NCBI GenBank assembly: GCA_027486585.1 | Contig: JAIXOU010000134.1 | Location: forward strand, 62,001-126,000 | Length of the DNA stretch: 64,000 bases | Direction of reading: 5' to 3' | From: Verrucomicrobiaceae bacterium | GTDB taxonomy: Bacteria > Verrucomicrobiota > Verrucomicrobiia > Verrucomicrobiales > Verrucomicrobiaceae | Shown here: piece after piece, positions 1 to 64,000 of the stretch | Layout of the letters: every line of letters begins with the position of its first letter | How positions within the stretch are numbered: position 1 is the first letter of the stretch | Position numbers and translations under genes: made by a program | The notes under the pieces: generated by a model | What the model saw: the letters and a program-made list of their open reading frames with translations, nothing else | What the model was told of the DNA's origin: nothing | The model's database searches: none

Positions 1-370
1 GCAGGTGAAAGGTCTCTAGGTCGCGCAGCCATTGCTTTGCCGATTGGATATCTCCCCGATCACTGACCACCGGATCATGACCCTGCCCACGTAAATCGTA
101 GGCATAGACGATGAAGCCTTGCTTGGGCAGAGTGTCGCCAATGAACCAGAAATCGGAGGTGGCACCACTCAGGCCATGTACGGCAATAACGACGCCGCGT
201 ATGGCTGTGCCAGGGGCAGGTTGCCAGGTCTGATAAGGCATGATCTTCCCATCAAAACTGGACCAATCCTGAAGATGTAAGGCTGGTCGGGATGGAAGCT
301 TTGGCAGGCTACTGCAGGAAAGCAGGGTTAAGGAGAGTGCTAGAAAGGCTAGACGTGAAAGGTAAGTCAT
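1..370 (-). CDS. Alpha/beta hydrolase lipoprotein, partial
   Basis: The gene starts at the ATG complementary to 368-370 and runs off the left edge, so only about 123 N-terminal residues are visible. The N-terminus is a signal peptide with a lipobox (Leu-Leu-Ser-Cys, Cys19), so the protein should be a lipoprotein. The visible part then shows a VHGLSG oxyanion-type motif and a YDLRGQGHD-type turn, as in lysophospholipase/monoacylglycerol-lipase-like alpha/beta hydrolases. The catalytic Ser lies beyond the window. Its ATG overlaps the stop of the upstream M14 peptidase gene by 4 bp, so the two are probably translationally coupled. Confidence 0.75.
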   Translation of the reverse strand, partial: MTYLSRLAFLALSLTLLSCSSLPKLPSRPALHLQDWSSFDGKIMPYQTWQPAPGTAIRGVVIAVHGLSGATSDFWFIGDTLPKQGFIVYAYDLRGQGHDPVVSDRGDIQSAKQWLRDLETFHL

Positions 371-1125
371 GGAGTTGGCGCGTGCTTTAGCGCTGCTGCA
401 ACAAAGGCAGCCTGTGCCGCCACGCGGTCATCCAGGCTGAACTCGGAAGGGGTTTCGAAAGTAAGCGTGATGGGGCAACCGAGTTGCCAAAGCACGAAGG
501 CCTCTGGCATACCGGGGAAATTGGGAGGTAACTTGCTGCGGCGGATGACGCCAGCCTGCGCTCGGCTACCTTCAATGATTCGGCGTGGATCGACAGCGAT
601 ACGCTGAGTGCACTCTGACATGACTTTTGAGCTCAAGGATTGCCTGGGCGGGCAGAGCTCATAGACATAGCAGCCTTGGGAATCGTAATCTTCATGCAGA
701 CACAATCCGATGCGTAATTTTCGCTCAGAGACAAGCTTTCGCCAAGGGGCCGTAATGGGGTCCTGCGCGAGATCGAATCGCCGATTGATGTCCAGCCCCC
801 GATGATCGTGGCGCGTGTTATTCCGCAATCCTGCGGGATTAAAGCAGGGAAAGATGAGGAAGGAGCCAGTGCTGAGTTGTTGGAGATTGCTTTCGGCCCA
901 TTTCAGCAAGCCCCAGGCCGCCCCAGCCTCATCTCCATGAACCCCCGTAGAAAGGTAGTCGGCAGCGGCTTGATTGCGGCCCTGAGGGCTTTCCAAATAC
1001 AGGATTTTTTCACCAGCGACCTCTGTTAGCACTCGCACACGCAGCCCTGTGGCACGGGCGACAATTCGCCAACGGGCCATGAGGGCACGTGGATCGTGAG
1101 CTTGATGAAGAGGTAGTAGCGGCAC
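367..1125 (-). CDS. M14-family zinc carboxypeptidase-like protein
   Basis: A 252-residue protein of the M14 / succinylglutamate desuccinylase-like metallopeptidase type. The zinc site is readable: HGDE (His63, Glu66) and a later His144 in the LCLHEDY segment. Between them is the substrate-binding signature NPAG...GLDINRRF (about 96-117), and Glu224 in TFETPS is the likely catalytic Glu. The length fits a single-domain M14 enzyme. No signal peptide is visible, so it is probably cytoplasmic. The start used is GTG at 1125; an in-frame ATG at codon 16 is a possible alternative. It overlaps the following lipoprotein hydrolase gene by 4 bp. Confidence 0.8.
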   Translation of the reverse strand: MPLLPLHQAHDPRALMARWRIVARATGLRVRVLTEVAGEKILYLESPQGRNQAAADYLSTGVHGDEAGAAWGLLKWAESNLQQLSTGSFLIFPCFNPAGLRNNTRHDHRGLDINRRFDLAQDPITAPWRKLVSERKLRIGLCLHEDYDSQGCYVYELCPPRQSLSSKVMSECTQRIAVDPRRIIEGSRAQAGVIRRSKLPPNFPGMPEAFVLWQLGCPITLTFETPSEFSLDDRVAAQAAFVAAALKHAPTP

Positions 1126-1296
1126 TTCCCGATCATGACTGAAATCCCTGCAAGTTCAAATGCAGCGTATGCCAGCAGCCGGAAAGTTTGAGTTGGCCGG
1201 GAAATCAGCCTTTGCGCAGAAATGGCAAGGCTGGATAGAAGATGGGTTGCCGCATTGAAGGTCTTGCAAAGAGTCCTTTGGTGGTCACTGTGCTCT

Positions 1297-1647
1297 GTGC
1301 TTAGAAACGTTCTCAAATCCAAACTCCACCGCGCAACTGTCACTGATGCTAATGTCCAGTATGAGGGAAGCATCACCATTCCGACTGATTTGATGGAGGC
1401 AGCGGATCTCTGGGAGGGGGAGCGGGTCCTGGTAACGTCGATCACAAATGGTCAGCGCTTAGAGACTTACGTGATCACAGCTCCTGCTGGTTCGGGGCAG
1501 ATCGTGATTAATGGGGCTGCCGCTCATCGGATCAATACGGGCCATTTAGTGACAATCATGGCTTTTGGCCTGACGGATCAGCCCGTGGTTCCCAAGCGTC
1601 TGCTTCTCAATGAGCGCAACGAGATCGTGAATAAGACGGTGCTTTAA
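1297..1647 (+). CDS. panD: Aspartate 1-decarboxylase
   Basis: PanD makes beta-alanine from L-aspartate for pantothenate and CoA synthesis. The 116-residue product starts MLRNVLKSKLHRATVT, matching the usual PanD N-terminus, so I chose the GTG at 1297 over an upstream in-frame ATG at 1222 that would add 25 unrelated residues. The self-cleavage site is visible as Tyr22-Glu-Gly24-Ser25; Ser25 becomes the pyruvoyl cofactor. The conserved TNGQR and NGAAAH segments follow. It stands alone, transcribed away from the M14 gene and converging on the kinase-like gene at 1672. Confidence 0.93.
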   Translation: MLRNVLKSKLHRATVTDANVQYEGSITIPTDLMEAADLWEGERVLVTSITNGQRLETYVITAPAGSGQIVINGAAAHRINTGHLVTIMAFGLTDQPVVPKRLLLNERNEIVNKTVL

Positions 1648-1671
1648 AATGAAGCTGCCCCGATAGTCGAC

Positions 1672-2709
1672 TCAAGCCGTGTGTCGGCCGAGCATCACTT
1701 CTAAATTGCGCTCAACAATCGCACCCATGGAGTCACAGACATCAAAGGTGTCGGTGTGATGGTATTCACCAAGTTCGCGGGCCAATTGCCGCACTTTCTC
1801 TACGGGCTCGCGCGGATTTGCCTTCATGCAGGTGATGAGTGTGCTGATGCGCTGATGCTCACTGATGTAGCGGCGGGCAATCAGGCTGCGCTCCTCCTCT
1901 TGATACTGCTTCATCGTGGGTAGATTAAGCCACTTGGAGCAGAGCCAGACGATGGGGTTATTTTCTTTAAAAAACTGCGGGAGATAGAGGCTACGCCGAC
2001 CTTCATAGCTTTGTTGATCAAAGTCGATGGCGCGCACTCGATACTGAACATCTTCAAAATCAGGCGTGATGTCGATCACGAAGTTATAACTGCGCATGTC
2101 TCCGAGGAGGCGGATAAAGCAGCGCTCGCTGAACTTAACAAACTCTTTGGCAATACGGACCTTATTGACGTCGGATCGATCCAGATGATCCCGAATAAAG
2201 ATGTCGCCCGGAATGCCGGCAATGTGCTCTTCAACCAGAGTGCCACTGTGGGCGAGGTAGTTGATCCGATTGGGTGATAGCAGATGCTCCAACTCCAACC
2301 CATAAACACGGGAGGCATCTGCCGTCTTCATGTAGAAGTGATCGTAATTGTCGTTGTATTGGTTAACGACACGAATACGAAACGGCCGGGAATTCCCAAA
2401 CTCACAGTAGTCCACACGCTCCACATAAAGATGGGGGACAGCATGCAAATCGCCTGTTTTCAGCAGGGAATAAATGCTCGTTAGGCGTGGATAAAGCTCC
2501 TTTTGAATCTCGCTAGCGTAGAGCACGCTCGACCAATGGGTCGGGTTGCCGTTTTTATCGTCGATCGGGTAGCTTTCACTAAAACCACGCAGATCTTGAT
2601 AAGTAGCCGGCAGCGAAAACCGACGTCCAAATTGATCGAGGTAAATTTCCAACTCCTCAGTGAGAGGAAGGAAGTCTTTCCTTTTGGTAATTTGGACGTC
2701 GGTTGACAT
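1672..2709 (-). CDS. Kinase-fold-like protein of unknown function
   Basis: A 345-residue cytoplasmic protein that I do not recognise by name. I start it at the ATG at 2709 because an AGGTG Shine-Dalgarno-like sequence lies 4 bases upstream. Several segments resemble the protein-kinase/aminoglycoside-phosphotransferase fold: a Lys in FYMKTADA (about 128), a hinge-like LVEEHIAGIPG segment (about 158-168), a catalytic-loop-like GDMRSYN (203-209) and a metal-loop-like AIDFDQ (about 227-232, Asp229). This is inference from motif order. The start lies 7 bases after the stop of the yidB-like gene, so the two form an operon. Confidence 0.55.
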   Translation of the reverse strand: MSTDVQITKRKDFLPLTEELEIYLDQFGRRFSLPATYQDLRGFSESYPIDDKNGNPTHWSSVLYASEIQKELYPRLTSIYSLLKTGDLHAVPHLYVERVDYCEFGNSRPFRIRVVNQYNDNYDHFYMKTADASRVYGLELEHLLSPNRINYLAHSGTLVEEHIAGIPGDIFIRDHLDRSDVNKVRIAKEFVKFSERCFIRLLGDMRSYNFVIDITPDFEDVQYRVRAIDFDQQSYEGRRSLYLPQFFKENNPIVWLCSKWLNLPTMKQYQEEERSLIARRYISEHQRISTLITCMKANPREPVEKVRQLARELGEYHHTDTFDVCDSMGAIVERNLEVMLGRHTA

Positions 2710-2716
2710 CTGGCAC

Positions 2717-3151
2717 CTATGCCGCGCCGCCGAAAAGGCCGCCAATGCCGCCTTTCATCACGCTGGCCAATACATTTTGGAGTTGGTCACCAGACGGATT
2801 GGATTCCTCAACAGCGCCGTTTGGAGTGAGCTTATCGATGATCTTTGGAAGGAACTGGGAGAGTAATGGCAGAACGGTTTTAGCGTCTAGACCCACTTTA
2901 CCTGCAATACCTGCGACAACATCAGAACCGAGAATTTGCTGAAGTTGATCTGGCTGGATGGCTTTGTTTTCGCCTGTTCCTACCCATGAAGAAAAGGTGT
3001 CACTAAGGCCGGCTTGGTTGAATTTATCCATCAATCCAGAGATACCACCGGCCTGGCTCAAGAGGCCACTGAGAATATCACCTTGTGGATTGCTGTTTCC
3101 ACCGAGCATGCTGCCGATAGCCTGTTTTGCGAGTGAGTCGAATAGTCCCAT
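2717..3151 (-). CDS. YidB/DUF937-like protein
   Basis: A 144-residue protein starting MGLFDSLAKQAIGSMLGG, rich in Gly, Leu and Ala, with an LSGLLSQAGG segment and an ILGSDVVAGIAGKVGLD segment typical of the YidB (DUF937) family. The C-terminus is Gly-rich (GGIGGLFGGAA). The biochemical role of the family is not established. It is the first gene of a two-gene operon with the kinase-like gene, which starts 7 bases after its stop. Confidence 0.75.
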   Translation of the reverse strand: MGLFDSLAKQAIGSMLGGNSNPQGDILSGLLSQAGGISGLMDKFNQAGLSDTFSSWVGTGENKAIQPDQLQQILGSDVVAGIAGKVGLDAKTVLPLLSQFLPKIIDKLTPNGAVEESNPSGDQLQNVLASVMKGGIGGLFGGAA

Positions 3152-3278
3152 GCTGCGACGTTGTGAGAGAGTGTGTAATCTGTCAAACTATGTCTTATTG
3201 CCTTGGCAACTATCCAGTAGCTTCAGGCCTCCGCTATGGCTCGCGACGCCACACGGAGCCTTACTTGAATCGACCAGC

Positions 3279-4205
3279 CTAAGGCACCTCGAAAACCTTT
3301 TGAGTCGTTGGATCAAGAGCGAGTGACCCGCTTGATAATCCACTCACATCCAGTTCACGGTAGGGTGGATAGGGGCTGATGACGCGGCCTTCTTTGCTGG
3401 CTTTTTTGCCCCGCAAAAAACTGCCACTGCTCGCGGCACCATTGCTGCTGGTCTTGGATGAATTCGATGACGCCTGATCCGAGCTGGGCTTGGATCCGGG
3501 TAATTTAGCTGGTTCACCGCTAGAACTGGATGTCTCGGGCGGCTGATCTTCAACACTTGGGCGAGTTGGCTCGCGACTATAGCTCGGAGGCGTGTATTTG
3601 CGGACCGGGGGCGAGTCGCTATCGCTACTTTTCTTGGTGGATTTGGACTTGGTCGCGGGCGCAGGCGTCGTCTTTTTCTTCACTGCTGGAGCCGTTTTGC
3701 TACTGCCGGAATTCATTCGGCTCGTCGGCGGCATGGCAGGCGTGGAATTTGGAGCTGGTGCCACTTCGTACCTTGGCGGATAGGATGAATTAGGGGCAGG
3801 GGAGATTGGCGCTGAATGATTAGGCTGATTATACCCATGTGGAGGTTGATCCAGATTTCCGTGCCCCTGCTGCGGATGGCTGTATTGTGGCGCTGGCTGA
3901 CCGTATCCCGCTGGTGGCGCATCCCCATAGAAAAGTTTCCGGAACATGCTGCCAAACTTCCGGCCAAAGGTCGGCAGAAACTGCGCCGGACTTACATAGG
4001 CGCTTTGAGACGGCTGAGCATAGCCTTGAGGAGGATAATTCTGCTGCTGAGGCATCGAGTATGCTGGTGATGCCTGATACTGAGGTTGGGCATAGCGTGG
4101 TTGTTGGTAACCGTATCCAGGCGCTTGCTGAGCCACTACAATCGGTGCTGCTGCGTACATCAAGCCCAATACAGCCAGACCCGACGGGATAGTATTCTGT
4201 TTCAT
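3279..4205 (-). CDS. Secreted Pro/Gln/Tyr-rich low-complexity protein
   Basis: A 308-residue protein with a cleavable signal peptide (about 25 residues ending in VVAQQ). A long low-complexity Pro/Gln/Tyr stretch follows (about 28-160), then a Ser/Thr/Lys/Pro-rich stretch (about 160-265). The final 40 residues are ordered-looking (KEGRVISPYPPYRELDVSG and a closing DPTTQKVFEVP). I believe this kind of C-terminal tail recurs on exported proteins of Verrucomicrobiota, but I cannot name a family. The composition suggests an extended cell-envelope protein. A 17-bp palindrome lies about 130 bp upstream of its start. Confidence 0.6.
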   Translation of the reverse strand: MKQNTIPSGLAVLGLMYAAAPIVVAQQAPGYGYQQPRYAQPQYQASPAYSMPQQQNYPPQGYAQPSQSAYVSPAQFLPTFGRKFGSMFRKLFYGDAPPAGYGQPAPQYSHPQQGHGNLDQPPHGYNQPNHSAPISPAPNSSYPPRYEVAPAPNSTPAMPPTSRMNSGSSKTAPAVKKKTTPAPATKSKSTKKSSDSDSPPVRKYTPPSYSREPTRPSVEDQPPETSSSSGEPAKLPGSKPSSDQASSNSSKTSSNGAASSGSFLRGKKASKEGRVISPYPPYRELDVSGLSSGSLALDPTTQKVFEVP

Positions 4206-4336
4206 GTCTTTAAGCTTTCTTAACTTTCACCTGCATTCAAGTCGTTTTTCACCTTCAACCTGCATTGATCTCAGACGCCTGCCGCTTGAATTCATTCAAT
4301 ATGATTCAGACATCTCACCACCTGTTAATTTTACTT

Positions 4337-4353
4337 TACATACATTGTATGTA
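4337..4353. promoter_or_regulatory. 17-bp palindrome upstream of secreted-protein gene
   Basis: Perfect 7-bp arms TACATAC and GTATGTA flank a 3-base centre (ATT), in an AT-rich gap between two minus-strand genes. The position, about 130 bp upstream of the start at 4205, suits an operator or promoter element. The function is inferred only from symmetry and position. Confidence 0.3.
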
Positions 4354-4418
4354 GTTAATAAAGGCGGCTGATTGTTGCCAATATTTGGCATCTGCTTGGT
4401 TCTAACGCTAAGCCGACC

Positions 4419-5093
4419 TCACCTTCTGATAAGTGTGTGGCGGGAAATATCGGGCGCGACGATAATTGTTGGTGCCGGGCAGAACGGCGCAGGCTGAAAA
4501 TAAGTCGCACTGAAGCCCAATCCACCGAAACCGCCGCCAAACTGAAATCCGGCACCTGGATAGCCGGGATAGTTACCGTATATGCCTCCACGCCATGGAG
4601 TGGCGTAGCCTGGTCGCGCATAGCTTTGCTCAATGGAGCGGCCATCATGGACGGCACCTAAGGCTGGCAGAACTGGAATCAGGGATTGTGGTAATGGATT
4701 AGCAGCTTGCTGTCGTCGAGCTGCGTCAGCTTGAGCGGCTAATCCAAGTTGCCTATAACGGGCACCTTTCTCGGCCTCGGCCATGGCTTCATTTAGCTCT
4801 TGTTCACGTTTGGCCTTTGCGGTCGCATTCGCGTGCCGTTTATCCGCAAGTTCCTTTTGATAAGCGGACGCCTTATCCGCATTGTAGCCCAGCTTGCTGC
4901 GCCAATCGTAGGAAAGATCAGTGAAAAGCACTTTAGCCGCACCATTGGCATGAGTGAAAGAGACACCGTCTGGGTGAACGCTCACGATTTCGCATTGGCG
5001 AAATGTTTTCCCTCTCAAGGTAGTGATCTTCGCAATCGGTGCCGAATGAACAGTCGCGAGGGCAACGAATGAAAAAAGAAAAATGGCTCTCAT
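4419..5093 (-). CDS. Secreted protein with N-terminal beta domain and Gly-rich tail
   Basis: A 224-residue protein with a signal peptide (MRAIFLFSFVALATVHSA). It has a short N-terminal domain with ITTLRGKTFRQCEIVSVHPDG and AAKVLFTDL, a charged Ala/Lys/Glu-rich helical middle (about 70-125), and a Gly/Tyr/Pro-rich tail. I believe the N-terminal pattern (a 'LRGKxF..C.I..VxPDGVSFTH' shape) is shared by other verrucomicrobial exported proteins, but I know no assigned function. It lies upstream of, and on the same strand as, the Pro/Gln-rich protein gene. Confidence 0.6.
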   Translation of the reverse strand: MRAIFLFSFVALATVHSAPIAKITTLRGKTFRQCEIVSVHPDGVSFTHANGAAKVLFTDLSYDWRSKLGYNADKASAYQKELADKRHANATAKAKREQELNEAMAEAEKGARYRQLGLAAQADAARRQQAANPLPQSLIPVLPALGAVHDGRSIEQSYARPGYATPWRGGIYGNYPGYPGAGFQFGGGFGGLGFSATYFQPAPFCPAPTIIVAPDISRHTLIRR

Positions 5094-5241
5094 AAATGGA
5101 TGAATTCCCGCCAGTCTTCGTCACCATGGACTGCGGTAGCGTTCGATGTCGAGCAAATAATGGAGTCAGAATCTCCCTGAAAGTTCAGCCTGCATTTGCA
5201 TTCCTGAATGAGCCGCGTTAGTGGACAGAATTATATCATTG

Positions 5242-6402
5242 ATGAAAGCAATTCTGGCACTCGAAGACGGTCGTTATTTTGAAGGTGAATCCTTTGGCGC
5301 CCCTGGCACATGTTCAGGTGAAGCCTGTTTTAACACTTCCATGACAGGTTATCAGGAGGTTCTCACAGACCCATCCTACCGTGGTCAGATCGTTAGCATG
5401 ACCTATCCGATGATCGGTAATTATGGCATCAACGGGCTTGATCCTGAAAGCTCACAGCCACACGTGCGCGGCTTTGTGATTGAAGAACTCTGCGCAGTGC
5501 CTAGCAACTGGCGTAGCACCCAGACCCTGGATGCTTATCTGAAAGAACACGGCATCCAAGGCATCCAAGGAGTCGATACACGAGCGCTGACGAAACACTT
5601 GCGCACAGTCGGCGCCATGCAGTCGGTCATCACCACTGAGCTATCCATCGAGGCAGCCATCGCTGCGGCAAAGGCTAGCCCACCCATGAGTGGCAGCGAT
5701 TACGTCAAGGAAGTCTCCACCTCGAAATCCTACGTCTGGGATCCTGAGGATCTGGAAAGTCGGATCTGGGACATCCCGAGTCCTAGCCAGAACCGTGAAG
5801 GCGGGCCGCTCGGAGCCTTCCACCCCCTGCCCCCAGCCAAGCATCACATTGTGGCCTATGACTTCGGGATCAAAACGAACATTCTCCGCAGCCTTCGTCA
5901 GGCCGGTTTCCGGGTTGAAGTGGTGCCAGCCACCACATCGGCGGCCGAAGTGTTAGCCAAAAATCCAGATGGTGTCTTTCTTTCCAATGGTCCTGGAGAT
6001 CCATCCGCGCTGGGATACATCCACAAAGAGGTCAAAGAATTGATCGGCAAGAAACCCATCTTCGCCATCTGTCTGGGGCATCAGCTTTTAGGTCACGCCT
6101 ACGGTGGCAAAACCTTCAAACTCAAATTTGGTCATCGCGGTGGCAATCAGCCGGTCAAAGATCTGCGCAGTGGCAAGGTCAGCATCACCAGCCAAAATCA
6201 TGGTTTTGCGATCGATCCCGCCAGTCTGCCTTCCAATGTGGAAGTGACCCACATCAACCTCAATGACGGCACCGTTGAAGGCATGAGACACCGTGAGGCT
6301 CCTGTGCTCAGTGTGCAATACCATCCCGAGGCTGCTCCTGGACCGAATGACGCCAAGTATTTCTTCGCTGAGTTCGCCAATCTGATAGACAACGCATCTT
6401 AA
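5242..6402 (+). CDS. carA: Carbamoyl-phosphate synthase small (glutaminase) subunit
   Basis: CarA hydrolyses glutamine and passes ammonia to CarB to make carbamoyl phosphate for arginine and pyrimidine synthesis. The product is 386 residues, normal for the family. The N-terminal domain shows [15 protein letters not shown] and [16 protein letters not shown]. The class-I amidotransferase domain has the nucleophile Cys277 in AICLGHQ and the His361/Glu363 pair in [10 protein letters not shown] chose the ATG at 5242, which gives the standard N-terminus, over an in-frame GTG at 5221. carB is not in the window. Confidence 0.95.
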
Positions 6403-6414
6403 GCGGTTGTTTTT

Positions 6415-6450
6415 GAGTGGATTGAGTCATGTTTTTACGCCAATCCACTC
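6415..6450 (+). terminator. Hairpin after carA
   Basis: A perfect 10-bp stem (GAGTGGATTG / CAATCCACTC) with a 16-base loop begins 12 bases after the carA stop. No strong T-run follows on the plus strand, so intrinsic termination is uncertain. Confidence 0.4.
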
Positions 6451-6537
6451 ATCCTCAATCCCACTCATTGAGGCTTGATCACGGGCCACAAAAGGCTCGT
6501 TGACTGTTGCCGCAGCCCAATCTGTCGAGTCGATAGC

Positions 6538-6567
6538 CAAAAAAATAGCCCATGATGACATGGGCTA
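6538..6567 (-). terminator. Intrinsic terminator of the purLQ operon
   Basis: On the minus strand a perfect 9-bp stem (TAGCCCATG / CATGGGCTA) with a TCAT loop is followed directly by a run of seven Ts. It sits about 20 bases after the purQ stop, which is a textbook Rho-independent terminator. Confidence 0.85.
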
Positions 6568-6586
6568 AATAGTCGCCTTGATTCCA

Positions 6587-7294
6587 TTAGGCAGCCAAGG
6601 CTTCAGCCACCCCTTTGAAGAGGTAGTAGCCCCAGCCAAAGTCGGCACCATTCCAATCAGGATCGTAGTGCGTGTTCTTGGCGATGAAGCGCTCCGGATG
6701 TGGCATCAGGCCAAAGACACGACCGGTATCATCTTGGAGACCGGCGATTTGCGCGCTGGAACCATTGATGTCCTTGCCATAGAGCAAGGCGGCGTGACCA
6801 TCCTTAACGTATTGTTCCGCATCACCTGATTCGCCCACGAAGCGACCTTCGGCATGAGCTACAGGCAATTCAAAATGATCTGGCAGAGCTTTCAGGAAGG
6901 GGCTGGTATTGCCGTTCTTCTTGAGTGGAGCCCAGCGGCAGATAAAGCGGCCCGTCGTGTTGTGAATCAGACTGCCACGAGGCAACAGATCCAATTGGGT
7001 CAAGATTTGGAAGCCGTTGCAGATCCCCAAGACGTAGCCGCCATTGGCCACAAAGGTTTTGAGGCGATCCCCCAGTTTATGCTTGGTGATGAGCTGAGAA
7101 ATACGGCCGCTCATGACGTAGTCGCCATAGCTGAAGCCGCCGGAGAAGACCACGAGTTGAGCGTTGTCTAGCGATGCCGGTTCCAGCAGTGCCACGGGCA
7201 GAACTTCGGCGCTGAAGCCAGCAGCTTCGAGAGCACGCGCGGTTTCGAGGTCACAGTTGGTGCCGGGAAATTTAATGAGAAGAGCGTGGGGCAT
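6587..7294 (-). CDS. purQ: Phosphoribosylformylglycinamidine synthase, glutaminase subunit
   Basis: PurQ supplies ammonia from glutamine to PurL in the fourth step of de novo purine synthesis. The 235-residue product has the class-I amidotransferase nucleophile Cys92 in LGICNGFQ and the C-terminal MPHPERF with the His/Glu pair. I start it at the ATG at 7294, which gives MPHALLIKFPGTNCD, 8 bases after the purL stop; a TTG overlapping that stop at 7306 is an alternative. It is the last gene before a strong terminator. A separate purS, usually needed with this PurL type, is not in the window. Confidence 0.95.
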   Translation of the reverse strand: MPHALLIKFPGTNCDLETARALEAAGFSAEVLPVALLEPASLDNAQLVVFSGGFSYGDYVMSGRISQLITKHKLGDRLKTFVANGGYVLGICNGFQILTQLDLLPRGSLIHNTTGRFICRWAPLKKNGNTSPFLKALPDHFELPVAHAEGRFVGESGDAEQYVKDGHAALLYGKDINGSSAQIAGLQDDTGRVFGLMPHPERFIAKNTHYDPDWNGADFGWGYYLFKGVAEALAA

Positions 7295-7302
7295 AAGAGG
7301 TA

Positions 7303-9690
7303 TCAATAGAAAGGGGTCAGTCCGTTTTGCCAGATCGTCTTGAGATCGGCGATGGCTAAGTCGATCACCGTCGAGCTGCGATTGGTGATGTGCAGCCAGC
7401 GTTCACCGGTGGTTTCACCAATGACGATGCCACCCGCAGCTTTCACCGCAGCCACGTGCTCAGGCGCGACTTCCATGAGCAGACGTCCAGGCGTTTCGCC
7501 AAAGAGAATTTCAGCCAGCGTGCATTGCTTCGAAGCAGGCATGTTTTCCAGCTCGATCTTCAGACCGGCTTTGCCACTAAAGGCCATTTCAGCCAGTGCG
7601 ACCGCCAGTCCGCCTTCGGACAAATCATGCGTCGCCAAGATGGCACCCTGCTTCACCAAGGCGTGATACTTCTCGTAATTGGCCCAATTAGTTTCATCGC
7701 TCCAAGTCGGCACTCCGTTCAGGCCGGCACTTTGAGTGTATTTGGCAAAGACACTGCCACGCAAGCCTGGGGTCGTCTCGCCAAGGATGCAGATCTTGCT
7801 GCCAACCCGGCGCAAGGATGAACCGATGACGTGCTGAGCGTCTTCGATGACTCCAAAGCCACTGACCAGCAGGGTCACAGGAATGGAGACCGGACCTTCG
7901 TCCGTGATGAAGTAATTGTAGAAGCTGTCCTTACCGGAAACGAACGGCGCTCCATAGGCCAAGGCACTTTCGGCCAGGCCCTTGGTGCATTCGACCAGGG
8001 CACCCAGTTCTTTTTCGTTGTCGGGATTGCCGACGCAGAAGTTGTCCAGGATAGCGATTCGGGTCGGATTGGCACCCATGGCCACCAGCTGACGCACACA
8101 TTCATCCACACAGGCGCGGCCCATGGCAAACGGATCTGCCTTGCCCCATTCAGGGAGCAATGCGCAGGAGAGGGCTACCAGTTGGTTGCTGCCATCCACT
8201 TTGATGACGCTGCCATCTTGCGGCGCGTCACCGCTGGCTCCGGCCAGAGGTTTCAGGACCGTATTCCCCTGCACTTCATGGTCATACTCGCGGATGATCG
8301 GCTCGCGGGAGACGATGGCAAAATCGCCGAGCAACGTCTTCAAAACCTGCGTCCAGGACTCGGGGCGAACGGCAACTTGGGGTTCACTTGCAACGGCTTG
8401 CGACCACTTTGCACGCATTTCGCGTCGTGGAGCTCCGTGCAGTTTATCCACCGGCAGATCGCAGACCACGGATCCATGATGCCAGACTTTCAGGCGCTTC
8501 AGGCCATCGGCCTTGGCTAGGACAAACATTTCACTCTGATACGTGTCGGCGATCTTTTGCAGCGCGGGCAGGTTGTGTTCCTCGATGGCCATCACCATGC
8601 GCTCCTGGGATTCTGAAATGAAGACCTGCCAGCTTTCCAGGCCAGGCTCCTTCAGGGGGCAGTTTTCCAGCCAGACTTCCCCGCCCACCTCGCTCAGCAT
8701 TTCCCCAGCAGCGCTGGAAAAACCACCGGCACCGCAATCGGTGATGAATTCGATCAGTCCAGCCTCACGCGCGGCGAGCACGAAGTCGCCCACCTTTTTC
8801 TCCTCGATCGGATTGCCGATCTGCACCGCCGTTTGATCCTCTTCATGAGAATCCGTCGTCAGTTCAGCGGAGGAAAAGGTCGCTCCTTTGAGTCCATCCT
8901 TGCCGGTTCTCCCCCCTGCAGCGATCAGCAAATGCCCAGGCTTCACTTCTTTAGCGATGTCCTTGATCGGGATGATCCCTGCCGTGCCGCAAAAGACCAG
9001 CGGATTGTAAATGAAGGTATCGTCAAATTGGATGGCCCCATTCACCGTCGGGATGCCCATGCGATTCCCATAATCACGAACCCCACGCACCACGCCGCGC
9101 ATCACGCCCAGCGGATGGATCACGTCTTTGGCCTTCAGATCTTCCTGCTTGGTGTCTGGCGGCCCAAAGCAGAACACATCGATCGAGGCCACCGGCTTGG
9201 ACCCCTTCCCTGCGCCTAAAATATCGCGGATCACGCCGCCCAGTCCTGTATTGGCTCCCGCGTAGGGCTCGATGGCACTCGGATGATTGTGCGTCTCCAC
9301 CTTCAGGCAGACCGCCTTGTCCTCATCCAGTTTCACAAAGCCCGCGTTGTCCACAAAAGCGCTCAGTACAAAATCGGGCTTATCGCGCATGATCTGCTCG
9401 GTCACACTGCGGATGTAGGTTTTGAAAAGGCTGTCCACCACCTCTTCCTGACCATTCAGGGTGTGATGGATCTTCGCATTGAAGATACGATGCTTGCAGT
9501 GTTCCGACCAGGTTTGAGCGATCACTTCCAGCTCCACATCCGTCGGGTCACGGCCTTCATTTTGAAAGATCTCCTGCACCACCAGCATGTCCGCGCGGGA
9601 CAGGGAGAGCTTCATCTTCTTGGAGAGATCGAGCAATTGATCAGCGATCAGGTCACGGACAGGAATGGTACGAAAGACGGCTTGGGACAT
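7303..9690 (-). CDS. purL: Phosphoribosylformylglycinamidine synthase, synthetase subunit
   Basis: The 795-residue synthetase subunit of FGAM synthase, which amidates FGAR using ATP and ammonia from PurQ. It is of the separate-subunit type rather than the roughly 1300-residue fused type. Recognisable segments are IAQTWSEHCKH, ETHNHPSAIEPYAGANTGLGGVIRD, GAGGFSSAAGEM and the C-terminal ATHDLSEGGLAVALAEM. The start is the ATG at 9690. purQ follows directly, so both subunits are co-transcribed. Confidence 0.95.
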   Translation of the reverse strand: MSQAVFRTIPVRDLIADQLLDLSKKMKLSLSRADMLVVQEIFQNEGRDPTDVELEVIAQTWSEHCKHRIFNAKIHHTLNGQEEVVDSLFKTYIRSVTEQIMRDKPDFVLSAFVDNAGFVKLDEDKAVCLKVETHNHPSAIEPYAGANTGLGGVIRDILGAGKGSKPVASIDVFCFGPPDTKQEDLKAKDVIHPLGVMRGVVRGVRDYGNRMGIPTVNGAIQFDDTFIYNPLVFCGTAGIIPIKDIAKEVKPGHLLIAAGGRTGKDGLKGATFSSAELTTDSHEEDQTAVQIGNPIEEKKVGDFVLAAREAGLIEFITDCGAGGFSSAAGEMLSEVGGEVWLENCPLKEPGLESWQVFISESQERMVMAIEEHNLPALQKIADTYQSEMFVLAKADGLKRLKVWHHGSVVCDLPVDKLHGAPRREMRAKWSQAVASEPQVAVRPESWTQVLKTLLGDFAIVSREPIIREYDHEVQGNTVLKPLAGASGDAPQDGSVIKVDGSNQLVALSCALLPEWGKADPFAMGRACVDECVRQLVAMGANPTRIAILDNFCVGNPDNEKELGALVECTKGLAESALAYGAPFVSGKDSFYNYFITDEGPVSIPVTLLVSGFGVIEDAQHVIGSSLRRVGSKICILGETTPGLRGSVFAKYTQSAGLNGVPTWSDETNWANYEKYHALVKQGAILATHDLSEGGLAVALAEMAFSGKAGLKIELENMPASKQCTLAEILFGETPGRLLMEVAPEHVAAVKAAGGIVIGETTGERWLHITNRSSTVIDLAIADLKTIWQNGLTPFY

Positions 9691-9801
9691 GGTTTAACTC
9701 TTGTTCATGAAGAGTAACAGAAGGGCGTCAACTCAGAGCTTTCAGCAGACCGCTAGAAAATCAGATTTCGCCTGCTGTCGCCGTCATCCTCATTCAAGAA
9801 A

Positions 9802-10104
9802 TCACCAGCTCCACGGGTTCAAATCGTCTTCCTCTTGAACTGCTTCACGGATGAAACGATCCAGTCGCAGCCTCATTCCTTCGCGCAGGGATGCCAAGCC
9901 ATGCAGCCCATCAAAGGTTCGCTCCAACCGATTGGCATGAGAAGCCGAATCAACGAGACCTTCCACCTGCCATTGGGTCGCGTTAAAAAAACGCTCTGGC
10001 CTCTCAGCGTCCGAACCGAATTGGAAAACCCTGGAGATCCAATCCCGAAGCGGCTAGATCAAATCGCCGTGAAAATGGGTTAGGTTGCTTAAGGGTGAGG
10101 TCAT
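9802..10104 (-). pseudogene. Small ORF interrupted by an in-frame TAG
   Basis: Reading the minus strand from the ATG at 10104 gives 100 codons to a TGA at 9802, with a single in-frame TAG at 10054-10056 (codon 17). The part after the TAG reads as a normal soluble protein (DWISRVFQFGSDAERPERFF, later a closing EEDDLNPWSW) rich in Arg, Glu and Trp. I do not recognise the family. It could be a decayed gene, a shorter gene with a later GTG start, or an amber codon that is read through. No strong ribosome binding site precedes the ATG. Confidence 0.35.
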
Positions 10105-10388
10105 GGTGGTCTTTTGAGAATTTTGAATCACCTAATTTCCACTTATTAAATAAGATTTATCGTTTAAAATGGTGTCAAAAAACACTTGTCATAGAAATGT
10201 GAATCTAATAATAATCCTAGATATGGGTGTCAAAATAAGCAAAAAGCTTGATTCCAATTCATATGACTTAGATCAAATGGAGGATTCTCAAGGAGCCTCT
10301 TGTGATGTGAGTCAAAAAATAAGCTTGTGGTCTCAGCTGATGAAAACAGCGCACTCTCCATGTTTTCCCAGTCGCAGTCCCCAGTGGC
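10105..10388. other. AT-rich intergenic stretch
   Basis: About 280 bases clearly more AT-rich than the flanks, between the interrupted ORF and the 21-bp repeat array. It contains several TAAAAT/TTTAAA-like hexamers that could be promoter elements, but I cannot define a promoter pair or an RNA gene. Confidence 0.3.
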
Positions 10389-10616
10389 TACCGCATGGCA
10401 GAGATCTTTCTCCTCACGGCAGAGGGTGTCTGCCTCACGGCAATGGTTTGCTGCCACAAGGTACCCTGCCCCCACCGCGAGGTCAGTTCTGTTCACCACG
10501 TGGCAGCCAGGTCTTACCGCACGGTCCAATGTCCCCACCTCATGGCAGAACTTTGAAACCGCACGGCAGAATGTTTCCACCGCACGGAAAAAGGATTTCA
10601 CCTCAGTCGCTCAGCC
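10389..10616. repeat. 21-bp tandem repeat array (heptad repeats)
   Basis: Ten consecutive 21-bp units plus a partial eleventh, with a consensus near CACCGCACGGCAGAATGTTTC and a conserved core of CC-x-CACGGCA. Because the period is a multiple of three, long reading frames stay open. Plus frames read as heptads around PHGRxxx or TARQNVS (10169-10642 or 10327-10635). A minus frame (10230-10601) reads FCRAVSK/FCHEVGT-like heptads. I cannot tell from sequence which strand, if any, is translated. The units vary at many positions, so the array is not a recent slippage product. Confidence 0.75.
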
Positions 10617-10677
10617 TGCGCGCATTGCTTATTAGGCACTGAAAACCAATCAAAAAGACAGAAGCCTCACAGCCGCC

Positions 10678-11532
10678 ATGCGTGTTTTAAAATTCGACTC
10701 TGGAGAACGCTTTGACGATCCCAACGCCTATTGGGGCGATCCTTCCTATGTCCTCGAACCCGGAGATCCTGGCTACCAAGAGCCTCCCGCCGCAACCCTC
10801 CCCCCACCTAGCCAACCCAAACCTAAAAACAAAATGCCAAAATCAGACTACCTCAAAAGTCGGGACACCGACTTCGCCACTCAGCTTTCTACCTTTAAGC
10901 TGAATCTCGGTTCCTACGCCGCCCTACTGGGCATCAGCACCGCTCAAACCGCCGCGCTGGCTGCCGACAGTGACTACTTTGCCTACACCCTGGCCTGTCA
11001 GGACATCATCCTGAATCAGTCCAAGCAATGGACCGCCTGGAAAGATCTCATTCGCATGGGCGGCACCCCGCCAGCCTCAGGCTCACCCGCAGCCAGTCAG
11101 CTTCCTGAGCCGGTGCCTGCGGTAGCACCCGGCATCGAGGTCCGCTTCCGTGCCCTCGTGAAGCAGATCAAGGCCCACCCCGCCTACAATGAGGCCATCG
11201 GTTCGGCTCTGGGCATCGAAGGCCCAGCCAGCGCGGCGCCAGATCTGACAACCTTAAAACCTAAAATCAGCCTCGAGCTGACCGGCGGTCAGGTGCTTGT
11301 GCGCTGGGGTTGGCAGGGTCAAAGCGCCTTTCTCGACATGGTCGAGATCTGTGTGGACCGTGCCGATGGCCGGGGCTTCAGCCCCTTGGCTTTTGATACC
11401 ACCCCCGATTATCTGGACACGACTCCCCTTCCCCCGACACTGGCCAAATGGACTTATAAAGTCATCTACCGCGTCGGCGATCAGCGCGTCGGCCAATGGA
11501 GTGACGAAGTCACCCTCACCGTCGGCAGTTAA
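10678..11532 (+). CDS. Conserved two-domain protein of unknown function
   Basis: A 284-residue protein without a signal peptide. The first 45 residues are acidic and Pro-rich. Residues about 50-180 form an Ala/Leu-rich helical domain (FATQLSTFKLNLGSYAALLG; WTAWKDLIRMGG; ALVKQIKAHPAYNEAIGSALG). Residues about 195-284 look like a fibronectin-III-type beta domain (LTGGQVLVRWGWQG ... YKVIYRVGDQRVGQWSDEV). I believe similar proteins occur in Verrucomicrobiota and Bacteroidota, often near heptad-repeat DNA, but I know no function. It begins 62 bases after the 21-bp array, which may be its leader. Confidence 0.65.
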   Translation: MRVLKFDSGERFDDPNAYWGDPSYVLEPGDPGYQEPPAATLPPPSQPKPKNKMPKSDYLKSRDTDFATQLSTFKLNLGSYAALLGISTAQTAALAADSDYFAYTLACQDIILNQSKQWTAWKDLIRMGGTPPASGSPAASQLPEPVPAVAPGIEVRFRALVKQIKAHPAYNEAIGSALGIEGPASAAPDLTTLKPKISLELTGGQVLVRWGWQGQSAFLDMVEICVDRADGRGFSPLAFDTTPDYLDTTPLPPTLAKWTYKVIYRVGDQRVGQWSDEVTLTVGS

Positions 11533-11779
11533 CCCTCAATCCAACCAGAGGCGGGCACTCACCACCCGCCTCTGGTTCAATGCATCATCCTCGATAGGCC
11601 ATCGCACGAGTGAGCCTGAACTTACTTTCGGTGTGACCACACACCCAAGCCGACTGGCGGGAAGTTCGGGAGACAGCCTTGAAGTGGAAAGCTGAAATCT
11701 GCGTTTACATGGAATTTTCTTGGTAGTGCGCCAAATAAGGTTTCTCGGGATCTCGAAAAGAGATTCCCTTACACAGGTC

Positions 11780-11911
11780 GTCGATAGGTGGCGCACTCGT
11801 GCAAGCGGCGGAATACGATTGCTGTCAATCTCAATGACCCTAGAGCTGCGAAACCTCAAGGTCCGACCGTAAAAACGGCACGCGCACTGAAGGTTGGGGC
11901 ACTGAGCAGAC
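11780..11911. repeat. Diverged direct repeat, copy 1 (partner 15250-15381)
   Basis: This stretch and 15250-15381 align base for base over most of their length. Shared landmarks are TGGCGCACTCGT, TCAATCTCAATGACCCTA, CCGTAAAAACGGC and CTGAAGGTTGGGGCACTGAG. In the second copy the last part is the 3' end of the haem-motif gene at 15327; here that gene is only a remnant. The pair marks an old duplication. Confidence 0.75.
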
Positions 11912-12105
11912 AGGTGATCTTGCCGTTAGCGTCTTGAGCCCCCACAATCAGACCCTTGGTGCCGCACTTGCTGGGCAACTTGATGTAACCAATCGGTATA
12001 AAGCTAAGCTGCCGCTGGTTCAGCGCTTCGGCGATTTTCTGAATCTGCTCTGAGTTGTGCTTGGCAAGCTCAAACCGGTCTCAAACTGCACTGCGATGAT
12101 TTGTA
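11870..12105 (-). pseudogene. Remnant of a second haem-motif/DUF4384-like gene
   Basis: The minus strand matches pieces of the 3' half of the gene at 15327-17678. Bases 11870-11955 correspond to its last codons (TFSARAVFTVGP region). Bases 11985-12105 correspond to the segment around DQFQVIAHALNQEQLTYQPI, with about 450 bp missing between them. The frame is broken and no start remains. This is a truncated paralogue left next to the gene at 12140. Confidence 0.65.
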
Positions 12106-12139
12106 AATGCAAATACTTGACGATGATTATGAGCAAGCC

Positions 12140-13186
12140 TCATTCTTCTTCGACTGGCACAGCTTTAGGTGCAACGATTTCTTTCAAATCAATCTGTTGC
12201 CGACCGTCAATAACGCCGCACTCTTTCACTATTTCCTCCCAGAGGTAGGAACGGTTGAGCATGGAAGCCAGAAATTTATCATGACGTGGGAGCTTGGCGG
12301 TCTTGGCCAAATTCTCGGGATGGGTAAGTCTGCTGAAGAGCACCCTCTTGGCCTTCGTGCGCGGGATCTTCTTCTCTCCGAATCCATGAGGAATGTTGGA
12401 CGACCAGAAGTGGATCATCTCCTCACCGTTCTCGATGCTACATCCCAGATAAATCACGGAGTGGCCGGACTCCTTTGCACCAATCTCCATGTTCCACCAG
12501 ATCTTCATGAAGTCGCCAGGAAGCGCGCGATCTAAGCTCGAAAAATTCATGCCCGCTTGCAAATCATGAAAAAACTTCGCCGTGCCTGGACCATTGGCGT
12601 TCCAGCGTCCCCAGAGTCCGTCGCCATCAGACTTTGCCGTTTCAGAATAACCTTTCCATGCCTCGGGAGTCAATGCAAGTTTCCTTTCCTCTGACAGAGT
12701 TTGCAGAGTCTTCAGCAGCACTAGGTAAGTCGCCCCAGAACAAAAGGAAGGAATGCACTTCTTGGGTGTTACGAGAAATTGATCAACCTTAGGGTCATAG
12801 GAGATCGCCTGAGCCAGTGCGTTGAGTGCTTTTCGTGAAACACTGTATCCGCCCGCCTTTGGAAACTCCGAGAGAGTGGACAGAATGATGCTATTAATTT
12901 CCGGAACGGGCTGAGCGGCAAGCTCAACATCTCGAACCTCGACAGCCTTCGGCACTGCCAAGTCAGGGGGAAGAAGCGGTGGTGCAACGGCATTTAAGCC
13001 GGGTTTGAGAGTGTCTGGCTCGGATTTAAAAGAAGGTGCATCGTTAGCTGAGTCCGAATTGGAATTGGCTGCAGTGCCCTTGTTTGTATTAACTTGCTTG
13101 GATTTGGTAGAAGGGCCACACTGGGAGTTGGCGGCTAGCAGGAAGCAAAACAAAATGCCGTGACTGAAGGAAATACGTGAGATCAT
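12140..13186 (-). CDS. Secreted NlpC/P60- or CHAP-like Cys-hydrolase candidate
   Basis: A 348-residue exported protein: signal peptide (about 1-22), an Asn/Ser/Thr/Pro-rich linker to about residue 95, then a single domain. The domain order suggests a papain-like cysteine amidase or peptidase: KKCIPSFCSGATYLVLLKTL supplies the candidate Cys at a helix start, ALPGDFMKIWWN precedes the barrel, and ESGHSVIYLGCS supplies the candidate His. This matches the NlpC/P60/CHAP layout, but the assignment is inference. It starts 6 bases after the caspase-like gene at 13193, so the two are one transcript, and a peptidoglycan role would suit the cluster. Confidence 0.55.
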   Translation of the reverse strand: MISRISFSHGILFCFLLAANSQCGPSTKSKQVNTNKGTAANSNSDSANDAPSFKSEPDTLKPGLNAVAPPLLPPDLAVPKAVEVRDVELAAQPVPEINSIILSTLSEFPKAGGYSVSRKALNALAQAISYDPKVDQFLVTPKKCIPSFCSGATYLVLLKTLQTLSEERKLALTPEAWKGYSETAKSDGDGLWGRWNANGPGTAKFFHDLQAGMNFSSLDRALPGDFMKIWWNMEIGAKESGHSVIYLGCSIENGEEMIHFWSSNIPHGFGEKKIPRTKAKRVLFSRLTHPENLAKTAKLPRHDKFLASMLNRSYLWEEIVKECGVIDGRQQIDLKEIVAPKAVPVEEE

Positions 13187-13192
13187 AATGGT

Positions 13193-15010
13193 TTATCTTC
13201 TGACAACTTGCTCGTCAAAACTAATGATGCGGAGGCCTGCGCCTGTGGGCCGTAGAGTCATGGAGACTGAACATCCTCCACTGGTTGATGTGCCATAGTA
13301 ATAACGATACGTGATAGATAGAGAGATTAAACCACTTTTCAGCCGATCGAAGTTTGCGTTCGTGATCTCGTATTTTCGACTGGGGTAGCGGTCAATCAGC
13401 TTCGTTCGATCGGCTCGGAGATAGGAGTGAGTCGCAGCACCTCCCTCCTTGTAACAGTATGTAACAGAGGTATCGAAATCCGACACCCAGTCGTCAGGAT
13501 CATTGCTACTGTTGTTCCTGACCCATCCCATGACAAACTGGCGGACCATTTCATCACTCACGGTTACGCCATCCTGGGCTGGCTCGGGCATCGGCATGGA
13601 TGTAATATCGGAGTTATCTCTGGGCGCATAGACGTTTTTCCGGACTTCCTCGTCGAACGAGGAAATCTTCCACAGGCCGGAGGCCTGGCTGAGCTGCATC
13701 GTCACAAACGAGTTACCACGCGTAATTTTGGTGCCCTGGTATTCGTAGTGGTAGCTAATGACCAAGATGGCCCGGCTGAAGTTGTCAAACCACTCCACAG
13801 CCGCCTTGCCAAGCTGGGAATACTGGCGCGAAGGATAGCGACGAGTGAGCTTGCCACGATCTTCATGTAAGAAAGAGTTGGGAGCGCCACCGATGCCCTC
13901 CCAATAGACATACTTGGGAGATTCAGTAAAATCGGAAACCCAATCTACCACCGAGTTGCTGGCTTGATTTTTAAACCAGCCGGAAATGAATTCACTCAGG
14001 CTAGACTCAGCCTCCCGCTGGCGATTATCAGGCTTCTGGTCCTTCACATGAACCACGGGCTTATGCCCCTCATCGCGCACGATGGCTATCTCTTCCTTCA
14101 TTCGCTTAATTTCCTCCTTCATGCTCTCTAGGTCTTGCTTATCAATCTCCACCAGATTCGCGGGGCGAGCCGATGTGCCGCCTTCCGATGTGCCGCGTGA
14201 ACGAAACACGATCGACTGTATGGCGCTAGCTGCACCAGTGTAGCTGACAAAGGGCATTTGACGCTTTCCAGTGCGCGTTTCGGTGGTCTGCGCGGCGGCC
14301 TCCACAAGGTCGCGCAGATTTCCTGTGCCGGTGGCGAGCTCGTCGGTGAGAAACTTGGTGAAGGGGCTGTTTTCATCTGACTCACTGAGGAAAGCCGCTG
14401 CCTTCCTCCCCGGACTCGCGGCAAAGGCCACGAGGGTCGCATCTGGGACGACGGCCTTACCCAGAGCGGCCTTCACGCGCTCGTCCAGATCGCCAAAATT
14501 CTTTGTCGCTCCTGCCAGCGCCGCAGTGGCTTTTGGGGCCCCACTTCGGCAGCAGTCCAAGATTACTGCACGAGCCGTCACTGTGGTGTTTTTCAGCGTG
14601 GTCAGCACGCTAGTGAGAGACACGGCACGTGTGTCTAGATAGTTGACATCTGGAATGATGGCGTCCACTGGCAAAAGAAAAGTGTCCTCGCTGGCGAAGC
14701 CGTCAGGCTGGCCGTCCATGCCATGACCGGAATAGAAAACGAGCGCCAGCTTCGCCCCCCGGGCACGGACTTTCAGCTCATTTAGCGCAATCTGGATGTC
14801 CTCGCGCGTCGCATCCGTCAGCAGCTTCACATCCGCACCACTAGGCAGAGCCTCCAGAGTCGCTTTCATGAGTTGTGCATCGTTTACAGGCGTGTCCAGT
14901 TGGTCCTCCACACGCTGGTAGGCATTGTTGCCAATGCAAAGGGCGACGATCTCCGCGGCCCGCAGCATGCTACCGATACAGAGAAGGAGGTAGATGATGA
15001 TTGATCTCAT
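13193..15010 (-). CDS. Secreted caspase-like protein with two NTF2-like repeats
   Basis: A 605-residue exported protein. Signal peptide about 1-19, then a caspase-like C14 domain (about 20-265) with the catalytic dyad His96 (FYSGHGMD) and Cys154 (ILDCCRSG). A coiled-coil-like Glu/Lys segment follows (about 285-315). The C-terminus holds two related repeats (about 330-455 and 485-605), each with WVSDF, a Tyr-rich core, a KLxxRYPSRxY motif and a closing IISFDE/ISSFDE, as in duplicated NTF2/SnoaL-like folds. The caspase part is nearly the same as in the protein at 24571-26691, so they are recent paralogues with exchanged tails. It leads a transcript with the gene at 12140. Confidence 0.8.
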   Translation of the reverse strand: MRSIIIYLLLCIGSMLRAAEIVALCIGNNAYQRVEDQLDTPVNDAQLMKATLEALPSGADVKLLTDATREDIQIALNELKVRARGAKLALVFYSGHGMDGQPDGFASEDTFLLPVDAIIPDVNYLDTRAVSLTSVLTTLKNTTVTARAVILDCCRSGAPKATAALAGATKNFGDLDERVKAALGKAVVPDATLVAFAASPGRKAAAFLSESDENSPFTKFLTDELATGTGNLRDLVEAAAQTTETRTGKRQMPFVSYTGAASAIQSIVFRSRGTSEGGTSARPANLVEIDKQDLESMKEEIKRMKEEIAIVRDEGHKPVVHVKDQKPDNRQREAESSLSEFISGWFKNQASNSVVDWVSDFTESPKYVYWEGIGGAPNSFLHEDRGKLTRRYPSRQYSQLGKAAVEWFDNFSRAILVISYHYEYQGTKITRGNSFVTMQLSQASGLWKISSFDEEVRKNVYAPRDNSDITSMPMPEPAQDGVTVSDEMVRQFVMGWVRNNSSNDPDDWVSDFDTSVTYCYKEGGAATHSYLRADRTKLIDRYPSRKYEITNANFDRLKSGLISLSITYRYYYGTSTSGGCSVSMTLRPTGAGLRIISFDEQVVRR

Positions 15011-15326
15011 AAGAGCGACAAAGAAATTTCTTAACTAGTTTAGTAGAGAGTCTTTGCCCGGTAATGCGGCTGGAAGGTGAGTCCGAGCTCAAAACGCTTT
15101 CCTCCTTCGCGGGTAAGGACGGCCAGAAAGTGGAGTTTGAGGACGTAGATCATGGGCTTTCTCGTTATATAAAGAATGGTTCCTTGGTTTCAAGCACCAG
15201 AACCCTCGAAGTGGTGAGCGGCAAGAGCTTGGCACAAAGATCCAGCGCGGGCAATAGATGGCGCACTCGTTCAAGGCTGGGGAACACAATTGCTATCAAT
15301 CTCAATGACCCTAGGGATGACAATGC
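15011..15326. other. Intergenic region with copy 2 of the diverged repeat
   Basis: About 315 bases with no gene I can support. Bases 15250-15326, continuing into the gene end at 15381, are the partner of 11780-11911. An open frame on the plus strand across this stretch is an antisense shadow of the repeat and the gene end. Confidence 0.5.
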
Positions 15327-17678
15327 TCACGGTCCCACCGTAAAAACGGCCCGTGCACTGAAGGTTGGGGCACTGAGCAGACCTCTGGCTTTGCCGGTGG
15401 CGTCCTGAGTCTCCACGGTCAGGCCCTTGGTGCCACGTTTGCTGGCGGTGCGCAGATCGGTCTCGGCGAAGCTTTTGAAGACCTCGCCTTGGGCAAAGCT
15501 AAGATTTTCTGTGTCGGTGAATTGCACCGGACTGGCCACGGCCAGAATGATCTCAGTGCCGAAGGGTTCCTTCATGCGGAAGCGGAACTCTCCGGCCCCC
15601 AGTTGGCTGTCCATCTGACTGCCAATCTCCACGGCCTCACCGCCTTTGATGAAGTTGTTCGTGCGGGCGCTATTGGGGAAAATCTGGGTCAACACTTTTT
15701 CGGCGCTAAGGTGATAGAGGCGCAGGTAGATGCCTTCCGTGCTCTTTACCTTCACGGTCAGTAGCTCGCCCTTCTTGTAGTGGGCCTTGTTGGTGGCGAT
15801 TGTCAGCCTGCCGCCTTCAGTCAGAGTCACCTTGCCTTCGCTGCCGCCTGCCTTGGCGGCGCCGCTGGTGAACTCGGTGTAGGCGATTGGCTGGTAGGTG
15901 AGCTGCTCCTGGTTCAGGGCGTGGGCGATGACCTGAAACTGGTCCAGCCATCCAGCACGCGGAAAGGGCATGCCGGACTCGAACTGAACGGCGATGCTTT
16001 CCAGATCGGCATTCCGACTGTCTTTGAGGCGGTCCAGGAAACGGGCGTCTTCCTCGCCGAATTCAGCGGCCAGTGTCTCCAGCTTCACATCCGCCTTAAA
16101 ACGATTGTAAAGGCGGCTGACGGGATCAATCGGCTGCGAGTAGCCGGGCATGGCGGCGGCTAGGGCTTTTTTGAAGCGGTCCTCGTCCACTTTCACCACA
16201 CTATGCAGCTTCTCCTGGCTGACATAGAGGTCCTTTACGTTGTTGGCCTCGGCGCGGTCCAGACCAGCTTTGAGAGCAATTTCGCCTACTTCGTCGCGGA
16301 ACTGCTCGATAGGTTTGTCGAGGGTGTATTTCATGCCCTGGTCATGACAGGCCATGCAGGATATACCGTTGATGATGGCACCGTCCCGGCGTTTGCGATC
16401 CTGCACGATTTCCGTGGGGGCACGGTCCAGCTTCACGCCTGCTGCTGTGCTCAGATAGTAGGCTTGCAGGCCGTTGCGCAGGTTCCAGATGATCTCGCCA
16501 CCATCGTGGGCGAATTCACGATCCGCGTTCGGTGTGAGTCCTGCACCTACGGGTCCCAGCGGACTTCGGAAGAGATCATGCTGACCATTGCGGACGAGCG
16601 GGGTGAAGTCATAGCTCTTCCAGTAAGCGCCGGGGTAGCGGCCCAGTTCATGGCGCTCAATCATTCGGTTGCCCTGGCTCACACCGCTTTCACGGAAACC
16701 GGCGCGGATGGCACGACGATTTTGCAGGTTGTGGATCACATCCACGCCTAGTTCTTTTTCCAGATCACGGTCATTATCCGGCAGTCGCAGCAGTTGGTTG
16801 TAAAGCGGCGGCTGACTGGCGGCAAAGGCGAACCAATCCGCCCGCACCCAGGCCGACTGACTATGCGTGGCCTCGGTGATGTCGCGTTCGCTTTTCCCGT
16901 CCACCCCACGCAGTGCATAAGGGTAGCCGGCAACCACATATTTCTCCCATTCCTCCTGCGTCCATCCGTAATCGCGAAGATCGAAACGGAAGATCGTCTT
17001 TCCCGCATCCACCGCCACTGGCACGGTGATTTGGCCCTCATGGCTAAGGCTGTTGAGCAACTTGCCCAGTGCGGCGCGGTAGGTGTCCATCTGCGCTTCG
17101 TCTTCTACCGGCTTGCCGCTGGCATCGCGCAGGTTAGCTAGATTCGTCAGCGTCAGGTAACGCACAAAGGGCTGAGTGGACTCCGCCTGTTTTTCCAAAT
17201 CTTCAGCGATAAGGCGGATCTCCTTCCGCAAAGGGACAAAGGTTCTTGGTTCTTGGTTCTTCGTTTTTGGTTCGGTGTTCGCCGTGGGTGCTAGTGCGCT
17301 ATCTTCCTTGGGTTTTGGCTCCTCTTTGGCCGTGGCAGCTGGGGCGGGTTTTGCCTCACCCTTTGCCCAGCCTTTAAGCAACGCGATCTCCTCCGCTGTA
17401 AGAGGCGGCAGGTAGCTAGGATCACCGGGCTTACCCTTGCTCTTCGGCATGCGTCCCTTCGTCTCATCCGCGCGCTCGACGCGATCCATGATGCTTTTCA
17501 CATCATCCTCACTCCCTAGCAGGGAGGTTAGGTTGATCCCGGCAGTGAGCGTGGGTGTTTCATCGCCGTCGCTATGGCAGTCGGAGCATTTTTGGTCAAA
17601 GAGCTTGAGCACAGCGGCGTTGTCTGCGGCGTGGAGGGCGCTGGAGGCGATGAGAAGAGGTAGGAGCAGTATTTTCAT
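15327..17678 (-). CDS. Exported c-type cytochrome-like protein with DUF4384-like domain
   Basis: A 783-residue exported protein. I start it at the ATG at 17678, which gives a clean signal peptide (MKILLLPLLIASSALHA), rather than a TTG 18 bases upstream. A haem-binding CSDCHS lies at about residues 31-36, followed by the MPK...PPLTAEEIALLKGWA layout of planctomycete/verrucomicrobial cytochrome domains. A Lys/Pro/Ala linker follows. The middle has a second CMACHD motif at about residue 435. The C-terminus has a DUF4384-like beta domain (AHYKKGELLTVKVKSTEGIYLRLYHL ... IFPNSARTNNFIKGGEAVEIG). It follows the caspase/SUMF1-like gene at 17755 by 76 bp. Confidence 0.75.
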   Translation of the reverse strand: MKILLLPLLIASSALHAADNAAVLKLFDQKCSDCHSDGDETPTLTAGINLTSLLGSEDDVKSIMDRVERADETKGRMPKSKGKPGDPSYLPPLTAEEIALLKGWAKGEAKPAPAATAKEEPKPKEDSALAPTANTEPKTKNQEPRTFVPLRKEIRLIAEDLEKQAESTQPFVRYLTLTNLANLRDASGKPVEDEAQMDTYRAALGKLLNSLSHEGQITVPVAVDAGKTIFRFDLRDYGWTQEEWEKYVVAGYPYALRGVDGKSERDITEATHSQSAWVRADWFAFAASQPPLYNQLLRLPDNDRDLEKELGVDVIHNLQNRRAIRAGFRESGVSQGNRMIERHELGRYPGAYWKSYDFTPLVRNGQHDLFRSPLGPVGAGLTPNADREFAHDGGEIIWNLRNGLQAYYLSTAAGVKLDRAPTEIVQDRKRRDGAIINGISCMACHDQGMKYTLDKPIEQFRDEVGEIALKAGLDRAEANNVKDLYVSQEKLHSVVKVDEDRFKKALAAAMPGYSQPIDPVSRLYNRFKADVKLETLAAEFGEEDARFLDRLKDSRNADLESIAVQFESGMPFPRAGWLDQFQVIAHALNQEQLTYQPIAYTEFTSGAAKAGGSEGKVTLTEGGRLTIATNKAHYKKGELLTVKVKSTEGIYLRLYHLSAEKVLTQIFPNSARTNNFIKGGEAVEIGSQMDSQLGAGEFRFRMKEPFGTEIILAVASPVQFTDTENLSFAQGEVFKSFAETDLRTASKRGTKGLTVETQDATGKARGLLSAPTFSARAVFTVGP

Positions 17679-17754
17679 GGTATTCAGGTGAGCCAATCGT
17701 TTGCTGTCGAGTTTCGATTGTGATCTTTCGCAAAAAATCCCGCCCCAGTGCGGG

Positions 17755-19470
17755 TTAAGGGTTGGATAGAACTAGGGCAGGGCGGAAGCCCAGGATGCTG
17801 AACCTGTCGCCCGAGCCTAATATTAAGCGGGAGTCGGAACGACAAGAGCCAGCATCACTGCCCCACGAGCCGCCGCGGCTCACATGGGTGTCGGTTCCCG
17901 TCAACGTCGAACTCCCATCCAATGTATGTGCACACCACTCCAACACATTCCCATGCATGTCATGCAATCCCCATACGTTTGATGTATATCTGCCCACTGC
18001 ACAGGTTTTATGGACATACGGCCCTTTAGTACTCGTGCCATACGGGTTAGTACCATCACAATTGGCCAGAGTGCCATTGAGCATACTGCCAAAGTGAAAC
18101 GGGCTCTCAGTCCCCGCCCGGCAGGCATACTCCCACTGCGCCTCGGTGGGCAGCGCCCACTTCCATCCCGCTGGCAGATGCGTCGCCGCTGCCGCCTTGG
18201 TGATGAAACTCTGCGCGTCCTCCCAACTGATCATTTCCACCGGCAGGTCATCCCCTTTGAATTCGCTGGGATTGCTGCCCATGAGGGCTTTCCACTGCGC
18301 CTGAGTGACCTCCGTCTGCGCCATCCAGAAGCCATTGCTGATTTGCACCTGCACCTGGTCTTCATCGTCTTGACGACCCACTTCGCTCTTCGGGCTGCCC
18401 ATCATAAAGCTGCCGGGCGGGCAGAAAGAGAACTGCATGAACACGCCTCCAGGCAGCTCAACCTGGATGGCCTTTTCCACCGCGCCTTGGTCCAGGATGC
18501 CACCACTGGTGGTAACTGACGGAGATGGTGGCGTGACTGACGGGGCAGTCATTTTAGCCGCCAGCTCCCGCGCCCGGCGCTCGATCTCTGCCTCGGTCAT
18601 TGCGGGCGTAGCCTGCGGGGTAGTGAGCTTCACTAGGCTGGAAGCTGGGATTGCAAAGTCGGTGATCAGAGAGGCATCTCCACGAAGCTCCACATGCGGC
18701 ACCTGACGCATTTCCGTGCGCTGCTTGGTGATGCGGCTGGCGGCGTTGACGATTGAAAAGAGGTCCCCGCCCTGGGTGCTCATCTGCTCCGAGATGAAGC
18801 GGGTAAAGGGGCTGTTCGTGTCCGACTCGGTCAAAAAGGCGGCAGCTTTTCGCCCTGGGCTGGCGGCGAAGGCGATAAGAGTGCCCTGTGGCAGAATGGC
18901 CCCACCCAGAGCCTTTTTCACGCTTTCATCCAGCGCGGAAAGGTTTTTTCCAGCGCGGGCCAGGGACTTCGTAGCACCTGGTGCGCCGCTGCGGCAACAA
19001 TCTAGGATCACGCCACGCGCGGCACCACGTGTGCCCTCCAGAGCATCCAGCACGGTTTTTAAAGGCACGGCCTTATCTGGGAGATCATCTGCGGAGTCGA
19101 TGACGGCATCCACTGGCAGGAGGAAGGTTTCGGCGCGATCATAACCCGTGGGCGTGTCTTCAATACCATGCCCTGAATAAAAGATGAGAGCCAGTTTAGC
19201 CCCTTCAGCACGCGCCTTGAACTGTCGCAGTGCTAGGGTGATCTGACTGCGCTTTGCGTCCTCCAACAAGACGATATCCGCTGCCTGCACACCTGGAACG
19301 GCACGGAGGGTCTGATGCATCAGGCGAGCGTCATTGACGGGTGTGTCCAGCACATCCTCAGGGGTGACATAGGCATTATTGCCGATGCACAGGGCCACGA
19401 TGTCCGCCGCAGCGAGCTGTCCTGCAAAACACAAGGAACAGGCGGAAAGTATCAGAAAGAAACGTTTCAT
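17755..19470 (-). CDS. Secreted caspase-like protein with C-terminal SUMF1/FGE-like domain
   Basis: A 571-residue exported protein. Signal peptide about 1-21; caspase-like domain about 22-275 with His101 (FYSGHGIE) and Cys159 (ILDCCRSG). A Pro/Ser/Thr linker leads to a SUMF1/formylglycine-generating-enzyme-like domain (about 340-571). That domain is marked by MVGSP-like FMMGSPKSE, TEVTQAQWKALMG, LPTEAQWEYACRAG, GLHDMHGNVLEWC, VSRGGSWGS and GFRPAL. The RGGSW region has a single Cys, not the Cys pair of true sulfatase-activating enzymes, so it is more likely a binding or lectin-like version of the fold. It lies 19 bp after the OmpA-like gene. Confidence 0.85.
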   Translation of the reverse strand: MKRFFLILSACSLCFAGQLAAADIVALCIGNNAYVTPEDVLDTPVNDARLMHQTLRAVPGVQAADIVLLEDAKRSQITLALRQFKARAEGAKLALIFYSGHGIEDTPTGYDRAETFLLPVDAVIDSADDLPDKAVPLKTVLDALEGTRGAARGVILDCCRSGAPGATKSLARAGKNLSALDESVKKALGGAILPQGTLIAFAASPGRKAAAFLTESDTNSPFTRFISEQMSTQGGDLFSIVNAASRITKQRTEMRQVPHVELRGDASLITDFAIPASSLVKLTTPQATPAMTEAEIERRARELAAKMTAPSVTPPSPSVTTSGGILDQGAVEKAIQVELPGGVFMQFSFCPPGSFMMGSPKSEVGRQDDEDQVQVQISNGFWMAQTEVTQAQWKALMGSNPSEFKGDDLPVEMISWEDAQSFITKAAAATHLPAGWKWALPTEAQWEYACRAGTESPFHFGSMLNGTLANCDGTNPYGTSTKGPYVHKTCAVGRYTSNVWGLHDMHGNVLEWCAHTLDGSSTLTGTDTHVSRGGSWGSDAGSCRSDSRLILGSGDRFSILGFRPALVLSNP

Positions 19471-19489
19471 GAGTGTAAAAAAAGCAGCG

Positions 19490-20104
19490 CTACTTCATGC
19501 GCACGATGAGCACACGTCGATCGAGTTGGCGCTGGGAGTCTGGGGCGGTCTCCGAAAATTGGGCGCAGGTCTCGCCAAGGCCGAGTGGAGTAAGTGCGGA
19601 ACTGGGAACTCCTTTGGCAGTGAGCACACCCAAGATGCTAGCGGCGCGCTGCCCACTGAGGGTTTGATTGGCCTCGGTATCTCCCTCGGCGCTAGTGTGA
19701 CCTTGAAGAATGAATCGAGCGTTTTCCTTCTGGATGAGATCGCTGAGGATGCCGGCCATCTGATCGGCATTTGTGCGGGAGGTCGCATCAAGTAGGGTGT
19801 CTGAGTTGACAATAAAAAGGATAGGCAAGGAGACAAACGGATGCTCCTCAGTCGAACCATCCTCGCGATGGATAATTTCCACCTCAACAGTGGCGGGCGC
19901 ACCTGTCTCGACAGCCAATCCTTTACCCGCACGGCGCTCGTAGCTGCGTTTGACGATTGGAGAGGTGCTTTTCACTGGATTACGAGGCGGCTTCGCAGAG
20001 AGTGCGGCACGGGCGGCTTCCACATCCAGCGGCTGGGCCTGCTGGGCCATGACGGGTAGGCTGAACAGGCCGACAAAAGCAAGGATGAGCCGAGTGAGTT
20101 TCAT
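19490..20104 (-). CDS. OmpA-like exported protein
   Basis: A 204-residue protein starting at the ATG at 20104 with signal peptide MKLTRLILAFVGLFSLPVMA. The first half is a linker and short beta region. The C-terminal OmpA-like peptidoglycan-binding domain (about 95-204) shows ILFIVNSDTLLD, FILQGHTSAEGD, LSGQRAASILGVL and QRQLDRRVLI. It should sit in the outer membrane or periplasm and bind peptidoglycan. It is the middle gene of the first small Cys-rich protein / OmpA / caspase module. Confidence 0.85.
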   Translation of the reverse strand: MKLTRLILAFVGLFSLPVMAQQAQPLDVEAARAALSAKPPRNPVKSTSPIVKRSYERRAGKGLAVETGAPATVEVEIIHREDGSTEEHPFVSLPILFIVNSDTLLDATSRTNADQMAGILSDLIQKENARFILQGHTSAEGDTEANQTLSGQRAASILGVLTAKGVPSSALTPLGLGETCAQFSETAPDSQRQLDRRVLIVRMK

Positions 20105-20199
20105 GCGGCAGGAGAGTGGGTGGTTCAAAAAAATATTCAAGGTGCAAATGCTCAAAGCGGGAGCGGTCCTGAATAGAACCGTTCCCGCTGGATCGCCGA

Positions 20200-20472
20200 T
20201 CAAGAACGGATTTCTTTGGTGTAGGTGCGGTGGGATCCGTCGGTGTAGTAGTCGGCATAGGTGACATAGGTCACCTCGTAGCTGGCGCGTTTGCCGCACT
20301 TGTCCGTATACCAGCGGCACTCCGTGCGGGTGGCGAGCTTCTTCGTGTAGGCGTAGGCGGGTTTGGCGGAGGCCTTTGGCGGGCAATAGGCCGGAGCTGG
20401 GGATGGGCAGGTGCCAGCGTGAGCGGCGGGCGTGACGGCGGCCAAGGTGAGGAGGGCGAGCAGTGTTTTCAT
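20200..20472 (-). CDS. Small Cys-rich secreted protein A
   Basis: A 90-residue precursor with signal peptide MKTLLALLTLAAVTPAAHA and a mature part with four Cys. It is clearly paralogous to the protein at 24131: both have RTEC-x-W-x-TD-x-CG-x-R, then YE, VTY and a C-terminal TK...R. Conserved Cys pairs suggest disulphides in the periplasm or outside the cell. The start is the ATG at 20472. The upstream leader is also conserved between the two paralogues. I know no family name. Confidence 0.7.
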   Translation of the reverse strand: MKTLLALLTLAAVTPAAHAGTCPSPAPAYCPPKASAKPAYAYTKKLATRTECRWYTDKCGKRASYEVTYVTYADYYTDGSHRTYTKEIRS

Positions 20473-20574
20473 GGCGATGTATTTTGGAGGATTGTTCTGT
20501 GTTTGGGGTTCACGCATCAGCGTGTTCACAGAGGCCCATCGTCAGGGACTGAAGTTTGATTGTGAGAATGTGAA
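20473..20574 (-). promoter_or_regulatory. Conserved leader A with small hairpin
   Basis: This roughly 100-base region upstream of the small Cys-rich gene closely matches 24371-24473, including a hairpin CACGC-ATCA-GCGTG (20511-20524) and the string GAAGTTTGATTGTG. On the coding strand the hairpin lies between two GTGAAC/GTGAA repeats. Conservation of non-coding sequence between two paralogous loci argues for a promoter or leader function; which of these is not decidable here. Confidence 0.6.
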
Positions 20575-20580
20575 TTTTTT

Positions 20581-20757
20581 TCAGCATCGGGTGCTCCAGG
20601 CCTGTCGCAACCCCTCGGTGTTGGCTTCCTGGCTGAACTGATACCACGCGAAAATGGACGCCGCGAGCTGCCGTAAATCCCCTTCCTCACGAAGCTTTTG
20701 CCATCGTGCCTCAAAACGCCGTTTGGTGGCGTCAAGCATGCCCGTGGATGCCAACAT
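20581..20757 (-). CDS. Small ORF, 58 residues, function unknown
   Basis: The minus strand from the ATG at 20757 to a TGA at 20581 encodes a coherent, charged, helical 58-residue product (KRRFEARWQKLREEGDL, then QLAASIFAWYQFSQEANTEG). It has no signal peptide. The composition looks like real protein, possibly the C-terminal remnant of a larger gene, and I do not recognise it. It lies directly upstream of leader A. Confidence 0.35.
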   Translation of the reverse strand: MLASTGMLDATKRRFEARWQKLREEGDLRQLAASIFAWYQFSQEANTEGLRQAWSTRC

Positions 20758-21001
20758 CCCGGTAGTGAACTACTTGGACACCTGAGGTCAGGCTAAGCCA
20801 GAGATTATGATTAACTAACTTTCAAACACAAAACCCAATTCTAAGCGGTGAGCCAGAATTCTCTATTGCTAGACCAGCTATCTCTCAGCATAGGATCCCT
20901 GTCTGTAGCTTAAACGATGTTGGTGAATGTCTGCGTTGTTATTCCCGAATCTTTCTATCTTACAGCAACCAATCATTTTAAATTAATATGAATCCATCGA
21001 T

Positions 21002-21376
21002 TCATGCTTTTCGATCAAAGATTTGTGGTTTGCACGGCCACATGTAAAGCATTAGCTGGCCCTTTGCGATTTTGAAAACCGTACCTTGATGGAGACTAGT
21101 TCTCCACTTGCCGTTTCCAATGTATTCATAAGTGAAAGAAACTGGTTTCTCATCTTTATTCCATGAATGGAGTCCCGTGCCATTGTTTCGGAAGAGTAGA
21201 GTCGTCGAGTAAGTGGAGTATTTGCTATTCCACAAACCAACGATCGCTTTAGGCGATGGGTTGGTCTCCACATAAGGTTCGAGCAAGACTGCACGAGGGT
21301 CACCAGCACAGCCCGAGATGCAACAAGCCGTTATGGCGAAAATAAATAATTGGGTAAGTAATCGAAACTGTTTCAT
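21002..21376 (-). CDS. Small lipoprotein, paralogue 1
   Basis: A 124-residue lipoprotein with a lipobox ISGC (Cys23). The mature part contains NPSPKAIVGLWNS, a Ser/Thr/Tyr stretch, LLFRNNGTGLHSW and a small beta-rich remainder. It is paralogous to the next gene upstream (21440), which carries NPPSDGIVGMWHRD and CLYKKDGTAYFHC at matching places. The pattern resembles small lipocalin-like or META-like domains that begin 'G.W', but no firm family can be given. The region is more AT-rich than its neighbours. Confidence 0.6.
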   Translation of the reverse strand: MKQFRLLTQLFIFAITACCISGCAGDPRAVLLEPYVETNPSPKAIVGLWNSKYSTYSTTLLFRNNGTGLHSWNKDEKPVSFTYEYIGNGKWRTSLHQGTVFKIAKGQLMLYMWPCKPQIFDRKA

Positions 21377-21439
21377 AAATTTCTAAAGTGATTAGCTAAC
21401 GGTCAAACCAACTTTTCAGTGACTGAAAGTGATGGTATC

Positions 21440-21934
21440 TTAGTTTTTAAGACGCTTATAAAGGTATGAAAGGCCAGTACTATTATCGGTAATAATTAAA
21501 TGTTGCTCTGCCAACGATGCCTTTTTGGCCGACCATTTTTTATTGAACGAATCAATATAGAAAAGCTCCCACACGCCGCCACCTTGATAGTAATATTCGT
21601 AATTATGTACTTGATCATGATCAGTCCAAGGATCCAGAAAATCGTTATAATTCCCAATCTTACCGCAATGAAAGTAAGCAGTTCCATCTTTCTTGTATAA
21701 GCAAGTCGTTGTATAGGTGCCGGGATTGGTGGCATTATCTCGATGCCACATTCCAACGATCCCATCGGATGGTGGATTTTTGTTGATCTTAGCCTTTAAT
21801 ATTTCGGCACCAGGATCTGACATTGCTGTGACACAACTAGAAACTGCAATAAGTGCACATGTTCCTAGCATGAAACGAAAAATGAGAAGATAAGAAAAAT
21901 TATTTTTGAAAGTTGATCTGGTTTGATGATTCAT
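21440..21934 (-). CDS. Small lipoprotein, paralogue 2
   Basis: A 164-residue protein with an N-terminal hydrophobic segment and a lipobox VSSC. The mature part has NKNPPSDGIVGMWHRD, then CLYKKDGTAYFHCGK and a Tyr-rich EYYYQGGGVWELFYID strand. It is a diverged tandem paralogue of the gene at 21002. It follows the caspase-like gene at 21997 by 62 bp on the same strand, so it may be part of that transcript. Codon use is AT-richer than in the caspase genes. Confidence 0.6.
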   Translation of the reverse strand: MNHQTRSTFKNNFSYLLIFRFMLGTCALIAVSSCVTAMSDPGAEILKAKINKNPPSDGIVGMWHRDNATNPGTYTTTCLYKKDGTAYFHCGKIGNYNDFLDPWTDHDQVHNYEYYYQGGGVWELFYIDSFNKKWSAKKASLAEQHLIITDNSTGLSYLYKRLKN

Positions 21935-21996
21935 AAGTATGGTGTTGGATCGTTGGAGTGAGGATTTTCAAGTTACTAGGGACTCTTCAGGCAAGT

Positions 21997-23445
21997 TCAG
22001 TTCGCCAATTCTTTCGCACGGCGTAAAAACTCATCGGGCGACATTTCGAATTGCTTTTCTGGAGAGGTCGTTGGCTTTGATGAGGTGCGCTCAGACTTCG
22101 TTTTCGTATCTCTCTTTGGTGCAGGAGCTTGAACAAGAGAACGCTTAACTTCAGGTTCGATCTCAGCGGATAAACCGACAAGATTCATTGAGAAAAGGGT
22201 GTCTGGACTCAATCGCCCCGTAACAGCCAAGCTCTTTTTATGCTGCCACTCAATGATAGCCTGCTGCGTTCCACGTCCAGGAAGGCCATCTGCAGAACCT
22301 TTATAATGGCCGGCCTGCAGAAGAATATTCTGTGCGCGACGCAGGATACGACTTTGACTGTAACTGTTGAAACTAACGTAGGCACTATCGGCAAAAAGAC
22401 CTTTTAAATCAAAATAGCCGATCTCTGGCAGATCCTCCATTTTTAGTGAAGTTGGGGGTGACTCAATCACCATAGCTGTATTGGCAGCTCGCTTGCGAAG
22501 TTCGTCCAATTCTGCCTTCATGCGGGCGACTTCGGAGGCATCCATCGCAGAAGCGTCGGCTAGGGGAGACCCCGATGGTCCTATGGTGCCAGCAGGTGCC
22601 GGCGTGGATCCGGTAGCTGCGGTGACAGCCCCCAGAGAAAAGCTGTCGGTCAAGCTGTGGTTCGTCCAAGAGACTTGATCGGCCCCAAGCTTGCCCTTCA
22701 CATCACGGAAAAAGAAATCGATGTCCTTGTTCGCACTGTTGGGAATGGCATCAAGCATAGCTGCGGTGAAGGGGCTGTTGCGTTGGCCGTTTCCATCGCT
22801 GGCGGTAGTGCCGGGACTGGTTGCGAAGGCGAGGTAGAAACCCGGACCGTATCCAGTGATCTCTCCAACCGATTTGGTCTTCACACTCTTGCCAATGCCG
22901 GACAGCGCGGCCTCTAGCTGCGCGGAGAAAGGATTGTCCCGGCAGCAGTCCAGGATAACCACCTTGGTCTTGGCCCCGGCCTCCTCTAGGCCGACCATGA
23001 TGCTGTCCCGTAGCAGCACGCCGCGATTCTTAAGCATGGACATGCCGGTGAGCTTTGGCGTGTCGGTAGGCAGGATGTAGTTGTCCTCCCCCACCTGCAC
23101 GCCGTGGCCAGAGTAGAAAAACACGGCGGCTTCTGCCCCTTTGGATTCCGCCGTGAACTTCTCCGTGGCTGTGGTGATGGCTTCACGGCTGGCATCCGTG
23201 AGCGCCTGCCCTGTAATGATGACATAACCCAAGGCCTTGAGCGCAGCGGCGACGTCGGTGGCATCTGCCACCGGGCTGGTAAGCTGCATCCGGTCCGGTA
23301 GTTCGCTGTAGCGGTTGTTGCCAATGACCAGCGCGACGCGCTGGGCGGCCATCAGCGGCACTGAAGAGTAGCTAATCGCAAGGATGAAGGCGAGGAGGCG
23401 GCCCGAGGGCCAAGCGGAGGGCTTGGATGGAGAGATGGATTTCAT
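21997..23445 (-). CDS. Secreted caspase-like protein with peptidoglycan-binding domain
   Basis: A 482-residue exported protein with a signal peptide (about 1-34). The caspase-like domain (about 35-270) has the dyad His114 (FYSGHGVQ) and Cys168 (ILDCCRDNPF). A short coiled-coil-like stretch follows (SEVARMKAELDELRKRA, about 303-320). A PG_binding_1-like domain (about 365-425) shows RRAQNILLQAGHYKGSADGLPGRGTQQAIIEWQ. The C-terminal tail is Lys/Ser/Thr-rich. This version is closer to bacterial YVIGN/DCCRDNPF caspases than the other three in the cluster. It is the third gene of the second module and starts 36 bases after the OmpA-like gene. Confidence 0.85.
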   Translation of the reverse strand: MKSISPSKPSAWPSGRLLAFILAISYSSVPLMAAQRVALVIGNNRYSELPDRMQLTSPVADATDVAAALKALGYVIITGQALTDASREAITTATEKFTAESKGAEAAVFFYSGHGVQVGEDNYILPTDTPKLTGMSMLKNRGVLLRDSIMVGLEEAGAKTKVVILDCCRDNPFSAQLEAALSGIGKSVKTKSVGEITGYGPGFYLAFATSPGTTASDGNGQRNSPFTAAMLDAIPNSANKDIDFFFRDVKGKLGADQVSWTNHSLTDSFSLGAVTAATGSTPAPAGTIGPSGSPLADASAMDASEVARMKAELDELRKRAANTAMVIESPPTSLKMEDLPEIGYFDLKGLFADSAYVSFNSYSQSRILRRAQNILLQAGHYKGSADGLPGRGTQQAIIEWQHKKSLAVTGRLSPDTLFSMNLVGLSAEIEPEVKRSLVQAPAPKRDTKTKSERTSSKPTTSPEKQFEMSPDEFLRRAKELAN

Positions 23446-23481
23446 CTATCTGCTTTTGGTGGGAGCGTTGAAACGAGCGGT

Positions 23482-24027
23482 TCAAAGTTTGCGGAAAATC
23501 TGCACCCGGCGGTTTTGGCTGCGCGCGGCTTCATCAGTGTTGGCGACGACGGGCTCGCTGGCGCCGAAGCCGATGACTTGGAGCCTTGCCGCAGGCACAC
23601 CGAGGCGGGTGAGAGCAGCCTGCACGGCAAGCGCACGATTTTGGGAGAGCGTGAGATTGTGCTGGTCACCGCCGAGATCGCAGGTGTGGCCCTCGATGAG
23701 GAAGTGCTCGGTGCCCGCCGCCGTCATGCCTTTGGCGATCTCGGCGAGCTGGGCAAAAGTGATGGCGCTGGTGAATTCAGCACTGTCTTTGTGAAACTGA
23801 ATGTTCACGAAGTTGCAGGCCGTATCGGCATCCACCTTCACCTCGACTGGCTGGGCGGCGGTGCCATTGACCTCCACCACAAGGCCCTTGCGCAGCTTTT
23901 CCACCGGCGCGGCCAGCGATTTAGTGCGCTTCCATTTCTTCGCCAGATCCACAGCAGGCACGACGGTGGGTTCCACGGCCAAAAGGCTGCTAACGCAAAT
24001 GAATAGAATAGAGCATAGCCTAGTCAT
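23482..24027 (-). CDS. OmpA-like exported protein
   Basis: A 181-residue exported protein starting at the ATG at 24027 (signal peptide MTRLCSILFICVSSLLAVE). The C-terminal OmpA-like domain (about 78-181) has INIQFHKDS-like VNIQFHKDSAEF, FLIEGHTCDLGG, LSQNRALAVQAAL and the canonical SQNRRVQI. Periplasmic peptidoglycan binding is expected. It is the middle gene of the second small Cys-rich protein / OmpA / caspase module; the counterpart is at 19490. Confidence 0.87.
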   Translation of the reverse strand: MTRLCSILFICVSSLLAVEPTVVPAVDLAKKWKRTKSLAAPVEKLRKGLVVEVNGTAAQPVEVKVDADTACNFVNIQFHKDSAEFTSAITFAQLAEIAKGMTAAGTEHFLIEGHTCDLGGDQHNLTLSQNRALAVQAALTRLGVPAARLQVIGFGASEPVVANTDEAARSQNRRVQIFRKL

Positions 24028-24130
24028 AAAAATCAATTGAGCTAAAAAGTCTAACAAGACATGGCAGTCAAGATTTAAGTTACTCCAGTTTCTTGATTGT
24101 CAGGTCCGTCGTTGGCATAACTTTAGCAAC

Positions 24131-24370
24131 TCAGTCGCGGTAGGTCTTGGTGAAGGTGCTACTCCGGCCATTGCTATAAAAGCTGCGGTAGGTGACCACC
24201 CGCATTTCGTAGGCGTATCGGCGGCCACAGTGGTCCGTGGCCCAGTGGCATTCCGTGCGGCTGTGCAACACGCAGGTGTGGGTGATGTAGGGACGGCAGT
24301 AGTCTGCCTTGGCAGACGGAGTGGCGGTGACGGTAATAAGGGCGAGGGAGAGAATGGCGATGGTTTTCAT
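24131..24370 (-). CDS. Small Cys-rich secreted protein B
   Basis: A 79-residue precursor with signal peptide MKTIAILSLALITVTATPSAKA and four Cys in the mature part (DYC, HTC, TEC, DHCG). It is a paralogue of the protein at 20200, with the same spacing of the last two Cys and the same C-terminal TK...R pattern. The start is the ATG at 24370. It lies 103 bp upstream of the OmpA-like gene on the same strand. Confidence 0.7.
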   Translation of the reverse strand: MKTIAILSLALITVTATPSAKADYCRPYITHTCVLHSRTECHWATDHCGRRYAYEMRVVTYRSFYSNGRSSTFTKTYRD

Positions 24371-24473
24371 GGCGATGTTTTTTGGATGCTTGTTTCTGTG
24401 TTTGGGTTTCACGCATCAGCGTGTTCACAGAGGCCTATCGCCAGGGGCCGAAGTTTGATTGTGGGAATGTGAA
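24371..24473 (-). promoter_or_regulatory. Conserved leader B with small hairpin
   Basis: This is the counterpart of 20473-20574: the same hairpin CACGC-ATCA-GCGTG (24410-24423), the same GTGTTCACAGAGGCC and the same GAAGTTTGATTGTG. The alignment runs from the start codon to about 100 bases upstream. Confidence 0.6.
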
Positions 24474-24570
24474 AAACTCTTCCTCCCAGAATGCGGACTG
24501 CAATTTCTCGTGCGTTAACGCCGCCAAATTTGCTATTCAGAGCAACGACTGATTAAAGCCAATAAGCTGC

Positions 24571-26691
24571 TTAATTCTTTAATCCCAACTGATTCAAAGT
24601 CTCATCGCTCAACTCTCCAGACGCCTCCAATCCTTGGGATTTTTGATAATTAATTAGAGCTTGCCGAGTGCCTTTACCCATCACGCCGTCTATTTCGCCA
24701 TCGTAGAATCCTGTAAAAGACAGAACGCGCTGAACTTTAAACAAAAGGCTTTCTTGATCTGCTACTGCTATAGAATTATTGCCTGATTTGTTTAAATTAT
24801 GACCTGCTGCGACTGTTGCGAGTTTGAAATTTTGAATAGCATCAGCTATTGCGATAGAAAGCGCTTCATCAAAAGTAGGCGAATGAATTAGCTTAGATTC
24901 ATTTTGATTCGATAGATAACCACCTCTGAAAATGAAGGCAGGGCAGTTGAGACCAGTTAAAACCGGATGTCGAGACCGACGTAAACCCAAGTCAACGAAT
25001 TTAAACCGTGAAATTACCATGGCATGAACTGCAGTTGCAAAGCCCACGTTACAAGCATCCCACTTGTTACCTGCACATTTCATATCTTCAACCGCCTCAT
25101 CATAGTCCGATGTAGCACCAAGAGGAGTTAGAGCTAGAGATTCGATCCCACTTTTTGTGCTATCGCCAGACTCCTGATAAGTCAGTCTGATATACACCGC
25201 AGGTGTTAATGAATTCGCGATTTGGATTCGCTTGGCTAAAGAAACATCTTCACCCTCGTGCCGCGTCAAAACTGCGTCAAAACCTCGCGCGCTTAATTGT
25301 CCTTTGATGGCAAGGGCCAGTTTCAAAGTAAGCTCATCATAACTTGCAGGTTCTCCATCTCCTCCGCCTGCAGGATCAATGATGACTCGTTTGAAGTCGG
25401 CACTTGGGTGAATGTAACTAGGGCGCAACACAGGATCAACCAACTTAGCCAAGTCCAATCTTGAAAGATAAGCCATTTTTTTCTTCTCAAGAATGGGCAA
25501 AGAAGTCGAAAAATTGATATTATTGATAACTATATCTTTTGTGCCTGCAGTTAGGTCAATAAAGACGTTGTTAGAAGCTAATCTGTGAACTTTGCCACCA
25601 ACACCCATACCCCTAAATCTATAGAATTTAAAAAGATCAAGCAAAGGAACATAGTCATAACCATTTATTAATTCGGCTTTCCATCCGTTGAAATTGCCTT
25701 CCTCAATGTCTTGCCAAGTCATTTCAGGTTTGGTCCGATCATAACTGGAGGTCGAAGCATCTTCAACCTTCGATGCATTTTGAGTCATGCCAGCCGCTAA
25801 CTCACTCGCCCCGTAATCGGTCTTAATTTGATCCATTGCTGGAGTTGCAATGTTAAGCGCCGCTGGGCTACTGCGGAAGGTAATTTGGCGAATGGCGCTA
25901 GCAGCACCGCTGTAGATGACATAGGGCACCTGGCGCTTGCCAGTGCGGGTCTCGGTGATCTCGGCGGCAGCCTCCACGAGGTCGCGCAGATTCCCCGAAC
26001 CAGTGGCGAGCTGTTCAGTAAGAAATTTGGTGAAGGGGCTGTTTTCATCGGACTCACTGAGGAAAGCTGCAGCCTTCCTCCCAGGACTGGCGGCAAAGGC
26101 GATAAGTGTGGCGTCTGGGACCACGGCCTTGCCCAAGGCGGCCTTCACACGCTCGTCGATGTCGCCAAAATTCTTGGTGCTGGCTGCTAGTGCGGCGGTG
26201 GCCTTCGGTGCGCCGCTGCGGCAGCAGTCCAGAAAAACGGCACGCGCGGTAACCGGCGTATTTTTCAAGGCGGTCAGGACGCTGCTAAGAGAAATGGCAC
26301 GGGTGTCCAGGTAGTTCACATCCGGGATGCTGGCATCCACGGGCAGCAAAAAGGTATCCTCACTCACATAACCGTCGGGCTGACCATCCATCCCATGACC
26401 TGAGTAAAAGACTAGCGCCAGCTTGGCCCCCTGGGCGCGGACTTTCAGTGCATTCAGAGCGATCTGGATGTCCTCTTTGGTAGCATCAATGAGCAGCTTC
26501 ACATCCGCTCCACCTGGCAGTGCTTCCAGGGTGCGCTTCATGAGATGAGCGTCATTCACCGGGGTATCTAATTTATCTTCTTCACGCTGGTATTCATTAT
26601 TCCCAATGACCAAGGCCACAATATCAGCCGCCATGATCTGGCCTGTAGAACACACTAGGTAAAGGAAAAAAAGACGAAGGAAAAACTTCAC
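24571..26691 (-). CDS. Secreted caspase-like protein with degenerate amidase and PG-binding domains
   Basis: A 706-residue exported protein. Signal peptide about 1-21; caspase-like domain about 22-272 with His99 (FYSGHGMD) and Cys157 (FLDCCRSG). Residues about 340-425 resemble a copper-amine-oxidase-N-like beta domain (YVPLLDLFKFY). Residues 434-623 have the layout of an N-acetylmuramoyl-L-alanine amidase (Amidase_3). The zinc site is mostly lost: the usual DPGHGG reads DPAGGG (439-444), and the SIHxN region reads YIRLT. A PG_binding_1-like domain closes the protein (648-704). It starts 2 bases after the anti-sigma-like gene, so it belongs to the sigma-factor operon. Confidence 0.85.
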   Translation of the reverse strand: MKFFLRLFFLYLVCSTGQIMAADIVALVIGNNEYQREEDKLDTPVNDAHLMKRTLEALPGGADVKLLIDATKEDIQIALNALKVRAQGAKLALVFYSGHGMDGQPDGYVSEDTFLLPVDASIPDVNYLDTRAISLSSVLTALKNTPVTARAVFLDCCRSGAPKATAALAASTKNFGDIDERVKAALGKAVVPDATLIAFAASPGRKAAAFLSESDENSPFTKFLTEQLATGSGNLRDLVEAAAEITETRTGKRQVPYVIYSGAASAIRQITFRSSPAALNIATPAMDQIKTDYGASELAAGMTQNASKVEDASTSSYDRTKPEMTWQDIEEGNFNGWKAELINGYDYVPLLDLFKFYRFRGMGVGGKVHRLASNNVFIDLTAGTKDIVINNINFSTSLPILEKKKMAYLSRLDLAKLVDPVLRPSYIHPSADFKRVIIDPAGGGDGEPASYDELTLKLALAIKGQLSARGFDAVLTRHEGEDVSLAKRIQIANSLTPAVYIRLTYQESGDSTKSGIESLALTPLGATSDYDEAVEDMKCAGNKWDACNVGFATAVHAMVISRFKFVDLGLRRSRHPVLTGLNCPAFIFRGGYLSNQNESKLIHSPTFDEALSIAIADAIQNFKLATVAAGHNLNKSGNNSIAVADQESLLFKVQRVLSFTGFYDGEIDGVMGKGTRQALINYQKSQGLEASGELSDETLNQLGLKN

Positions 26692-26693
26692 AA

Positions 26694-27278
26694 TTAAGGT
26701 GCGGTTTTGACTTTAAAGGGAATAGGAACTCCGGCCATGCGCCCGGTATCTGCAAGACAGACGAGAACGCGGTAATCTGTGCCGGGCTGGAGGGTTGGAG
26801 TTGCTACTCCCTTTCCAGGCTTGAAGGAAATAAAATCGACAGGAGAGGTGACACGCTCAGCTTTAAACAAAGTGGGAGCAGCGACGGCGTCGCGGAAATC
26901 ACCCTCTTTTGGGAGAATCCAAACATCGTATTTCTGCCCAGGTTCGTCCTTACTGGTCCAAGCGATGGTCGGGCGGGTATCGGTGATCTCGTCGCCAGGA
27001 GAGGTGACGACGACGCGTGCGGTCGGCGTCGTGGTTGGAATGAGCAGCAAGGTGACTGCGGCCAATAGTGCAAGTACGGCAGCCAAGCGCATAAAGCCGG
27101 AATGCCTTACGACGAAGGATGAACGAAGTGTTCGCTGGTGGGCCTGAAGGGCTCTAATCCGTACCTCCTCCAGATCAAACAGGATACGATCCGGCACTTT
27201 CATGTCGCCAGTGAGCGGGCGCTCCTCAAAGGCACGAATCAGGTCGGCGTTTTCACGAAATGGGTCAGGCTCAGTCAT
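26694..27278 (-). CDS. Membrane partner of the ECF sigma factor (anti-sigma-like)
   Basis: A 194-residue single-pass membrane protein. A cytoplasmic N-terminus of about 60 residues precedes one transmembrane helix (about 62-81, MRLAAVLALLAAVTLLLIP). The outer part is a fibronectin-III-like beta domain (TRPTIAWTSKDEPGQKYDVWILP ... LQPGTDYRVLVCL). Its start overlaps the sigma factor stop by 4 bp (ATGA). That position and topology are those of an anti-sigma factor, but no zinc-finger HxxxCxxC motif is visible, so the role is inferred from context. Confidence 0.6.
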   Translation of the reverse strand: MTEPDPFRENADLIRAFEERPLTGDMKVPDRILFDLEEVRIRALQAHQRTLRSSFVVRHSGFMRLAAVLALLAAVTLLLIPTTTPTARVVVTSPGDEITDTRPTIAWTSKDEPGQKYDVWILPKEGDFRDAVAAPTLFKAERVTSPVDFISFKPGKGVATPTLQPGTDYRVLVCLADTGRMAGVPIPFKVKTAP

Positions 27279-27841
27279 GACAGATCTCCCTCCAGTCGGG
27301 TAAGTCGCTCCCGCAGGGTGCGAAGGCCTTTGGCAAAATAGGTAAGCAAGGTATTGCGGTTGATACCTCTGCGCTGAGCGATTTCATCGGTGCTCCAACC
27401 TTCGATAAAGCGATCGCGAAAGACCTGAGGCACCGGTGGGTCTGGCTGGAGGCAGTCCACCTCGGGCAGCAGCTCGTCCAAACGGAAGCGCTGATCAGGC
27501 GCAAAGTCCTGTGGTGCTTCTGGCAGCTCTTCCACAGCATCCTCTCGGCTCCTCTCACGTGAGCGGAAGAAGTCGGTGATGCGTTGGCGGACGATGTGGC
27601 GGGTCATGCTCAGGCAATCGTCCCAGGTGCTGATTTGATTGAAGCTTTCGCCTTTTTTCTCCACCAGCCCCCTGATGAGCTGCTGGATGGCGGTGCTGAC
27701 GAGGTCCTGCCGATCCTGCTCAAAGCGCTCCCCTGCCAGTCGCAATTTAGCGATCATCATGCCTGCCTCCCACAGAAGCGGATAGGCGGACGACCATGCA
27801 TGGCTGTCCCCTTGATTCAGGGCATGAATGTGAATGCTCAT
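27275..27841 (-). CDS. ECF-type RNA polymerase sigma factor
   Basis: A 188-residue sigma factor. The N-terminal half contains a region-2-like helix set (QDLVSTAIQQLIRGL ... SMTRHIVRQRITDFFRSRERSRED). The C-terminal region-4 helix-turn-helix is clear (VFRDRFIEGWSTDEIAQRRGINRNTLLTYFAKGLRTLRERL). It heads an operon with the membrane partner (4-bp overlap) and the caspase-amidase gene (2-bp gap), and it probably controls them and perhaps the modules further downstream. Confidence 0.8.
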   Translation of the reverse strand: MSIHIHALNQGDSHAWSSAYPLLWEAGMMIAKLRLAGERFEQDRQDLVSTAIQQLIRGLVEKKGESFNQISTWDDCLSMTRHIVRQRITDFFRSRERSREDAVEELPEAPQDFAPDQRFRLDELLPEVDCLQPDPPVPQVFRDRFIEGWSTDEIAQRRGINRNTLLTYFAKGLRTLRERLTRLEGDLS

Positions 27842-27937
27842 TCGGGATGGTAAAATGATTTACATGCCTAACATCCAGCGTGCCAACCCGCAAACATCGA
27901 TTTTTAGGTTTCTACGTATGGCAGACGCAAGCGTGTC

Positions 27938-28081
27938 TCAAGCACAAAACCCAATCCTCCTCCGCCTCTTGGCCTTTTCCTCCGAGTACACTGCCTTTGT
28001 AATCTCTCGCTCCAAGAAGGCCTGCGTGATCTGCCACGGCTCGGGGCTCGGGTCTTTGCTGCCCGCCTGAATCGCGTTCAT
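27938..28081 (-). CDS. Small basic protein, 47 residues
   Basis: The ATG at 28081 is preceded by a strong AAGGAG sequence with 6-base spacing and opens a 47-codon frame ending at 27938. The product has an EPWQITQAFLERE segment and a basic end (EEKAKRRRRIGF). It lies about 97 bp upstream of the sigma factor on the same strand, so it may be the first gene of that operon. The TQAF segment echoes the upstream frame at 28084-28266. I do not recognise the family. Confidence 0.5.
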   Translation of the reverse strand: MNAIQAGSKDPSPEPWQITQAFLEREITKAVYSEEKAKRRRRIGFCA

Positions 28082-28083
28082 GC

Positions 28084-28266
28084 TCACTCCTTCTCTTGAT
28101 GCACGATCAGCCAAATGAACTTTGACTCAGCGCGTGGATACGGTTCATTGAGTGCATGAAATTGGGGTTGCGCATCGCCGCCGTGCTGGCCATTGCGAAG
28201 TAGCCTGCAACGGTGAAAGATTAGGCAGTGAAAGCGCGAGCCTTTGTCGAAGAATGCCTGCGTCAC
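28084..28266 (-). pseudogene. Open frame or remnant with TQAF motif
   Basis: The minus strand has a 60-codon frame from a GTG at 28266 to a TGA at 28084, ending 2 bases before the ATG of the small gene at 28081. It reads VTQAFFDKGSRFHC at its start and PRAESKFIWLIVHQEKE at its end. The first part resembles ITQAFLERE in the next gene. No ATG and no ribosome binding site precede it, so it may be a truncated relative rather than a working gene. Confidence 0.3.
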
Positions 28267-28325
28267 CTGATGCAGGGGCTCGCTCCGGCAATTAAAAAAA
28301 TATCACTCACCCCAATCCCTCGTTT

Positions 28326-29723
28326 ATGAACATCCCCAGCCGTCGCCACTTTCTTGGCAGTCTCACCGCCGCCTCCGGTTTGCTGGCGGCCCGATCACTA
28401 TCGGCAGCCGATGGCAGTGCTCCCCAGGGTTTTCTCGAAGCCGCCCGCGACCTGCCCGTCCATACAGATGCCGATGTCATCGTCTGCGGTGCGGGGCCTG
28501 CGGGAGTGACCGCTGCGATTACCGCTGCACGCGCCGGGGCGAAGGTGCGGCTGTTTGAGGTGCATGGAGCACTTGGTGGTGTGTGGACCTCCTCGCTGCT
28601 CGGCTACTTGCTCGATTTTGATAAACCGGGCTTCAACGTGGAACTCGTGCGCCGCCTACGGGAGCGCGATGCCATCAATGGCGGCGGCATGAATGGTCTC
28701 AGCTATCAGCCAGAAGAGATGAAACTGCTGCTGGAGGAACTTTGCAGCGCTGCGGGTGTCAAAGTGCAGCTCCACACCCGCGTCGCCGCCGCCTATCGCG
28801 AGGGGCGCTCGCTCACCACCATTGTCACTGAGTCGAAAAGTGGTCGTCAGGCATGGAAGGCGCCGGTTTTCATCGATACCACGGGCGATGGCGACCTCGG
28901 GGCGCAGGCGGGTTGTGAGTTCGAAATCGGCCGTGAAAAAGCCTGTCCCTGCCAGCCCATGACGATGTATGCCCTGCTCGTGGTGAAAGATGTGGCGCGG
29001 ATCGCCGACTGCCTGCACGGCACCGGCGATGGCGGTCGCCATGTTGGCCCGAAGGCCTTTCAAGAGACGCTGAAGCGAGCGGGCGTCACGCCGAGCTACG
29101 GCCACGCCTGCTTGTTCCCCATTCAGGGAAATCTTGTGCTGCTGATGGCGAACCACGAATACGGCATCAACGCCACCGATGCCGCGCAAGTCACCGAGGC
29201 AACTCTCCGCGCCCGAGGCGAGATTCATCAAATCGTGCGCGGCCTGCGCAAGCTCGGCGGCCCTTGGGACGGCGTGCAAGTCGCCGCCACGCCTGAACAA
29301 ATCGGCGTCCGCGATGGTCGTCGTATCAAGGGGCGCTACGTCATGACCAGTGAAGACCTTGTCCAAGGCTCTGTTCAGCCCGATGCCGTCGTCCGCGCCA
29401 CCTTCCCCGTGGACATCCATGCCCTCAGTGCCGAGGACAACAAAAAGGCCGCCTACCACAATGCCGGTGTGAAGACGAAACCCTACGACATCCCGCTTCG
29501 CGCACTCATCGCTCGCGATGTGGACGGACTCATGATGGCCGGCCGCTGCATCAGCGGTGACTTCATCGCTCACGCCAGTTATCGCGTCACAGGAAACGCC
29601 ACCGCCATGGGCGAAGCCGCCGGAGCCACCGCCGCTGTCGCCGCGAAAAACAAGACCGCGCCCCATGATGTGCCCTGGAGCGAGGTTCAGTCCGTGATCG
29701 CCAAGGTGCGTGAGCAAGCCTGA
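28326..29723 (+). CDS. Tat-exported FAD-dependent oxidoreductase
   Basis: A 465-residue flavoprotein with an N-terminal twin-arginine signal (SRRHFLGSL, Arg6-Arg7), so it should be exported folded. The FAD-binding GAGPAG (55-60) sits in DVIVCGAGPAGVTAAITAARAG. A GGVWTSSLLG segment follows, and the C-terminal part has GLMMAGRCISGDFIAHASYRVTGNATAMGEAAG, typical of FAD_oxidored (PF12831-type) proteins of planctomycetes and verrucomicrobia. The substrate is unknown; such proteins are often linked to polysaccharide breakdown. The exported protein gene at 29744 follows 20 bp downstream. Confidence 0.85.
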   Translation: MNIPSRRHFLGSLTAASGLLAARSLSAADGSAPQGFLEAARDLPVHTDADVIVCGAGPAGVTAAITAARAGAKVRLFEVHGALGGVWTSSLLGYLLDFDKPGFNVELVRRLRERDAINGGGMNGLSYQPEEMKLLLEELCSAAGVKVQLHTRVAAAYREGRSLTTIVTESKSGRQAWKAPVFIDTTGDGDLGAQAGCEFEIGREKACPCQPMTMYALLVVKDVARIADCLHGTGDGGRHVGPKAFQETLKRAGVTPSYGHACLFPIQGNLVLLMANHEYGINATDAAQVTEATLRARGEIHQIVRGLRKLGGPWDGVQVAATPEQIGVRDGRRIKGRYVMTSEDLVQGSVQPDAVVRATFPVDIHALSAEDNKKAAYHNAGVKTKPYDIPLRALIARDVDGLMMAGRCISGDFIAHASYRVTGNATAMGEAAGATAAVAAKNKTAPHDVPWSEVQSVIAKVREQA

Positions 29724-29743
29724 TTCCTCGACACAACACTGCC

Positions 29744-31015
29744 ATGAACCATTGCATTCTATTCAGCACGCTGCTGCTTTCTTCCCATGCCTTCCTGAAC
29801 GCCCAGGAGAACTCCCCAACCAACGACACTAGCACCTCGCCGACGCCCGCGTGGGAGCCGATCCGCCGCGTGCCGATGAGCGGTGGCTTGCGGGCCTTTT
29901 GGAATGTGGCGGGCGGTGACAACGCAACCAACTATCGCGAGGCCGCTGCGCATGGATTCGAGATGGTGGACCTTTTGAGCACCTACTCCGACTACCCCGG
30001 CAGGCAGAAGGAGAACATTCGAAAGACGCTCGATACCAACAAAACCAATCCCTGGCAGAAGCCCGATTTCTTCGAGCGCATCGTCAAACGCAACATCGAG
30101 AAGCGCGGCAACCAGAACGCCATTTTTGTCCACGACATCGAGTTCAGTTTCGAGGAGGACATCGACCAAGTGTGGGCAGATCCCGTGATCCGCGCCGCAT
30201 CAAAGGCCACGACTCGCGAGGAGTTCGCCGATGCCTACATGCGCGAGTGGGCCACTTGGTTCACACTGCCCTGCCAGTGGGCGAAGGAACGCTTTCCCGG
30301 CACTCCCATTGGCATCTACGGCCCGCAGCCGTTTCGTCGCGATTACTTCGGCATCTCCGGCAAATCGGCGCAGCAAATCGATGGCACACATCACAGCGAT
30401 GCAGAGCTGTGGCAGCACATCGATCCATTCGTCGATTACTACATTGCCAGCATCTACGTCTTCTACGACAAGCCTGACTCCATCTATTACATGGCGGCCA
30501 ATGTGGAGGAAAACATCGAGCGCACCCGCCGTTACGGCAGCAAACCTCTCTACGCCTACGAGTGGCTGCGTTATCATAGTTCTAACAAAAAACTCGCTGG
30601 CCAAGAAGTTGCCCCATGGCTCGCCGAAGCCATGGCCGTGCTGCCTTATTTCTGCGGCGCACGCGGACTCGCGCTCTGGGGCTCGGAGCCGAAGCGTCAG
30701 GGGCAATACTACCACACGCTTCCCGTCTTCATGACCAGCCTCGGCCGCATCTCTGACCTCTCCTCCAAGATCGCTGCCGCCGAACTCATGGCCGACGAAC
30801 CCGCGCACGTCCTCTGGAAAGCCAAGCGCCCCCTCATCCGCCGAATGCGCGTCAGCGCCGATGAATGGATCATCCTCGCCGTGAACCCCTGGCAAGCCGA
30901 AGACGCGACTTCCACCGTTGAGGTGCCCTTGGAGAAGAGCCGCATCACCGTTGAGCTGCGCGGACGCCATAGCGAAATGTTTCACTGCGAAGGCTCGAAC
31001 GTGAAACGGATGTGA
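29744..31015 (+). CDS. Secreted protein, possible glycoside-hydrolase-like barrel
   Basis: A 423-residue exported protein (signal peptide about 1-20). It is rich in aromatic residues and has spaced strand/helix segments such as GLRAFWNVAGG, AIFVHDIEFSFEED, GIYGPQPFRRDYFG, YYIASIYVFYDKPDS, LYAYEWLRYH and ARGLALWGSE. This resembles a TIM-barrel glycoside hydrolase with acidic residues in the HDIEFSFEED strand. I cannot name a family, so this is inference. It probably forms an operon with the FAD oxidoreductase at 28326. Confidence 0.55.
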   Translation: MNHCILFSTLLLSSHAFLNAQENSPTNDTSTSPTPAWEPIRRVPMSGGLRAFWNVAGGDNATNYREAAAHGFEMVDLLSTYSDYPGRQKENIRKTLDTNKTNPWQKPDFFERIVKRNIEKRGNQNAIFVHDIEFSFEEDIDQVWADPVIRAASKATTREEFADAYMREWATWFTLPCQWAKERFPGTPIGIYGPQPFRRDYFGISGKSAQQIDGTHHSDAELWQHIDPFVDYYIASIYVFYDKPDSIYYMAANVEENIERTRRYGSKPLYAYEWLRYHSSNKKLAGQEVAPWLAEAMAVLPYFCGARGLALWGSEPKRQGQYYHTLPVFMTSLGRISDLSSKIAAAELMADEPAHVLWKAKRPLIRRMRVSADEWIILAVNPWQAEDATSTVEVPLEKSRITVELRGRHSEMFHCEGSNVKRM

Positions 31016-31293
31016 TGGCGGTGATGCCCATCCATCAAGCGAATCCCTTTGTGAGGCGCTCATCAAAGGCACACCCATGCCTGGTGTTCCTGTAGCTGAA
31101 TGTCATGCCAGGAGCCGACTGGATACCCTAATTACACCGGGTGCGGTGACGCAGAGTTTTGGCTATGACAGTGACGAGCGCCTGAGCACATGGACGGATG
31201 TGTTTGGCAGCGGTGGCAACGACATGGTAAAGGATCAATAAGGAGTTTCGTAGCAAGCTCGGTTGCTTCATTCACTGCTGTAGAGGGTTTATT

Positions 31294-31392
31294 TTAACCG
31301 CTAATAGACACTTATTGACGCTAATTTCAGGGCTGAAAACAGAATATCCCGAGGGCTTTTATCAGCGTTTTTTAGCGTCCATTAGCGGTTAA
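31294..31392. mobile_element. MITE-like palindromic element, copy 1
   Basis: A 99-bp element bounded by near-perfect 19-bp inverted repeats, beginning TTAACCGCTAATAGAC and ending ATTAGCGGTTAA. It encodes nothing. The structure fits a small non-autonomous element of the MITE/REP kind. Confidence 0.6.
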
Positions 31393-31504
31393 GAAATCTG
31401 ATTGGCAGGTCACGATCAGCCAGTTTGATTACACCTGGAATAGCCGTCAGGAAATGGCCACTTGGTTGCTCGGTTGCTTCATTCACTGCTGTAGAGGGGT
31501 TATT

Positions 31505-31603
31505 TTAACCGCTAATAGACGCTTATTGACGCTAATTTCAGAGCTGAAAACAGAATTTCCCGAGGGCTTTTATCAGCGTTTTTTAGCGTCCATTAGCGGT
31601 TAA
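31505..31603. mobile_element. MITE-like palindromic element, copy 2
   Basis: The second copy of the 99-bp element, 211 bp downstream of the first. Its terminal repeats are TTAACCGCTAATAGACGCT and AGCGTCCATTAGCGGTTAA, with one mismatch. It was probably copied together with its flanks rather than inserted independently. Confidence 0.6.
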
Positions 31604-31882
31604 GAAATCTGATTAGCAGGTCACGATCAGCCAGTTTGATTACACCTGGAACAGCCGTCAGGAAATTGCCACTTGGTTGCGGAAGCTGGGCAGCACGGCG
31701 GACCATGAGACGAAGCACGATCTCGGTCATGATGCCGCGCATCAACTGGTCAGCGCCGCCTTAAAACAAACCAGTGACAGCGCCGTGGTGAAAGATGAGC
31801 GTTGGGGTAACGATTCGATTGGCAATCGGACGAGCGAGCATGATCTTAGCACCGGAGTGACCACGGACTACAGCCATAACAC

Positions 31883-31928
31883 CACGAACCAGCTCGTGAC
31901 CTAGAAGACCGACAGCAGCGGCCAAAAG
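31883..31928. repeat. 46-bp direct repeat, left copy
   Basis: A 46-bp sequence identical to 33025-33070, beginning CACGAACCAGCTCGTGACC and ending GCGGCCAAAAG. Both copies include the same RHS-derived stop codon. The two copies flank the toxin-antitoxin-like pair. Confidence 0.9.
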
Positions 31929-32026
31929 CCCTGGGTAAAGGGCATCTGGATGAGGCGGAACACGTCAATCTCGGCTCCGGCTCCTTAGTGGTGAAGGGAG
32001 AAAGCTTCAGTCTAGGATTGCGGCAG

Positions 32027-32554
32027 TCATCTCCCGAGTCGATCCAAGCGTGCTAGTGCCAGAGTACGACCCTCAGCCTTCTCAAATGAAGTCGTATTCA
32101 GCCGCTCGCGTAAAGTCTCTTTGGACACCATGCGGTGACTCAGCAGTGCCGCTACAAAAACCAAGTCCTTTTCACGAGCTGCCACAAGTTTACTGACGGC
32201 CAAGTCATGTGGTTCCAGGCACCATCCGATGCTGCCACGGGTGTTTTCATTCTCGACTCGAACGAGGCGCCCCTGCCAACCTGAAGGCAACACAGCCGTG
32301 GTTTCATCGACGCCATGAGCGTAATAACCAAATGTTTCATGGAACATGGACCGCTCCCCAATAGAGCCATCAATGACGATGGAATGTTCGGGGCAATCCT
32401 TTGGGTACACATCTGCTTCCATCGAGACGAGTAACTCCTGCGGGGCATCTGGGTAGGTGCCCAGAATGGATTGACTGCCAATCACGATGATTTCACGCGT
32501 GTCTGCATTACCCGCTGCGGCGCGGATGATATGCTCAAGCTGATAGCGATTCAC
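32027..32554 (-). CDS. DUF6036-like nucleotidyltransferase (toxin-like)
   Basis: A 175-residue protein starting at the GTG at 32554 (VNRYQLEHIIRAAAG). A nucleotidyltransferase signature is visible: VIGSQSILGTYPDAP with the GS motif, then SMEADVYP with the acidic pair. A conserved LEPHDLAVSKLVAAREKD segment follows, as in DUF6036/AbiEii-type proteins. Such enzymes act as toxins in type IV-like toxin-antitoxin systems. Its start overlaps the upstream gene by 20 bp. Upstream in-frame codons as far as 32641 lie inside the partner gene and are probably not translated. Confidence 0.7.
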   Translation of the reverse strand: MNRYQLEHIIRAAAGNADTREIIVIGSQSILGTYPDAPQELLVSMEADVYPKDCPEHSIVIDGSIGERSMFHETFGYYAHGVDETTAVLPSGWQGRLVRVENENTRGSIGWCLEPHDLAVSKLVAAREKDLVFVAALLSHRMVSKETLRERLNTTSFEKAEGRTLALARLDRLGR

Positions 32555-32864
32555 GACTGTGGAAATGTTTAATAATGGATGTGCGCTCGGCTGTCGTGAG
32601 CAGCCCAGCAAAAGGACTGGACTGACGCAGTCGACACGCATACTCGTCGCTGCTAAGCAGGATGGCGATCACCACTTCGAGGGGGCCATTGAGCAATGAA
32701 CGCCATTCCAAGAAGACAGGACGAACCGACGGTGAACAAGTATTCAGCCAGCGTTCCAGATTCGCCAAACCACGATTCACCAACGCAGGCTCCGCCAGTA
32801 ACTTCTGTGCTGTAAGGCGATCAAAAGCTAGGCTGCGTTCGTCGATGTAACAATGCTTGTTCAT
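32535..32864 (-). CDS. Putative antitoxin-like partner of the nucleotidyltransferase
   Basis: A 109-residue protein starting MNKHCYIDERSLAFDRLTAQKL. It has ANLERWLNTCSPSVRPVFLEWRSLL and ends RLRQSSPFAGLLTTAERTSIIKHF. I recall similar small proteins lying directly upstream of DUF6036-like genes in other bacteria, with an overlapping arrangement, but I cannot give a family name. The 20-bp overlap with the nucleotidyltransferase gene suggests coupled translation. Confidence 0.6.
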   Translation of the reverse strand: MNKHCYIDERSLAFDRLTAQKLLAEPALVNRGLANLERWLNTCSPSVRPVFLEWRSLLNGPLEVVIAILLSSDEYACRLRQSSPFAGLLTTAERTSIIKHFHSRESLSA

Positions 32865-33024
32865 GGAGAGAGATAAAAGGCTACGCCTCTAAACTTAGTG
32901 TGGCAAGTTGGGAAAAGTTGAGGAGGCTTTGAAAGCCTGAGATCCATCAGGCAGCATGAGTCGGTAATGAGACAGCCTTTGACTGGCTAAAGGCCTAGAC
33001 GAGCGGGTGAATACTTTTATACAA

Positions 33025-33070
33025 CACGAACCAGCTCGTGACCTAGAAGACCGACAGCAGCGGCCAAAAG
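33025..33070. repeat. 46-bp direct repeat, right copy
   Basis: Identical to 31883-31928. After it, some further RHS-like sequence (about 33071-33094) can be aligned loosely to the region after the left copy. Confidence 0.9.
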
Positions 33071-33094
33071 AACTAGTGGAAGGCCATTGGTATC

Positions 33095-33171
33095 AAGTGG
33101 TCCGCACAGTCTTCTGTGCGGCATGGCAGGCTGGGAGACGCTTGCGGCACAGAGGACTGCGCGGACCACTT
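33095..33171. repeat. 77-bp palindromic repeat element after sulfatase gene
   Basis: Arms of about 25 bp (AAGTGGTCCGCACAGTCTTC... and its complement ending GCGGACCACTT) match with two mismatches. It lies 6 bp from the sulfatase stop, so it could act as a terminator for that gene. The ends resemble the 54-bp elements at 61263 and 61737. Confidence 0.6.
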
Positions 33172-33176
33172 GGGTG

Positions 33177-34652
33177 TTACTTCAGCGCTTTGGCCTCGGG
33201 ATACTTGACAAGAATGGCGCGGAGTTGATTGACGACGTCGGGTTGCTCATTGGCGAGGTTTTTGGTCTCTAGGGGATCTTGCTCATAGTCGTAGAGTTCG
33301 AGCTCCGTGCTTTCAGGCGTAGCGCCGGGTGTCTTCCATTCGACGAGGCGGTAACGCTCGGTGCGGATGGCGCGGCCAAGGGTTTTTTTCGGGAAACAGT
33401 GGAAGGCGTGGTCACGGATTCGTTTTTTTGAATCTTTGAGCACAGGCACAAGGCTAAGGCCGTCGATCGTTTGAGGGCCAATGGGTGCGGGGAGATGGGC
33501 GAGTTCGGCGAGGGTGGGAAAGAGGTCCACGGACTCGGTGAGTTGGCGCGTGCTGCTGTTGGGCTTGGTGACGCCGGGGGCGCTGATAAGGATGGGGATG
33601 CGATTGGCTTGCTCGTAGTTGGTGTGCTTGGTCCAGATGCCATGATCACCGAGATGAAAGCCGTGATCTCCCCAAAGCACGATGAGGGTGTTCTCGGTGA
33701 GTCTCAGACGATCCAATTCATCGATCACTTTGCCGATCTGGGCATCGACAAAGCTGGTGCCAGCATAGTAGCCGTGGATGAGTTTCCGTTTCAGTTCAGG
33801 AGAGAACGTCGCATCGCCCTCAGGCACGGGTTTGTAGGCGGCGATCTCACCCCCGCGCTTATGGGCCACTTGGGGCGAGCCTGCAGGATGTTCTTCAAAG
33901 GTGGGCATCGGCAGTTTCTGCGGATCGTGCATGTCCCAGTATTGCTTCGGCGCGGAGAACGGCAGATGCGGACGAACAAAGCCTACCGCGATGAAAAAGG
34001 GCGTGCCGTCTTGCTGGCGACGTCGTTGCGCGGCTTGCAGTCGCTTGATTGTCTCGGCAGCGACTCGACCATCAGCGTAGTCGTCATCTTTGACATCCGG
34101 GGATTCAAAGACGGCTCCGCGCGGCAAGGATTTGATTTGTCCAAGCTTCTGATTGGTGAACAGCGCTTCTTCACGGGTGAGTTGCCCGCCCTCTGTACTG
34201 TCAGGGTCGAGGTATTCGATGACCTTGTCTTTGAAAGGCGGCACGCTGAAGGAAGTCGGATCGCCTTCATTGCCATGACCGACATGGAAGACCTTGCCGA
34301 CGGACTCGGTGCGATACCCGCCATGCTTGGCAAAGTGTTGCGGCAGTGTCATGGCGTCTGGCACGAGTTTGCGCAGCGGACTGCCAAGACCATACAATCC
34401 AGTCGAGGTGGAATGGGAGCCGAGCATCAGCGTGAAGCGCGAGGGCGCACACACCGATTGATTGCAGTAGGCCAAATCGAACCGCATGCCCCGCGCCGCA
34501 AGTCGGTCAATGTTGGGTGTCTTAGCTGCGGTATCGCCATAACAACCCAGAGCAGGCTTTAAGTCATCGACCAGGATGAGCAAGACGTTGGGTCGCTCTG
34601 CCCGAGCAAGAAGCATGGGGCAGAGCGCGAGGAATCTGAGTAATCGCTGCAT
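33177..34652 (-). CDS. Secreted sulfatase (iduronate-2-sulfatase-like)
   Basis: A 491-residue type I sulfatase with a signal peptide (about 1-18). Metal-binding Asp residues are in ILVDDLKP (Asp29-Asp30). The formylglycine motif is CAPSR (Cys68). GKVFHVGH, GFVRPHLPF and LWGDHGFHLGDHG are typical of iduronate-2-sulfatase-like enzymes. It should remove sulfate esters from polysaccharides in the periplasm or outside. A second sulfatase lies upstream on the same strand, 127 bp away. Maturation needs a formylglycine-generating enzyme not identified in this window. Confidence 0.92.
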   Translation of the reverse strand: MQRLLRFLALCPMLLARAERPNVLLILVDDLKPALGCYGDTAAKTPNIDRLAARGMRFDLAYCNQSVCAPSRFTLMLGSHSTSTGLYGLGSPLRKLVPDAMTLPQHFAKHGGYRTESVGKVFHVGHGNEGDPTSFSVPPFKDKVIEYLDPDSTEGGQLTREEALFTNQKLGQIKSLPRGAVFESPDVKDDDYADGRVAAETIKRLQAAQRRRQQDGTPFFIAVGFVRPHLPFSAPKQYWDMHDPQKLPMPTFEEHPAGSPQVAHKRGGEIAAYKPVPEGDATFSPELKRKLIHGYYAGTSFVDAQIGKVIDELDRLRLTENTLIVLWGDHGFHLGDHGIWTKHTNYEQANRIPILISAPGVTKPNSSTRQLTESVDLFPTLAELAHLPAPIGPQTIDGLSLVPVLKDSKKRIRDHAFHCFPKKTLGRAIRTERYRLVEWKTPGATPESTELELYDYEQDPLETKNLANEQPDVVNQLRAILVKYPEAKALK

Positions 34653-34779
34653 GGGAAAGGAAACGAAAGGTAGCGAGCTTCATTTCGTTTCGAGTCCTCA
34701 TGTGGCTATTCAATAGGCACACTTGAGGAGCGACCAACTTGCGGGCCTGAACTGGCGCATTCGCCCCTTGCCTTGGGCT

Positions 34780-36225
34780 CTACTTTGGCGAAACGGTAGC
34801 CGCTTTCTTGGCTTTGCGTTTTTGTTTTTTGGCCTCGCCTTTGCCACTGGGGCTGCCTTCGTTATCACTCATTTTGCCATGAGCAGAAGGGGGAATGTTG
34901 ATGCTAGGAAAGTGTTTGGCGAGTTCGGCTTTGAGCTTAGCATGCTCAGGCTTGCTGGCGAGATTGGTCCACTCGAATTCGTCGTTGCTATGATCGTAGA
35001 GTTCCTCGCCACCATCAGCGTAGCGGATGTAGCGCCAGCGATCTGTACGGACAGCGTGGTTGTTTTGACCAAAGGTGGTGACGCCGACGCCCGTCCAAAC
35101 GGCAGCAGGATCGGCGAGCAGGGGTTTGATGTTGTCGCCTTCGAGCCAGGTGGGTTTTGGCAAAGAAGTGAGATCGCAGAGAGTCGGATAGACGCTCATG
35201 AAATCGACTGGGCTTTTGCAGATCCCGCCAGGCTTAGTGACTCCTGGTGCGACCCAGATGAAAGGGGCGCGTGTGGCTTCTTCCCAGAGCGCAAACTTCC
35301 GCCAGTGTTCCTTCTCGCCGAGGTGCCAGCCGTGGTCTCCCCAGAAGACGATGATGGTATTGTCCTTATGAGGAGACTTGTCATAGGCATCGAGCACACG
35401 ACCGAGTTGGCCGTCAAGATACGAGATGGAGGCGAGGTAGGCCTGCACGGCTTCTTTCCAGCGACCGGAGGCGAGCACGGCGGCGTGATCACCCGTTGGC
35501 TTGGCCATCTTAACGCCTGCCGATGGAATATCGGAGAGATCGCCTTCCTTGGTCGGTGGCAGTTGGATATCGGCCAGCGGATGCATGTCATAGTATTTCT
35601 GGGGCACGTTCCAAGGCATGTGTGGCTTGTGAAAACCGAGTGTGAGGAAGAAGGGCTTGTCATGAGTCTTGCCGAGTTCTGAGATACCAAAGTCGGCGAT
35701 GCCGGTGTCCGACACGGTTTCGTCTCCGCCTTCAACGATCGGACCAAAGGCGATGCCTCCGATGCTGCGATCCTGCACTTTGCCTTTCTCGGCGCTTTCT
35801 TTTTGAATGGTAGTCCACTGCTCTGGCCAGCCGAGTCCACCATGCCAAAGCTTGCCCGAGCCGAGGGTATCATAACCTGCTTTCTTGAACTGCATGACGA
35901 GCGAAACATCAGGCTTCAGCACTTTTTCGAACGGGTTGTTGTTGTCATAAATTCCCGTCGTGCCAGGGCGTTTGCCACTGAGCAGAGCGGCACGGGAAGG
36001 ATTGCATACCGGAGCGGCACATTGCGCATTGGTGAAGCTCACCCCCATGGCAGCAAGCCGGTCGATATTGGGCGTCTTCGTCTGTTTGTTGCGACCGAAA
36101 TGACCGATCCAGTGATTGAGATCGTCCACAGCAATGAACAGGACGTTGGGCTTGGCGGCATCGGCCGCGAAAAGACTTCCGGCGGTGGAGATAGCGAGTG
36201 TGGCGAGAATGAGCAAGTGCTTCAT
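34780..36225 (-). CDS. Secreted sulfatase
   Basis: A 481-residue type I sulfatase starting at the ATG at 36225 (signal peptide MKHLLILATLAISTAGSLFA); an in-frame start 48 bases further upstream would spoil the signal peptide. Key motifs are FIAVDDLNHW with the metal Asp pair, CNPSR (Cys74) as the formylglycine site, GSGKLWHGG, GFHKPHMPW and FWGDHGWHLGEKEHW. The C-terminus carries a basic Lys/Arg/Ala tail. It is a paralogue of the sulfatase at 33177 but clearly diverged, so substrates may differ. Confidence 0.92.
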   Translation of the reverse strand: MKHLLILATLAISTAGSLFAADAAKPNVLFIAVDDLNHWIGHFGRNKQTKTPNIDRLAAMGVSFTNAQCAAPVCNPSRAALLSGKRPGTTGIYDNNNPFEKVLKPDVSLVMQFKKAGYDTLGSGKLWHGGLGWPEQWTTIQKESAEKGKVQDRSIGGIAFGPIVEGGDETVSDTGIADFGISELGKTHDKPFFLTLGFHKPHMPWNVPQKYYDMHPLADIQLPPTKEGDLSDIPSAGVKMAKPTGDHAAVLASGRWKEAVQAYLASISYLDGQLGRVLDAYDKSPHKDNTIIVFWGDHGWHLGEKEHWRKFALWEEATRAPFIWVAPGVTKPGGICKSPVDFMSVYPTLCDLTSLPKPTWLEGDNIKPLLADPAAVWTGVGVTTFGQNNHAVRTDRWRYIRYADGGEELYDHSNDEFEWTNLASKPEHAKLKAELAKHFPSINIPPSAHGKMSDNEGSPSGKGEAKKQKRKAKKAATVSPK

Positions 36226-36434
36226 GGGCGTGGTAACGTGAGAGCAGCCACTAGCTTTCACGCGTAACACCAAGGCTGCTCTTTATCTTTAGGCACGAGA
36301 TCAAAACGACAGCGTTTGATCCCTTTGAGGCTTATCTTGAAGGCACTGCCTTTGAGATCATCCCTAGTTTCTTTCCCAAAGGTCCAGTGTGTCTGTGATT
36401 GACGCTGTCCCCTGCCCCGTCCACGATTTACGGG

Positions 36435-36854
36435 ATGAGTGATTCTCAAACAACAGCGCTGGCGCTGATCAACCATTATTATGCTGTCTTCAATTCTGGC
36501 GACAGAGAGTCGATGCTGGCGCTGCTGACCGACGATGTGGTGCATGACATCAATCAAGGGGATGTGCAGGTAGGCATCGAAGACTTTCGAGCCTTTCTTC
36601 AGCGCATGGACCGCTGCTACGCAGAGCAGGTGGAGGAGTTGGTCGTCTTTGCCAATGCCGAAGGCACGCGTGGTTCTGCGGAGTTTTACATCTCAGGCGC
36701 CTATCTCCAGACGGACGAAGGTCTGCCGCCGGCAACGGGTCAAAAGTATCGGCTGCGAGTCGGAGCCTTCTTTGACATCCGTGGGGCCAAGGTGGCGCGA
36801 GTGACGAATTATTACAATTTGCAGGATTGGCTGAAGCAGGTAGGCGCAGTCTAG
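36435..36854 (+). CDS. NTF2/SnoaL-like protein
   Basis: A 139-residue cytoplasmic protein starting at the ATG at 36435 (MSDSQTTALALINHYYAVFNSGD). The pattern is that of SnoaL/ketosteroid-isomerase-like NTF2 folds: a first helix ending in FNSGDRESMLALLTDDVVHDINQG, then beta strands and a closing VARVTNYYNLQDWLKQV. This fold serves many small-molecule isomerases and binding proteins, and the substrate is unknown. The MFS gene starts 17 bp downstream. Confidence 0.8.
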   Translation: MSDSQTTALALINHYYAVFNSGDRESMLALLTDDVVHDINQGDVQVGIEDFRAFLQRMDRCYAEQVEELVVFANAEGTRGSAEFYISGAYLQTDEGLPPATGQKYRLRVGAFFDIRGAKVARVTNYYNLQDWLKQVGAV

Positions 36855-36870
36855 TCAGCTTCTGATCCTC

Positions 36871-38139
36871 ATGTCTGAATCGCGCGCCACCCAATCCAAC
36901 TCGCATCATGTGCGGAGAAATTTTCTCTGCCATGTGCTGGAAGGCGGCTTTTACATGGGTGGCACCGCCTTTTTAGCACCTGAAAGCGTGATGCCCAAGA
37001 TGGTTCAGACCCTTGGTGGTCTGCCTTGGGTGATTGCGGTGATGCCGGTTCTGCTGCCAGCAGCTTTTGCCTGTGCCGGGCTTTTCATTGCTCCTGTGGT
37101 CGAGCGGCTGCATCGGTTCAAACCCTGGGTGCTAGGCTTTGGACTGCTCCAGCGTCTGCCTTATCTCATCACGGGTCTCATCTTGATGTTTGCCAAAAAC
37201 ATGGACGAAAGCTGGCTGCTGCCGCTGGTGGTTCTGACCCCAGTGATGTCCGGCCTCATTGGCGGCGTGACCGTGGTGGCGTGGATGGAAATGGTGACTC
37301 GGATGGTTCCCGAAAAAGTCCGTGCTGCCGGTTGGTCAGCGCGATACATCATGCAGGCCGTGATTGCTGTGGGTGCAGGAACGGTGATCCATCAGGTGCT
37401 GACCTATATCCCAGGGCGCATGGGCTATGCTTGGCTGCATTTAGCGGCCTTTGCATTGCTTTTCATCTCCTGGCTGGCACAGCTTCCGATGAAGGAGCAG
37501 ACAGGTCATCCTGTGGCACCGAGACCGAGCATTCCTTATGCTCAGTATTTGCGTGAGCTGCCTGCGCTCTTCAGACAACAGCGCCATCTTAAAAAGCTGG
37601 TTTTTGCGCGCTTTTTCGGGAACGGTTTTCTGATGCTTGTTTCCTTTTTAACGATCCACGCGCTGCATGTTACGGGACGTCCTGAGGCCGATGAGGGAAG
37701 CTTTGTCACCTGGCAGGCCATCGGCACGGTTCTGGGCAGTCTGCTGGCAGGATATGTTGGCTATCGCAGCGGAGGCAAGGTGCTGCTCCAAAGCTCGCGC
37801 GTGGTCTGCATGGCTCTATGCCTTTGGGTCGGATACAACGAAACCTTCTCAGGCTTCACGGTGGCTTATTTTGCTCTAGGATTCGGCCTATTCCTGGATC
37901 GCGTGGGCGATCTCACACTGGCCGCTGAGCTATGTCCCGCTGAACGCCGATCGACCCTCCAGGCGATTCTAGGCTTCTTCAATGTCTTCTCACTTCTGCT
38001 GGCGACAACGATCAGTGGTCAGGTCTATCGCATCACCGAATCCTTCCATGCCGTCGCCTGGCTGGCCGCAGGTTGTGCTGTGATTTCCATGCTCCTGCTG
38101 GCTCGTATTCCCGAACCCAGGAATCAAAAACGAAGCTAA
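36871..38139 (+). CDS. Major facilitator superfamily transporter
   Basis: A 422-residue membrane protein with about 12 hydrophobic segments and a hydrophilic central loop (about 208-235, [12 protein letters not shown]...). It lacks a clear sugar-porter signature. The substrate is unknown. It directly follows the NTF2-like gene and probably shares its transcript. Its stop overlaps that of the convergent ruvB gene. Confidence 0.8.
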
Positions 38140-39140
38140 AAGAGCTCTGTCTGACCGCTGAGCGGCGGTACGAGCCCGAGCTTCCGATAAGCTGCCGGCA
38201 TGGCCACACGACCACGCGGGGTGCGCTTGATAAAGCCCTGCATCACAAGGTAGGGCTCATGCACATCTTCCAGGGTGGAGGCATCTTCACCAACGGCTAC
38301 AGCCACGCTGTTGAGCCCGACGGGGCCACCATCAAATTTGTGAATCAGCGCCTCTAGGAAACGCTTATCCATTTCATCTAGGCCCGTCTCATCAATGTCG
38401 CGCATGGTCAGAGCCTGGCTGGCCACCGATTGTGTCACCACGCTCTGCGCCTTCACTTGAGCAAAATCACGAACCCAACGCAGAAGATGATTTGCGATAC
38501 GGGGCGTGCCTCTTGACCGCTGAGCGATCTCACGTGCGCCGCCATCCTCCATCGGTACCGCCATGAGTCGGGCTGAGCGCATGAGGATATGCTGCAACTC
38601 ATCCACGGTGTAATAATCCAGCCGATTCGGAATGCCAAAGCGGGACCGCATGGGAGCCGTCAACATACCCGCACGAGTTGTCGCTCCGACGAGCGTGAAC
38701 GGCGGTAAATCAATGCGAATCGTCCGCGCCTTTGGCCCCTGATCGATGATGATGTCGAGCCGGAAGTCCTCGATCGCCGGATACAGGTATTCTTCGATGC
38801 TAGGGTGCAGACGATGGATCTCGTCGATGAAAAGAATGTCCCGAGCCTGTAGATTGGTCAAAATACCTGCCAGATCCCCTGCCCTTTCGATTTGGGGACC
38901 ACTCGTGGTGTGCAGTTTTGAGCCAACGGCACTGGCGATGAGATTTGCCAAAGTCGTCTTGCCCAATCCTGGAGGCCCGCAAAGCAGCGCGTGGTCCAGC
39001 GGTTCCCCACGCATTTTAGCGGCCTCCACCATGACAAGAAGCTGCTCTTTCACCTTCATCTGACCATGAAAGTCATCGAAGTCCGCCGGGCGCATGGCGA
39101 GGTCAAAAGGAGTGTCAGCTTCGTTTAAGTTTGGATTCAC
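38136..39140 (-). CDS. ruvB: Holliday junction branch migration ATPase RuvB
   Basis: RuvB is the hexameric AAA+ motor that drives branch migration of Holliday junctions with RuvA. The 334-residue product has the Walker [11 protein letters not shown], the Walker B FIDEIHRL, the sensor GATTRAGML and arginine-finger region APMRSRFG. The C-terminal winged helix carries [12 protein letters not shown] and [13 protein letters not shown]. ruvA and ruvC are not adjacent. It converges with the MFS gene, and the two stops overlap by 4 bp. Confidence 0.96.
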
Positions 39141-39205
39141 AGGCAGTGCTATGCCTTAAACCCAGACTTCCACTCCTGCAACGAAGGAGAATCCAACCCT
39201 AGCAT

Positions 39206-40426
39206 TCAGCTTTTTTGGATGTTCTCTAAAAGCGCCTCGGCACAGGCCTTCGAAAACAGCGGGTCATTGATCTCCACATCCATCTCAATGACGGGGATAC
39301 CCGAACGCAGATGCTGCTTCATGGCGGCAAACAAGGCCTGATCTGCCTGGGCATCGTGGAACGGCTTACCTTCCGCACTGATCACACTGATGGCCTTCGT
39401 TGGCAGCAGGATGGTCACCGGCGCTTTGTAGGCATTGACCTTTTCCGCAATAATTTTGCCCAACTGCGCGCACTCTTCGGCTGAGGTCCGCATCAGGGTC
39501 ACCTGAGGGTTGTGATGATAAAAAGTACGTCCTTCATATTTTGCAGGCACGGTTTGTGGCTCGCCAAAGTTCACCATGTCCAAACAACCAGGCGTCACAA
39601 TGGCAGGCACGCCCGCTTTCGCCGCCGCATCTAGCCGATCGGGTCCGGCATTAAGCACACCGCCCAGGAGTTCGTCGGCCCACTCAGTGGTCGTGATGTC
39701 TAGTACGCCTGAGACAAGGCCACTTTCGACCAGACCTTCCATCGCCCGACCGCCATTGCCCGTGGCAGCAAAGATCAGCACCTCGAAACCCGCAGCCTCC
39801 AGCTGCTGCTTTGCCTCTGTGACACAGGCTGTCGTATTGCCGAACATGCTGGCAACGATCAGAGGTTTATCAGAGGTCGGTTGCGCCTTCCGCCTTTCTG
39901 CTGCAGCCACCATGCCACAGATAGCACCGGCCGCGTTTTCAAAAATCACCCGCGTCAGGCGATTGATCCCTGCGACGTCAGCGATCGCCGGTATCATGAC
40001 GATGTCCTTCGTGCCCACATAAGGTGCCGTATTGCCGCTGGCAAGAGTGCTCACCATCACCTTCGGAAAACCAATCGGTAAAGCACGCATCGCCGCCGTG
40101 CAGATCGCCGTGCCGCCGCCACCACCGAGTGAGATGATGCCCTGCACACGCCCCGCCTCCACCATCTCAGCTACAATCGCTGTCGCTCCGCGAGCCATTA
40201 AAACCACGCATTCCCCGCGATCCTGCCGCGCCAGAACCGCCTGCCAATCTCCACCCGCCGCAGCCGCGACCGTCTCCGCTGAAATGTCAGGCTGAAGACC
40301 TGGTGCGGAAAGACTGCCCGCATTGATGAGCAGCGTCTGAAATCCTGCCGCGCGAATCTGATCCGCTAGGAATCCATGCTCGGGGCCCTTGGAGTCGAAT
40401 GTTCCTAAAATAGCAATGGTAGGCAT
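39206..40426 (-). CDS. UPF0261 / Tm-1-like ATP-binding protein
   Basis: A 406-residue protein of the UPF0261 family (related to the plant Tm-1 N-terminal domain), starting at the ATG at 40426 with MPTIAILGTFDSKGPEHGFL. Typical features are the Gly-rich SLGGGGGTAICT, the GTKDIVMIPAIADVAGIN segment and FAATGNGGRAME. In other bacteria such genes lie beside a PEP-mutase/TIM-barrel partner, but none is present here. The reaction is not known. An in-frame upstream start at 40468 gives an unrelated extension and was not used. Confidence 0.85.
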   Translation of the reverse strand: MPTIAILGTFDSKGPEHGFLADQIRAAGFQTLLINAGSLSAPGLQPDISAETVAAAAGGDWQAVLARQDRGECVVLMARGATAIVAEMVEAGRVQGIISLGGGGGTAICTAAMRALPIGFPKVMVSTLASGNTAPYVGTKDIVMIPAIADVAGINRLTRVIFENAAGAICGMVAAAERRKAQPTSDKPLIVASMFGNTTACVTEAKQQLEAAGFEVLIFAATGNGGRAMEGLVESGLVSGVLDITTTEWADELLGGVLNAGPDRLDAAAKAGVPAIVTPGCLDMVNFGEPQTVPAKYEGRTFYHHNPQVTLMRTSAEECAQLGKIIAEKVNAYKAPVTILLPTKAISVISAEGKPFHDAQADQALFAAMKQHLRSGIPVIEMDVEINDPLFSKACAEALLENIQKS

Positions 40427-40563
40427 AAGTAAGTCTCTCATTAAACGAAGCCACTGATCAAATCTCAACCCAAGTTCTCCACCAGCACCTCACTAAAATG
40501 CACCCGGAGATGAATTTCTTGAATTGAATTGCCAGACAAGGCTCACTTTCATAAGACTGTGGG

Positions 40564-42669
40564 ATGCCTGACGTGCGATTCCTTTTGTGCCTGTTTTTGC
40601 CCATGCTTACCCCATGGGCGGGGCATGCTGTACAGGATGAGAAGTTAGCCATTCCCAAGGCCTTGCAGGTAGCTTCCGCAGTTGAGGTGACTGAAATCGG
40701 AACTCCTCTCATCCTAGCCCCCAAGACAGCTGGCAATCTTTTAAAGCTGCCCCTGAGCGTAATCGTGAGTGATGCTGAATTTATCAGCTCAGCCATGGTC
40801 CGAACGGTCAATGAAGCCGCCATCTACGCGCCCAATACGCTATTTGTCGAATCCACCGCACGCAGACTCAGTCTGCCATATGTGAGAGGTATTGGCGGAT
40901 CGGGCTTCAATCCAGGTGTGACGACATTTATCGACGGCGTGCCGCAGTTTCATGAGAGTTCATCCAGTCTCAGCTTACTTGATGTGGCGCAGATTGACCT
41001 GACAAGGGGTCCCATGGGAACGATGTTCGGCAGAAACACCCCAGGGGGTGGCGTCCACATCACAAGTAACCGACCGTCCCTAACCACGCTTGGCGGTGAA
41101 TTCCAAACAACCGTGGGAAACTACAATCTTTGGGACTTTCGCGGCAGCGTGACGGGTCCTCTGATTCAAGATCAACTGGGGTTCAGTTTAGCAGGCGGAC
41201 TCAGTGAACGGGATGGATACACCCAGAATACGTTGACGGGGCAAGATGCTGACCATCGCAGTGCACACTTTGGCAAAGCCCAGTTTTTATGGGCACCGGA
41301 TGAGCGCCTAGAGGTGCGATTCATCATCGCTGGCGAATCAGATCGCGATGGAGGCCCCGTCTTCACGGATGTAAAGGCTTTGCGGCAGAGGCCTCGTGAA
41401 ACACGGCAAGATTTTAGCGGATACAACACGCGGGATCTGATCATGCCAACGCTGCAAGTGATGTATCATGTCGATGCTTTTGATTTCACATCGACCACTG
41501 GTTACGTCGGCTGGGAGACCGATGAGTCCAGCGATTTGGATTATTCAGCGGTGCCTTTAATAACGCAGCTGAATCAGGAACGAATGCGCACCTGGACACA
41601 GGAGTTCCGTTTTTCCAATCCCGCCAATGAACTCATCGCGCTGAATGAAGAACTCAAGCTAAGCTGGCAGGCAGGCCTGATGTTGTTTCTTAGTGATTAC
41701 CGCCAGGAGATCCAAAACAGCTTTCCCGCAGTTCCGATTCCTTACCCGAGATCGACTCAGTCTGAGCTGAGTCAGACGGGGCTGGGCGCTTTCACACAGG
41801 GCAGCCTGATTTGGAAAGAACGGCTAAGCCTGACAGCAGGACTGCGCTGGGACTACGAGAGAACGGAGGTTGATTCACAGACCTCCGACATCACTTTTGT
41901 AAGTCCAGCACGCCAGGTCAAAGCCAAACAGTCATTGAGTCAGGTGACACCTCAAATGGCCATCAGCTACCAACTCAGCCCAGAGCTGACGACCTACCTA
42001 AGTCTAGCCAGTGGCTACAAAGCTGGAGGCTTTAACGCAATCGGCCCGACAGAATATGATGAAGAACGCAGTCAGAGTTACGAGATAGGATTCAAAGGTC
42101 GAGCTTTGAGAAATAAGCTTTCATTCACGGCTGCTGCCTTTTACACAGACTGGCAGAATGTACAGATCACCCAGCACTTCAGCCCCAGCCTAAGCGCTCT
42201 TCAAAACGCAGGCAAAGCCACATCGCGTGGCCTAGAGACCAATCTAGCCCTGCGCCTCAATTCACGCATCACCTTCTTTGGTAGCGTTGGCTGGCAGGAC
42301 ACCGACTTTTTAGATACTTCTAGGCAGGATGGGCTAAAGATTGGGGGAAACCAGCTACCCTATGCTCCTGATTACAGTTTTACTGTGGGGGCACTCATGA
42401 ACCATGCATTAAGCGCCGATTTGAGTCTTTATGCTCGACTGGATATTCAGACGATGGGTTCATTTAATCATGACGTCCAGAATACAAGCGTGCAAGACGC
42501 CTACACTTTGGCCAACTTTCGAATGGGGCTTCGGCAGAACGCTTGGTTTGCCGAAGTGTTCGTGAACAATGCGTTCAATACAGAATATGTCCCCATTGCC
42601 TTATCAAATCGAGTTGGCGAAAGTGGAGTTCCTCTGACTTTCGGTCTGCGTGCAGGCATCCGGTTCTAA
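40564..42669 (+). CDS. TonB-dependent outer-membrane receptor
   Basis: A 701-residue outer-membrane protein with a signal peptide (about 1-22). The plug domain (about 60-170) shows LPLSVIVSDAEFI, VRGIGGSGFNPGVTTFIDGVP and DLTRGPMGTMFGRNTPGGGV. The rest is a beta-barrel ending in ...GLRAGIRF with a terminal Phe. The ferric/vitamin-receptor-like barrel has YLSLASGYKAGGFN and NNAFNTEYVPI. No clear TonB box is visible. The ligand cannot be read from sequence; iron complexes or plant- or algae-derived compounds are possible. Confidence 0.9.
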   Translation: MPDVRFLLCLFLPMLTPWAGHAVQDEKLAIPKALQVASAVEVTEIGTPLILAPKTAGNLLKLPLSVIVSDAEFISSAMVRTVNEAAIYAPNTLFVESTARRLSLPYVRGIGGSGFNPGVTTFIDGVPQFHESSSSLSLLDVAQIDLTRGPMGTMFGRNTPGGGVHITSNRPSLTTLGGEFQTTVGNYNLWDFRGSVTGPLIQDQLGFSLAGGLSERDGYTQNTLTGQDADHRSAHFGKAQFLWAPDERLEVRFIIAGESDRDGGPVFTDVKALRQRPRETRQDFSGYNTRDLIMPTLQVMYHVDAFDFTSTTGYVGWETDESSDLDYSAVPLITQLNQERMRTWTQEFRFSNPANELIALNEELKLSWQAGLMLFLSDYRQEIQNSFPAVPIPYPRSTQSELSQTGLGAFTQGSLIWKERLSLTAGLRWDYERTEVDSQTSDITFVSPARQVKAKQSLSQVTPQMAISYQLSPELTTYLSLASGYKAGGFNAIGPTEYDEERSQSYEIGFKGRALRNKLSFTAAAFYTDWQNVQITQHFSPSLSALQNAGKATSRGLETNLALRLNSRITFFGSVGWQDTDFLDTSRQDGLKIGGNQLPYAPDYSFTVGALMNHALSADLSLYARLDIQTMGSFNHDVQNTSVQDAYTLANFRMGLRQNAWFAEVFVNNAFNTEYVPIALSNRVGESGVPLTFGLRAGIRF

Positions 42670-42754
42670 GTTTTTAGCAGCTTAACTCCGGCGGCTATAC
42701 CACATTTTAATCATTGCTATACCAGAGCTTGTTTGGTTTACTCAGTTATCTCCT

Positions 42755-43609
42755 ATGAGAAATCAACCCACATCTAAACTCAAAGGCTGCACTCTAGCAG
42801 TCTCCCTCCTGGCTTTGGCATTCAATGCCTCTGCTGGAACTGCCCCAACCATTCAAGAATGCGCTACCTGCTCCATCACGGATGCAGCAGTGTCTGCTGT
42901 GAACGGTAAAATCGACTTCCATTATGGATCGGTCAATGACACCTACACTCGCGGTGTCGGCGGTGCCCTTTCTCTGCCAGTCGGCAAGAGCTTCGGTGTC
43001 CAGATCGATGGACTCTATGCCCGCGCTGCTGAAACCGACATTTATGGTTACGGCGCTCACTTCTTCACCCGCCGCCCTTCCAAAGGTCTTCTTGGTCTGG
43101 CCGCAGGTGGTCTGACCAGCACTGATTTCAATGACTTCGTTGTTGGTGTCGAAGGCGAATACTACTTGGATAAAATCACTCTCGGTGCTTTTGTCGGGTA
43201 CAATAACTTCGACAGCCACTTCACCAATCCGAAGCTCGGCGGTCGCTTGGCCAATGAGACCAACTTTGTTGCTGCTCGCCTTTATGCTGCCATCTACCCA
43301 ATCGATGACCTTGTCATCCGTCTTGGGTATGAGAACCGCTTTGAGCGCAACTTCTACACGGCTCACCTCGAATACCAGACTCCTATCGCAGGTCTTGCCC
43401 TGTTTGCCGATGGTGCCTTGGGTGACGCTAGCTTCTACAGCCTCGTTGGTGGCGTGCGCTACTACTTCGGTGCTAAGAAATCCCTCAAAGCCCGCCATCG
43501 CCAAGACGATCCACAGAGCCTTCCTGGCAGCAACCTCGCCACAAGCATCGCTGGTGGCCAAGGTGGCTCAGCAGCTCCGGCGGCTACTAGAGAAGTTCCG
43601 GCAACCTAG
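42755..43609 (+). CDS. Exported beta-barrel-like protein
   Basis: A 284-residue exported protein (signal peptide about 1-27, ending ASA). The mature part alternates short amphipathic strands with turns (GKIDFHYGSVNDTY, GVQIDGLYARAAETD, GEYYLDKITLGAFVGYNN, VIRLGYENRFERN), as in small outer-membrane beta-barrels. The C-terminus is a Pro/Ala/Gly tail. The function is unknown. It lies 85 bp after the TonB-dependent receptor and ends at a strong terminator. Codon choice is notably biased to C-ending codons, as in highly expressed genes. Confidence 0.6.
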   Translation: MRNQPTSKLKGCTLAVSLLALAFNASAGTAPTIQECATCSITDAAVSAVNGKIDFHYGSVNDTYTRGVGGALSLPVGKSFGVQIDGLYARAAETDIYGYGAHFFTRRPSKGLLGLAAGGLTSTDFNDFVVGVEGEYYLDKITLGAFVGYNNFDSHFTNPKLGGRLANETNFVAARLYAAIYPIDDLVIRLGYENRFERNFYTAHLEYQTPIAGLALFADGALGDASFYSLVGGVRYYFGAKKSLKARHRQDDPQSLPGSNLATSIAGGQGGSAAPAATREVPAT

Positions 43610-43637
43610 TTTTCAATACAGAAACAGTAGTCATAAA

Positions 43638-43668
43638 ACGCTCGGCATTATCTGCCGAGCGTTTTTTT
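43638..43668 (+). terminator. Strong intrinsic terminator
   Basis: A perfect 10-bp stem (ACGCTCGGCA / TGCCGAGCGT) with a 5-base loop is followed by a run of seven Ts, 29 bases after the beta-barrel gene stop. On the minus strand it could also serve the gene at 43676. Confidence 0.9.
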
Positions 43669-43675
43669 ATACCTG

Positions 43676-45769
43676 TTACTCAGTCGGCATCGGCTTCCTA
43701 ATCTGCCACTGTTTCTCAGGGAGTTTCAAGAGCTCTGCTATCCCTGTCGGGTAACTCCAAACAGGATCATTCGCAGCGTAAACGATCACCCTTTTTCTTT
43801 CTGCGGCCATGGCTACGGCTTGTGGAAGATCCAGATACTTCAAAATATTGAGATACGCTGGACCTGACTCATGACTATTGGGCATTTCATGCAAATCCAG
43901 GCGAGTAACCCCTTCCTCAAACAACGAGGCATAGACAGCATCCACCGCCATGTCTCGATGCGCTTGAATCCAAAGCGGCTTTTTTTCCATACCCGAGATC
44001 TGCTTTAGCGCCTGTACACTTCGCCGGATATCCCAGACACGCATCGAATCCACCGTTTGACCGAGTAGATAAAATCTCCGCAGTCTGTGTGTCTGCGCTT
44101 TCTCACTGCCAGTCCATTCCGTGCTACCGACCCCACGCGGACAAAGATAGGCCATGCCCCATTTGAAGGACTCAAACATCTTCTTCTCACTTTCAAAGGC
44201 CTTGTTGTCTGGCTGTGTACTCGGGAAAGTTTCAATGTGTTTGCCAAAACGAGATGCATAGGTTTGACAGAAATCCTGCCAACCCTTCGCATCCAGAACA
44301 TTCAGTGCGACGAGCTCAAGATCCTCCAACCGTAATCCAGCACGATGAGTAAGGTACAGTCGCAGACGGATACCTGGCTCTGATTCAAAATCATAGACCG
44401 ACATTTGAATGCCATCACGGTCACTGCTCCCCTCTTTAACTGACACTGTGGCAGAGGCTTCTCGTGGCCAACCAGAAAAAACTTTCGACTTTAAAGCCTG
44501 CATCCATAGGTCCCGCTGAGTCAGCCACGATTCCTTTGTGTCAGGCACGGATGGCACAACAGCTTGGGTGACAAAGCTTTGATCAATCGTCGTATTTTTC
44601 TCGTCTTTCGGCAGCTCTTTGAAAACCTGCAGTTGCTCAGGCTCCAAGGACTTCGCGGCACCCTCATTCAGTACTGCCATGGGATCAGCGCCTTTGAGAT
44701 GTCGCTCAAACCAGTGGAAAGCTCCATTGTTCAGCGGCTGTAGATCTTTATGTGGCCCTTCGGCAACTTGTAACCCGATCTTATCGTCTGCTCCGAGTAA
44801 CGAGTAAACACGACGCACGTTTTGGTAGATCTTGAAAACACCGTCGATGGGAAAAATCAAATCTTTGTCCGTGTTGCAGATCAGCAGAGGGCGGGGCGCA
44901 ACCAATGCCACGAGGCGATCAAAATCCCATCGGTAGGTATTCACATAAAACATGCAATCGCAGTGACCTTCCACACAGCCGTCGGCCACATGATTCCTGA
45001 TCGTTGTCACCCCAGCCGTGGGCGCTGCCACTTTGATCCGCTCATCGAGAGCCGCAACCCACCAGGAGTAGGCTCCGCCACCGCTACGTCCGGTTACGCC
45101 AAAGCGCGTCTTATCCACCTCAGGGCGAGTTTCCAGAAAGTCCAGTCCACGAATCCCAGCCCAAGCCTCCAGTCCAGCTGGCGTGTAGCCTCGGGACCAC
45201 CACCACCAGCGGCCCTTGCTAAAACTGCCGTGATGCTCCCCGCGAATTTCTCCGAGCTGCACGGTATCAATGATCAGGCAAACATAACCATGCCTAGCAA
45301 ACCAGGCGCCATGATGGTGATAGCCTGTCTTGTTTCCAAAACTGACTCCATTCTTGACGACATTGGCATGCCCACAAACATAAAGGATGGTCGGAGATGG
45401 CTTATCCGTCTTCTCAGGAAGATAAAGGTTTGCCGTCACATACAGACCTGGCACTGCCTGATAATGCATGTTCTCTACCCGATAGCCATCGCCCGAGAAG
45501 CCGCCTGTCTTTGTTGCCATTAACGGTGTGCGCTCAGGCATCGGCGAAAGTCCGAGCATCTCAGCCAATTGCTGCCGATAGTGTGGTGCCTTTGTCTTCC
45601 AATCATCCGCCGTTTGGATGTCTTTCAGGCCGCCCGTTTCTTCGATCTCATGGACCTGGCGTTCCCAATAACTCTGCAACATCCTGTTTCCAGGGGTATC
45701 CGCAGTTTTCTCTGGATAGGCAGCGACAGCGCTTCCTGCGATGAGGAAAAGATGAAGGAACAGTTTCAT
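43676..45769 (-). CDS. Large secreted alpha/beta hydrolase (acetyl xylan esterase-like)
   Basis: A 697-residue exported protein starting at the ATG at 45769 (MKLFLHLFLIAGSAVAA). The first half (about 90-390) is an alpha/beta hydrolase: LYVCGHANVVKNG near the oxyanion site, and GVTGRSGGGAYSWWVAAL with the GxSxG nucleophile Ser. APRPLLICNTDKDLIFPIDG supplies the Asp region, and EGPHKDL the His. This is the layout of acetyl xylan esterase / prolyl-oligopeptidase-like proteins of this phylum. The second half (about 430-690) is a further hydrolase-like domain (VIVYAANDPVW near its end) whose active-site residues I could not place. It probably removes acyl groups from polysaccharides. Confidence 0.75.
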   Translation of the reverse strand: MKLFLHLFLIAGSAVAAYPEKTADTPGNRMLQSYWERQVHEIEETGGLKDIQTADDWKTKAPHYRQQLAEMLGLSPMPERTPLMATKTGGFSGDGYRVENMHYQAVPGLYVTANLYLPEKTDKPSPTILYVCGHANVVKNGVSFGNKTGYHHHGAWFARHGYVCLIIDTVQLGEIRGEHHGSFSKGRWWWWSRGYTPAGLEAWAGIRGLDFLETRPEVDKTRFGVTGRSGGGAYSWWVAALDERIKVAAPTAGVTTIRNHVADGCVEGHCDCMFYVNTYRWDFDRLVALVAPRPLLICNTDKDLIFPIDGVFKIYQNVRRVYSLLGADDKIGLQVAEGPHKDLQPLNNGAFHWFERHLKGADPMAVLNEGAAKSLEPEQLQVFKELPKDEKNTTIDQSFVTQAVVPSVPDTKESWLTQRDLWMQALKSKVFSGWPREASATVSVKEGSSDRDGIQMSVYDFESEPGIRLRLYLTHRAGLRLEDLELVALNVLDAKGWQDFCQTYASRFGKHIETFPSTQPDNKAFESEKKMFESFKWGMAYLCPRGVGSTEWTGSEKAQTHRLRRFYLLGQTVDSMRVWDIRRSVQALKQISGMEKKPLWIQAHRDMAVDAVYASLFEEGVTRLDLHEMPNSHESGPAYLNILKYLDLPQAVAMAAERKRVIVYAANDPVWSYPTGIAELLKLPEKQWQIRKPMPTE

Positions 45770-46104
45770 CCAAACCATACGTGAGATTAACGGTAGGCTC
45801 TTTCTTCAGCGCGCTTTAGACACATTAAAAGAGAAGTTGCCAGAACGTGGAGCTGTCTTAAAATCTTGGCTCCATGGTTCAAACCACTGCCAGCATCGCT
45901 ATCCGAATTATCAACGGGCTCCCCTGCGCCTAACGCAGCTGGTGGAGTCCGTGATGGCTGATTGTCGAGGTACCCAGCCCAAATCGTTCGACTTTCCAGA
46001 CTGCGCGCGTTGCCGAACTGACCTTATCCGTCACTTCATTCTTCTATTCCCTTTTCATCCGCCAAGCCTTTTGTTAACCTTTCTTTAATTCTTTACCTCT
46101 TTCT
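45770..46104. other. Gap upstream of cimA
   Basis: About 335 bases between the divergent esterase-like and cimA genes. A short open frame at 45837-46088 has no support from composition or ribosome binding site. The last 60 bases are pyrimidine-rich and AT-rich and may hold the cimA promoter. I see no tRNA, riboswitch or repeat. Confidence 0.4.
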
Positions 46105-47667
46105 ATGTCAGCATCAGTAACCATCTACGACACAACCCTGCGCGACGGCACTCAGGGCACCGGAATCTCTTTTAGCACGTTGGATAAAATCCGTGTCGCC
46201 GAACGGCTTGATGAATTTGGTGTTCATTACATCGAAGGAGGCTGGCCCGGCTCAAACCCGAAAGACGCCGCCTTTTTCCAGGAAGCCGCCAAGCGCACTT
46301 GGAAGAATGCCAAGATCACGGCTTTTGGCATGACCCGCCGTGGTAAGATCAAAGTCGAAGAGGATGCTCAAGTGCAGATGCTACTGGACGCTGCGACACC
46401 AGCCGTCACCATTGTCGGCAAAACCTGGCCTCTACATGTCACGGAAGTTTTCCAAGTGAGTCTGGAAGAAAATCTAGCGATGATTTCCGATACGGTGGCC
46501 TATCTAAAAAAGCACGGACGTGAGGTGCTTTATGATGCCGAGCATTTCTTTGACAGCTTCAAAGAGGATCCTGAATACTCTCTCAAGACTGTCAAAGCTG
46601 CGTCGGATGCAGGAGCTGACTTGATCGTGCTCTGTGAAACAAATGGAGGCGCTTTGCCGGAGTTTGTTGAGGAAGTGACCAGGAAAGTCATCGCCCACCT
46701 CGGTAAACCTGTCGGCATTCACACTCATAATGACGGCGGTGTCGGCGTAGCGAATGCGCTGGCGGCTGTGCGAGCCGGAGCCAATCAGGTTCAAGGCACC
46801 ATCAATGGCTACGGCGAGCGTGTGGGGAATTGCAATCTCATCACCATCATGCCGACGCTTCAACTAAAGATGGGTATCGAGCTAGGCATGGACCTGACCC
46901 GCCTGCGTGAACTGGCCTACTTTGTCGATGAACTGGCCAATGTGCCGCATGACATCCGCGCTCCTTATGTCGGACTCGCAGCTTTCACCCACAAAGGCGG
47001 ACTGCATGTCCATGCGGTGCAAAAGCTGGCCCGCACCTATGAGCACGTGGACCCAGCTCTGGTGGGGAATGAGCGCATCATCACCATCTCCGATATGTCG
47101 GGTCAAACCAATGTCCTGATCAAAGCGCAGGCTATGGGATTGCCTCTGGCCAAAGGATCACCCGATGTGCAAAAAATCCTGGCTGAAGTCAAACGCCTGG
47201 AGAGTGAAGGTTACGAGTTTGAAGCCGCAGAAGCCAGCTTCGAACTTCTCATCCGCCGCCAACTCGGCCATGGGGAAAGGTCTTTTGAACTCATTGAATA
47301 CCACACCACGCATCGCCATCAGCCCGGCAGCACCAGCGAGACCACGGAAGCGACCGTTAAACTCATGGTCAATGGCAAGGCTGAATACACCGTAGATGAA
47401 GGCGACGGCCCGGTGAACGCTCTGGACAAAGCTTTGCGAAAAGCGCTCCTGCCACACTTCCCACAGATCGCTCAGATGCACCTCGAAGATTATAAAGTGC
47501 GTATCATTGACAGCGGCAGCGGCACTGCAGCCAAGACCCGGGTGCTCGTGGTCAGCAGCAATGGCAACCGCACCTGGGGAACCGTCGGCGTCTCTAGCAA
47601 TGTGATCGATGCCAGCTGGGAAGCCCTAGTGGACAGCTTGGAGCACTTCCTCATGAAATCTGTGTAA
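46105..47667 (+). CDS. cimA: Citramalate synthase
   Basis: A 520-residue enzyme of the LeuA_3/CimA type, which condenses pyruvate with acetyl-CoA to (R)-citramalate on the threonine-independent route to isoleucine. The N-terminal HMGL-like TIM barrel starts TIYDTTLRDGTQGTG. It includes GIHTHNDGGVGVANALAAV with the metal-binding His pair, and NGYGERVGNCNL. The C-terminal regulatory LeuA-dimer-like domain spans about 380-515. The length and the TLRDGTQ...GISF motif favour CimA over isopropylmalate synthase. An arsR-type gene starts 22 bp after its stop. Confidence 0.88.
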   Translation: MSASVTIYDTTLRDGTQGTGISFSTLDKIRVAERLDEFGVHYIEGGWPGSNPKDAAFFQEAAKRTWKNAKITAFGMTRRGKIKVEEDAQVQMLLDAATPAVTIVGKTWPLHVTEVFQVSLEENLAMISDTVAYLKKHGREVLYDAEHFFDSFKEDPEYSLKTVKAASDAGADLIVLCETNGGALPEFVEEVTRKVIAHLGKPVGIHTHNDGGVGVANALAAVRAGANQVQGTINGYGERVGNCNLITIMPTLQLKMGIELGMDLTRLRELAYFVDELANVPHDIRAPYVGLAAFTHKGGLHVHAVQKLARTYEHVDPALVGNERIITISDMSGQTNVLIKAQAMGLPLAKGSPDVQKILAEVKRLESEGYEFEAAEASFELLIRRQLGHGERSFELIEYHTTHRHQPGSTSETTEATVKLMVNGKAEYTVDEGDGPVNALDKALRKALLPHFPQIAQMHLEDYKVRIIDSGSGTAAKTRVLVVSSNGNRTWGTVGVSSNVIDASWEALVDSLEHFLMKSV

Positions 47668-47689
47668 CCACGGAGGATTGGTTCACCCC

Positions 47690-47995
47690 ATGTCAACTCA
47701 AGAGCCCCACTGCGTGCCTTACCTTAAGGCATTAGGAGATCCTAGCCGCTGGAGAATCGTACGCGAACTACTTGGCAAAGAACTCACCGTGGGGGACCTG
47801 GTGACACGTCTCGGCATCAGCCAATACAACGTATCAAAACATATTCGAATCCTGCGTGATGCGGGCATCATCGAGACTGAGAAGACCGGTAAGTTCGTTC
47901 ATGTCACAATCACGAGCCCATTCCGCCACAAGCTCAGCGCGGATAACCACACTCTAAATCTCGGCTGCTGCACCTTTCATTTCGACCAGGAATAA
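47690..47995 (+). CDS. ArsR-family regulator 1
   Basis: A 101-residue winged-helix repressor starting at the ATG at 47690, preceded by GGAGGA about 13 bases away. The helix-turn-helix is GDLVTRLGISQYNVSKHIRILRDAGI. The usual arsenic site (CVCDL) is replaced by TVGDL. Candidate thiols are Cys8 and a C-terminal NLGCCTFHF pair, so the sensing chemistry may differ from regulator 2. It precedes the CobW-like GTPase by 57 bp and probably controls that operon. A 16-bp operator-like dyad recurs in two downstream gaps. Confidence 0.85.
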   Translation: MSTQEPHCVPYLKALGDPSRWRIVRELLGKELTVGDLVTRLGISQYNVSKHIRILRDAGIIETEKTGKFVHVTITSPFRHKLSADNHTLNLGCCTFHFDQE

Positions 47996-48020
47996 TCTTT
48001 CTTGTCAGATTGGATGACAC

Positions 48021-48036
48021 ATGCCTAGATTGGCAT
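48021..48036. promoter_or_regulatory. Operator-like dyad ATGCC-N6-GGCAT, copy 1
   Basis: A dyad with 5-bp arms ATGCC and GGCAT and a 6-base spacer, in the gap between arsR 1 and the CobW-like gene. The right half and flank (ATTGGCATAC, 48029-48038) recur exactly upstream of the PiT gene at 49265-49274. It is a plausible binding site for regulator 1. Confidence 0.4.
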
Positions 48037-48052
48037 ACGTTAATTATCACCC

Positions 48053-49216
48053 ATGTCCCAACCAGCACGTTACATCATGATCGGCGGCTTCCTCGGAGCC
48101 GGAAAAACCACCACGGTCGGCAAGCTTGCCAAGTATTTGACCGATCAAGGACTGCGCGTCGGCCTGATCACCAATGATCAAGCTGGAGGCCTCGTTGATA
48201 CCAAACTCCTGCGTGGTCAAGGCTATGCAACAGAAGAAATTGCAGGGGGCTGTTTTTGCTGCCGATTTAACACACTCGTCGATGCGGCCAGCAAGCTAAC
48301 AAATAGCACAAAACCAGACGTTTTCATCGCAGAACCCGTGGGAAGCTGCACCGATCTCGTCGCTACAGTGACGTATCCACTGCGCCGCCTTTACGGCAAT
48401 GCATTCACCGTCGCCCCCCTCAGCGTGCTTGTCGATCCTGTGCGTGCTCGTCGTGTCTTCGGATTGGATGCCGGCGGCACATTTTCCAGCAAGGTAGCCT
48501 ATATTTTCAAAAAGCAGCTCGAAGAAGCCGACATCATCGTCATCAGCAAGAGCGACTTGCTTGCCGAAGGCGAACGAGAGGAACTGCACACCGTGCTCGC
48601 CACAGAGTTCCCACTGGCAAAGATCGTCACAGCCTCCCCGCGATCTGAAACAGGCCTTGCAGAACTCTTCGCCAGTCTGATGACCGGCGAACAGGCAAGA
48701 CGGAATCCCATGGCCGTCGATTACGAAGTCTATGCCGATGGCGAAGCCCTGCTCGGCTGGTTAAATGCTACGGTGACACTGAAAGCAGCTGATGAATTTG
48801 AAGCCAATGACTTCCTCAAACAGCTCGCCACAAACGTGCAAGGGCGCTTGCAGCTCGCGGGAGTCGAGATCGCCCATTTCAAAATGACCTTCAGTCCTGA
48901 TGACGGCATCGCAGGTGAGCTTGCCAGCATCAACCTCGTCCGCAGTGACTACGTCGCCGAACTCGGCATGGAGCTCGACGAGCCAACAACCGGTGGTCAA
49001 CTTATCGTCAATCTCCGCGCTGAAGCTGATCCAGCTTCACTGGTTGATGCGGTTAAAGAAGGCTTGAGCCAGGTGACCGCCAACTTCTTTGGTCTGCAAG
49101 CCACACTGGATCACGAAGAACACTTCCGCCCAGGTAAGCCCACACCGACGCATCGCGATGGTGTCGAGGTGATGGAGACTCAAGGCGGCTGCGTTCCAGG
49201 CAGCGGCTGCTGCTAA
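48053..49216 (+). CDS. CobW/P47K-family GTPase with Cys-rich tail
   Basis: A 387-residue G3E-type GTPase (CobW family). Walker A is GGFLGAGKT (11-19), the metal-binding GGCFCC motif holds Cys67, Cys69 and Cys70, and SKSD stands in for NKxD at about 164-168. The family handles metal insertion or zinc supply. The C-terminal domain is followed by a tail QGGCVPGSGCC. Its position behind an ArsR regulator and before a permease suggests a metal- or metalloid-linked role. It is longer at the C-terminus than simple CobW GTPases. Confidence 0.85.
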   Translation: MSQPARYIMIGGFLGAGKTTTVGKLAKYLTDQGLRVGLITNDQAGGLVDTKLLRGQGYATEEIAGGCFCCRFNTLVDAASKLTNSTKPDVFIAEPVGSCTDLVATVTYPLRRLYGNAFTVAPLSVLVDPVRARRVFGLDAGGTFSSKVAYIFKKQLEEADIIVISKSDLLAEGEREELHTVLATEFPLAKIVTASPRSETGLAELFASLMTGEQARRNPMAVDYEVYADGEALLGWLNATVTLKAADEFEANDFLKQLATNVQGRLQLAGVEIAHFKMTFSPDDGIAGELASINLVRSDYVAELGMELDEPTTGGQLIVNLRAEADPASLVDAVKEGLSQVTANFFGLQATLDHEEHFRPGKPTPTHRDGVEVMETQGGCVPGSGCC

Positions 49217-49256
49217 AAGCACCACGAATAAAGCTTAAAAAACTGCACTCAAATAC

Positions 49257-49272
49257 ATGCACTCATTGGCAT
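49257..49272. promoter_or_regulatory. Operator-like dyad ATGCA-N6-GGCAT, copy 2
   Basis: This has the same layout as 48021-48036 with one mismatch in the left arm, 8 bases upstream of the PiT start codon. The shared 10-mer ATTGGCATAC sits at 49265-49274. The function is inferred from recurrence at two gene starts in the same island. Confidence 0.4.
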
Positions 49273-49279
49273 ACATCGC

Positions 49280-50236
49280 ATGACACTCTTCCTCATCGCC
49301 GCCGTTTTCGTTGTCGCCTACACCAGCGGGGCGAACGCGAATTTCAAAGGTGTGGCGTCACTCTACGGCAGCGGCACCACCAGCTTCCGCACGGCAGTGA
49401 ACTGGGCAGCGGTGATGACTGCCGCAGGCTGTGTGCTGGCGATGCTTATGACCTCATCCATGTTAAAGGCTTTCTCAGGTAAAGGACTTGTGGCTGAGGC
49501 ACTCACGACACAGCCCATGTTTCTGCTTGCTGTAGCATTGGGCGCTGGACTCACGGGACTCTTCGCCACCACGTTTGGTTTCCCGGCCTCCACCACACAC
49601 ATGCTCACCGGTGGGCTACTCGGCGCAGGATGGGTGGCTGACGCCAGTGGCGTGCATCTGGAAAAGTTGTGGGAGAGCTTTGTGCGGCCACTGCTCTTGA
49701 GTCCCGTGATTGCCATTATTGGCGGAGCGCTGATTTATATTCTCTTGAAAGCCTTGCGACTCGCGCCAGATCATCGCACACGGACGCTGGATGCCTTGCA
49801 CTTTTTAAGTGCCGGAGCTGTGTGTTTCGCGCGTGGTATGAATGACACGCCGAAGATGGCCGCACTGCTTCTCGGCGTGGGTGGACTCAGCGGCCTGTCA
49901 GGCAGCATGCTAATAGCGGTGGCGATGGCTTTAGGCGGACTCATCAGTGCCCAGCGAGTGGCAGAAACCTTAGCGCACAAGATCACCGACATGAATCCCG
50001 GCCAAGGGTTCGCCGCGAACCTCGCCACCGCGATGCTCACCACCACGGCGAGTTATCACGGCCTGCCAGTCTCCACCACGCATGTCTCCGTCGGTGCGTT
50101 ACTCGGCATCGGCATCACCACACGTCAGGCGAAATGGCGCACGGTCATTCCGGTCCTTGCTGCCTGGATCATCACTCTGCCCTGCGCCGCCGCACTCAGT
50201 GCCGCCGCTTATGCATTCGGTAAACACTTTCTGTAA
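49280..50236 (+). CDS. PiT-family inorganic anion permease
   Basis: A 318-residue membrane protein of the PiT (inorganic phosphate transporter) family, with both copies of the family signature: GANANFKGVASLYGSG (about 13-28) with TTFGFPASTTHMLTGGLLGAG, and FARGMNDTPKMAALLLG with YHGLPVSTTHVSVGALLGIG. Around ten transmembrane helices are apparent. Members carry phosphate, arsenate by mimicry, or sulfate (CysP). The rhodanese downstream and the arsenic genes leave the anion open. It sits between the CobW-like GTPase and the outer-membrane-like protein. Confidence 0.85.
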   Translation: MTLFLIAAVFVVAYTSGANANFKGVASLYGSGTTSFRTAVNWAAVMTAAGCVLAMLMTSSMLKAFSGKGLVAEALTTQPMFLLAVALGAGLTGLFATTFGFPASTTHMLTGGLLGAGWVADASGVHLEKLWESFVRPLLLSPVIAIIGGALIYILLKALRLAPDHRTRTLDALHFLSAGAVCFARGMNDTPKMAALLLGVGGLSGLSGSMLIAVAMALGGLISAQRVAETLAHKITDMNPGQGFAANLATAMLTTTASYHGLPVSTTHVSVGALLGIGITTRQAKWRTVIPVLAAWIITLPCAAALSAAAYAFGKHFL

Positions 50237-50266
50237 TCGCCCAAATACATACAAACCCATCTCGCC

Positions 50267-50950
50267 ATGAGAAAACAAACAAATGCAATGATTGTGGCCG
50301 CATTCGCGGTCTTTACCTCCACCTTTGGTACACCAACAGGTCTCAACAACATCCCCACTGCCGATACCGTGCCGCATCGCACCGTTGCCGTTCAGTATTT
50401 CAGCAGCTTCGGCGGAGCCAACCAATTCGCCACCGGCGAGACAGGCAAGACCTCCCAATGGATGGGCTTCAAAACAGGCTGGGACCTCGACCCGGTGCAT
50501 CTCGAGTGGGGTATGGATAGCCCGCTCGGCACTGGTGTGAGTGGACCACTGCTGTTTCAAACCAAGGCGCGCATTTCGCCCTGGGAAGATGGCATGTTTG
50601 CCATGGGTATCGCTGGCATAGCGCTAACAGACCAGGACCGCTCTGGCGATCCCTTCAGCTACGCCATGCTCTGGCATGACTTCCACTTCGCTCGTTTTCA
50701 TGCGGGTTACGGCTATCAGACCAATGGCTGCAGTTTCCTCACCGGTATCGACCGCACCTGGAAGCTATTTAACCGCAACTTCAACCTCAACGCCGACCTC
50801 GTGCAGTCGCGCGATCAGCGTGGCCTCATCACCGCCGTAGGGGCTAAGTATGACCTGAGCAAGCATATCGTCCTGGAAACTTGGGCGAACTTCCCAGACC
50901 GAGACCGTGCAAGCGTCATCACCAAGATCAATTTTGTCTTCACCTTTTAA
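50267..50950 (+). CDS. Exported outer-membrane-like protein
   Basis: A 227-residue exported protein with a signal peptide (about 1-22). The mature part has alternating amphipathic strands (HRTVAVQYFSSFGGANQF, FQTKARISPWEDGMFAMGIAG, FARFHAGYGYQTNG, KHIVLETWANFPDRDRASVITKINFVFTF) ending in Phe, which fits a small outer-membrane beta-barrel. The family is unknown. It is 30 bp after the PiT gene and 21 bp before the rhodanese gene, so it is part of the same transcript and may be the outer-membrane pore for the transported anion. Confidence 0.6.
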   Translation: MRKQTNAMIVAAFAVFTSTFGTPTGLNNIPTADTVPHRTVAVQYFSSFGGANQFATGETGKTSQWMGFKTGWDLDPVHLEWGMDSPLGTGVSGPLLFQTKARISPWEDGMFAMGIAGIALTDQDRSGDPFSYAMLWHDFHFARFHAGYGYQTNGCSFLTGIDRTWKLFNRNFNLNADLVQSRDQRGLITAVGAKYDLSKHIVLETWANFPDRDRASVITKINFVFTF

Positions 50951-50971
50951 ACCCCAACCTCAAAACCGACC

Positions 50972-51889
50972 ATGAAATCCATTCTAGCTCTCTTCCTCCT
51001 CACCACCGCGGCGCATGCAGACATCGGCCTCATTACCGCTGCCGAAGCTAAGGCCCTCATTGAAAATCCAAACGCCGCAAAGCGCCCCATCGTGCTCGAT
51101 ACACGCGGCGGCTATAAAGACTACTTCCGTGGTCATTTGCCCACCGCTCATCACATCAATTTCGACACGCTACGCGGCACTGATGCTGCCGTTCCGGTTC
51201 AATATTTGCCAGACGACATCACCAAGGCGCTGCTCGTCCGCGCTGGTGTGGACAAAGACCGCCTGCACCTCGTCTATGCCACCGGTGACGTGCTGCCCAA
51301 TGACGAAATCCTCAGCACCACCATGGTCGTCTATGTGCTGGAGAAATTCGGTGTCAAAAACATCAAAGTCGTCGATGGCGGCCTAGCCGAATGGAAGAAG
51401 CAGGGACTTACCGCGATTCAGGACTACTTTGGCAATCCACCTGGCCATCTGCCGGAGCAAGCCAATCCTAGCGTTGCAGCTAGCATTGCCGACGTTCAGG
51501 CGCACGTGGGCAAGCCCGGTAACGTCTTGGTCGATGCCCGCCCCATCAATGAGTTTCGTGGTGAGGACGATGTCTGGCTGCGTAAAGGCCACATCCCCGG
51601 TGCCATCAGCTTCCACTGGGCACGCCTGACACAAAAGGACAACACCCACCAATTCAAACCCTTTGCAGAAGTAAAGACCGAACTCGAAGCCGCAGGCATC
51701 ACCGCCGATAAGAACATCATCGCCTACTGCGGTACTTCGCGTGAGGGCAGTCTGCTGCTCTTCTATCTGAAACACGTCGCCGGATACCCAAACGTCCGCC
51801 TCTATGAAGGCGCGTGGAAGGAATACGTCTGGCTTAATGACAAAACGCTACCTACCGAAACAGGGGGACACCCCGCTGGGAAGAAATAG
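50972..51889 (+). CDS. Periplasmic two-domain sulfurtransferase (rhodanese)
   Basis: A 305-residue protein with a signal peptide (MKSILALFLLTTAAHAD) and two rhodanese domains. The first (about 18-150) lacks a Cys in its active loop (YATGDVLPND), so it is structural. The second (about 165-295) carries Cys253 in the CGTSREGS loop, the sulfane-sulfur acceptor. This is the thiosulfate/3-mercaptopyruvate sulfurtransferase layout, in the periplasm. It closes the arsR1 operon. Sulfur transfer beside arsenic genes could serve thioarsenate formation or thiol repair; that is inference. Confidence 0.88.
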   Translation: MKSILALFLLTTAAHADIGLITAAEAKALIENPNAAKRPIVLDTRGGYKDYFRGHLPTAHHINFDTLRGTDAAVPVQYLPDDITKALLVRAGVDKDRLHLVYATGDVLPNDEILSTTMVVYVLEKFGVKNIKVVDGGLAEWKKQGLTAIQDYFGNPPGHLPEQANPSVAASIADVQAHVGKPGNVLVDARPINEFRGEDDVWLRKGHIPGAISFHWARLTQKDNTHQFKPFAEVKTELEAAGITADKNIIAYCGTSREGSLLLFYLKHVAGYPNVRLYEGAWKEYVWLNDKTLPTETGGHPAGKK

Positions 51890-51920
51890 TTTTAAATCAA
51901 ACATTCGTTGTTTGCATCGC

Positions 51921-51954
51921 GGCATCTATTTGGCTAAATAGCCAAATAGATGCC
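51921..51954. promoter_or_regulatory. Perfect 34-bp palindrome over the arsR 2 start codon
   Basis: Two perfect 16-bp arms (GGCATCTATTTGGCTA and its complement) with a 2-base centre (AA). The ATG of arsR 2 at 51950 is inside the right arm. As DNA it is an ideal site for a dimeric ArsR repressor; as RNA it would form a hairpin hiding the start codon. Auto-regulation of the operon is strongly suggested. Confidence 0.75.
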
Positions 51955-52261
51955 TTTACTCACTGCCACCACTTCCGAACGCCGCAGCGCTGTCATCAAG
52001 GCTCTTGGGCATCCTTCGCGCTTACGCATGGCAGAAGCACTCATGCAGGGTGAGCAGTGTGTCTGTGATTTAAAAGAACTTGTCGGTTCAGACATGTCCA
52101 CGGTTTCAAAACACCTGTCACTCATGCGCGAAGCGGGGGTGCTCAATTGTGAGAAGCGCGGATTAAACATTTACTACTCACTCGCCTGCGACTGTCTGGG
52201 CGAATTCCTCCGCTGTGTCGATAAACTGGCATGCGGAGGCAATAAAAACACCTGCTGCTAA
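51950..52261 (+). CDS. arsR: ArsR-family arsenic-type repressor 2
   Basis: A 103-residue winged-helix repressor. The metalloid site CVCDL (Cys37, Cys39) lies at the start of the recognition-proximal helix, as in As(III)/Sb(III)-responsive ArsR. The helix-turn-helix is DMSTVSKHLSLMREAGVL. The C-terminus is unusually rich in Cys (ACDCLGEFLRCVDKLACGG ... TCC). It starts inside a perfect palindrome and heads an operon with the DUF6428-like, arsC and aqpS genes, spaced by only a few bases. Confidence 0.9.
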   Translation: MPLLTATTSERRSAVIKALGHPSRLRMAEALMQGEQCVCDLKELVGSDMSTVSKHLSLMREAGVLNCEKRGLNIYYSLACDCLGEFLRCVDKLACGGNKNTCC

Positions 52262-52268
52262 ACATTCC

Positions 52269-52748
52269 ATGAACATTTCTGAACTCCTCACAGCCCTACG
52301 TTCTCATTCTGAGAAACCAATTCAATTCATGTTACCCGACGGCGGCCTGATTGCCGCACACTTTCATGTCACGGAAGTTGGACATGTCTTAAAGCGCTTC
52401 ATCGACTGTGGCGGCACTCGACGCACTTTGGAAACCTGCCTTCTACAAACCTGGGTCCATGATGATATCGATCACCGCCTATTTGCAGGCAAGTTAGCCA
52501 CGATCTTCGATCGAGCTGGTGATGTACTTCCTCATCATGAGTTGCCTGTCGAAATTGAATACGAAGACGGCGTCGTAGCGCAGTTTCCCGTCGAAGGAAA
52601 AGTCGTCATTGGTGACACTCTGATCTTTCGTTTAGGCACAAAACACACTGACTGCCTGGCTCGTGGGATTTGTATTCCTGGAGAATGCACTCCCGCCCCC
52701 AAAACAGAACCAGCTTCCTGCTGCACCCCAGGCTCTAACTGCTGCTAA
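52269..52748 (+). CDS. DUF6428-like protein with Cys-rich tail
   Basis: A 159-residue protein starting at the ATG at 52269 ([13 protein letters not shown]), 7 bases after the arsR stop. The body has [48 protein letters not shown] and [18 protein letters not shown], a pattern I associate with DUF6428 proteins in arsenic operons. The last 25 residues are Cys-rich ([13 protein letters not shown] ... [10 protein letters not shown]). The function is unknown; arsenic binding by the tail is a reasonable guess. arsC starts 7 bases after its stop. Confidence 0.7.
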
Positions 52749-52755
52749 TAGCCCC

Positions 52756-53205
52756 ATGAAGAAACCACTCGTCCTCGTTCTCTGCACCGGCAACTCTTGC
52801 CGTTCCCATCTTGCTGAAGGCATTCTGCGCTCCGTTGCGGGTGATCTTCTCGAAGTCGCGAGTGCTGGCTCTAAGCCTGCCGGCTATGTTCATCCACTTG
52901 GCATCGTCGCCATGCAGGAAATCGGCATTGATATCAGCTCACACAGCAGCAAGCACATGAATGACTTCCTTGACCGTGAGGTGGAAACCGTCATCACCGT
53001 CTGCGGCAATGCGGATCAGGCCTGTCCGTTGTTTCCAGGTCAGCTCAATCGCCACCACTGGCCTTTTGATGATCCCGCACACGCCACAGGCAGCGAAGAA
53101 GAAATCTTAGCCGTTTTCCGACGCGTTCGGGATGAAATCAAAGCCGTCTTCACGGCTTATGCAGATGGACGACGGGATCAAATGAAACGTCAATCAGCCG
53201 CTTAA
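52756..53205 (+). CDS. arsC: Thioredoxin-coupled arsenate reductase
   Basis: A 149-residue low-molecular-weight phosphatase-type arsenate reductase that reduces As(V) to As(III). The P-loop is CTGNSCR (Cys10 to Arg16), and the two further redox Cys are at 83 and 90 in [14 protein letters not shown]. This three-Cys spacing matches the thioredoxin-coupled pI258 ArsC type. I start it at the ATG at 52756, not further upstream, because the preceding 93 bases lie in the previous gene. The aquaporin gene follows 9 bases after its stop. Confidence 0.93.
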
Positions 53206-53214
53206 GTACGAAGC

Positions 53215-54021
53215 ATGAAGCCACTTCAAACTGCGCTAATCGGAGAACTCATTGGCACGTTTCTCATTGTTTTCTTTGGCTGTGGCTGCGTGGCTACAGC
53301 CATCACGACTGAAGCGCAATCGGGTGTGTTCCAAGTCGCCATTGTCTGGGGAATTGCGGTTGCGATTGCGATCCACTGCACAGCAGCCCTGTCTGGAGCG
53401 CATCTGAATCCAGCCGTAACGATAGCTGCAACCGTTTGGCAAGGTTTCAACAAAGGCAGAGTGATCCCTTATATTTTCGCGCAGATGATCGGTGCCTTCT
53501 TAGCTGCCGCAGTCGTGTATGCGATGTTTGCAGACGCCATTCATGTCTTTGAATCCACGAATCAAATCGTGCGAGGCCTCGCTGGCAGCGAAGCCAGTGC
53601 CGCTGCGTTTGGAGAGTTCTTTCCAAACCCAGGCGGTAAACCCTTATCTGAAGCCGCAGCCATTGTAAGTTTTGGGCGCGCTTTGGGTATTGAGATCATT
53701 TGCACAGCCGTTTTAGTTTTGATTGTCTTCTGTGTCACCGACCCGAACAACAATGAACGCCCTCAAGGATTGGCTCCGGCTTACATCGGCCTGACCGTCA
53801 CACTGCTTATCTCATTGGTCGGTCCACTGACCATGGCCTGCTTCAATCCAGCTCGTGATTTAGCGCCGCGTCTCTTTTCGTCATTAGCTGGCTGGGGAAG
53901 CCTCCCATTTACAGCCAATGGCAACGGCTGGTTCGTTGTTTATCTTATGGGTCCGATTTTAGGAGGACTCCTTGGCGGCGGCGTTCATCGCTTCCTTCTT
54001 AAAGTCGGATATAGGGCCTAA
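53215..54021 (+). CDS. aqpS: Aquaglyceroporin-like channel of an arsenic operon
   Basis: A 268-residue MIP-family channel with two Asn-Pro-Ala boxes: SGAHLNPAVT (about 62-71) and MACFNPARDLAPR (about 204-216). About six transmembrane segments are visible. In arsenic operons such as that of Sinorhizobium meliloti, AqpS lets As(III) leave the cell down its gradient after ArsC reduction. Here it is the last gene of arsR-DUF6428-arsC-aqpS, and no arsB or acr3 pump is present in the window. The Asp-Arg after the second box fits the aquaglyceroporin branch. Confidence 0.85.
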   Translation: MKPLQTALIGELIGTFLIVFFGCGCVATAITTEAQSGVFQVAIVWGIAVAIAIHCTAALSGAHLNPAVTIAATVWQGFNKGRVIPYIFAQMIGAFLAAAVVYAMFADAIHVFESTNQIVRGLAGSEASAAAFGEFFPNPGGKPLSEAAAIVSFGRALGIEIICTAVLVLIVFCVTDPNNNERPQGLAPAYIGLTVTLLISLVGPLTMACFNPARDLAPRLFSSLAGWGSLPFTANGNGWFVVYLMGPILGGLLGGGVHRFLLKVGYRA

Positions 54022-54023
54022 AA

Positions 54024-54055
54024 AAACGCAGCCCTCATTTAAAAGGACTGCGTTT
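54024..54055. terminator. Bidirectional hairpin terminator
   Basis: Arms AAACGCAGCCCT and AGGACTGCGTTT pair with one mismatch around an 8-base loop. A-rich and T-rich flanks on each side suit both the aqpS gene (plus) and the convergent PEP-CTERM gene (minus). Confidence 0.75.
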
Positions 54056-54077
54056 TAAACAAACTCTGATCAGCAGA

Positions 54078-54800
54078 CTAGGCTGCCTTGCGGCGGCGAC
54101 GAAGGCTGAAACCCGCAACGATTGTGCCACCCAAAAGCAGCGCTGAACTTGGCTCTGGCACTGGAGCGTAGGTGTATTTTAGGCTAAGATCCGTGGTCCA
54201 GTTGTAACCGTGCCCCTCAAGAGCAATGTTCACATTAGGATTGGTCAGGTAGCTGATGAGACCGTAAGTGCTGAAAGTGGCTGAATCCGTGCCAGTGCCA
54301 ATAAAAGCGGACGTATTTGGAAGATTGAAGCCCTGTTGAACACCCCAAGCAAAACTAGGACCATCTTGAGGGGACATGATCCAAAATGGAACCTGGACGT
54401 TGTTTAGTGTGACAGTGCTGGTCACGTTGAAATTATCCACCACAGGAGACCAGCCTGCCCCCAACCAGCCTAGACCACCGTCGACATCAATGGCCTGACC
54501 GCCAGTCATGCTGATGTCGATAAATTTATTGATTCCATCACCACCGTAGTCACCCATCCACTCGCCCGTGCCTTTAACGGTGATGCAAAACTGCACGCTC
54601 TCCAAAGTACCCAAGCTTGGGTCAAAGAGCTGATAGGAGAAGTCGCTAGAGTATGAAGAATTCTGTCCAACCGTGCTCCACATGTCCATATACCATCCAA
54701 GGGACTGAGTCGTGGTCACACTTTGAGCCTGAGACTTAGCAGTCCCTGCAGCCAACAGGAGAACGGCGGTTGCGATTCTAATTTTTGAATATGTCGTCAT
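54078..54800 (-). CDS. PEP-CTERM-anchored exported protein
   Basis: A 240-residue exported protein with a signal peptide (about 1-24) and a complete PEP-CTERM tail: VPEPSSALLLGG, a hydrophobic helix and a basic RRRRKAA end. It should be sorted by an exosortase and trimmed at the cell surface or into exopolysaccharide. The body is Gly/Ser/Thr/Trp-rich with beta strands (DFSYQLFDPSLGTLESVQFCITVKG) like other PEP-CTERM proteins without a known fold. An imperfect inverted repeat lies about 70-100 bp upstream of its start. Confidence 0.85.
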   Translation of the reverse strand: MTTYSKIRIATAVLLLAAGTAKSQAQSVTTTQSLGWYMDMWSTVGQNSSYSSDFSYQLFDPSLGTLESVQFCITVKGTGEWMGDYGGDGINKFIDISMTGGQAIDVDGGLGWLGAGWSPVVDNFNVTSTVTLNNVQVPFWIMSPQDGPSFAWGVQQGFNLPNTSAFIGTGTDSATFSTYGLISYLTNPNVNIALEGHGYNWTTDLSLKYTYAPVPEPSSALLLGGTIVAGFSLRRRRKAA

Positions 54801-54869
54801 GACTGCGTGGTGGATTTTATTGTTTGTGAAAAACTAAGGGCCTCAGTTTAACAATTGTATTACCACCAT

Positions 54870-54900
54870 AATTAATCGCAAATCATAATTGCGGTTAATT
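54870..54900. promoter_or_regulatory. Inverted repeat in AT-rich gap upstream of PEP-CTERM gene
   Basis: Twelve-base arms AATTAATCGCAA and TTGCGGTTAATT pair with one mismatch around a 7-base centre. It lies in the divergent gap between the PEP-CTERM gene and dnaG, which is strongly AT-rich. A regulator site is possible; nothing else is visible in the gap. Confidence 0.3.
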
Positions 54901-55088
54901 TCATTTATGCGAATCATTATTGAAATTCAACAAACGCGAATGTTTGGTGACTCTTAAGAAATAAAATAAACCAAGCGAAATTGGTGAAAGACTGAATCCA
55001 AAAGCCGGGCGATAAAATCGGTTACGTCATAATTTCAACTCCCTCTTGAGTTCTAAAGCCTCCACGCCTTTCTGAGCAGTCCCATTTT

Positions 55089-56906
55089 ATGCCACGCATT
55101 CCCGAAGAAACCCTCCAACAAGTGCTCGCTGCCACGGACATCGTGGACTTGATCGGGCGTGGAGTGAAGTTGCGGCGCGCAGGTACGAACTGGGTGGGAC
55201 TTTGCCCATTTCACAACGAGAAGTCGCCCTCTTTCAATGTGCGGCCCTCGACCAATTCCTATCACTGCTTTGGCTGTGGAGCCAGCGGGAACGCCTTCCG
55301 CTTCGTCATGGAGCATGATGGCATGACCTTCATGGAGGCGGTAAAGCGCTTGGCCGATGCGGCCAATATCCGCATTGAAGAAGAGGTTTGGGACGCCAAT
55401 GCGGAGAGAGAAGCCAAAATCCGCACGCTCATGATCCGTGCTCATCAGGAACTGGCAGGTTGGTATCACCAACTCCTCATGAAAAGCCCCGTCGCCGAAG
55501 GTGCTCGGGCCTATTTGAAGGGACGTGGCATCACCTCTGCGGTGGCCAAGAACTGGATGATTGGCTATGCACCACCTGACGCCGTTTCATTGCGGCAATG
55601 GGCAGCCAAGCACAAATTCGGTCAGGATTTCCTCGTCGATGCAGGCATCCTCGCTTTCAGCGAAGAGCGTGGCGACTGCTATCCTCGTTTCCGCCATCGG
55701 TTGATGTTTCCCATCCGCAACGACAATGGTGAAACCATCGCTTTTAGTGGTCGGCTAATGGACAAAGATTCTAAGGCCGCCAAATACCTGAACTCGCCTG
55801 AAACGCCCATTTTCAGCAAGAGCAAGGTGCTTTTCGGATTCGATAAAGCCAAGCGTCCAATTTCTAAAGCCGGTCAAGCCATTGTTTGTGAAGGACAAAT
55901 TGATACCCTCATGCTGCATGAAGCTGGGTTTCCCAACACCGTGGCAGGCCAAGGCACCGCCTTTACGGAGTTCCATGCCAAGGCACTAAAACGCCAGGCT
56001 GATGAAATCGTGCTCTGTTATGACTCCGATAATGCAGGATTTAAGGCCGCCGAAAAGGCCTTTCAAATCCTCGCTCCCACCGGTCTGATCGTCAAAGTAG
56101 CTTCACTACCAGCCGGTGAAGATCCTGATTCTCTGATTCGAAAACAGGGCACTGAAGCCTTTGGTGATCTTTTAAAAGCAGCACGTGATTTCATCGATTA
56201 TCAAGTCGAGGTCGTCGGCACTCGCAGAAACATGGACGAAATGCGTGAGCGAGTGCGCTTTGCCGAAGAAATGGCGGTTAACATCCAATTGCTAGAAAGC
56301 CCGGTAGCTAGAGAAACCGCCACCCAGAGAGTCGCTGTCCGTCTTGGCATTCCCGAGGACACCATCCGCAAGCTCATCGCTCGAGCTCAACCCAAGGCAG
56401 GGAAAGAAAAAACGGCCAAACCACAAGGTGAACATCCCGGCAAAAAGCTTCTCGCCAGTCAGGATCGCAATGCACTGCTTCTCTGTGAACTGGCGCTGGC
56501 GGATGCTGAAGTTCTGCACTGGTTGCGCAGTCAACCCCATGATGACGTTTTGCGTGACCTGACTGGCACCGAATTACTGGCCCTGATCTGGCATGGTCAG
56601 TTTGATCCTCTAGACCCTGTGGGGATCAATGTCTTCCTGACTGGTCTAGACCCCGAAGAAGAAGCTGCGCTGACTCAAATCCTGCATCAGTCTTCAGCCG
56701 CAGGCGGTGGCCTAGCCTCTGCTCAGCACGCCCTCAGTGCGCTGGAAATCTCCCGAATGCAGATGCAGAAACAAAGACTGCAGACTCAGCTCAAGCATCC
56801 CGCCATCAGCCCAGAAGATTCCGCTGAAATCCAGCGAGAGATTATGGCCCTGCACAAAGAGATTCAACTGGCTCAACAGCAAATCTTGAAGCCAGCAGTA
56901 AGCTAA
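55089..56906 (+). CDS. dnaG: DNA primase
   Basis: A 605-residue DnaG primase, which makes RNA primers at the replication fork with DnaB. The N-terminal zinc-binding domain has CPFHNEKSPSF and HCFGCGASG (Cys/His/Cys/Cys). The TOPRIM domain shows VCEGQIDTLML with the catalytic Glu and LCYDSDNAGFKAAEKA with the Asp pair. The C-terminal helical region for DnaB contact starts near residue 440. The usual rpoD/rpsU neighbours of the macromolecular-synthesis operon are absent. Its stop overlaps that of the convergent RmlD-like gene. Confidence 0.95.
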   Translation: MPRIPEETLQQVLAATDIVDLIGRGVKLRRAGTNWVGLCPFHNEKSPSFNVRPSTNSYHCFGCGASGNAFRFVMEHDGMTFMEAVKRLADAANIRIEEEVWDANAEREAKIRTLMIRAHQELAGWYHQLLMKSPVAEGARAYLKGRGITSAVAKNWMIGYAPPDAVSLRQWAAKHKFGQDFLVDAGILAFSEERGDCYPRFRHRLMFPIRNDNGETIAFSGRLMDKDSKAAKYLNSPETPIFSKSKVLFGFDKAKRPISKAGQAIVCEGQIDTLMLHEAGFPNTVAGQGTAFTEFHAKALKRQADEIVLCYDSDNAGFKAAEKAFQILAPTGLIVKVASLPAGEDPDSLIRKQGTEAFGDLLKAARDFIDYQVEVVGTRRNMDEMRERVRFAEEMAVNIQLLESPVARETATQRVAVRLGIPEDTIRKLIARAQPKAGKEKTAKPQGEHPGKKLLASQDRNALLLCELALADAEVLHWLRSQPHDDVLRDLTGTELLALIWHGQFDPLDPVGINVFLTGLDPEEEAALTQILHQSSAAGGGLASAQHALSALEISRMQMQKQRLQTQLKHPAISPEDSAEIQREIMALHKEIQLAQQQILKPAVS

Positions 56907-57769
56907 AGGCTCCTTGCAAGCGAGTCCCGCAAGGCCTCTTGCCAAGTTCGAGGGACTCGGCCGAGCAACTGAGAAAGTCTTGCATTCGACATCACCGTGT
57001 AACGCGCACGCTTCGCTAAAAAACCTGCAAAGCCATCCAACGCCTGAGGTTTGACCACCGGCACATCAGGGATCCATCCTAACTCATGTGCCAGCTGCAG
57101 TGTCGTTTCAGCATACTCATGCCAGGTAGCCTGACCACTATTGCAGACATGCAGAATGCCAGAGGCTGTAGGACACTGAATCATCAGTTGCTCCAACCAA
57201 TCGGCGACATCATCCACGCTTGTTGGCACACTCCACTTATCAGCAATGGCAGCGACCTCCTGACCAGAAAGCGCTGCCTTTAGCACCTGCTCAGGGAAAC
57301 TTGGCAAATGTCCACCGAACAACCAGGAAACACGAGCCACCAAGGCGTTCGATGAAGCCGCCAATACCGCCTGCTCGCCCGCTAACTTAGAGCGACCATA
57401 CGCATTGATTGGATGAGCCAAAGCAGCCTCACCCAAGGGAGATTCCAAGACCGAATTGAACACATAATCCGTGCTAATATGAATCATTTTAACGCCTCGC
57501 TGATGACAGAATCCGGCTAGTTGCGCAGGCGATTCAGCATTTACCTGCATCGATGCCAAAGGATCACGCTCGCAGGCATCAGGATTCACCATACCTGCAC
57601 AATGGATGAGCAGATCAAACTGCAAACCATTCAAAATAACCTCAAGATCATCTGGCCTGGCCAAATCCAGCTCCGCGTGGCTAGGCGCTATGATCTCATG
57701 ACGCGGCTCATAGCAGCGTTTCAGCGCGCCTCCAAGTCGACCAGAGGTTCCGGTGATCAATATTTTCAT
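56903..57769 (-). CDS. RmlD-like dTDP-4-dehydrorhamnose reductase family protein
   Basis: A 288-residue NAD(P)-dependent short-chain reductase of the RmlD type. The nucleotide loop is ITGTSGRLGGAL (about 4-15). The catalytic region has HISTDYVFNS with Thr/Asp and the YGRSK motif with Tyr and Lys. HCAGMVNPDACERDP is typical of the family. It probably reduces a nucleotide-sugar for surface polysaccharide. No other rml genes are next to it, so the sugar is not certain. Its start is divergent from the flavoprotein at 57855. Confidence 0.85.
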   Translation of the reverse strand: MKILITGTSGRLGGALKRCYEPRHEIIAPSHAELDLARPDDLEVILNGLQFDLLIHCAGMVNPDACERDPLASMQVNAESPAQLAGFCHQRGVKMIHISTDYVFNSVLESPLGEAALAHPINAYGRSKLAGEQAVLAASSNALVARVSWLFGGHLPSFPEQVLKAALSGQEVAAIADKWSVPTSVDDVADWLEQLMIQCPTASGILHVCNSGQATWHEYAETTLQLAHELGWIPDVPVVKPQALDGFAGFLAKRARYTVMSNARLSQLLGRVPRTWQEALRDSLARSL

Positions 57770-57854
57770 AATAGCCGATCATGAGGCCTAACCTTGGCAT
57801 CCGTCCAGCTTGCATTCAGCTGATAGGCGTTCATTCTTGACGGCTCCCCACTCC

Positions 57855-59105
57855 ATGCCCTCCCCTACTCCCAGCATCGTCATCATTGGCGCCGGCCTTT
57901 CCGGTTTGGCCTGTGCACGTATTCTGACCAAGGCTGGCGTGCCTTTCACCATTCATGAGGCATCAGACGCAGTGGGTGGTCGGGTCCGTTCAGATCGCGT
58001 GGATGGCTTTACGTTAGACCGTGGCTTTCAAGTCATGCTGCCCAGCTACCCAGAGGCCAGACGCGTTCTCGACTATGACGGGTTGAATTTACGCCCACTT
58101 TATCGGGGTTCGGACGTGCATTACAAGCACCAGACGCATCGCTTTGCCGACCCTCTCCACCATCCCATTGATGCGTTAAAGAATATCAACGACAACTTCA
58201 TCCCCTGGCGGGATAAATGGCATTCACTCCTGCTTTTAAAGGAAGTCACCAGCACGTATGGCATTGAACGCAGGATCGAGGAAATGGAGACCGAAGACTA
58301 TCTGCAGGACTTCGGCTTCAGTGAGTCCATGATCGACCGTTTCTTCCGGCCCTTTTTTGGTGGTGTGTTTCTGGAAAAGGATCTGCGCACCTCAGCCAGA
58401 ATGTTTCTCTTCCTCTACTCCATGTTCCTGCGGTCTGGGGCAGCCCTACCAGCACATGGCATGCAGGCCATCCCTGATCAGCTTGCCGTCGCGCTACCGC
58501 CGGGATCACTTCATCTCAATTCCCCTGTCGCAGCCGTTAGCGCTGGAGAGGTCGTTCTGAGCAATGGGCAGGTCATCCAGGCCAAGCACATCGTCATCGC
58601 CACCAGTGAAGAAGTGGCCCATCGTCTGTTGCCTGATCTTGGTGAAAAGCTCGTGCCAGGGCGCAGCACCACCTGCATGTATTTCAGCACGGATCAGAAG
58701 CTACCCAAAGAAGCCATCCTGCACCTCGACGGAGACGGTCGCGGCCCAGTGAACAATGCCTGCGTGATTTCGAATGCCTCTCCACACCTTGCATCGGCTG
58801 GACAGCACCTCATCTCAACTAGCATCATCGGTGCCCCGTCCAGCAATGAACTAGAGGGCGTTGTGCGCGAACAAATGATCGACTGGTTTGGTCCTGGTGC
58901 CCGTGAATGGAAGCATCTACGCACCTATCAGATCCGCAATGCCCAGCCTGAATCCCGTCAGTTAAAACTAGGCTTAAAGTCACTCAACAATGTGCTAGCG
59001 CCAGGACTCTACCGCTGCGGAGATTATGTGGAGGATGTCTCCATCAATGGTGCCCTGCTCAGTGGTCGCCATGCAGCTGAAGCTGTCCTCGCCAGCTTGG
59101 CCTGA
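57855..59105 (+). CDS. Amine-oxidase/phytoene-desaturase-like flavoprotein
   Basis: A 416-residue FAD protein starting at the ATG at 57855 (MPSPTPSIVIIGAGLSGLACARIL). The dinucleotide motif GAGLSGLA and EASDAVGGRVRSDRVDGFTLDRGFQVM are typical of the amine oxidase / phytoene desaturase superfamily. The C-terminal FAD motif is GLYRCGDYVEDVSINGALLSGRHAAEAVL. The substrate is unknown; carotenoid-type or other lipid desaturation is possible. In-frame codons upstream of 57855 do not add a sensible sequence. Confidence 0.85.
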   Translation: MPSPTPSIVIIGAGLSGLACARILTKAGVPFTIHEASDAVGGRVRSDRVDGFTLDRGFQVMLPSYPEARRVLDYDGLNLRPLYRGSDVHYKHQTHRFADPLHHPIDALKNINDNFIPWRDKWHSLLLLKEVTSTYGIERRIEEMETEDYLQDFGFSESMIDRFFRPFFGGVFLEKDLRTSARMFLFLYSMFLRSGAALPAHGMQAIPDQLAVALPPGSLHLNSPVAAVSAGEVVLSNGQVIQAKHIVIATSEEVAHRLLPDLGEKLVPGRSTTCMYFSTDQKLPKEAILHLDGDGRGPVNNACVISNASPHLASAGQHLISTSIIGAPSSNELEGVVREQMIDWFGPGAREWKHLRTYQIRNAQPESRQLKLGLKSLNNVLAPGLYRCGDYVEDVSINGALLSGRHAAEAVLASLA

Positions 59106-59140
59106 AAGACTGGGGCGCTTTGTTCCGTCGCAGTCTGGTC

Positions 59141-62100
59141 ATGTTTTTACGACCACTCCTGCTAGTCTCTTTGGGCCTCACTCTTGCTGCACACGCGCAG
59201 CCTGTCTTTCGCGCCGGAGTCGCCGCGGTGGACATCTCGCCCACGGAGTTCCCGCGCATCATCGCGGGCGGGTTTCTCGAAGGACGGGGCGAAAAGCTCG
59301 CGGACAAGCTCTTCGTGCGCAGCTTTGTGCTCGATGATGGGAAGATGAAGATCGCCTTCGCCATCGTGGACACGTGCATGATGGAGCAGTCGCTCATCGA
59401 TGAGGCCAAAGGCATCGCGGCGAAGCAGTGCGGCATCCCGGTGGACCGCATGATGGTCAGCGCCACACACACACACTCCGCGCCGGCCGCGATGGGCTGC
59501 CTCGGCACGCGCAAGGACACCGTGTATGCGAAATTTCTCACGCCGAAAATCGCCGAGGCCATCGTGGCGGCGAATGCGGCGCTGCAACCGGCCCGCATCG
59601 GCTGGGGCTCGTTTGACGACTGGGAGCACACGCACAACCGCCGCTGGATTCGCCTGCCCGGCAAGGAGGTCGTCGATCCCTTCGGCCAGCCCACCAGCCG
59701 CGCGAACATGCACCCAGGCTACCTCAGCAAGGACGTCGTCGGCCCCAGCGGCCCGGTGGACCCGCAGCTCAGCGTCATCGCGCTGCAAACGCTCGATGGC
59801 AAACCGCTCGGCGTACTCGCGAACTACTCGCAGCACTACTTTGGCACCGCGCCGGTCTCCGCCGACTACTTCGGCCTCTTCTGCAAACACCTCGCCGCCA
59901 AAATGGGCCAGCAGGGCGATGACAACGGCCCCTTCGTCTGCGCCATGAGCCAGGGCACCAGCGGCGACCAGATGTGGATGGACTACGGCGCGGAGAAAAA
60001 GACGATCACCATCGACACCTACGCCTCCGAGGTCGCCGACAGCGCCCTGAAGGCCCTGCAAACCGTGACGTATGTCGATCACGCCCCGCTCGACATGGTC
60101 GAGAAGACGCTGGAGCTCAACTACCGCGTCCCCGACGAAAAACGCCTCGCCTGGGCACGCCCCATCGCCGCGAAGATCGAGAACGACGTGCCGAAGAGCA
60201 AAGAGGAAGTCTATGCGAGAGAGGCGCTCATCCTTCACGAACGTCAAAAGACGAGCGTGAAGCTGCAGGCGATCCGCATCGGCGATCTGAGCATCGCGAC
60301 GCTGCCGAACGAGGTGTATGCGATCACGGGATTGAAGTTAAGGGAGAAGTCACCCTTCGGAACGCATTTCAACATCGAGCTGGCGAATGGAGCCACCGGC
60401 TACATTCCTCCGCCTGAGCAGCACACACTCGGCGGATATACAACGTGGCCTGCGCGAACAGCCGGGCTTGAAGTCAAAGCCGAGCCGCAAATGGTGGATC
60501 AGCTCAGTCAATCCATCGCTTCGCTGACAAACGACAAGAAGCACAAGCCAGGTGCCCCAGCCGGTCCATACGCAGTGGAGATTCATTCCGCCAATCCTCT
60601 GGCACATTTTGGCTGTGGCCAAACAGGGGAAAGCTCATTGGTCTCATTGATCAACGGCCAAACACAACTGGCGAAGCTTGTTGGTGCCCATGCTTTCTAT
60701 CTTCCTGGAGTCGGCAGCGGACTCGGCTACGACAGCGAATCGGCTCTCACCGGTTCCGCATTCAGCAGTCCCAAGCGCATCAACCGCTCCATCCAACTTA
60801 CCGGAGGCCATCTTGAAATATCAAACCTGAAACTTGCTGGTCAGTTCTCGGTGGCTCTTTGGTTCTGGTTAGGTCATGAAAGCGGCGCATCGAATCGAAG
60901 TGGGAGCCTTATAGGCGACATCATACTTCGCCAAAATGATCAGCATCGAGTGGAAGTTGCCGCAGGCCACAAAACATCAGATGAGATCGGATATGCTGAT
61001 GATTGGCACTTTGTGGTGCTCGTTCAGGATCAGGGGGAACTTAGAATTTACATTGATGGTAATCTCAAGCCCGTGCTTTCAATGAATTCATCTGGTGGCC
61101 CAGAAACGCTAGATTTGGGGCGAAAACTCGAAGGCCGACTCGACGAGATCACGATCTGGGATCGCGTCATCGAGCCCTCGCTCATCGCGAAGCTTTGGAA
61201 CATCTCGAAAGTGGGCGAGGAGAATGCGAAGCGGGCCGTTTCGCGGACGGAGCGGAAGAAGCGTGGTGCAGCTGTCTCGGCTGCTCAGAAAGACGCAGTC
61301 CAGAGGACTGCACCACACTCGGAGAACTGGTCCGCGTCGATGCGCTTCAAGAACACGAAGGCGAACAACGTCAGCGCCGTGACCGCCTACCTCATCTCAC
61401 GCGGGCCGAAGGGCGATCCTCAAGCGCCGGGCGATCACCTCGGCATCGGCGGGAGCTACAAGGACTCGTCGCCGGGCCGGTTGTTCGTCTTCAATGGCAA
61501 TGCGGCTGCGCAAATCGTGCGCGGCACGACGGTCATCGAGCCGGGCACGTGGAATGACGTGAAGCTGGAGCGCCTCGGCTCACGCGTGAAGGTCACGCTC
61601 AACGGCAAGTTGGAGATCGACGCCGAACTGCCCGTCACCGCGCCCGGCGCGAAGGAATTGTTCTTCGGCAAACGCTGCGATGACTTCGCGCCGCTGGAAG
61701 GCACGTTTGAGAAGGTCGAGGTCGCCGGTTTGGAGAGTGGTGCAGCCGTCCCGGCTGCTCAGAAAGACGCAGTCCAGAGGACTGCACCACTTTCCCCCGA
61801 AGAATCCGCGAAGAAGTGGCATGTGCGCGAGGGTTACCGCATCGAGCTCGTCGCGGCGGAGCCGGTGGTGCTCGATCCGGTGGCGTTTGATTGGGATGAG
61901 CAGGGCCGCCTGTGGGTCATCGAGATGGCGGACTACCCGCTCGGCATGGATGGCAATGGCAAGGCAGGCGGACGCGTCGTGCGGCTGGAGGACACTGACA
62001 ACGACGGCCGCTACGACAAGCGCCACGTCATCGTCAGCGATTTGAGCTATCCCACCGGCATCTTGACCTGGCGTGAAGGCGTCATCGTCACCGCCGCGCC

Positions 62101-64000
62101 GGACATCTTTTTCATTTCGCCCGATGGCACGAAGAAGGTGCTCTACACCGGCTTCAGCACCGGAAACCAGCAGCTCCGCGTGAACGGCCTGCGCTGGGGC
62201 ATGGATGGCTGGGTGTATTGCGCCGCCGGGGCGCATCACGGCGGCTACAACAAAGGCACTCTCATCGAGTGCAAGCTCACCGGCGAGAAGATCGACCTCG
62301 GCAGCCGCGATTTCCGCTTCAAGCCGGACACCGGCGAGTTTGATCCGCAGACCGGCCCCTCGCAGTTCGGCCGCGCCCGCGATGATTGGGGCCACTGGTT
62401 CGGCGTGCAGAACAGTTTTCCGCTCTGGCACTACATCCTGCAGGATCACTACCTGCACCGCAATCCGCACGTCATCCCGCCCGATCCGATCCATCAGCTC
62501 TTCCCGCGGAATCCGCCCGTGTATCCCGCCAGCAGCATGGAGAAGCGCTTCCACAGCTTCGATCAGGCCGGACGCTTCACCAGCGCCTGCGGCATCGAGG
62601 TGTATCGCGACCGCGTGCTGTTTGAGGATGGCAAGACGCATGCCTTCACGTGCGAGCCCTTCCACAACGTCGTGCAGCATCACCTCCTCGAAGACGAAGG
62701 CGTCACCTTCAAGGCCGTGCGTGATCCCGCCGAATCGAAGATGGACTTTCTCGCCAGCGAAGACCGCTGGTGCCGCCCCGTCATGGTCCGCACCGGCCCC
62801 GACGGCGCACTCTGGATCGCGGACATGTATCGCTACATGATCGAGCACCCGCAGTGGCTGCCGCAGAATGGGAAGGAGGAGCTGCTGCCGCATTACCGCG
62901 AAGGGGACGACAAGGGACGGATTTGGCGGGTGGTAAAAAGAAACGCTCCCATGCAGCGCGGCAGCGTTTTGGAGTGCTCCAGCCCTCTGGAGCTTTCCGC
63001 AGGCCGAGGGACACCCGAAAGCGCCGGAGGCCCGGCGCACTCCAGAACGCTGCCGCGACTTTCATGCACCAATGGGTGGATGCGTGATCGTGCACAGATG
63101 ATGGCCTTATGGGATGGCAAGGCTCCCACGTTTGACCCAGTTGCATCTAGCATAGGAACGGTGGCAGATGCATGGACTGCTCTTTCATTGGGCAAACTCA
63201 GTGCCTCTGATTGCATTGTCCTTTTGAATGATGACTACGGCGAGCAACGATACATTCGCGAGCAAGCCCTTCAGATGGCCGAGAAGATTGACTGGAAGGG
63301 TGATGATGTTCGATTGCTCCACATGGCGCTCACGAAGCTCCTGGACGATCAAGATGCCAAAGTGCGCCTTCAACTGGCCTGCACACTCGGTGAGCTGAAA
63401 TTCGAATGGGCGGGAGATTTGCTCGCGGAGGTGCTGAACAGCGCGGAGCCGGGTTCGCCGCTGCAAGGCGCGGCCTTGAGTTCGGTGCTGCCGCATCTGG
63501 AGCGGGTTTGTGCTCGTGCGGACGCCCAATCGTTCGCGATGCTCCTGCGCTGCGCATTGGCGACGAAGAACGAAAAAGCCATCGCGGCGCTGGTGACGCG
63601 GATGGACGCGCAAAAGGGCCTGGAGGAGCTTCTGGCCGTTTTGGATGAGAAAAACCTCTCGCTGGCGGCTTTCGCGAAACAGGTCACGGATGCCAAGGCG
63701 CGTGGAGCGGTCCAAAAAATGGCGGCGAGGCTGCAACAGGCTGCGGACTCGATCCAAACGGCTCCGACGATGGAATCGCTGGCCTTGCTGGCCTCGGATC
63801 GGGAGCATCGGGAACGCGTCAAAGCGCTGCTGCCGGAGCTTTGGGCGAAGACGGGCAACACGGAAGTGCTGCGGCTCGTCTCGAAGCTGCAACCGAAGGG
63901 CGGCGAGCAGTTTTTGCTCGAAGGCTGGGACCAGCGCACGCCAGCGCTGCGCACTCAAATTCTCGAAACGCTGCTCTCGAACGACGCCTGGACGCTGGCG
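59141..64000 (+). CDS. Giant secreted multidomain protein: ceramidase-like, LamG-like, PVC dehydrogenase and repeat domains (partial)
   Basis: One frame stays open from the ATG at 59141 to the right edge (1620 codons, no stop). Signal peptide about 1-20. Residues about 22-430 resemble neutral/alkaline ceramidase-type hydrolases (AGVAAVDISPTEFPRIIAGG; SATHTHSAPAAMG with His110/His112). Residues about 540-870 hold two LamG/concanavalin-like domains. Residues about 891-1260 match the Pirellula/Verrucomicrobium membrane-bound-dehydrogenase (TIGR02604-like) domain (REGYRIELVAAEPVVLDPVAFDWDEQGR). From about 1310 onward there are HEAT-like helices. In comparable proteins a c-type cytochrome domain follows, here outside the window. 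Three palindromic elements lie inside the frame. Confidence 0.8.
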   Translation, partial: MFLRPLLLVSLGLTLAAHAQPVFRAGVAAVDISPTEFPRIIAGGFLEGRGEKLADKLFVRSFVLDDGKMKIAFAIVDTCMMEQSLIDEAKGIAAKQCGIPVDRMMVSATHTHSAPAAMGCLGTRKDTVYAKFLTPKIAEAIVAANAALQPARIGWGSFDDWEHTHNRRWIRLPGKEVVDPFGQPTSRANMHPGYLSKDVVGPSGPVDPQLSVIALQTLDGKPLGVLANYSQHYFGTAPVSADYFGLFCKHLAAKMGQQGDDNGPFVCAMSQGTSGDQMWMDYGAEKKTITIDTYASEVADSALKALQTVTYVDHAPLDMVEKTLELNYRVPDEKRLAWARPIAAKIENDVPKSKEEVYAREALILHERQKTSVKLQAIRIGDLSIATLPNEVYAITGLKLREKSPFGTHFNIELANGATGYIPPPEQHTLGGYTTWPARTAGLEVKAEPQMVDQLSQSIASLTNDKKHKPGAPAGPYAVEIHSANPLAHFGCGQTGESSLVSLINGQTQLAKLVGAHAFYLPGVGSGLGYDSESALTGSAFSSPKRINRSIQLTGGHLEISNLKLAGQFSVALWFWLGHESGASNRSGSLIGDIILRQNDQHRVEVAAGHKTSDEIGYADDWHFVVLVQDQGELRIYIDGNLKPVLSMNSSGGPETLDLGRKLEGRLDEITIWDRVIEPSLIAKLWNISKVGEENAKRAVSRTERKKRGAAVSAAQKDAVQRTAPHSENWSASMRFKNTKANNVSAVTAYLISRGPKGDPQAPGDHLGIGGSYKDSSPGRLFVFNGNAAAQIVRGTTVIEPGTWNDVKLERLGSRVKVTLNGKLEIDAELPVTAPGAKELFFGKRCDDFAPLEGTFEKVEVAGLESGAAVPAAQKDAVQRTAPLSPEESAKKWHVREGYRIELVAAEPVVLDPVAFDWDEQGRLWVIEMADYPLGMDGNGKAGGRVVRLEDTDNDGRYDKRHVIVSDLSYPTGILTWREGVIVTAAPDIFFISPDGTKKVLYTGFSTGNQQLRVNGLRWGMDGWVYCAAGAHHGGYNKGTLIECKLTGEKIDLGSRDFRFKPDTGEFDPQTGPSQFGRARDDWGHWFGVQNSFPLWHYILQDHYLHRNPHVIPPDPIHQLFPRNPPVYPASSMEKRFHSFDQAGRFTSACGIEVYRDRVLFEDGKTHAFTCEPFHNVVQHHLLEDEGVTFKAVRDPAESKMDFLASEDRWCRPVMVRTGPDGALWIADMYRYMIEHPQWLPQNGKEELLPHYREGDDKGRIWRVVKRNAPMQRGSVLECSSPLELSAGRGTPESAGGPAHSRTLPRLSCTNGWMRDRAQMMALWDGKAPTFDPVASSIGTVADAWTALSLGKLSASDCIVLLNDDYGEQRYIREQALQMAEKIDWKGDDVRLLHMALTKLLDDQDAKVRLQLACTLGELKFEWAGDLLAEVLNSAEPGSPLQGAALSSVLPHLERVCARADAQSFAMLLRCALATKNEKAIAALVTRMDAQKGLEELLAVLDEKNLSLAAFAKQVTDAKARGAVQKMAARLQQAADSIQTAPTMESLALLASDREHRERVKALLPELWAKTGNTEVLRLVSKLQPKGGEQFLLEGWDQRTPALRTQILETLLSNDAWTLA
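61263..61316. repeat. 54-bp palindromic element inside a coding frame, copy 1
   Basis: The ends GTGGTGCA and TGCACCAC are inverted repeats. The element is 54 bp (18 codons), so the frame is kept and it reads GAAVSAAQKDAVQRTAP. An almost identical element lies at 61737-61790. Similar ends occur in the intergenic element at 33095. Confidence 0.8.
61737..61790. repeat. 54-bp palindromic element inside a coding frame, copy 2
   Basis: Differs from copy 1 by three or so bases, sits in the same reading phase and encodes GAAVPAAQKDAVQRTAP. It marks the linker between the second LamG-like domain and the dehydrogenase domain. Confidence 0.8.
62957..63057. repeat. 101-bp palindromic element inside a coding frame
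   Basis: Outer arms of 21 bp (beginning CGCGGCAGCGTTTTGGAG, ending CAGAACGCTGCCGCG) pair with one mismatch. Inner small dyads CTCCAG/CTGGAG and GCGCCGG/CCGGCGC are also present. It lies between the dehydrogenase domain and the HEAT-like region. The coding frame continues through it and resumes a normal-looking TNGWMRDRAQMM segment. Confidence 0.75.

Follow-up and report, generated by a model that had tools for sequence, protein, structure and literature searches.

Gene content of the block

Our analysis of a 64,000-nucleotide stretch from the genome of a Prosthecobacter-like member of the Verrucomicrobiaceae (the window) revealed a block, carried entirely on the minus strand, which encodes four apparently exported caspase-type (C14) proteases, two OmpA-domain proteins, two Cys-rich proteins, a cytochrome-DUF4384 protein and an ECF sigma factor with a membrane partner (Table 1). 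The first-pass annotation of this DNA had placed OmpA-like, Cys-rich and haem-motif exported proteins among the caspases, and an ECF sigma factor with a membrane partner in the block, all of which were recovered (PF00691, DUF4384, CxxCH, PF07638 and alignments). Its label "NlpC-like" for the protein at 12140-13186 stays unconfirmed, because no Pfam family matches this protein even at E 1; blast gave no match to it in loci L043-L045.

Table 1. Features of the block, with positions in the window.
Feature	Position	Strand	Basis and remarks
ECF sigma factor P0012	27275..27841	-	PF07638 30.5 bits, cut-off 21.1
AATC-N16-CGAT site within sigma coding sequence, possible internal promoter	27617..27640	-	motif scan
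Single-span membrane partner, candidate anti-sigma	26694..27278	-	alignments; low-confidence model; 4-bp overlap with sigma
Exported caspase + pseudo-amidase + PG_binding_1 (P0010)	24571..26691	-	Pfam, motifs
AATC-N16-CGAT upstream of CYS2 (Cys-rich gene 2)	24437..24460	-	motif scan
CYS2, small exported Cys-rich protein	24131..24370	-	alignment; relatives in other clusters
OMPA2, exported OmpA-domain protein	23482..24027	-	PF00691 67.2 bits; start moved to internal ATG
Exported caspase + PG_binding_1	21997..23445	-	Pfam, motifs
LP2, small exported/lipoprotein-like protein	21440..21934	-	without Pfam family
LP1, small exported/lipoprotein-like protein	21002..21376	-	weak relatives beside sigma of G460
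Retroelement reverse transcriptase relic	20584..20739	-	52 aligned C-terminal residues, 77% identity to intact L043 copy
AATC-N16-CGAT upstream of CYS1 (Cys-rich gene 1)	20538..20561	-	motif scan
CYS1, small exported Cys-rich protein	20200..20472	-	alignment
OMPA1, exported OmpA-domain protein	19490..20104	-	PF00691 47.5 bits; start moved to internal ATG
Exported caspase + FGE (C-type-lectin-like) tail	17755..19470	-	Pfam, motifs; head 97% identical to two L043 caspases, tails differ
AATC-N16-CGAT upstream of cytochrome-DUF4384 gene	17696..17719	-	motif scan
Exported cytochrome-DUF4384: N-terminal CxxCH c-type domain, second CxxCH, uncharacterised middle domain, DUF4384	15327..17678	-	
Exported caspase + duplicated domain (NTF2-like?)	13193..15010	-	Pfam head; self-alignment
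Exported protein, possible cysteine hydrolase, doubtful member	12140..13186	-	no L043-L045 match

The presence of four exported C14 proteins with an intact His/Cys dyad, as annotated earlier, was borne out by Peptidase_C14 (PF00656) matches of 103.3, 81.1, 99.1 and 106.7 bits for the caspases with the duplicated, FGE, PG_binding_1 and pseudo-amidase tails, respectively, all above the Pfam cut-off of 21.4 bits, and by the motifs FYSGHG and LDCCR in every one of them. The four proteins look exported because the caspase domain directly follows a hydrophobic signal-like N-terminal segment; export calls were made with a simple heuristic and by-eye reading, not SignalP, and in P0010 the heuristic peaked on the first catalytic strand and the signal segment was judged by eye. 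All 20 N-terminal-headed caspases that were compared have intact catalytic motifs and look exported by the same heuristic, and two further C14 genes, one of them weak, lie elsewhere in the genome of the window. Judged by these sequence features, the window proteins look like exported caspase-type proteases with an activity predicted from their intact motifs. The nearest solved relative of the caspase heads is the paracaspase MALT1, which cuts after basic residues. Bacterial caspase relatives have mostly been discussed as internal cell-death or processing enzymes.

The tails described earlier as SUMF1-like, PG-binding and degenerate amidase plus PG-binding were recognised as FGE-sulfatase (123.3 bits), PG_binding_1 (40.6 bits) and Amidase_3 (68.8 bits) followed by PG_binding_1 (44.8 bits), respectively. 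An active N-acetylmuramoyl-L-alanine amidase was rejected for P0010 because the metal-binding and catalytic motifs are lost, with DPAGGG, YIRLTYQ and FIFRGG in their places; the standard of comparison was the canonical Amidase_3 residues (metal-binding His, catalytic Glu). In the relative of P0010 from Verrucomicrobium sp. BvORR106 the amidase motifs are largely lost too. As for the "paired NTF2-like repeats" of the remaining caspase, the internal duplication is real (self-alignment score 203; shuffled sequences reach at most 47), but the NTF2 identity is unconfirmed because no Pfam family matches this tail. Peptidoglycan as the common theme of the system was not sustained, the set of tails including FGE lectin-like, PDZ, the duplicated uncharacterised domain and another uncharacterised domain besides PG_binding and the pseudo-amidase.

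The sigma factor exceeds the cut-off of TIGR02937 (45.4 against 42.9 bits) as well as that of PF07638. Its membrane partner, a candidate anti-sigma factor, has cytoplasmic helices, one transmembrane segment and an outer beta domain (alignments; low-confidence model, pLDDT 60.7). The cytochrome protein carries DUF4384 (59.5 bits) and two CxxCH motifs, with cytochrome models under the Pfam cut-off; Foldseek returned no match for its fold at E 0.001, and in a second search the model of its C-terminal part matched a beta sandwich of the macroglobulin type (88 residues, Z 10.2, rmsd 1.9).

Conservation and the AATC-N16-CGAT motif

Sigma homologues at E<=1e-60 were found in seven of 68 family genomes, five of the seven being rows of the query alignment. 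In six of these seven, including BvORR106, sigma, partner, caspases, OmpA and cytochrome occur together, the contig of L044 ending within the cytochrome gene. BvORR106, whose record does not have the title of a MAG, may be available as a strain. This neighbourhood comparison supports the earlier view of the block as a conserved unit and not a chance row of genes. Genes of the relatives came from a home-made caller, for which reason some of their starts are wrong; in L240, the start of a Cys-rich gene was reset by eye.

A motif of fixed spacing, AATC-N16-CGAT, stands ahead of Cys-rich, OmpA and cytochrome genes. The 74 kb of six clusters contain 22 sites where 5.4 were expected (P 7e-8), or 21 without one palindromic partner (P 3e-7), and the motif stands within 140 bases upstream of 11/50 cluster genes against 6/268 others. 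Five of these six other genes belong to one further genome, G043, and were classed by eye as cytochrome, caspase or Cys-rich genes or as exported genes adjacent to these. Over 1,332 distinct genes a spacer of 16 gave 26 occurrences and every other spacer from 8 to 24 gave 1-6. The motif recurs in two genomes outside the discovery set, at 4/22 cluster genes against 1/59 others (p 0.018), or at 5/22 with one Cys-rich start corrected (p 0.005); the single other gene is itself Cys-rich. The cytochrome gene bears the motif in all six sigma-bearing clusters (five seen at discovery) and in G043, and lacks it in six of six relatives (L052, L072, L066, L140, L068, cut before DUF4384, and L244) and in all 72 relatives without detected DUF4384. 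In L244 this gene follows a Cys-rich gene that carries the motif; four core sites lie there in 19 kb, two of them before Cys-rich genes. L241 has two sites beyond the cluster, preceding no gene.

Within the sigma gene the motif lies at the same place in 6/7 strong homologues, all six sites using AAT, CAA and GAT codons at the peptide SFNQ...D; G460 lacks both peptide and site. The internal site may reflect merely the conserved peptide, and the shared codon use is suggestive only. Upstream of the sigma gene no motif site was found, and autoregulation by that route was rejected.

Most caspase genes across the clusters have no motif directly upstream; in G043 it occurs at one of six, and the G043 sites in L053 and L054 score low on the full weight matrix. 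In the window, two caspase genes come further along in gene rows that a motif heads, a third lies behind the sigma-internal site, and the caspase with the duplicated tail has no linked site. The earlier interpretation was upheld in part. Its suggestion of sigma control agrees with the shared promoter-like motif; directly upstream of the window's four caspase genes this motif is absent throughout. By these comparisons the motif links much of the block in a way compatible with ECF sigma control, and a dedicated sigma factor probably switches the protease set on through it.

A general genome-wide enrichment of the motif found no support at relaxed stringency: one mismatch yielded 14-50 matches per genome in ten genomes, sigma-bearing genomes not differing from the sigma-less G019, G018 and G034; forward words of the relaxed motif exceeded the reversed control in all ten. 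The strict form CAATCNAAN12GCGATNGG has three exact matches in 56 genomes, all inside clusters, a count that is partly circular because the form was written after those sites were seen. One-mismatch matches on C37 and C70 of the same genome as the window, below the weight-matrix threshold, and a fourth match within the block, on the opposite strand (C147:83233), were taken as chance.

Tail exchange and a diversity-generating retroelement

Comparison of heads and tails revealed that caspase heads up to 97% identical bear unrelated tails, that similar tails occur on heads only about 30% identical, and that the breakpoints are sharp. In L045 two caspases with different tails share an identical head tract of 573 bp, which could be an assembly effect because most relatives are metagenome assemblies. 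Among 11 proteins, similarity of heads and of FGE tails was weakly linked (r 0.24, permutation p 0.055); their independence is not proven by these sequence comparisons.

Furthermore, in L043, the nearest relative, a diversity-generating retroelement (DGR) rewrites the FGE-type tail of one caspase: a variable repeat, a template repeat and a reverse transcriptase (62.1 bits) are all present, and 23/23 changes fall at template adenines. The retroelement is intact in this one cluster only. No template/variable repeat pair was found in the window block, L045 or L240, and what remains in the window is the reverse transcriptase relic. Missing from the first-pass annotation were the motif, the swapping of tails, and the retroelement together with its relic. 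Apparent export, the link to one sigma factor through the motif, and heads that stay constant while tails are exchanged, one tail being hypermutated in a relative, yield directly testable claims.

Known caspase systems and possible function

Craspase of type III-E CRISPR systems is a caspase-like protease with an RpoE-like sigma factor, and is intracellular and RNA-guided. The window set resembles it, in the descriptions covered, in combining such a protease with a sigma factor, and differs in these last two respects; membership of the Craspase-type sigma family was rejected (19.8 bits against a cut-off of 100). A polymorphic toxin system was rejected as well, the recognisable tails being binding-type domains; the scanned proteins included none recognisable as the product of an immunity, phage or secretion gene. 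For known anti-phage systems, PADLOC returned a generic caspase model alone, plus MotB-type matches on the OmpA proteins.

According to the excerpts of PMC7159879 and PMC8195603, the EACC2 and EACC1 conflict systems combine a constant caspase with highly variable C-terminal domains, and an ECF sigma gene is frequent in EACC2 neighbourhoods. The window set shares the constant caspase, variable C-termini and nearby ECF sigma, but its caspases look exported, their partners are OmpA, Cys-rich and cytochrome-DUF4384 proteins, and the set shares a promoter-like motif. All four fall below the 140-bit cut-off of the EACC1-associated caspase (NF047832 of NCBIfam; 59.4-65.9 bits). EACC2, judged by features and not by a model, was rejected too: its constant alpha+beta domain N-terminal to the caspase has no room here because the caspase match begins at residue 22-36, directly behind the signal-like segment, and its DUF1822 partner did not appear in Pfam scans of the window proteins. 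DGR conflict systems with FGE/CLec targets are, in the part of PMC10907252 covered, linked to STAND, MoxR or CHAT-type proteins; they resemble L043 in an FGE-type tail hypermutated at template adenines, whereas here the target is an exported caspase in a sigma-linked cluster and the window keeps only a relic. Excerpts of PMC3501461 and PMC8283722 list prokaryotic metacaspases and orthocaspases whose further domains are FGE, PG-binding, amidase or DUF4384, and some of these proteins have likely signal peptides. They show the same kinds of single architecture, except that theirs is Amidase_2 and the window's a degenerate Amidase_3; at most three metacaspases per operon are given there, and a sigma-linked multi-caspase cluster with exchanged tails was not found in these excerpts. 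No description of this set was found in the open-access literature searched, which was partially covered.

In contrast to internal caspase roles, the conserved set looks exported, and a specific promoter-like motif connects it with one sigma factor. It is quite likely that the regulon and the tail exchange are real. The overall reading, in which one ECF sigma governs caspase-type proteases that are located in the envelope and carry interchangeable recognition tails, with use in conflict favoured, seems to us evenly poised; the conflict role itself is tentative. The membrane partner would hold the sigma factor and let it go when its own outer beta domain receives a signal from the envelope. The freed sigma would then start transcription at the AATC-N16-CGAT sites that head the Cys-rich/OmpA/caspase rows and precede the cytochrome-DUF4384 gene, as the sequences support, with the internal site perhaps driving the partner and the first caspase. 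Once exported, the proteases, whose catalytic motifs are present, would cut after basic residues like MALT1, each tail setting the target: peptidoglycan for PG_binding and the pseudo-amidase, a glycan or protein ligand for FGE lectin-like, PDZ and other tails. PG-binding tails would suit a housekeeping role equally. An effector that stays constant while its recognition part changes fast points to conflict or surveillance. The most likely use would accordingly be that the system recognises variable foreign surfaces, of phages, predators or competitors, at the cell envelope, with proteolysis as the next step. An adaptive-like form of this proposal, with constant exported paracaspases whose rapidly changing tails arise by exchange and retroelement hypermutation, made on demand under a dedicated envelope-sensing sigma and recognising and cutting foreign surfaces outside the cytoplasm, is unlikely.

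Envelope-stress housekeeping, in which the exported proteases of an ordinary ECF regulon would clear or mature the cell's own envelope and cell-wall proteins and the tails would only anchor them at different sites, is likewise improbable. OmpA, PG_binding and pseudo-amidase domains agree with it, as does the sigma factor with a membrane partner, a common envelope-stress layout; strong sigma homologues in just seven of 68 family genomes speak against it, and proteases with a housekeeping role should retain their tails, while here near-identical heads exchange them and one tail is hypermutated in a relative. Delivery of the exported caspases to neighbour cells in competition is very unlikely: the constant N-terminus with swapped C-termini and stand-alone FGE genes in L240 recall polymorphic toxins, but toxins swap the toxic C-terminus and here the enzyme is the constant part, with no immunity or delivery gene recognised among scanned proteins. 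Fratricide by extracellular metacaspases was speculated on in the excerpt of PMC3501461, which favours such delivery.

That the motif belongs to another regulator, with sigma and partner as mere neighbours and sigma co-regulation illusory, is very unlikely as well. It would account for G283, where the motif precedes two Cys-rich genes and the only sigma-like gene found is elsewhere and interrupted, for the motif-free region upstream of sigma, and for the relaxed motif not being specific to sigma-bearing genomes. ECF promoters, however, are two-part motifs with a fixed spacer, as is this one. Control by the block's own sigma factor is further favoured by the motif-bearing cytochrome genes of all sigma-bearing clusters, against motif-free ones in L052 and L072 (G019 and G005, no sigma match), and by the sites inside six of the seven sigma genes.

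Gene order and state of the proteases

The block lies within a 6.5 Mb genome (window at C147:62001-126000), and the triplet of Cys-rich, OmpA-like and caspase genes is present twice in it in identical order. Comparison of eight loci revealed that the catalytic GHG and LDCCR motifs were intact in all 20 caspases with an N-terminal head (C14 domain); a 21st protein (L244), whose caspase domain is C-terminal, was excluded from this comparison. A signal-like segment was recognized at the start of all 20 by a simple heuristic and inspection by eye, the first caspase of L044 having, as the gene was called, no basic residue ahead of it. The nearest solved structures of the head of the window caspase with the pseudo-amidase tail were MALT1 paracaspases (best E 3e-7), and from this likeness the cluster caspases are predicted to cleave after basic residues. 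The membrane partner of the sigma factor is divided between two overlapping reading frames in Verrucomicrobium sp. BvORR106 (L070) and was likewise called as two genes in G460, which may reflect a frameshift, an error in the sequence, or a partner genuinely encoded by two genes.

Features of the block, in gene order, and of the compared loci
Locus	Feature	Coordinates	Strand
Window	Whole block	12140-28081	minus
Window	ECF sigma factor	27275-27841	minus
Window	Membrane partner		minus
Window	Caspase, pseudo-amidase + PG_binding tail		minus
Window	Cys-rich 2		minus
Window	OmpA 2		minus
Window	Caspase, PG_binding tail		minus
Window	Two small lipoprotein-like genes		minus
Window	Cys-rich 1		minus
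Window	OmpA 1		minus
Window	Caspase, FGE tail		minus
Window	Cytochrome-DUF4384	15327-17678	minus
Window	Caspase, duplicated unassigned tail		minus
Window	Final gene, membership doubtful		minus
Window	Caspase with pseudo-amidase + PG_binding tail (as above), head matched to structures	24571-26691	
Window	Two Cys-rich promoters	20495-20574; 24394-24473	
Window	Reverse transcriptase relic	20584-20739	
L043	Caspase-FGE gene	1839-3554	
L043	Repeat pair	3415-3556; 3711-3852	
L043	Reverse transcriptase	4429-5430	
L070	Divided membrane partner	4000-4991	
L244	Calx-beta/Ig-domain protein and second Cys-rich gene	10446-16403 and 18537-18767	

A promoter-like motif at cluster genes

Upstream regions show CAATCAAA...GCGAT(T/G)GG, in which a spacer of exactly 16 bases separates AATC from CGAT. 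The 64-kb window holds seven matches versus 2.2 expected, and five of them fall in the block, one being the palindromic partner of another. Of 50 cluster genes, 11 carried the motif no more than 140 bases upstream, compared with 6 of 268 other genes (p 3e-6, Fisher test). Five of these six belong to G043, where they encode Cys-rich, cytochrome or caspase proteins or exported neighbours of these; the Cys-rich site of G043 was part of the motif discovery set. Other spacers gave at most 3 sites within the same upstream gene set, and across 1,332 distinct genes from 102 loci, each >9 kb, spacer 16 gave 26 upstream sites versus 1-6 for every other spacer from 8 to 24. Counted per base, six clusters contain 22 sites in 74,456 bases versus 5.4 expected from 1.59 Mb of other retrieved sequence (P 7e-8). 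Since five of these six had served motif discovery, the later genomes G237 and G283 represent a better test: the motif preceded 4 of 22 cluster genes versus 1 of 59 others (p 0.018), the sole exception being a second Cys-rich gene, and 5 of 22 after correction of one start (p 0.005). L240 (20 kb) has five sites, all of them either inside the sigma gene or ahead of a caspase, Cys-rich, cytochrome or OmpA gene, and both exact matches to the strict form in BvORR106 (8.7 Mb) are within the cluster.

Two results count against the motif: relaxed forms are unspecific across genomes, and in G043 it stands directly upstream of only one of six caspase genes. Directly upstream of the cytochrome gene it was absent in L052, L072, L066, L140, L068 and L244, which have no strong sigma homologue nearby; in L244 a motif-bearing Cys-rich gene immediately precedes the cytochrome gene. 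The sigma factor was not found in the whole genomes of L052 and L072, and the motif was missing directly upstream of all 72 cytochrome relatives without detected DUF4384.

The two Cys-rich promoters of the window are 93% identical over 80 bases, and the shared sequence includes a short inverted repeat of the leader (ACGC...GCGT). L244 (G283) has a second Cys-rich gene with the motif, sharing 97% identity with the first across 300 bases. Two genes downstream of it is the gene for a Calx-beta/Ig-domain protein of 1,985 residues, which may be a further regulon member.

Exchange of tails and a retroelement

The heads of the window caspase-FGE protein and of two caspases of L043, the nearest relative's cluster, are 97% identical, and their tails are unrelated (FGE; unassigned; unassigned with PDZ). 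One of these L043 genes holds the same position in a collinear stretch with neighbours 91-98% identical, and DNA identity drops from 80-98% to background near base 900. Heads 86-92% identical likewise carry unrelated tails in the pseudo-amidase and duplicated-tail caspases of the window and an L043 caspase-FGE protein; conversely, tails 51-64% alike were found on heads 30-36% identical. A linker resembling TEAEIERRARELAA, present in 6 of 21 caspases of different head classes, may be a crossover point. L045 contains a 573-base identical tract within the heads of two caspases with different tails, and the G237 cluster holds stand-alone FGE genes. Between window and L043, caspase-FGE-type heads differ by 75 synonymous versus 17 non-synonymous codons of 290, and the head is therefore under constraint.

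In L043 a caspase-FGE gene is followed by a reverse transcriptase (RVT_1 E 8e-17), and 142 bases including the end of that gene are repeated with 84% identity, all 23 differences falling at template adenines (changed to G in 18 cases and to T in 5; n=29 template adenines). The window retains 52 C-terminal residues of an L043-type reverse transcriptase next to the motif of Cys-rich 1, and the stretch that holds them shares 90% identity with L043. The ancestor of the window, or a partner with which it recombined, therefore had the retroelement. Nine loci with a reverse transcriptase or a relic of one were examined, and three further retroelements of the bacterial order (L268, L269, L270) showed adenine-biased repeats in FGE-tailed genes. 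Over the best 120 bases, L269 (G043:C35) and L270 (G049:C6) showed adenine-only changes (22/22; 20/20 and 18/18); their targets are large proteins with FGE tails like that of caspase-FGE, and a caspase gene lies near L270.

Distribution and relation to known systems

Strong sigma homologues (E up to 1e-60) occur in 7 of 68 family genomes (8 at E 1e-10), five of the seven being rows of the query alignment and G237 and G460 newly found; a sample of 387 genomes spread evenly over the phylum gave matches at E 1e-12 in two, the window's own and G237. The cluster accompanies the sigma factor in six of the seven: the window, L043, L044 (contig ending within the cytochrome gene), L045, L070 (no Cys-rich match in the cluster) and G237 (L240/L241). 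The 11-kb contig of G460 holds sigma and partner and neither a caspase nor a cytochrome gene. As C14 genes occur in 32 of 56 genomes, own genome counted, the distribution of the cluster is patchy and that of the protease family is not. Arrangements with no strong sigma homologue nearby comprise L052 (cytochrome, caspase-FGE, OmpA), L244 and the G043 loci, where a distant sigma relative (25% identity) adjoins a Cys-rich gene. L046 (G053:C43), from another family, carries a row of two caspase genes with DUF4384-like tails, an OmpA gene and a small gene resembling DUF4384, and lacks a match to the window-type sigma. A separate lone C14 gene (L001, most of L007-L026) in 19 of 35 genus-group genomes (E about 1e-35 to 1e-40) outscores the cluster caspases by a wide margin with the same model.

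Beyond the observed gene set, motif statistics, tail exchange and retroelement signature in the relative, the sigma factor would bind the motif, with the membrane partner as putative anti-sigma; the proteases would act outside the cytoplasm, their tails might recognise variable ligands, and the cluster may serve a conflict role. According to PMC8195603, the EACC2 type similarly pairs a constant caspase and a variable C-terminus with an ECF sigma nearby; the cluster, however, is no member by the features tested, and its caspases look exported. Single architectures joining caspase to FGE, PG-binding or amidase domains are already known (PMC3501461). In the partial open-access literature searched, nothing was found on the assembly as a whole, on the shared motif or on the swapping of tails.

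In the wider cytochrome family, 373 matches were confirmed; the best 80 come mostly from Poribacteria and Planctomycetes. Within these 80 loci, caspase genes were called in 5 of the 7 that have the DUF4384 tail and in 4 of the 73 others (L065, L068, L099, L118), L065 and L068 being truncated by contig ends. The middle domain of the cytochrome-DUF4384 protein belongs to this large family (L063-L142), which has several copies in some genomes. L065 (CAMAZK010000098.1) is titled Akkermansia muciniphila, a label that looks wrong; a contig with the same gene order is present in G032, of the window's genus group.
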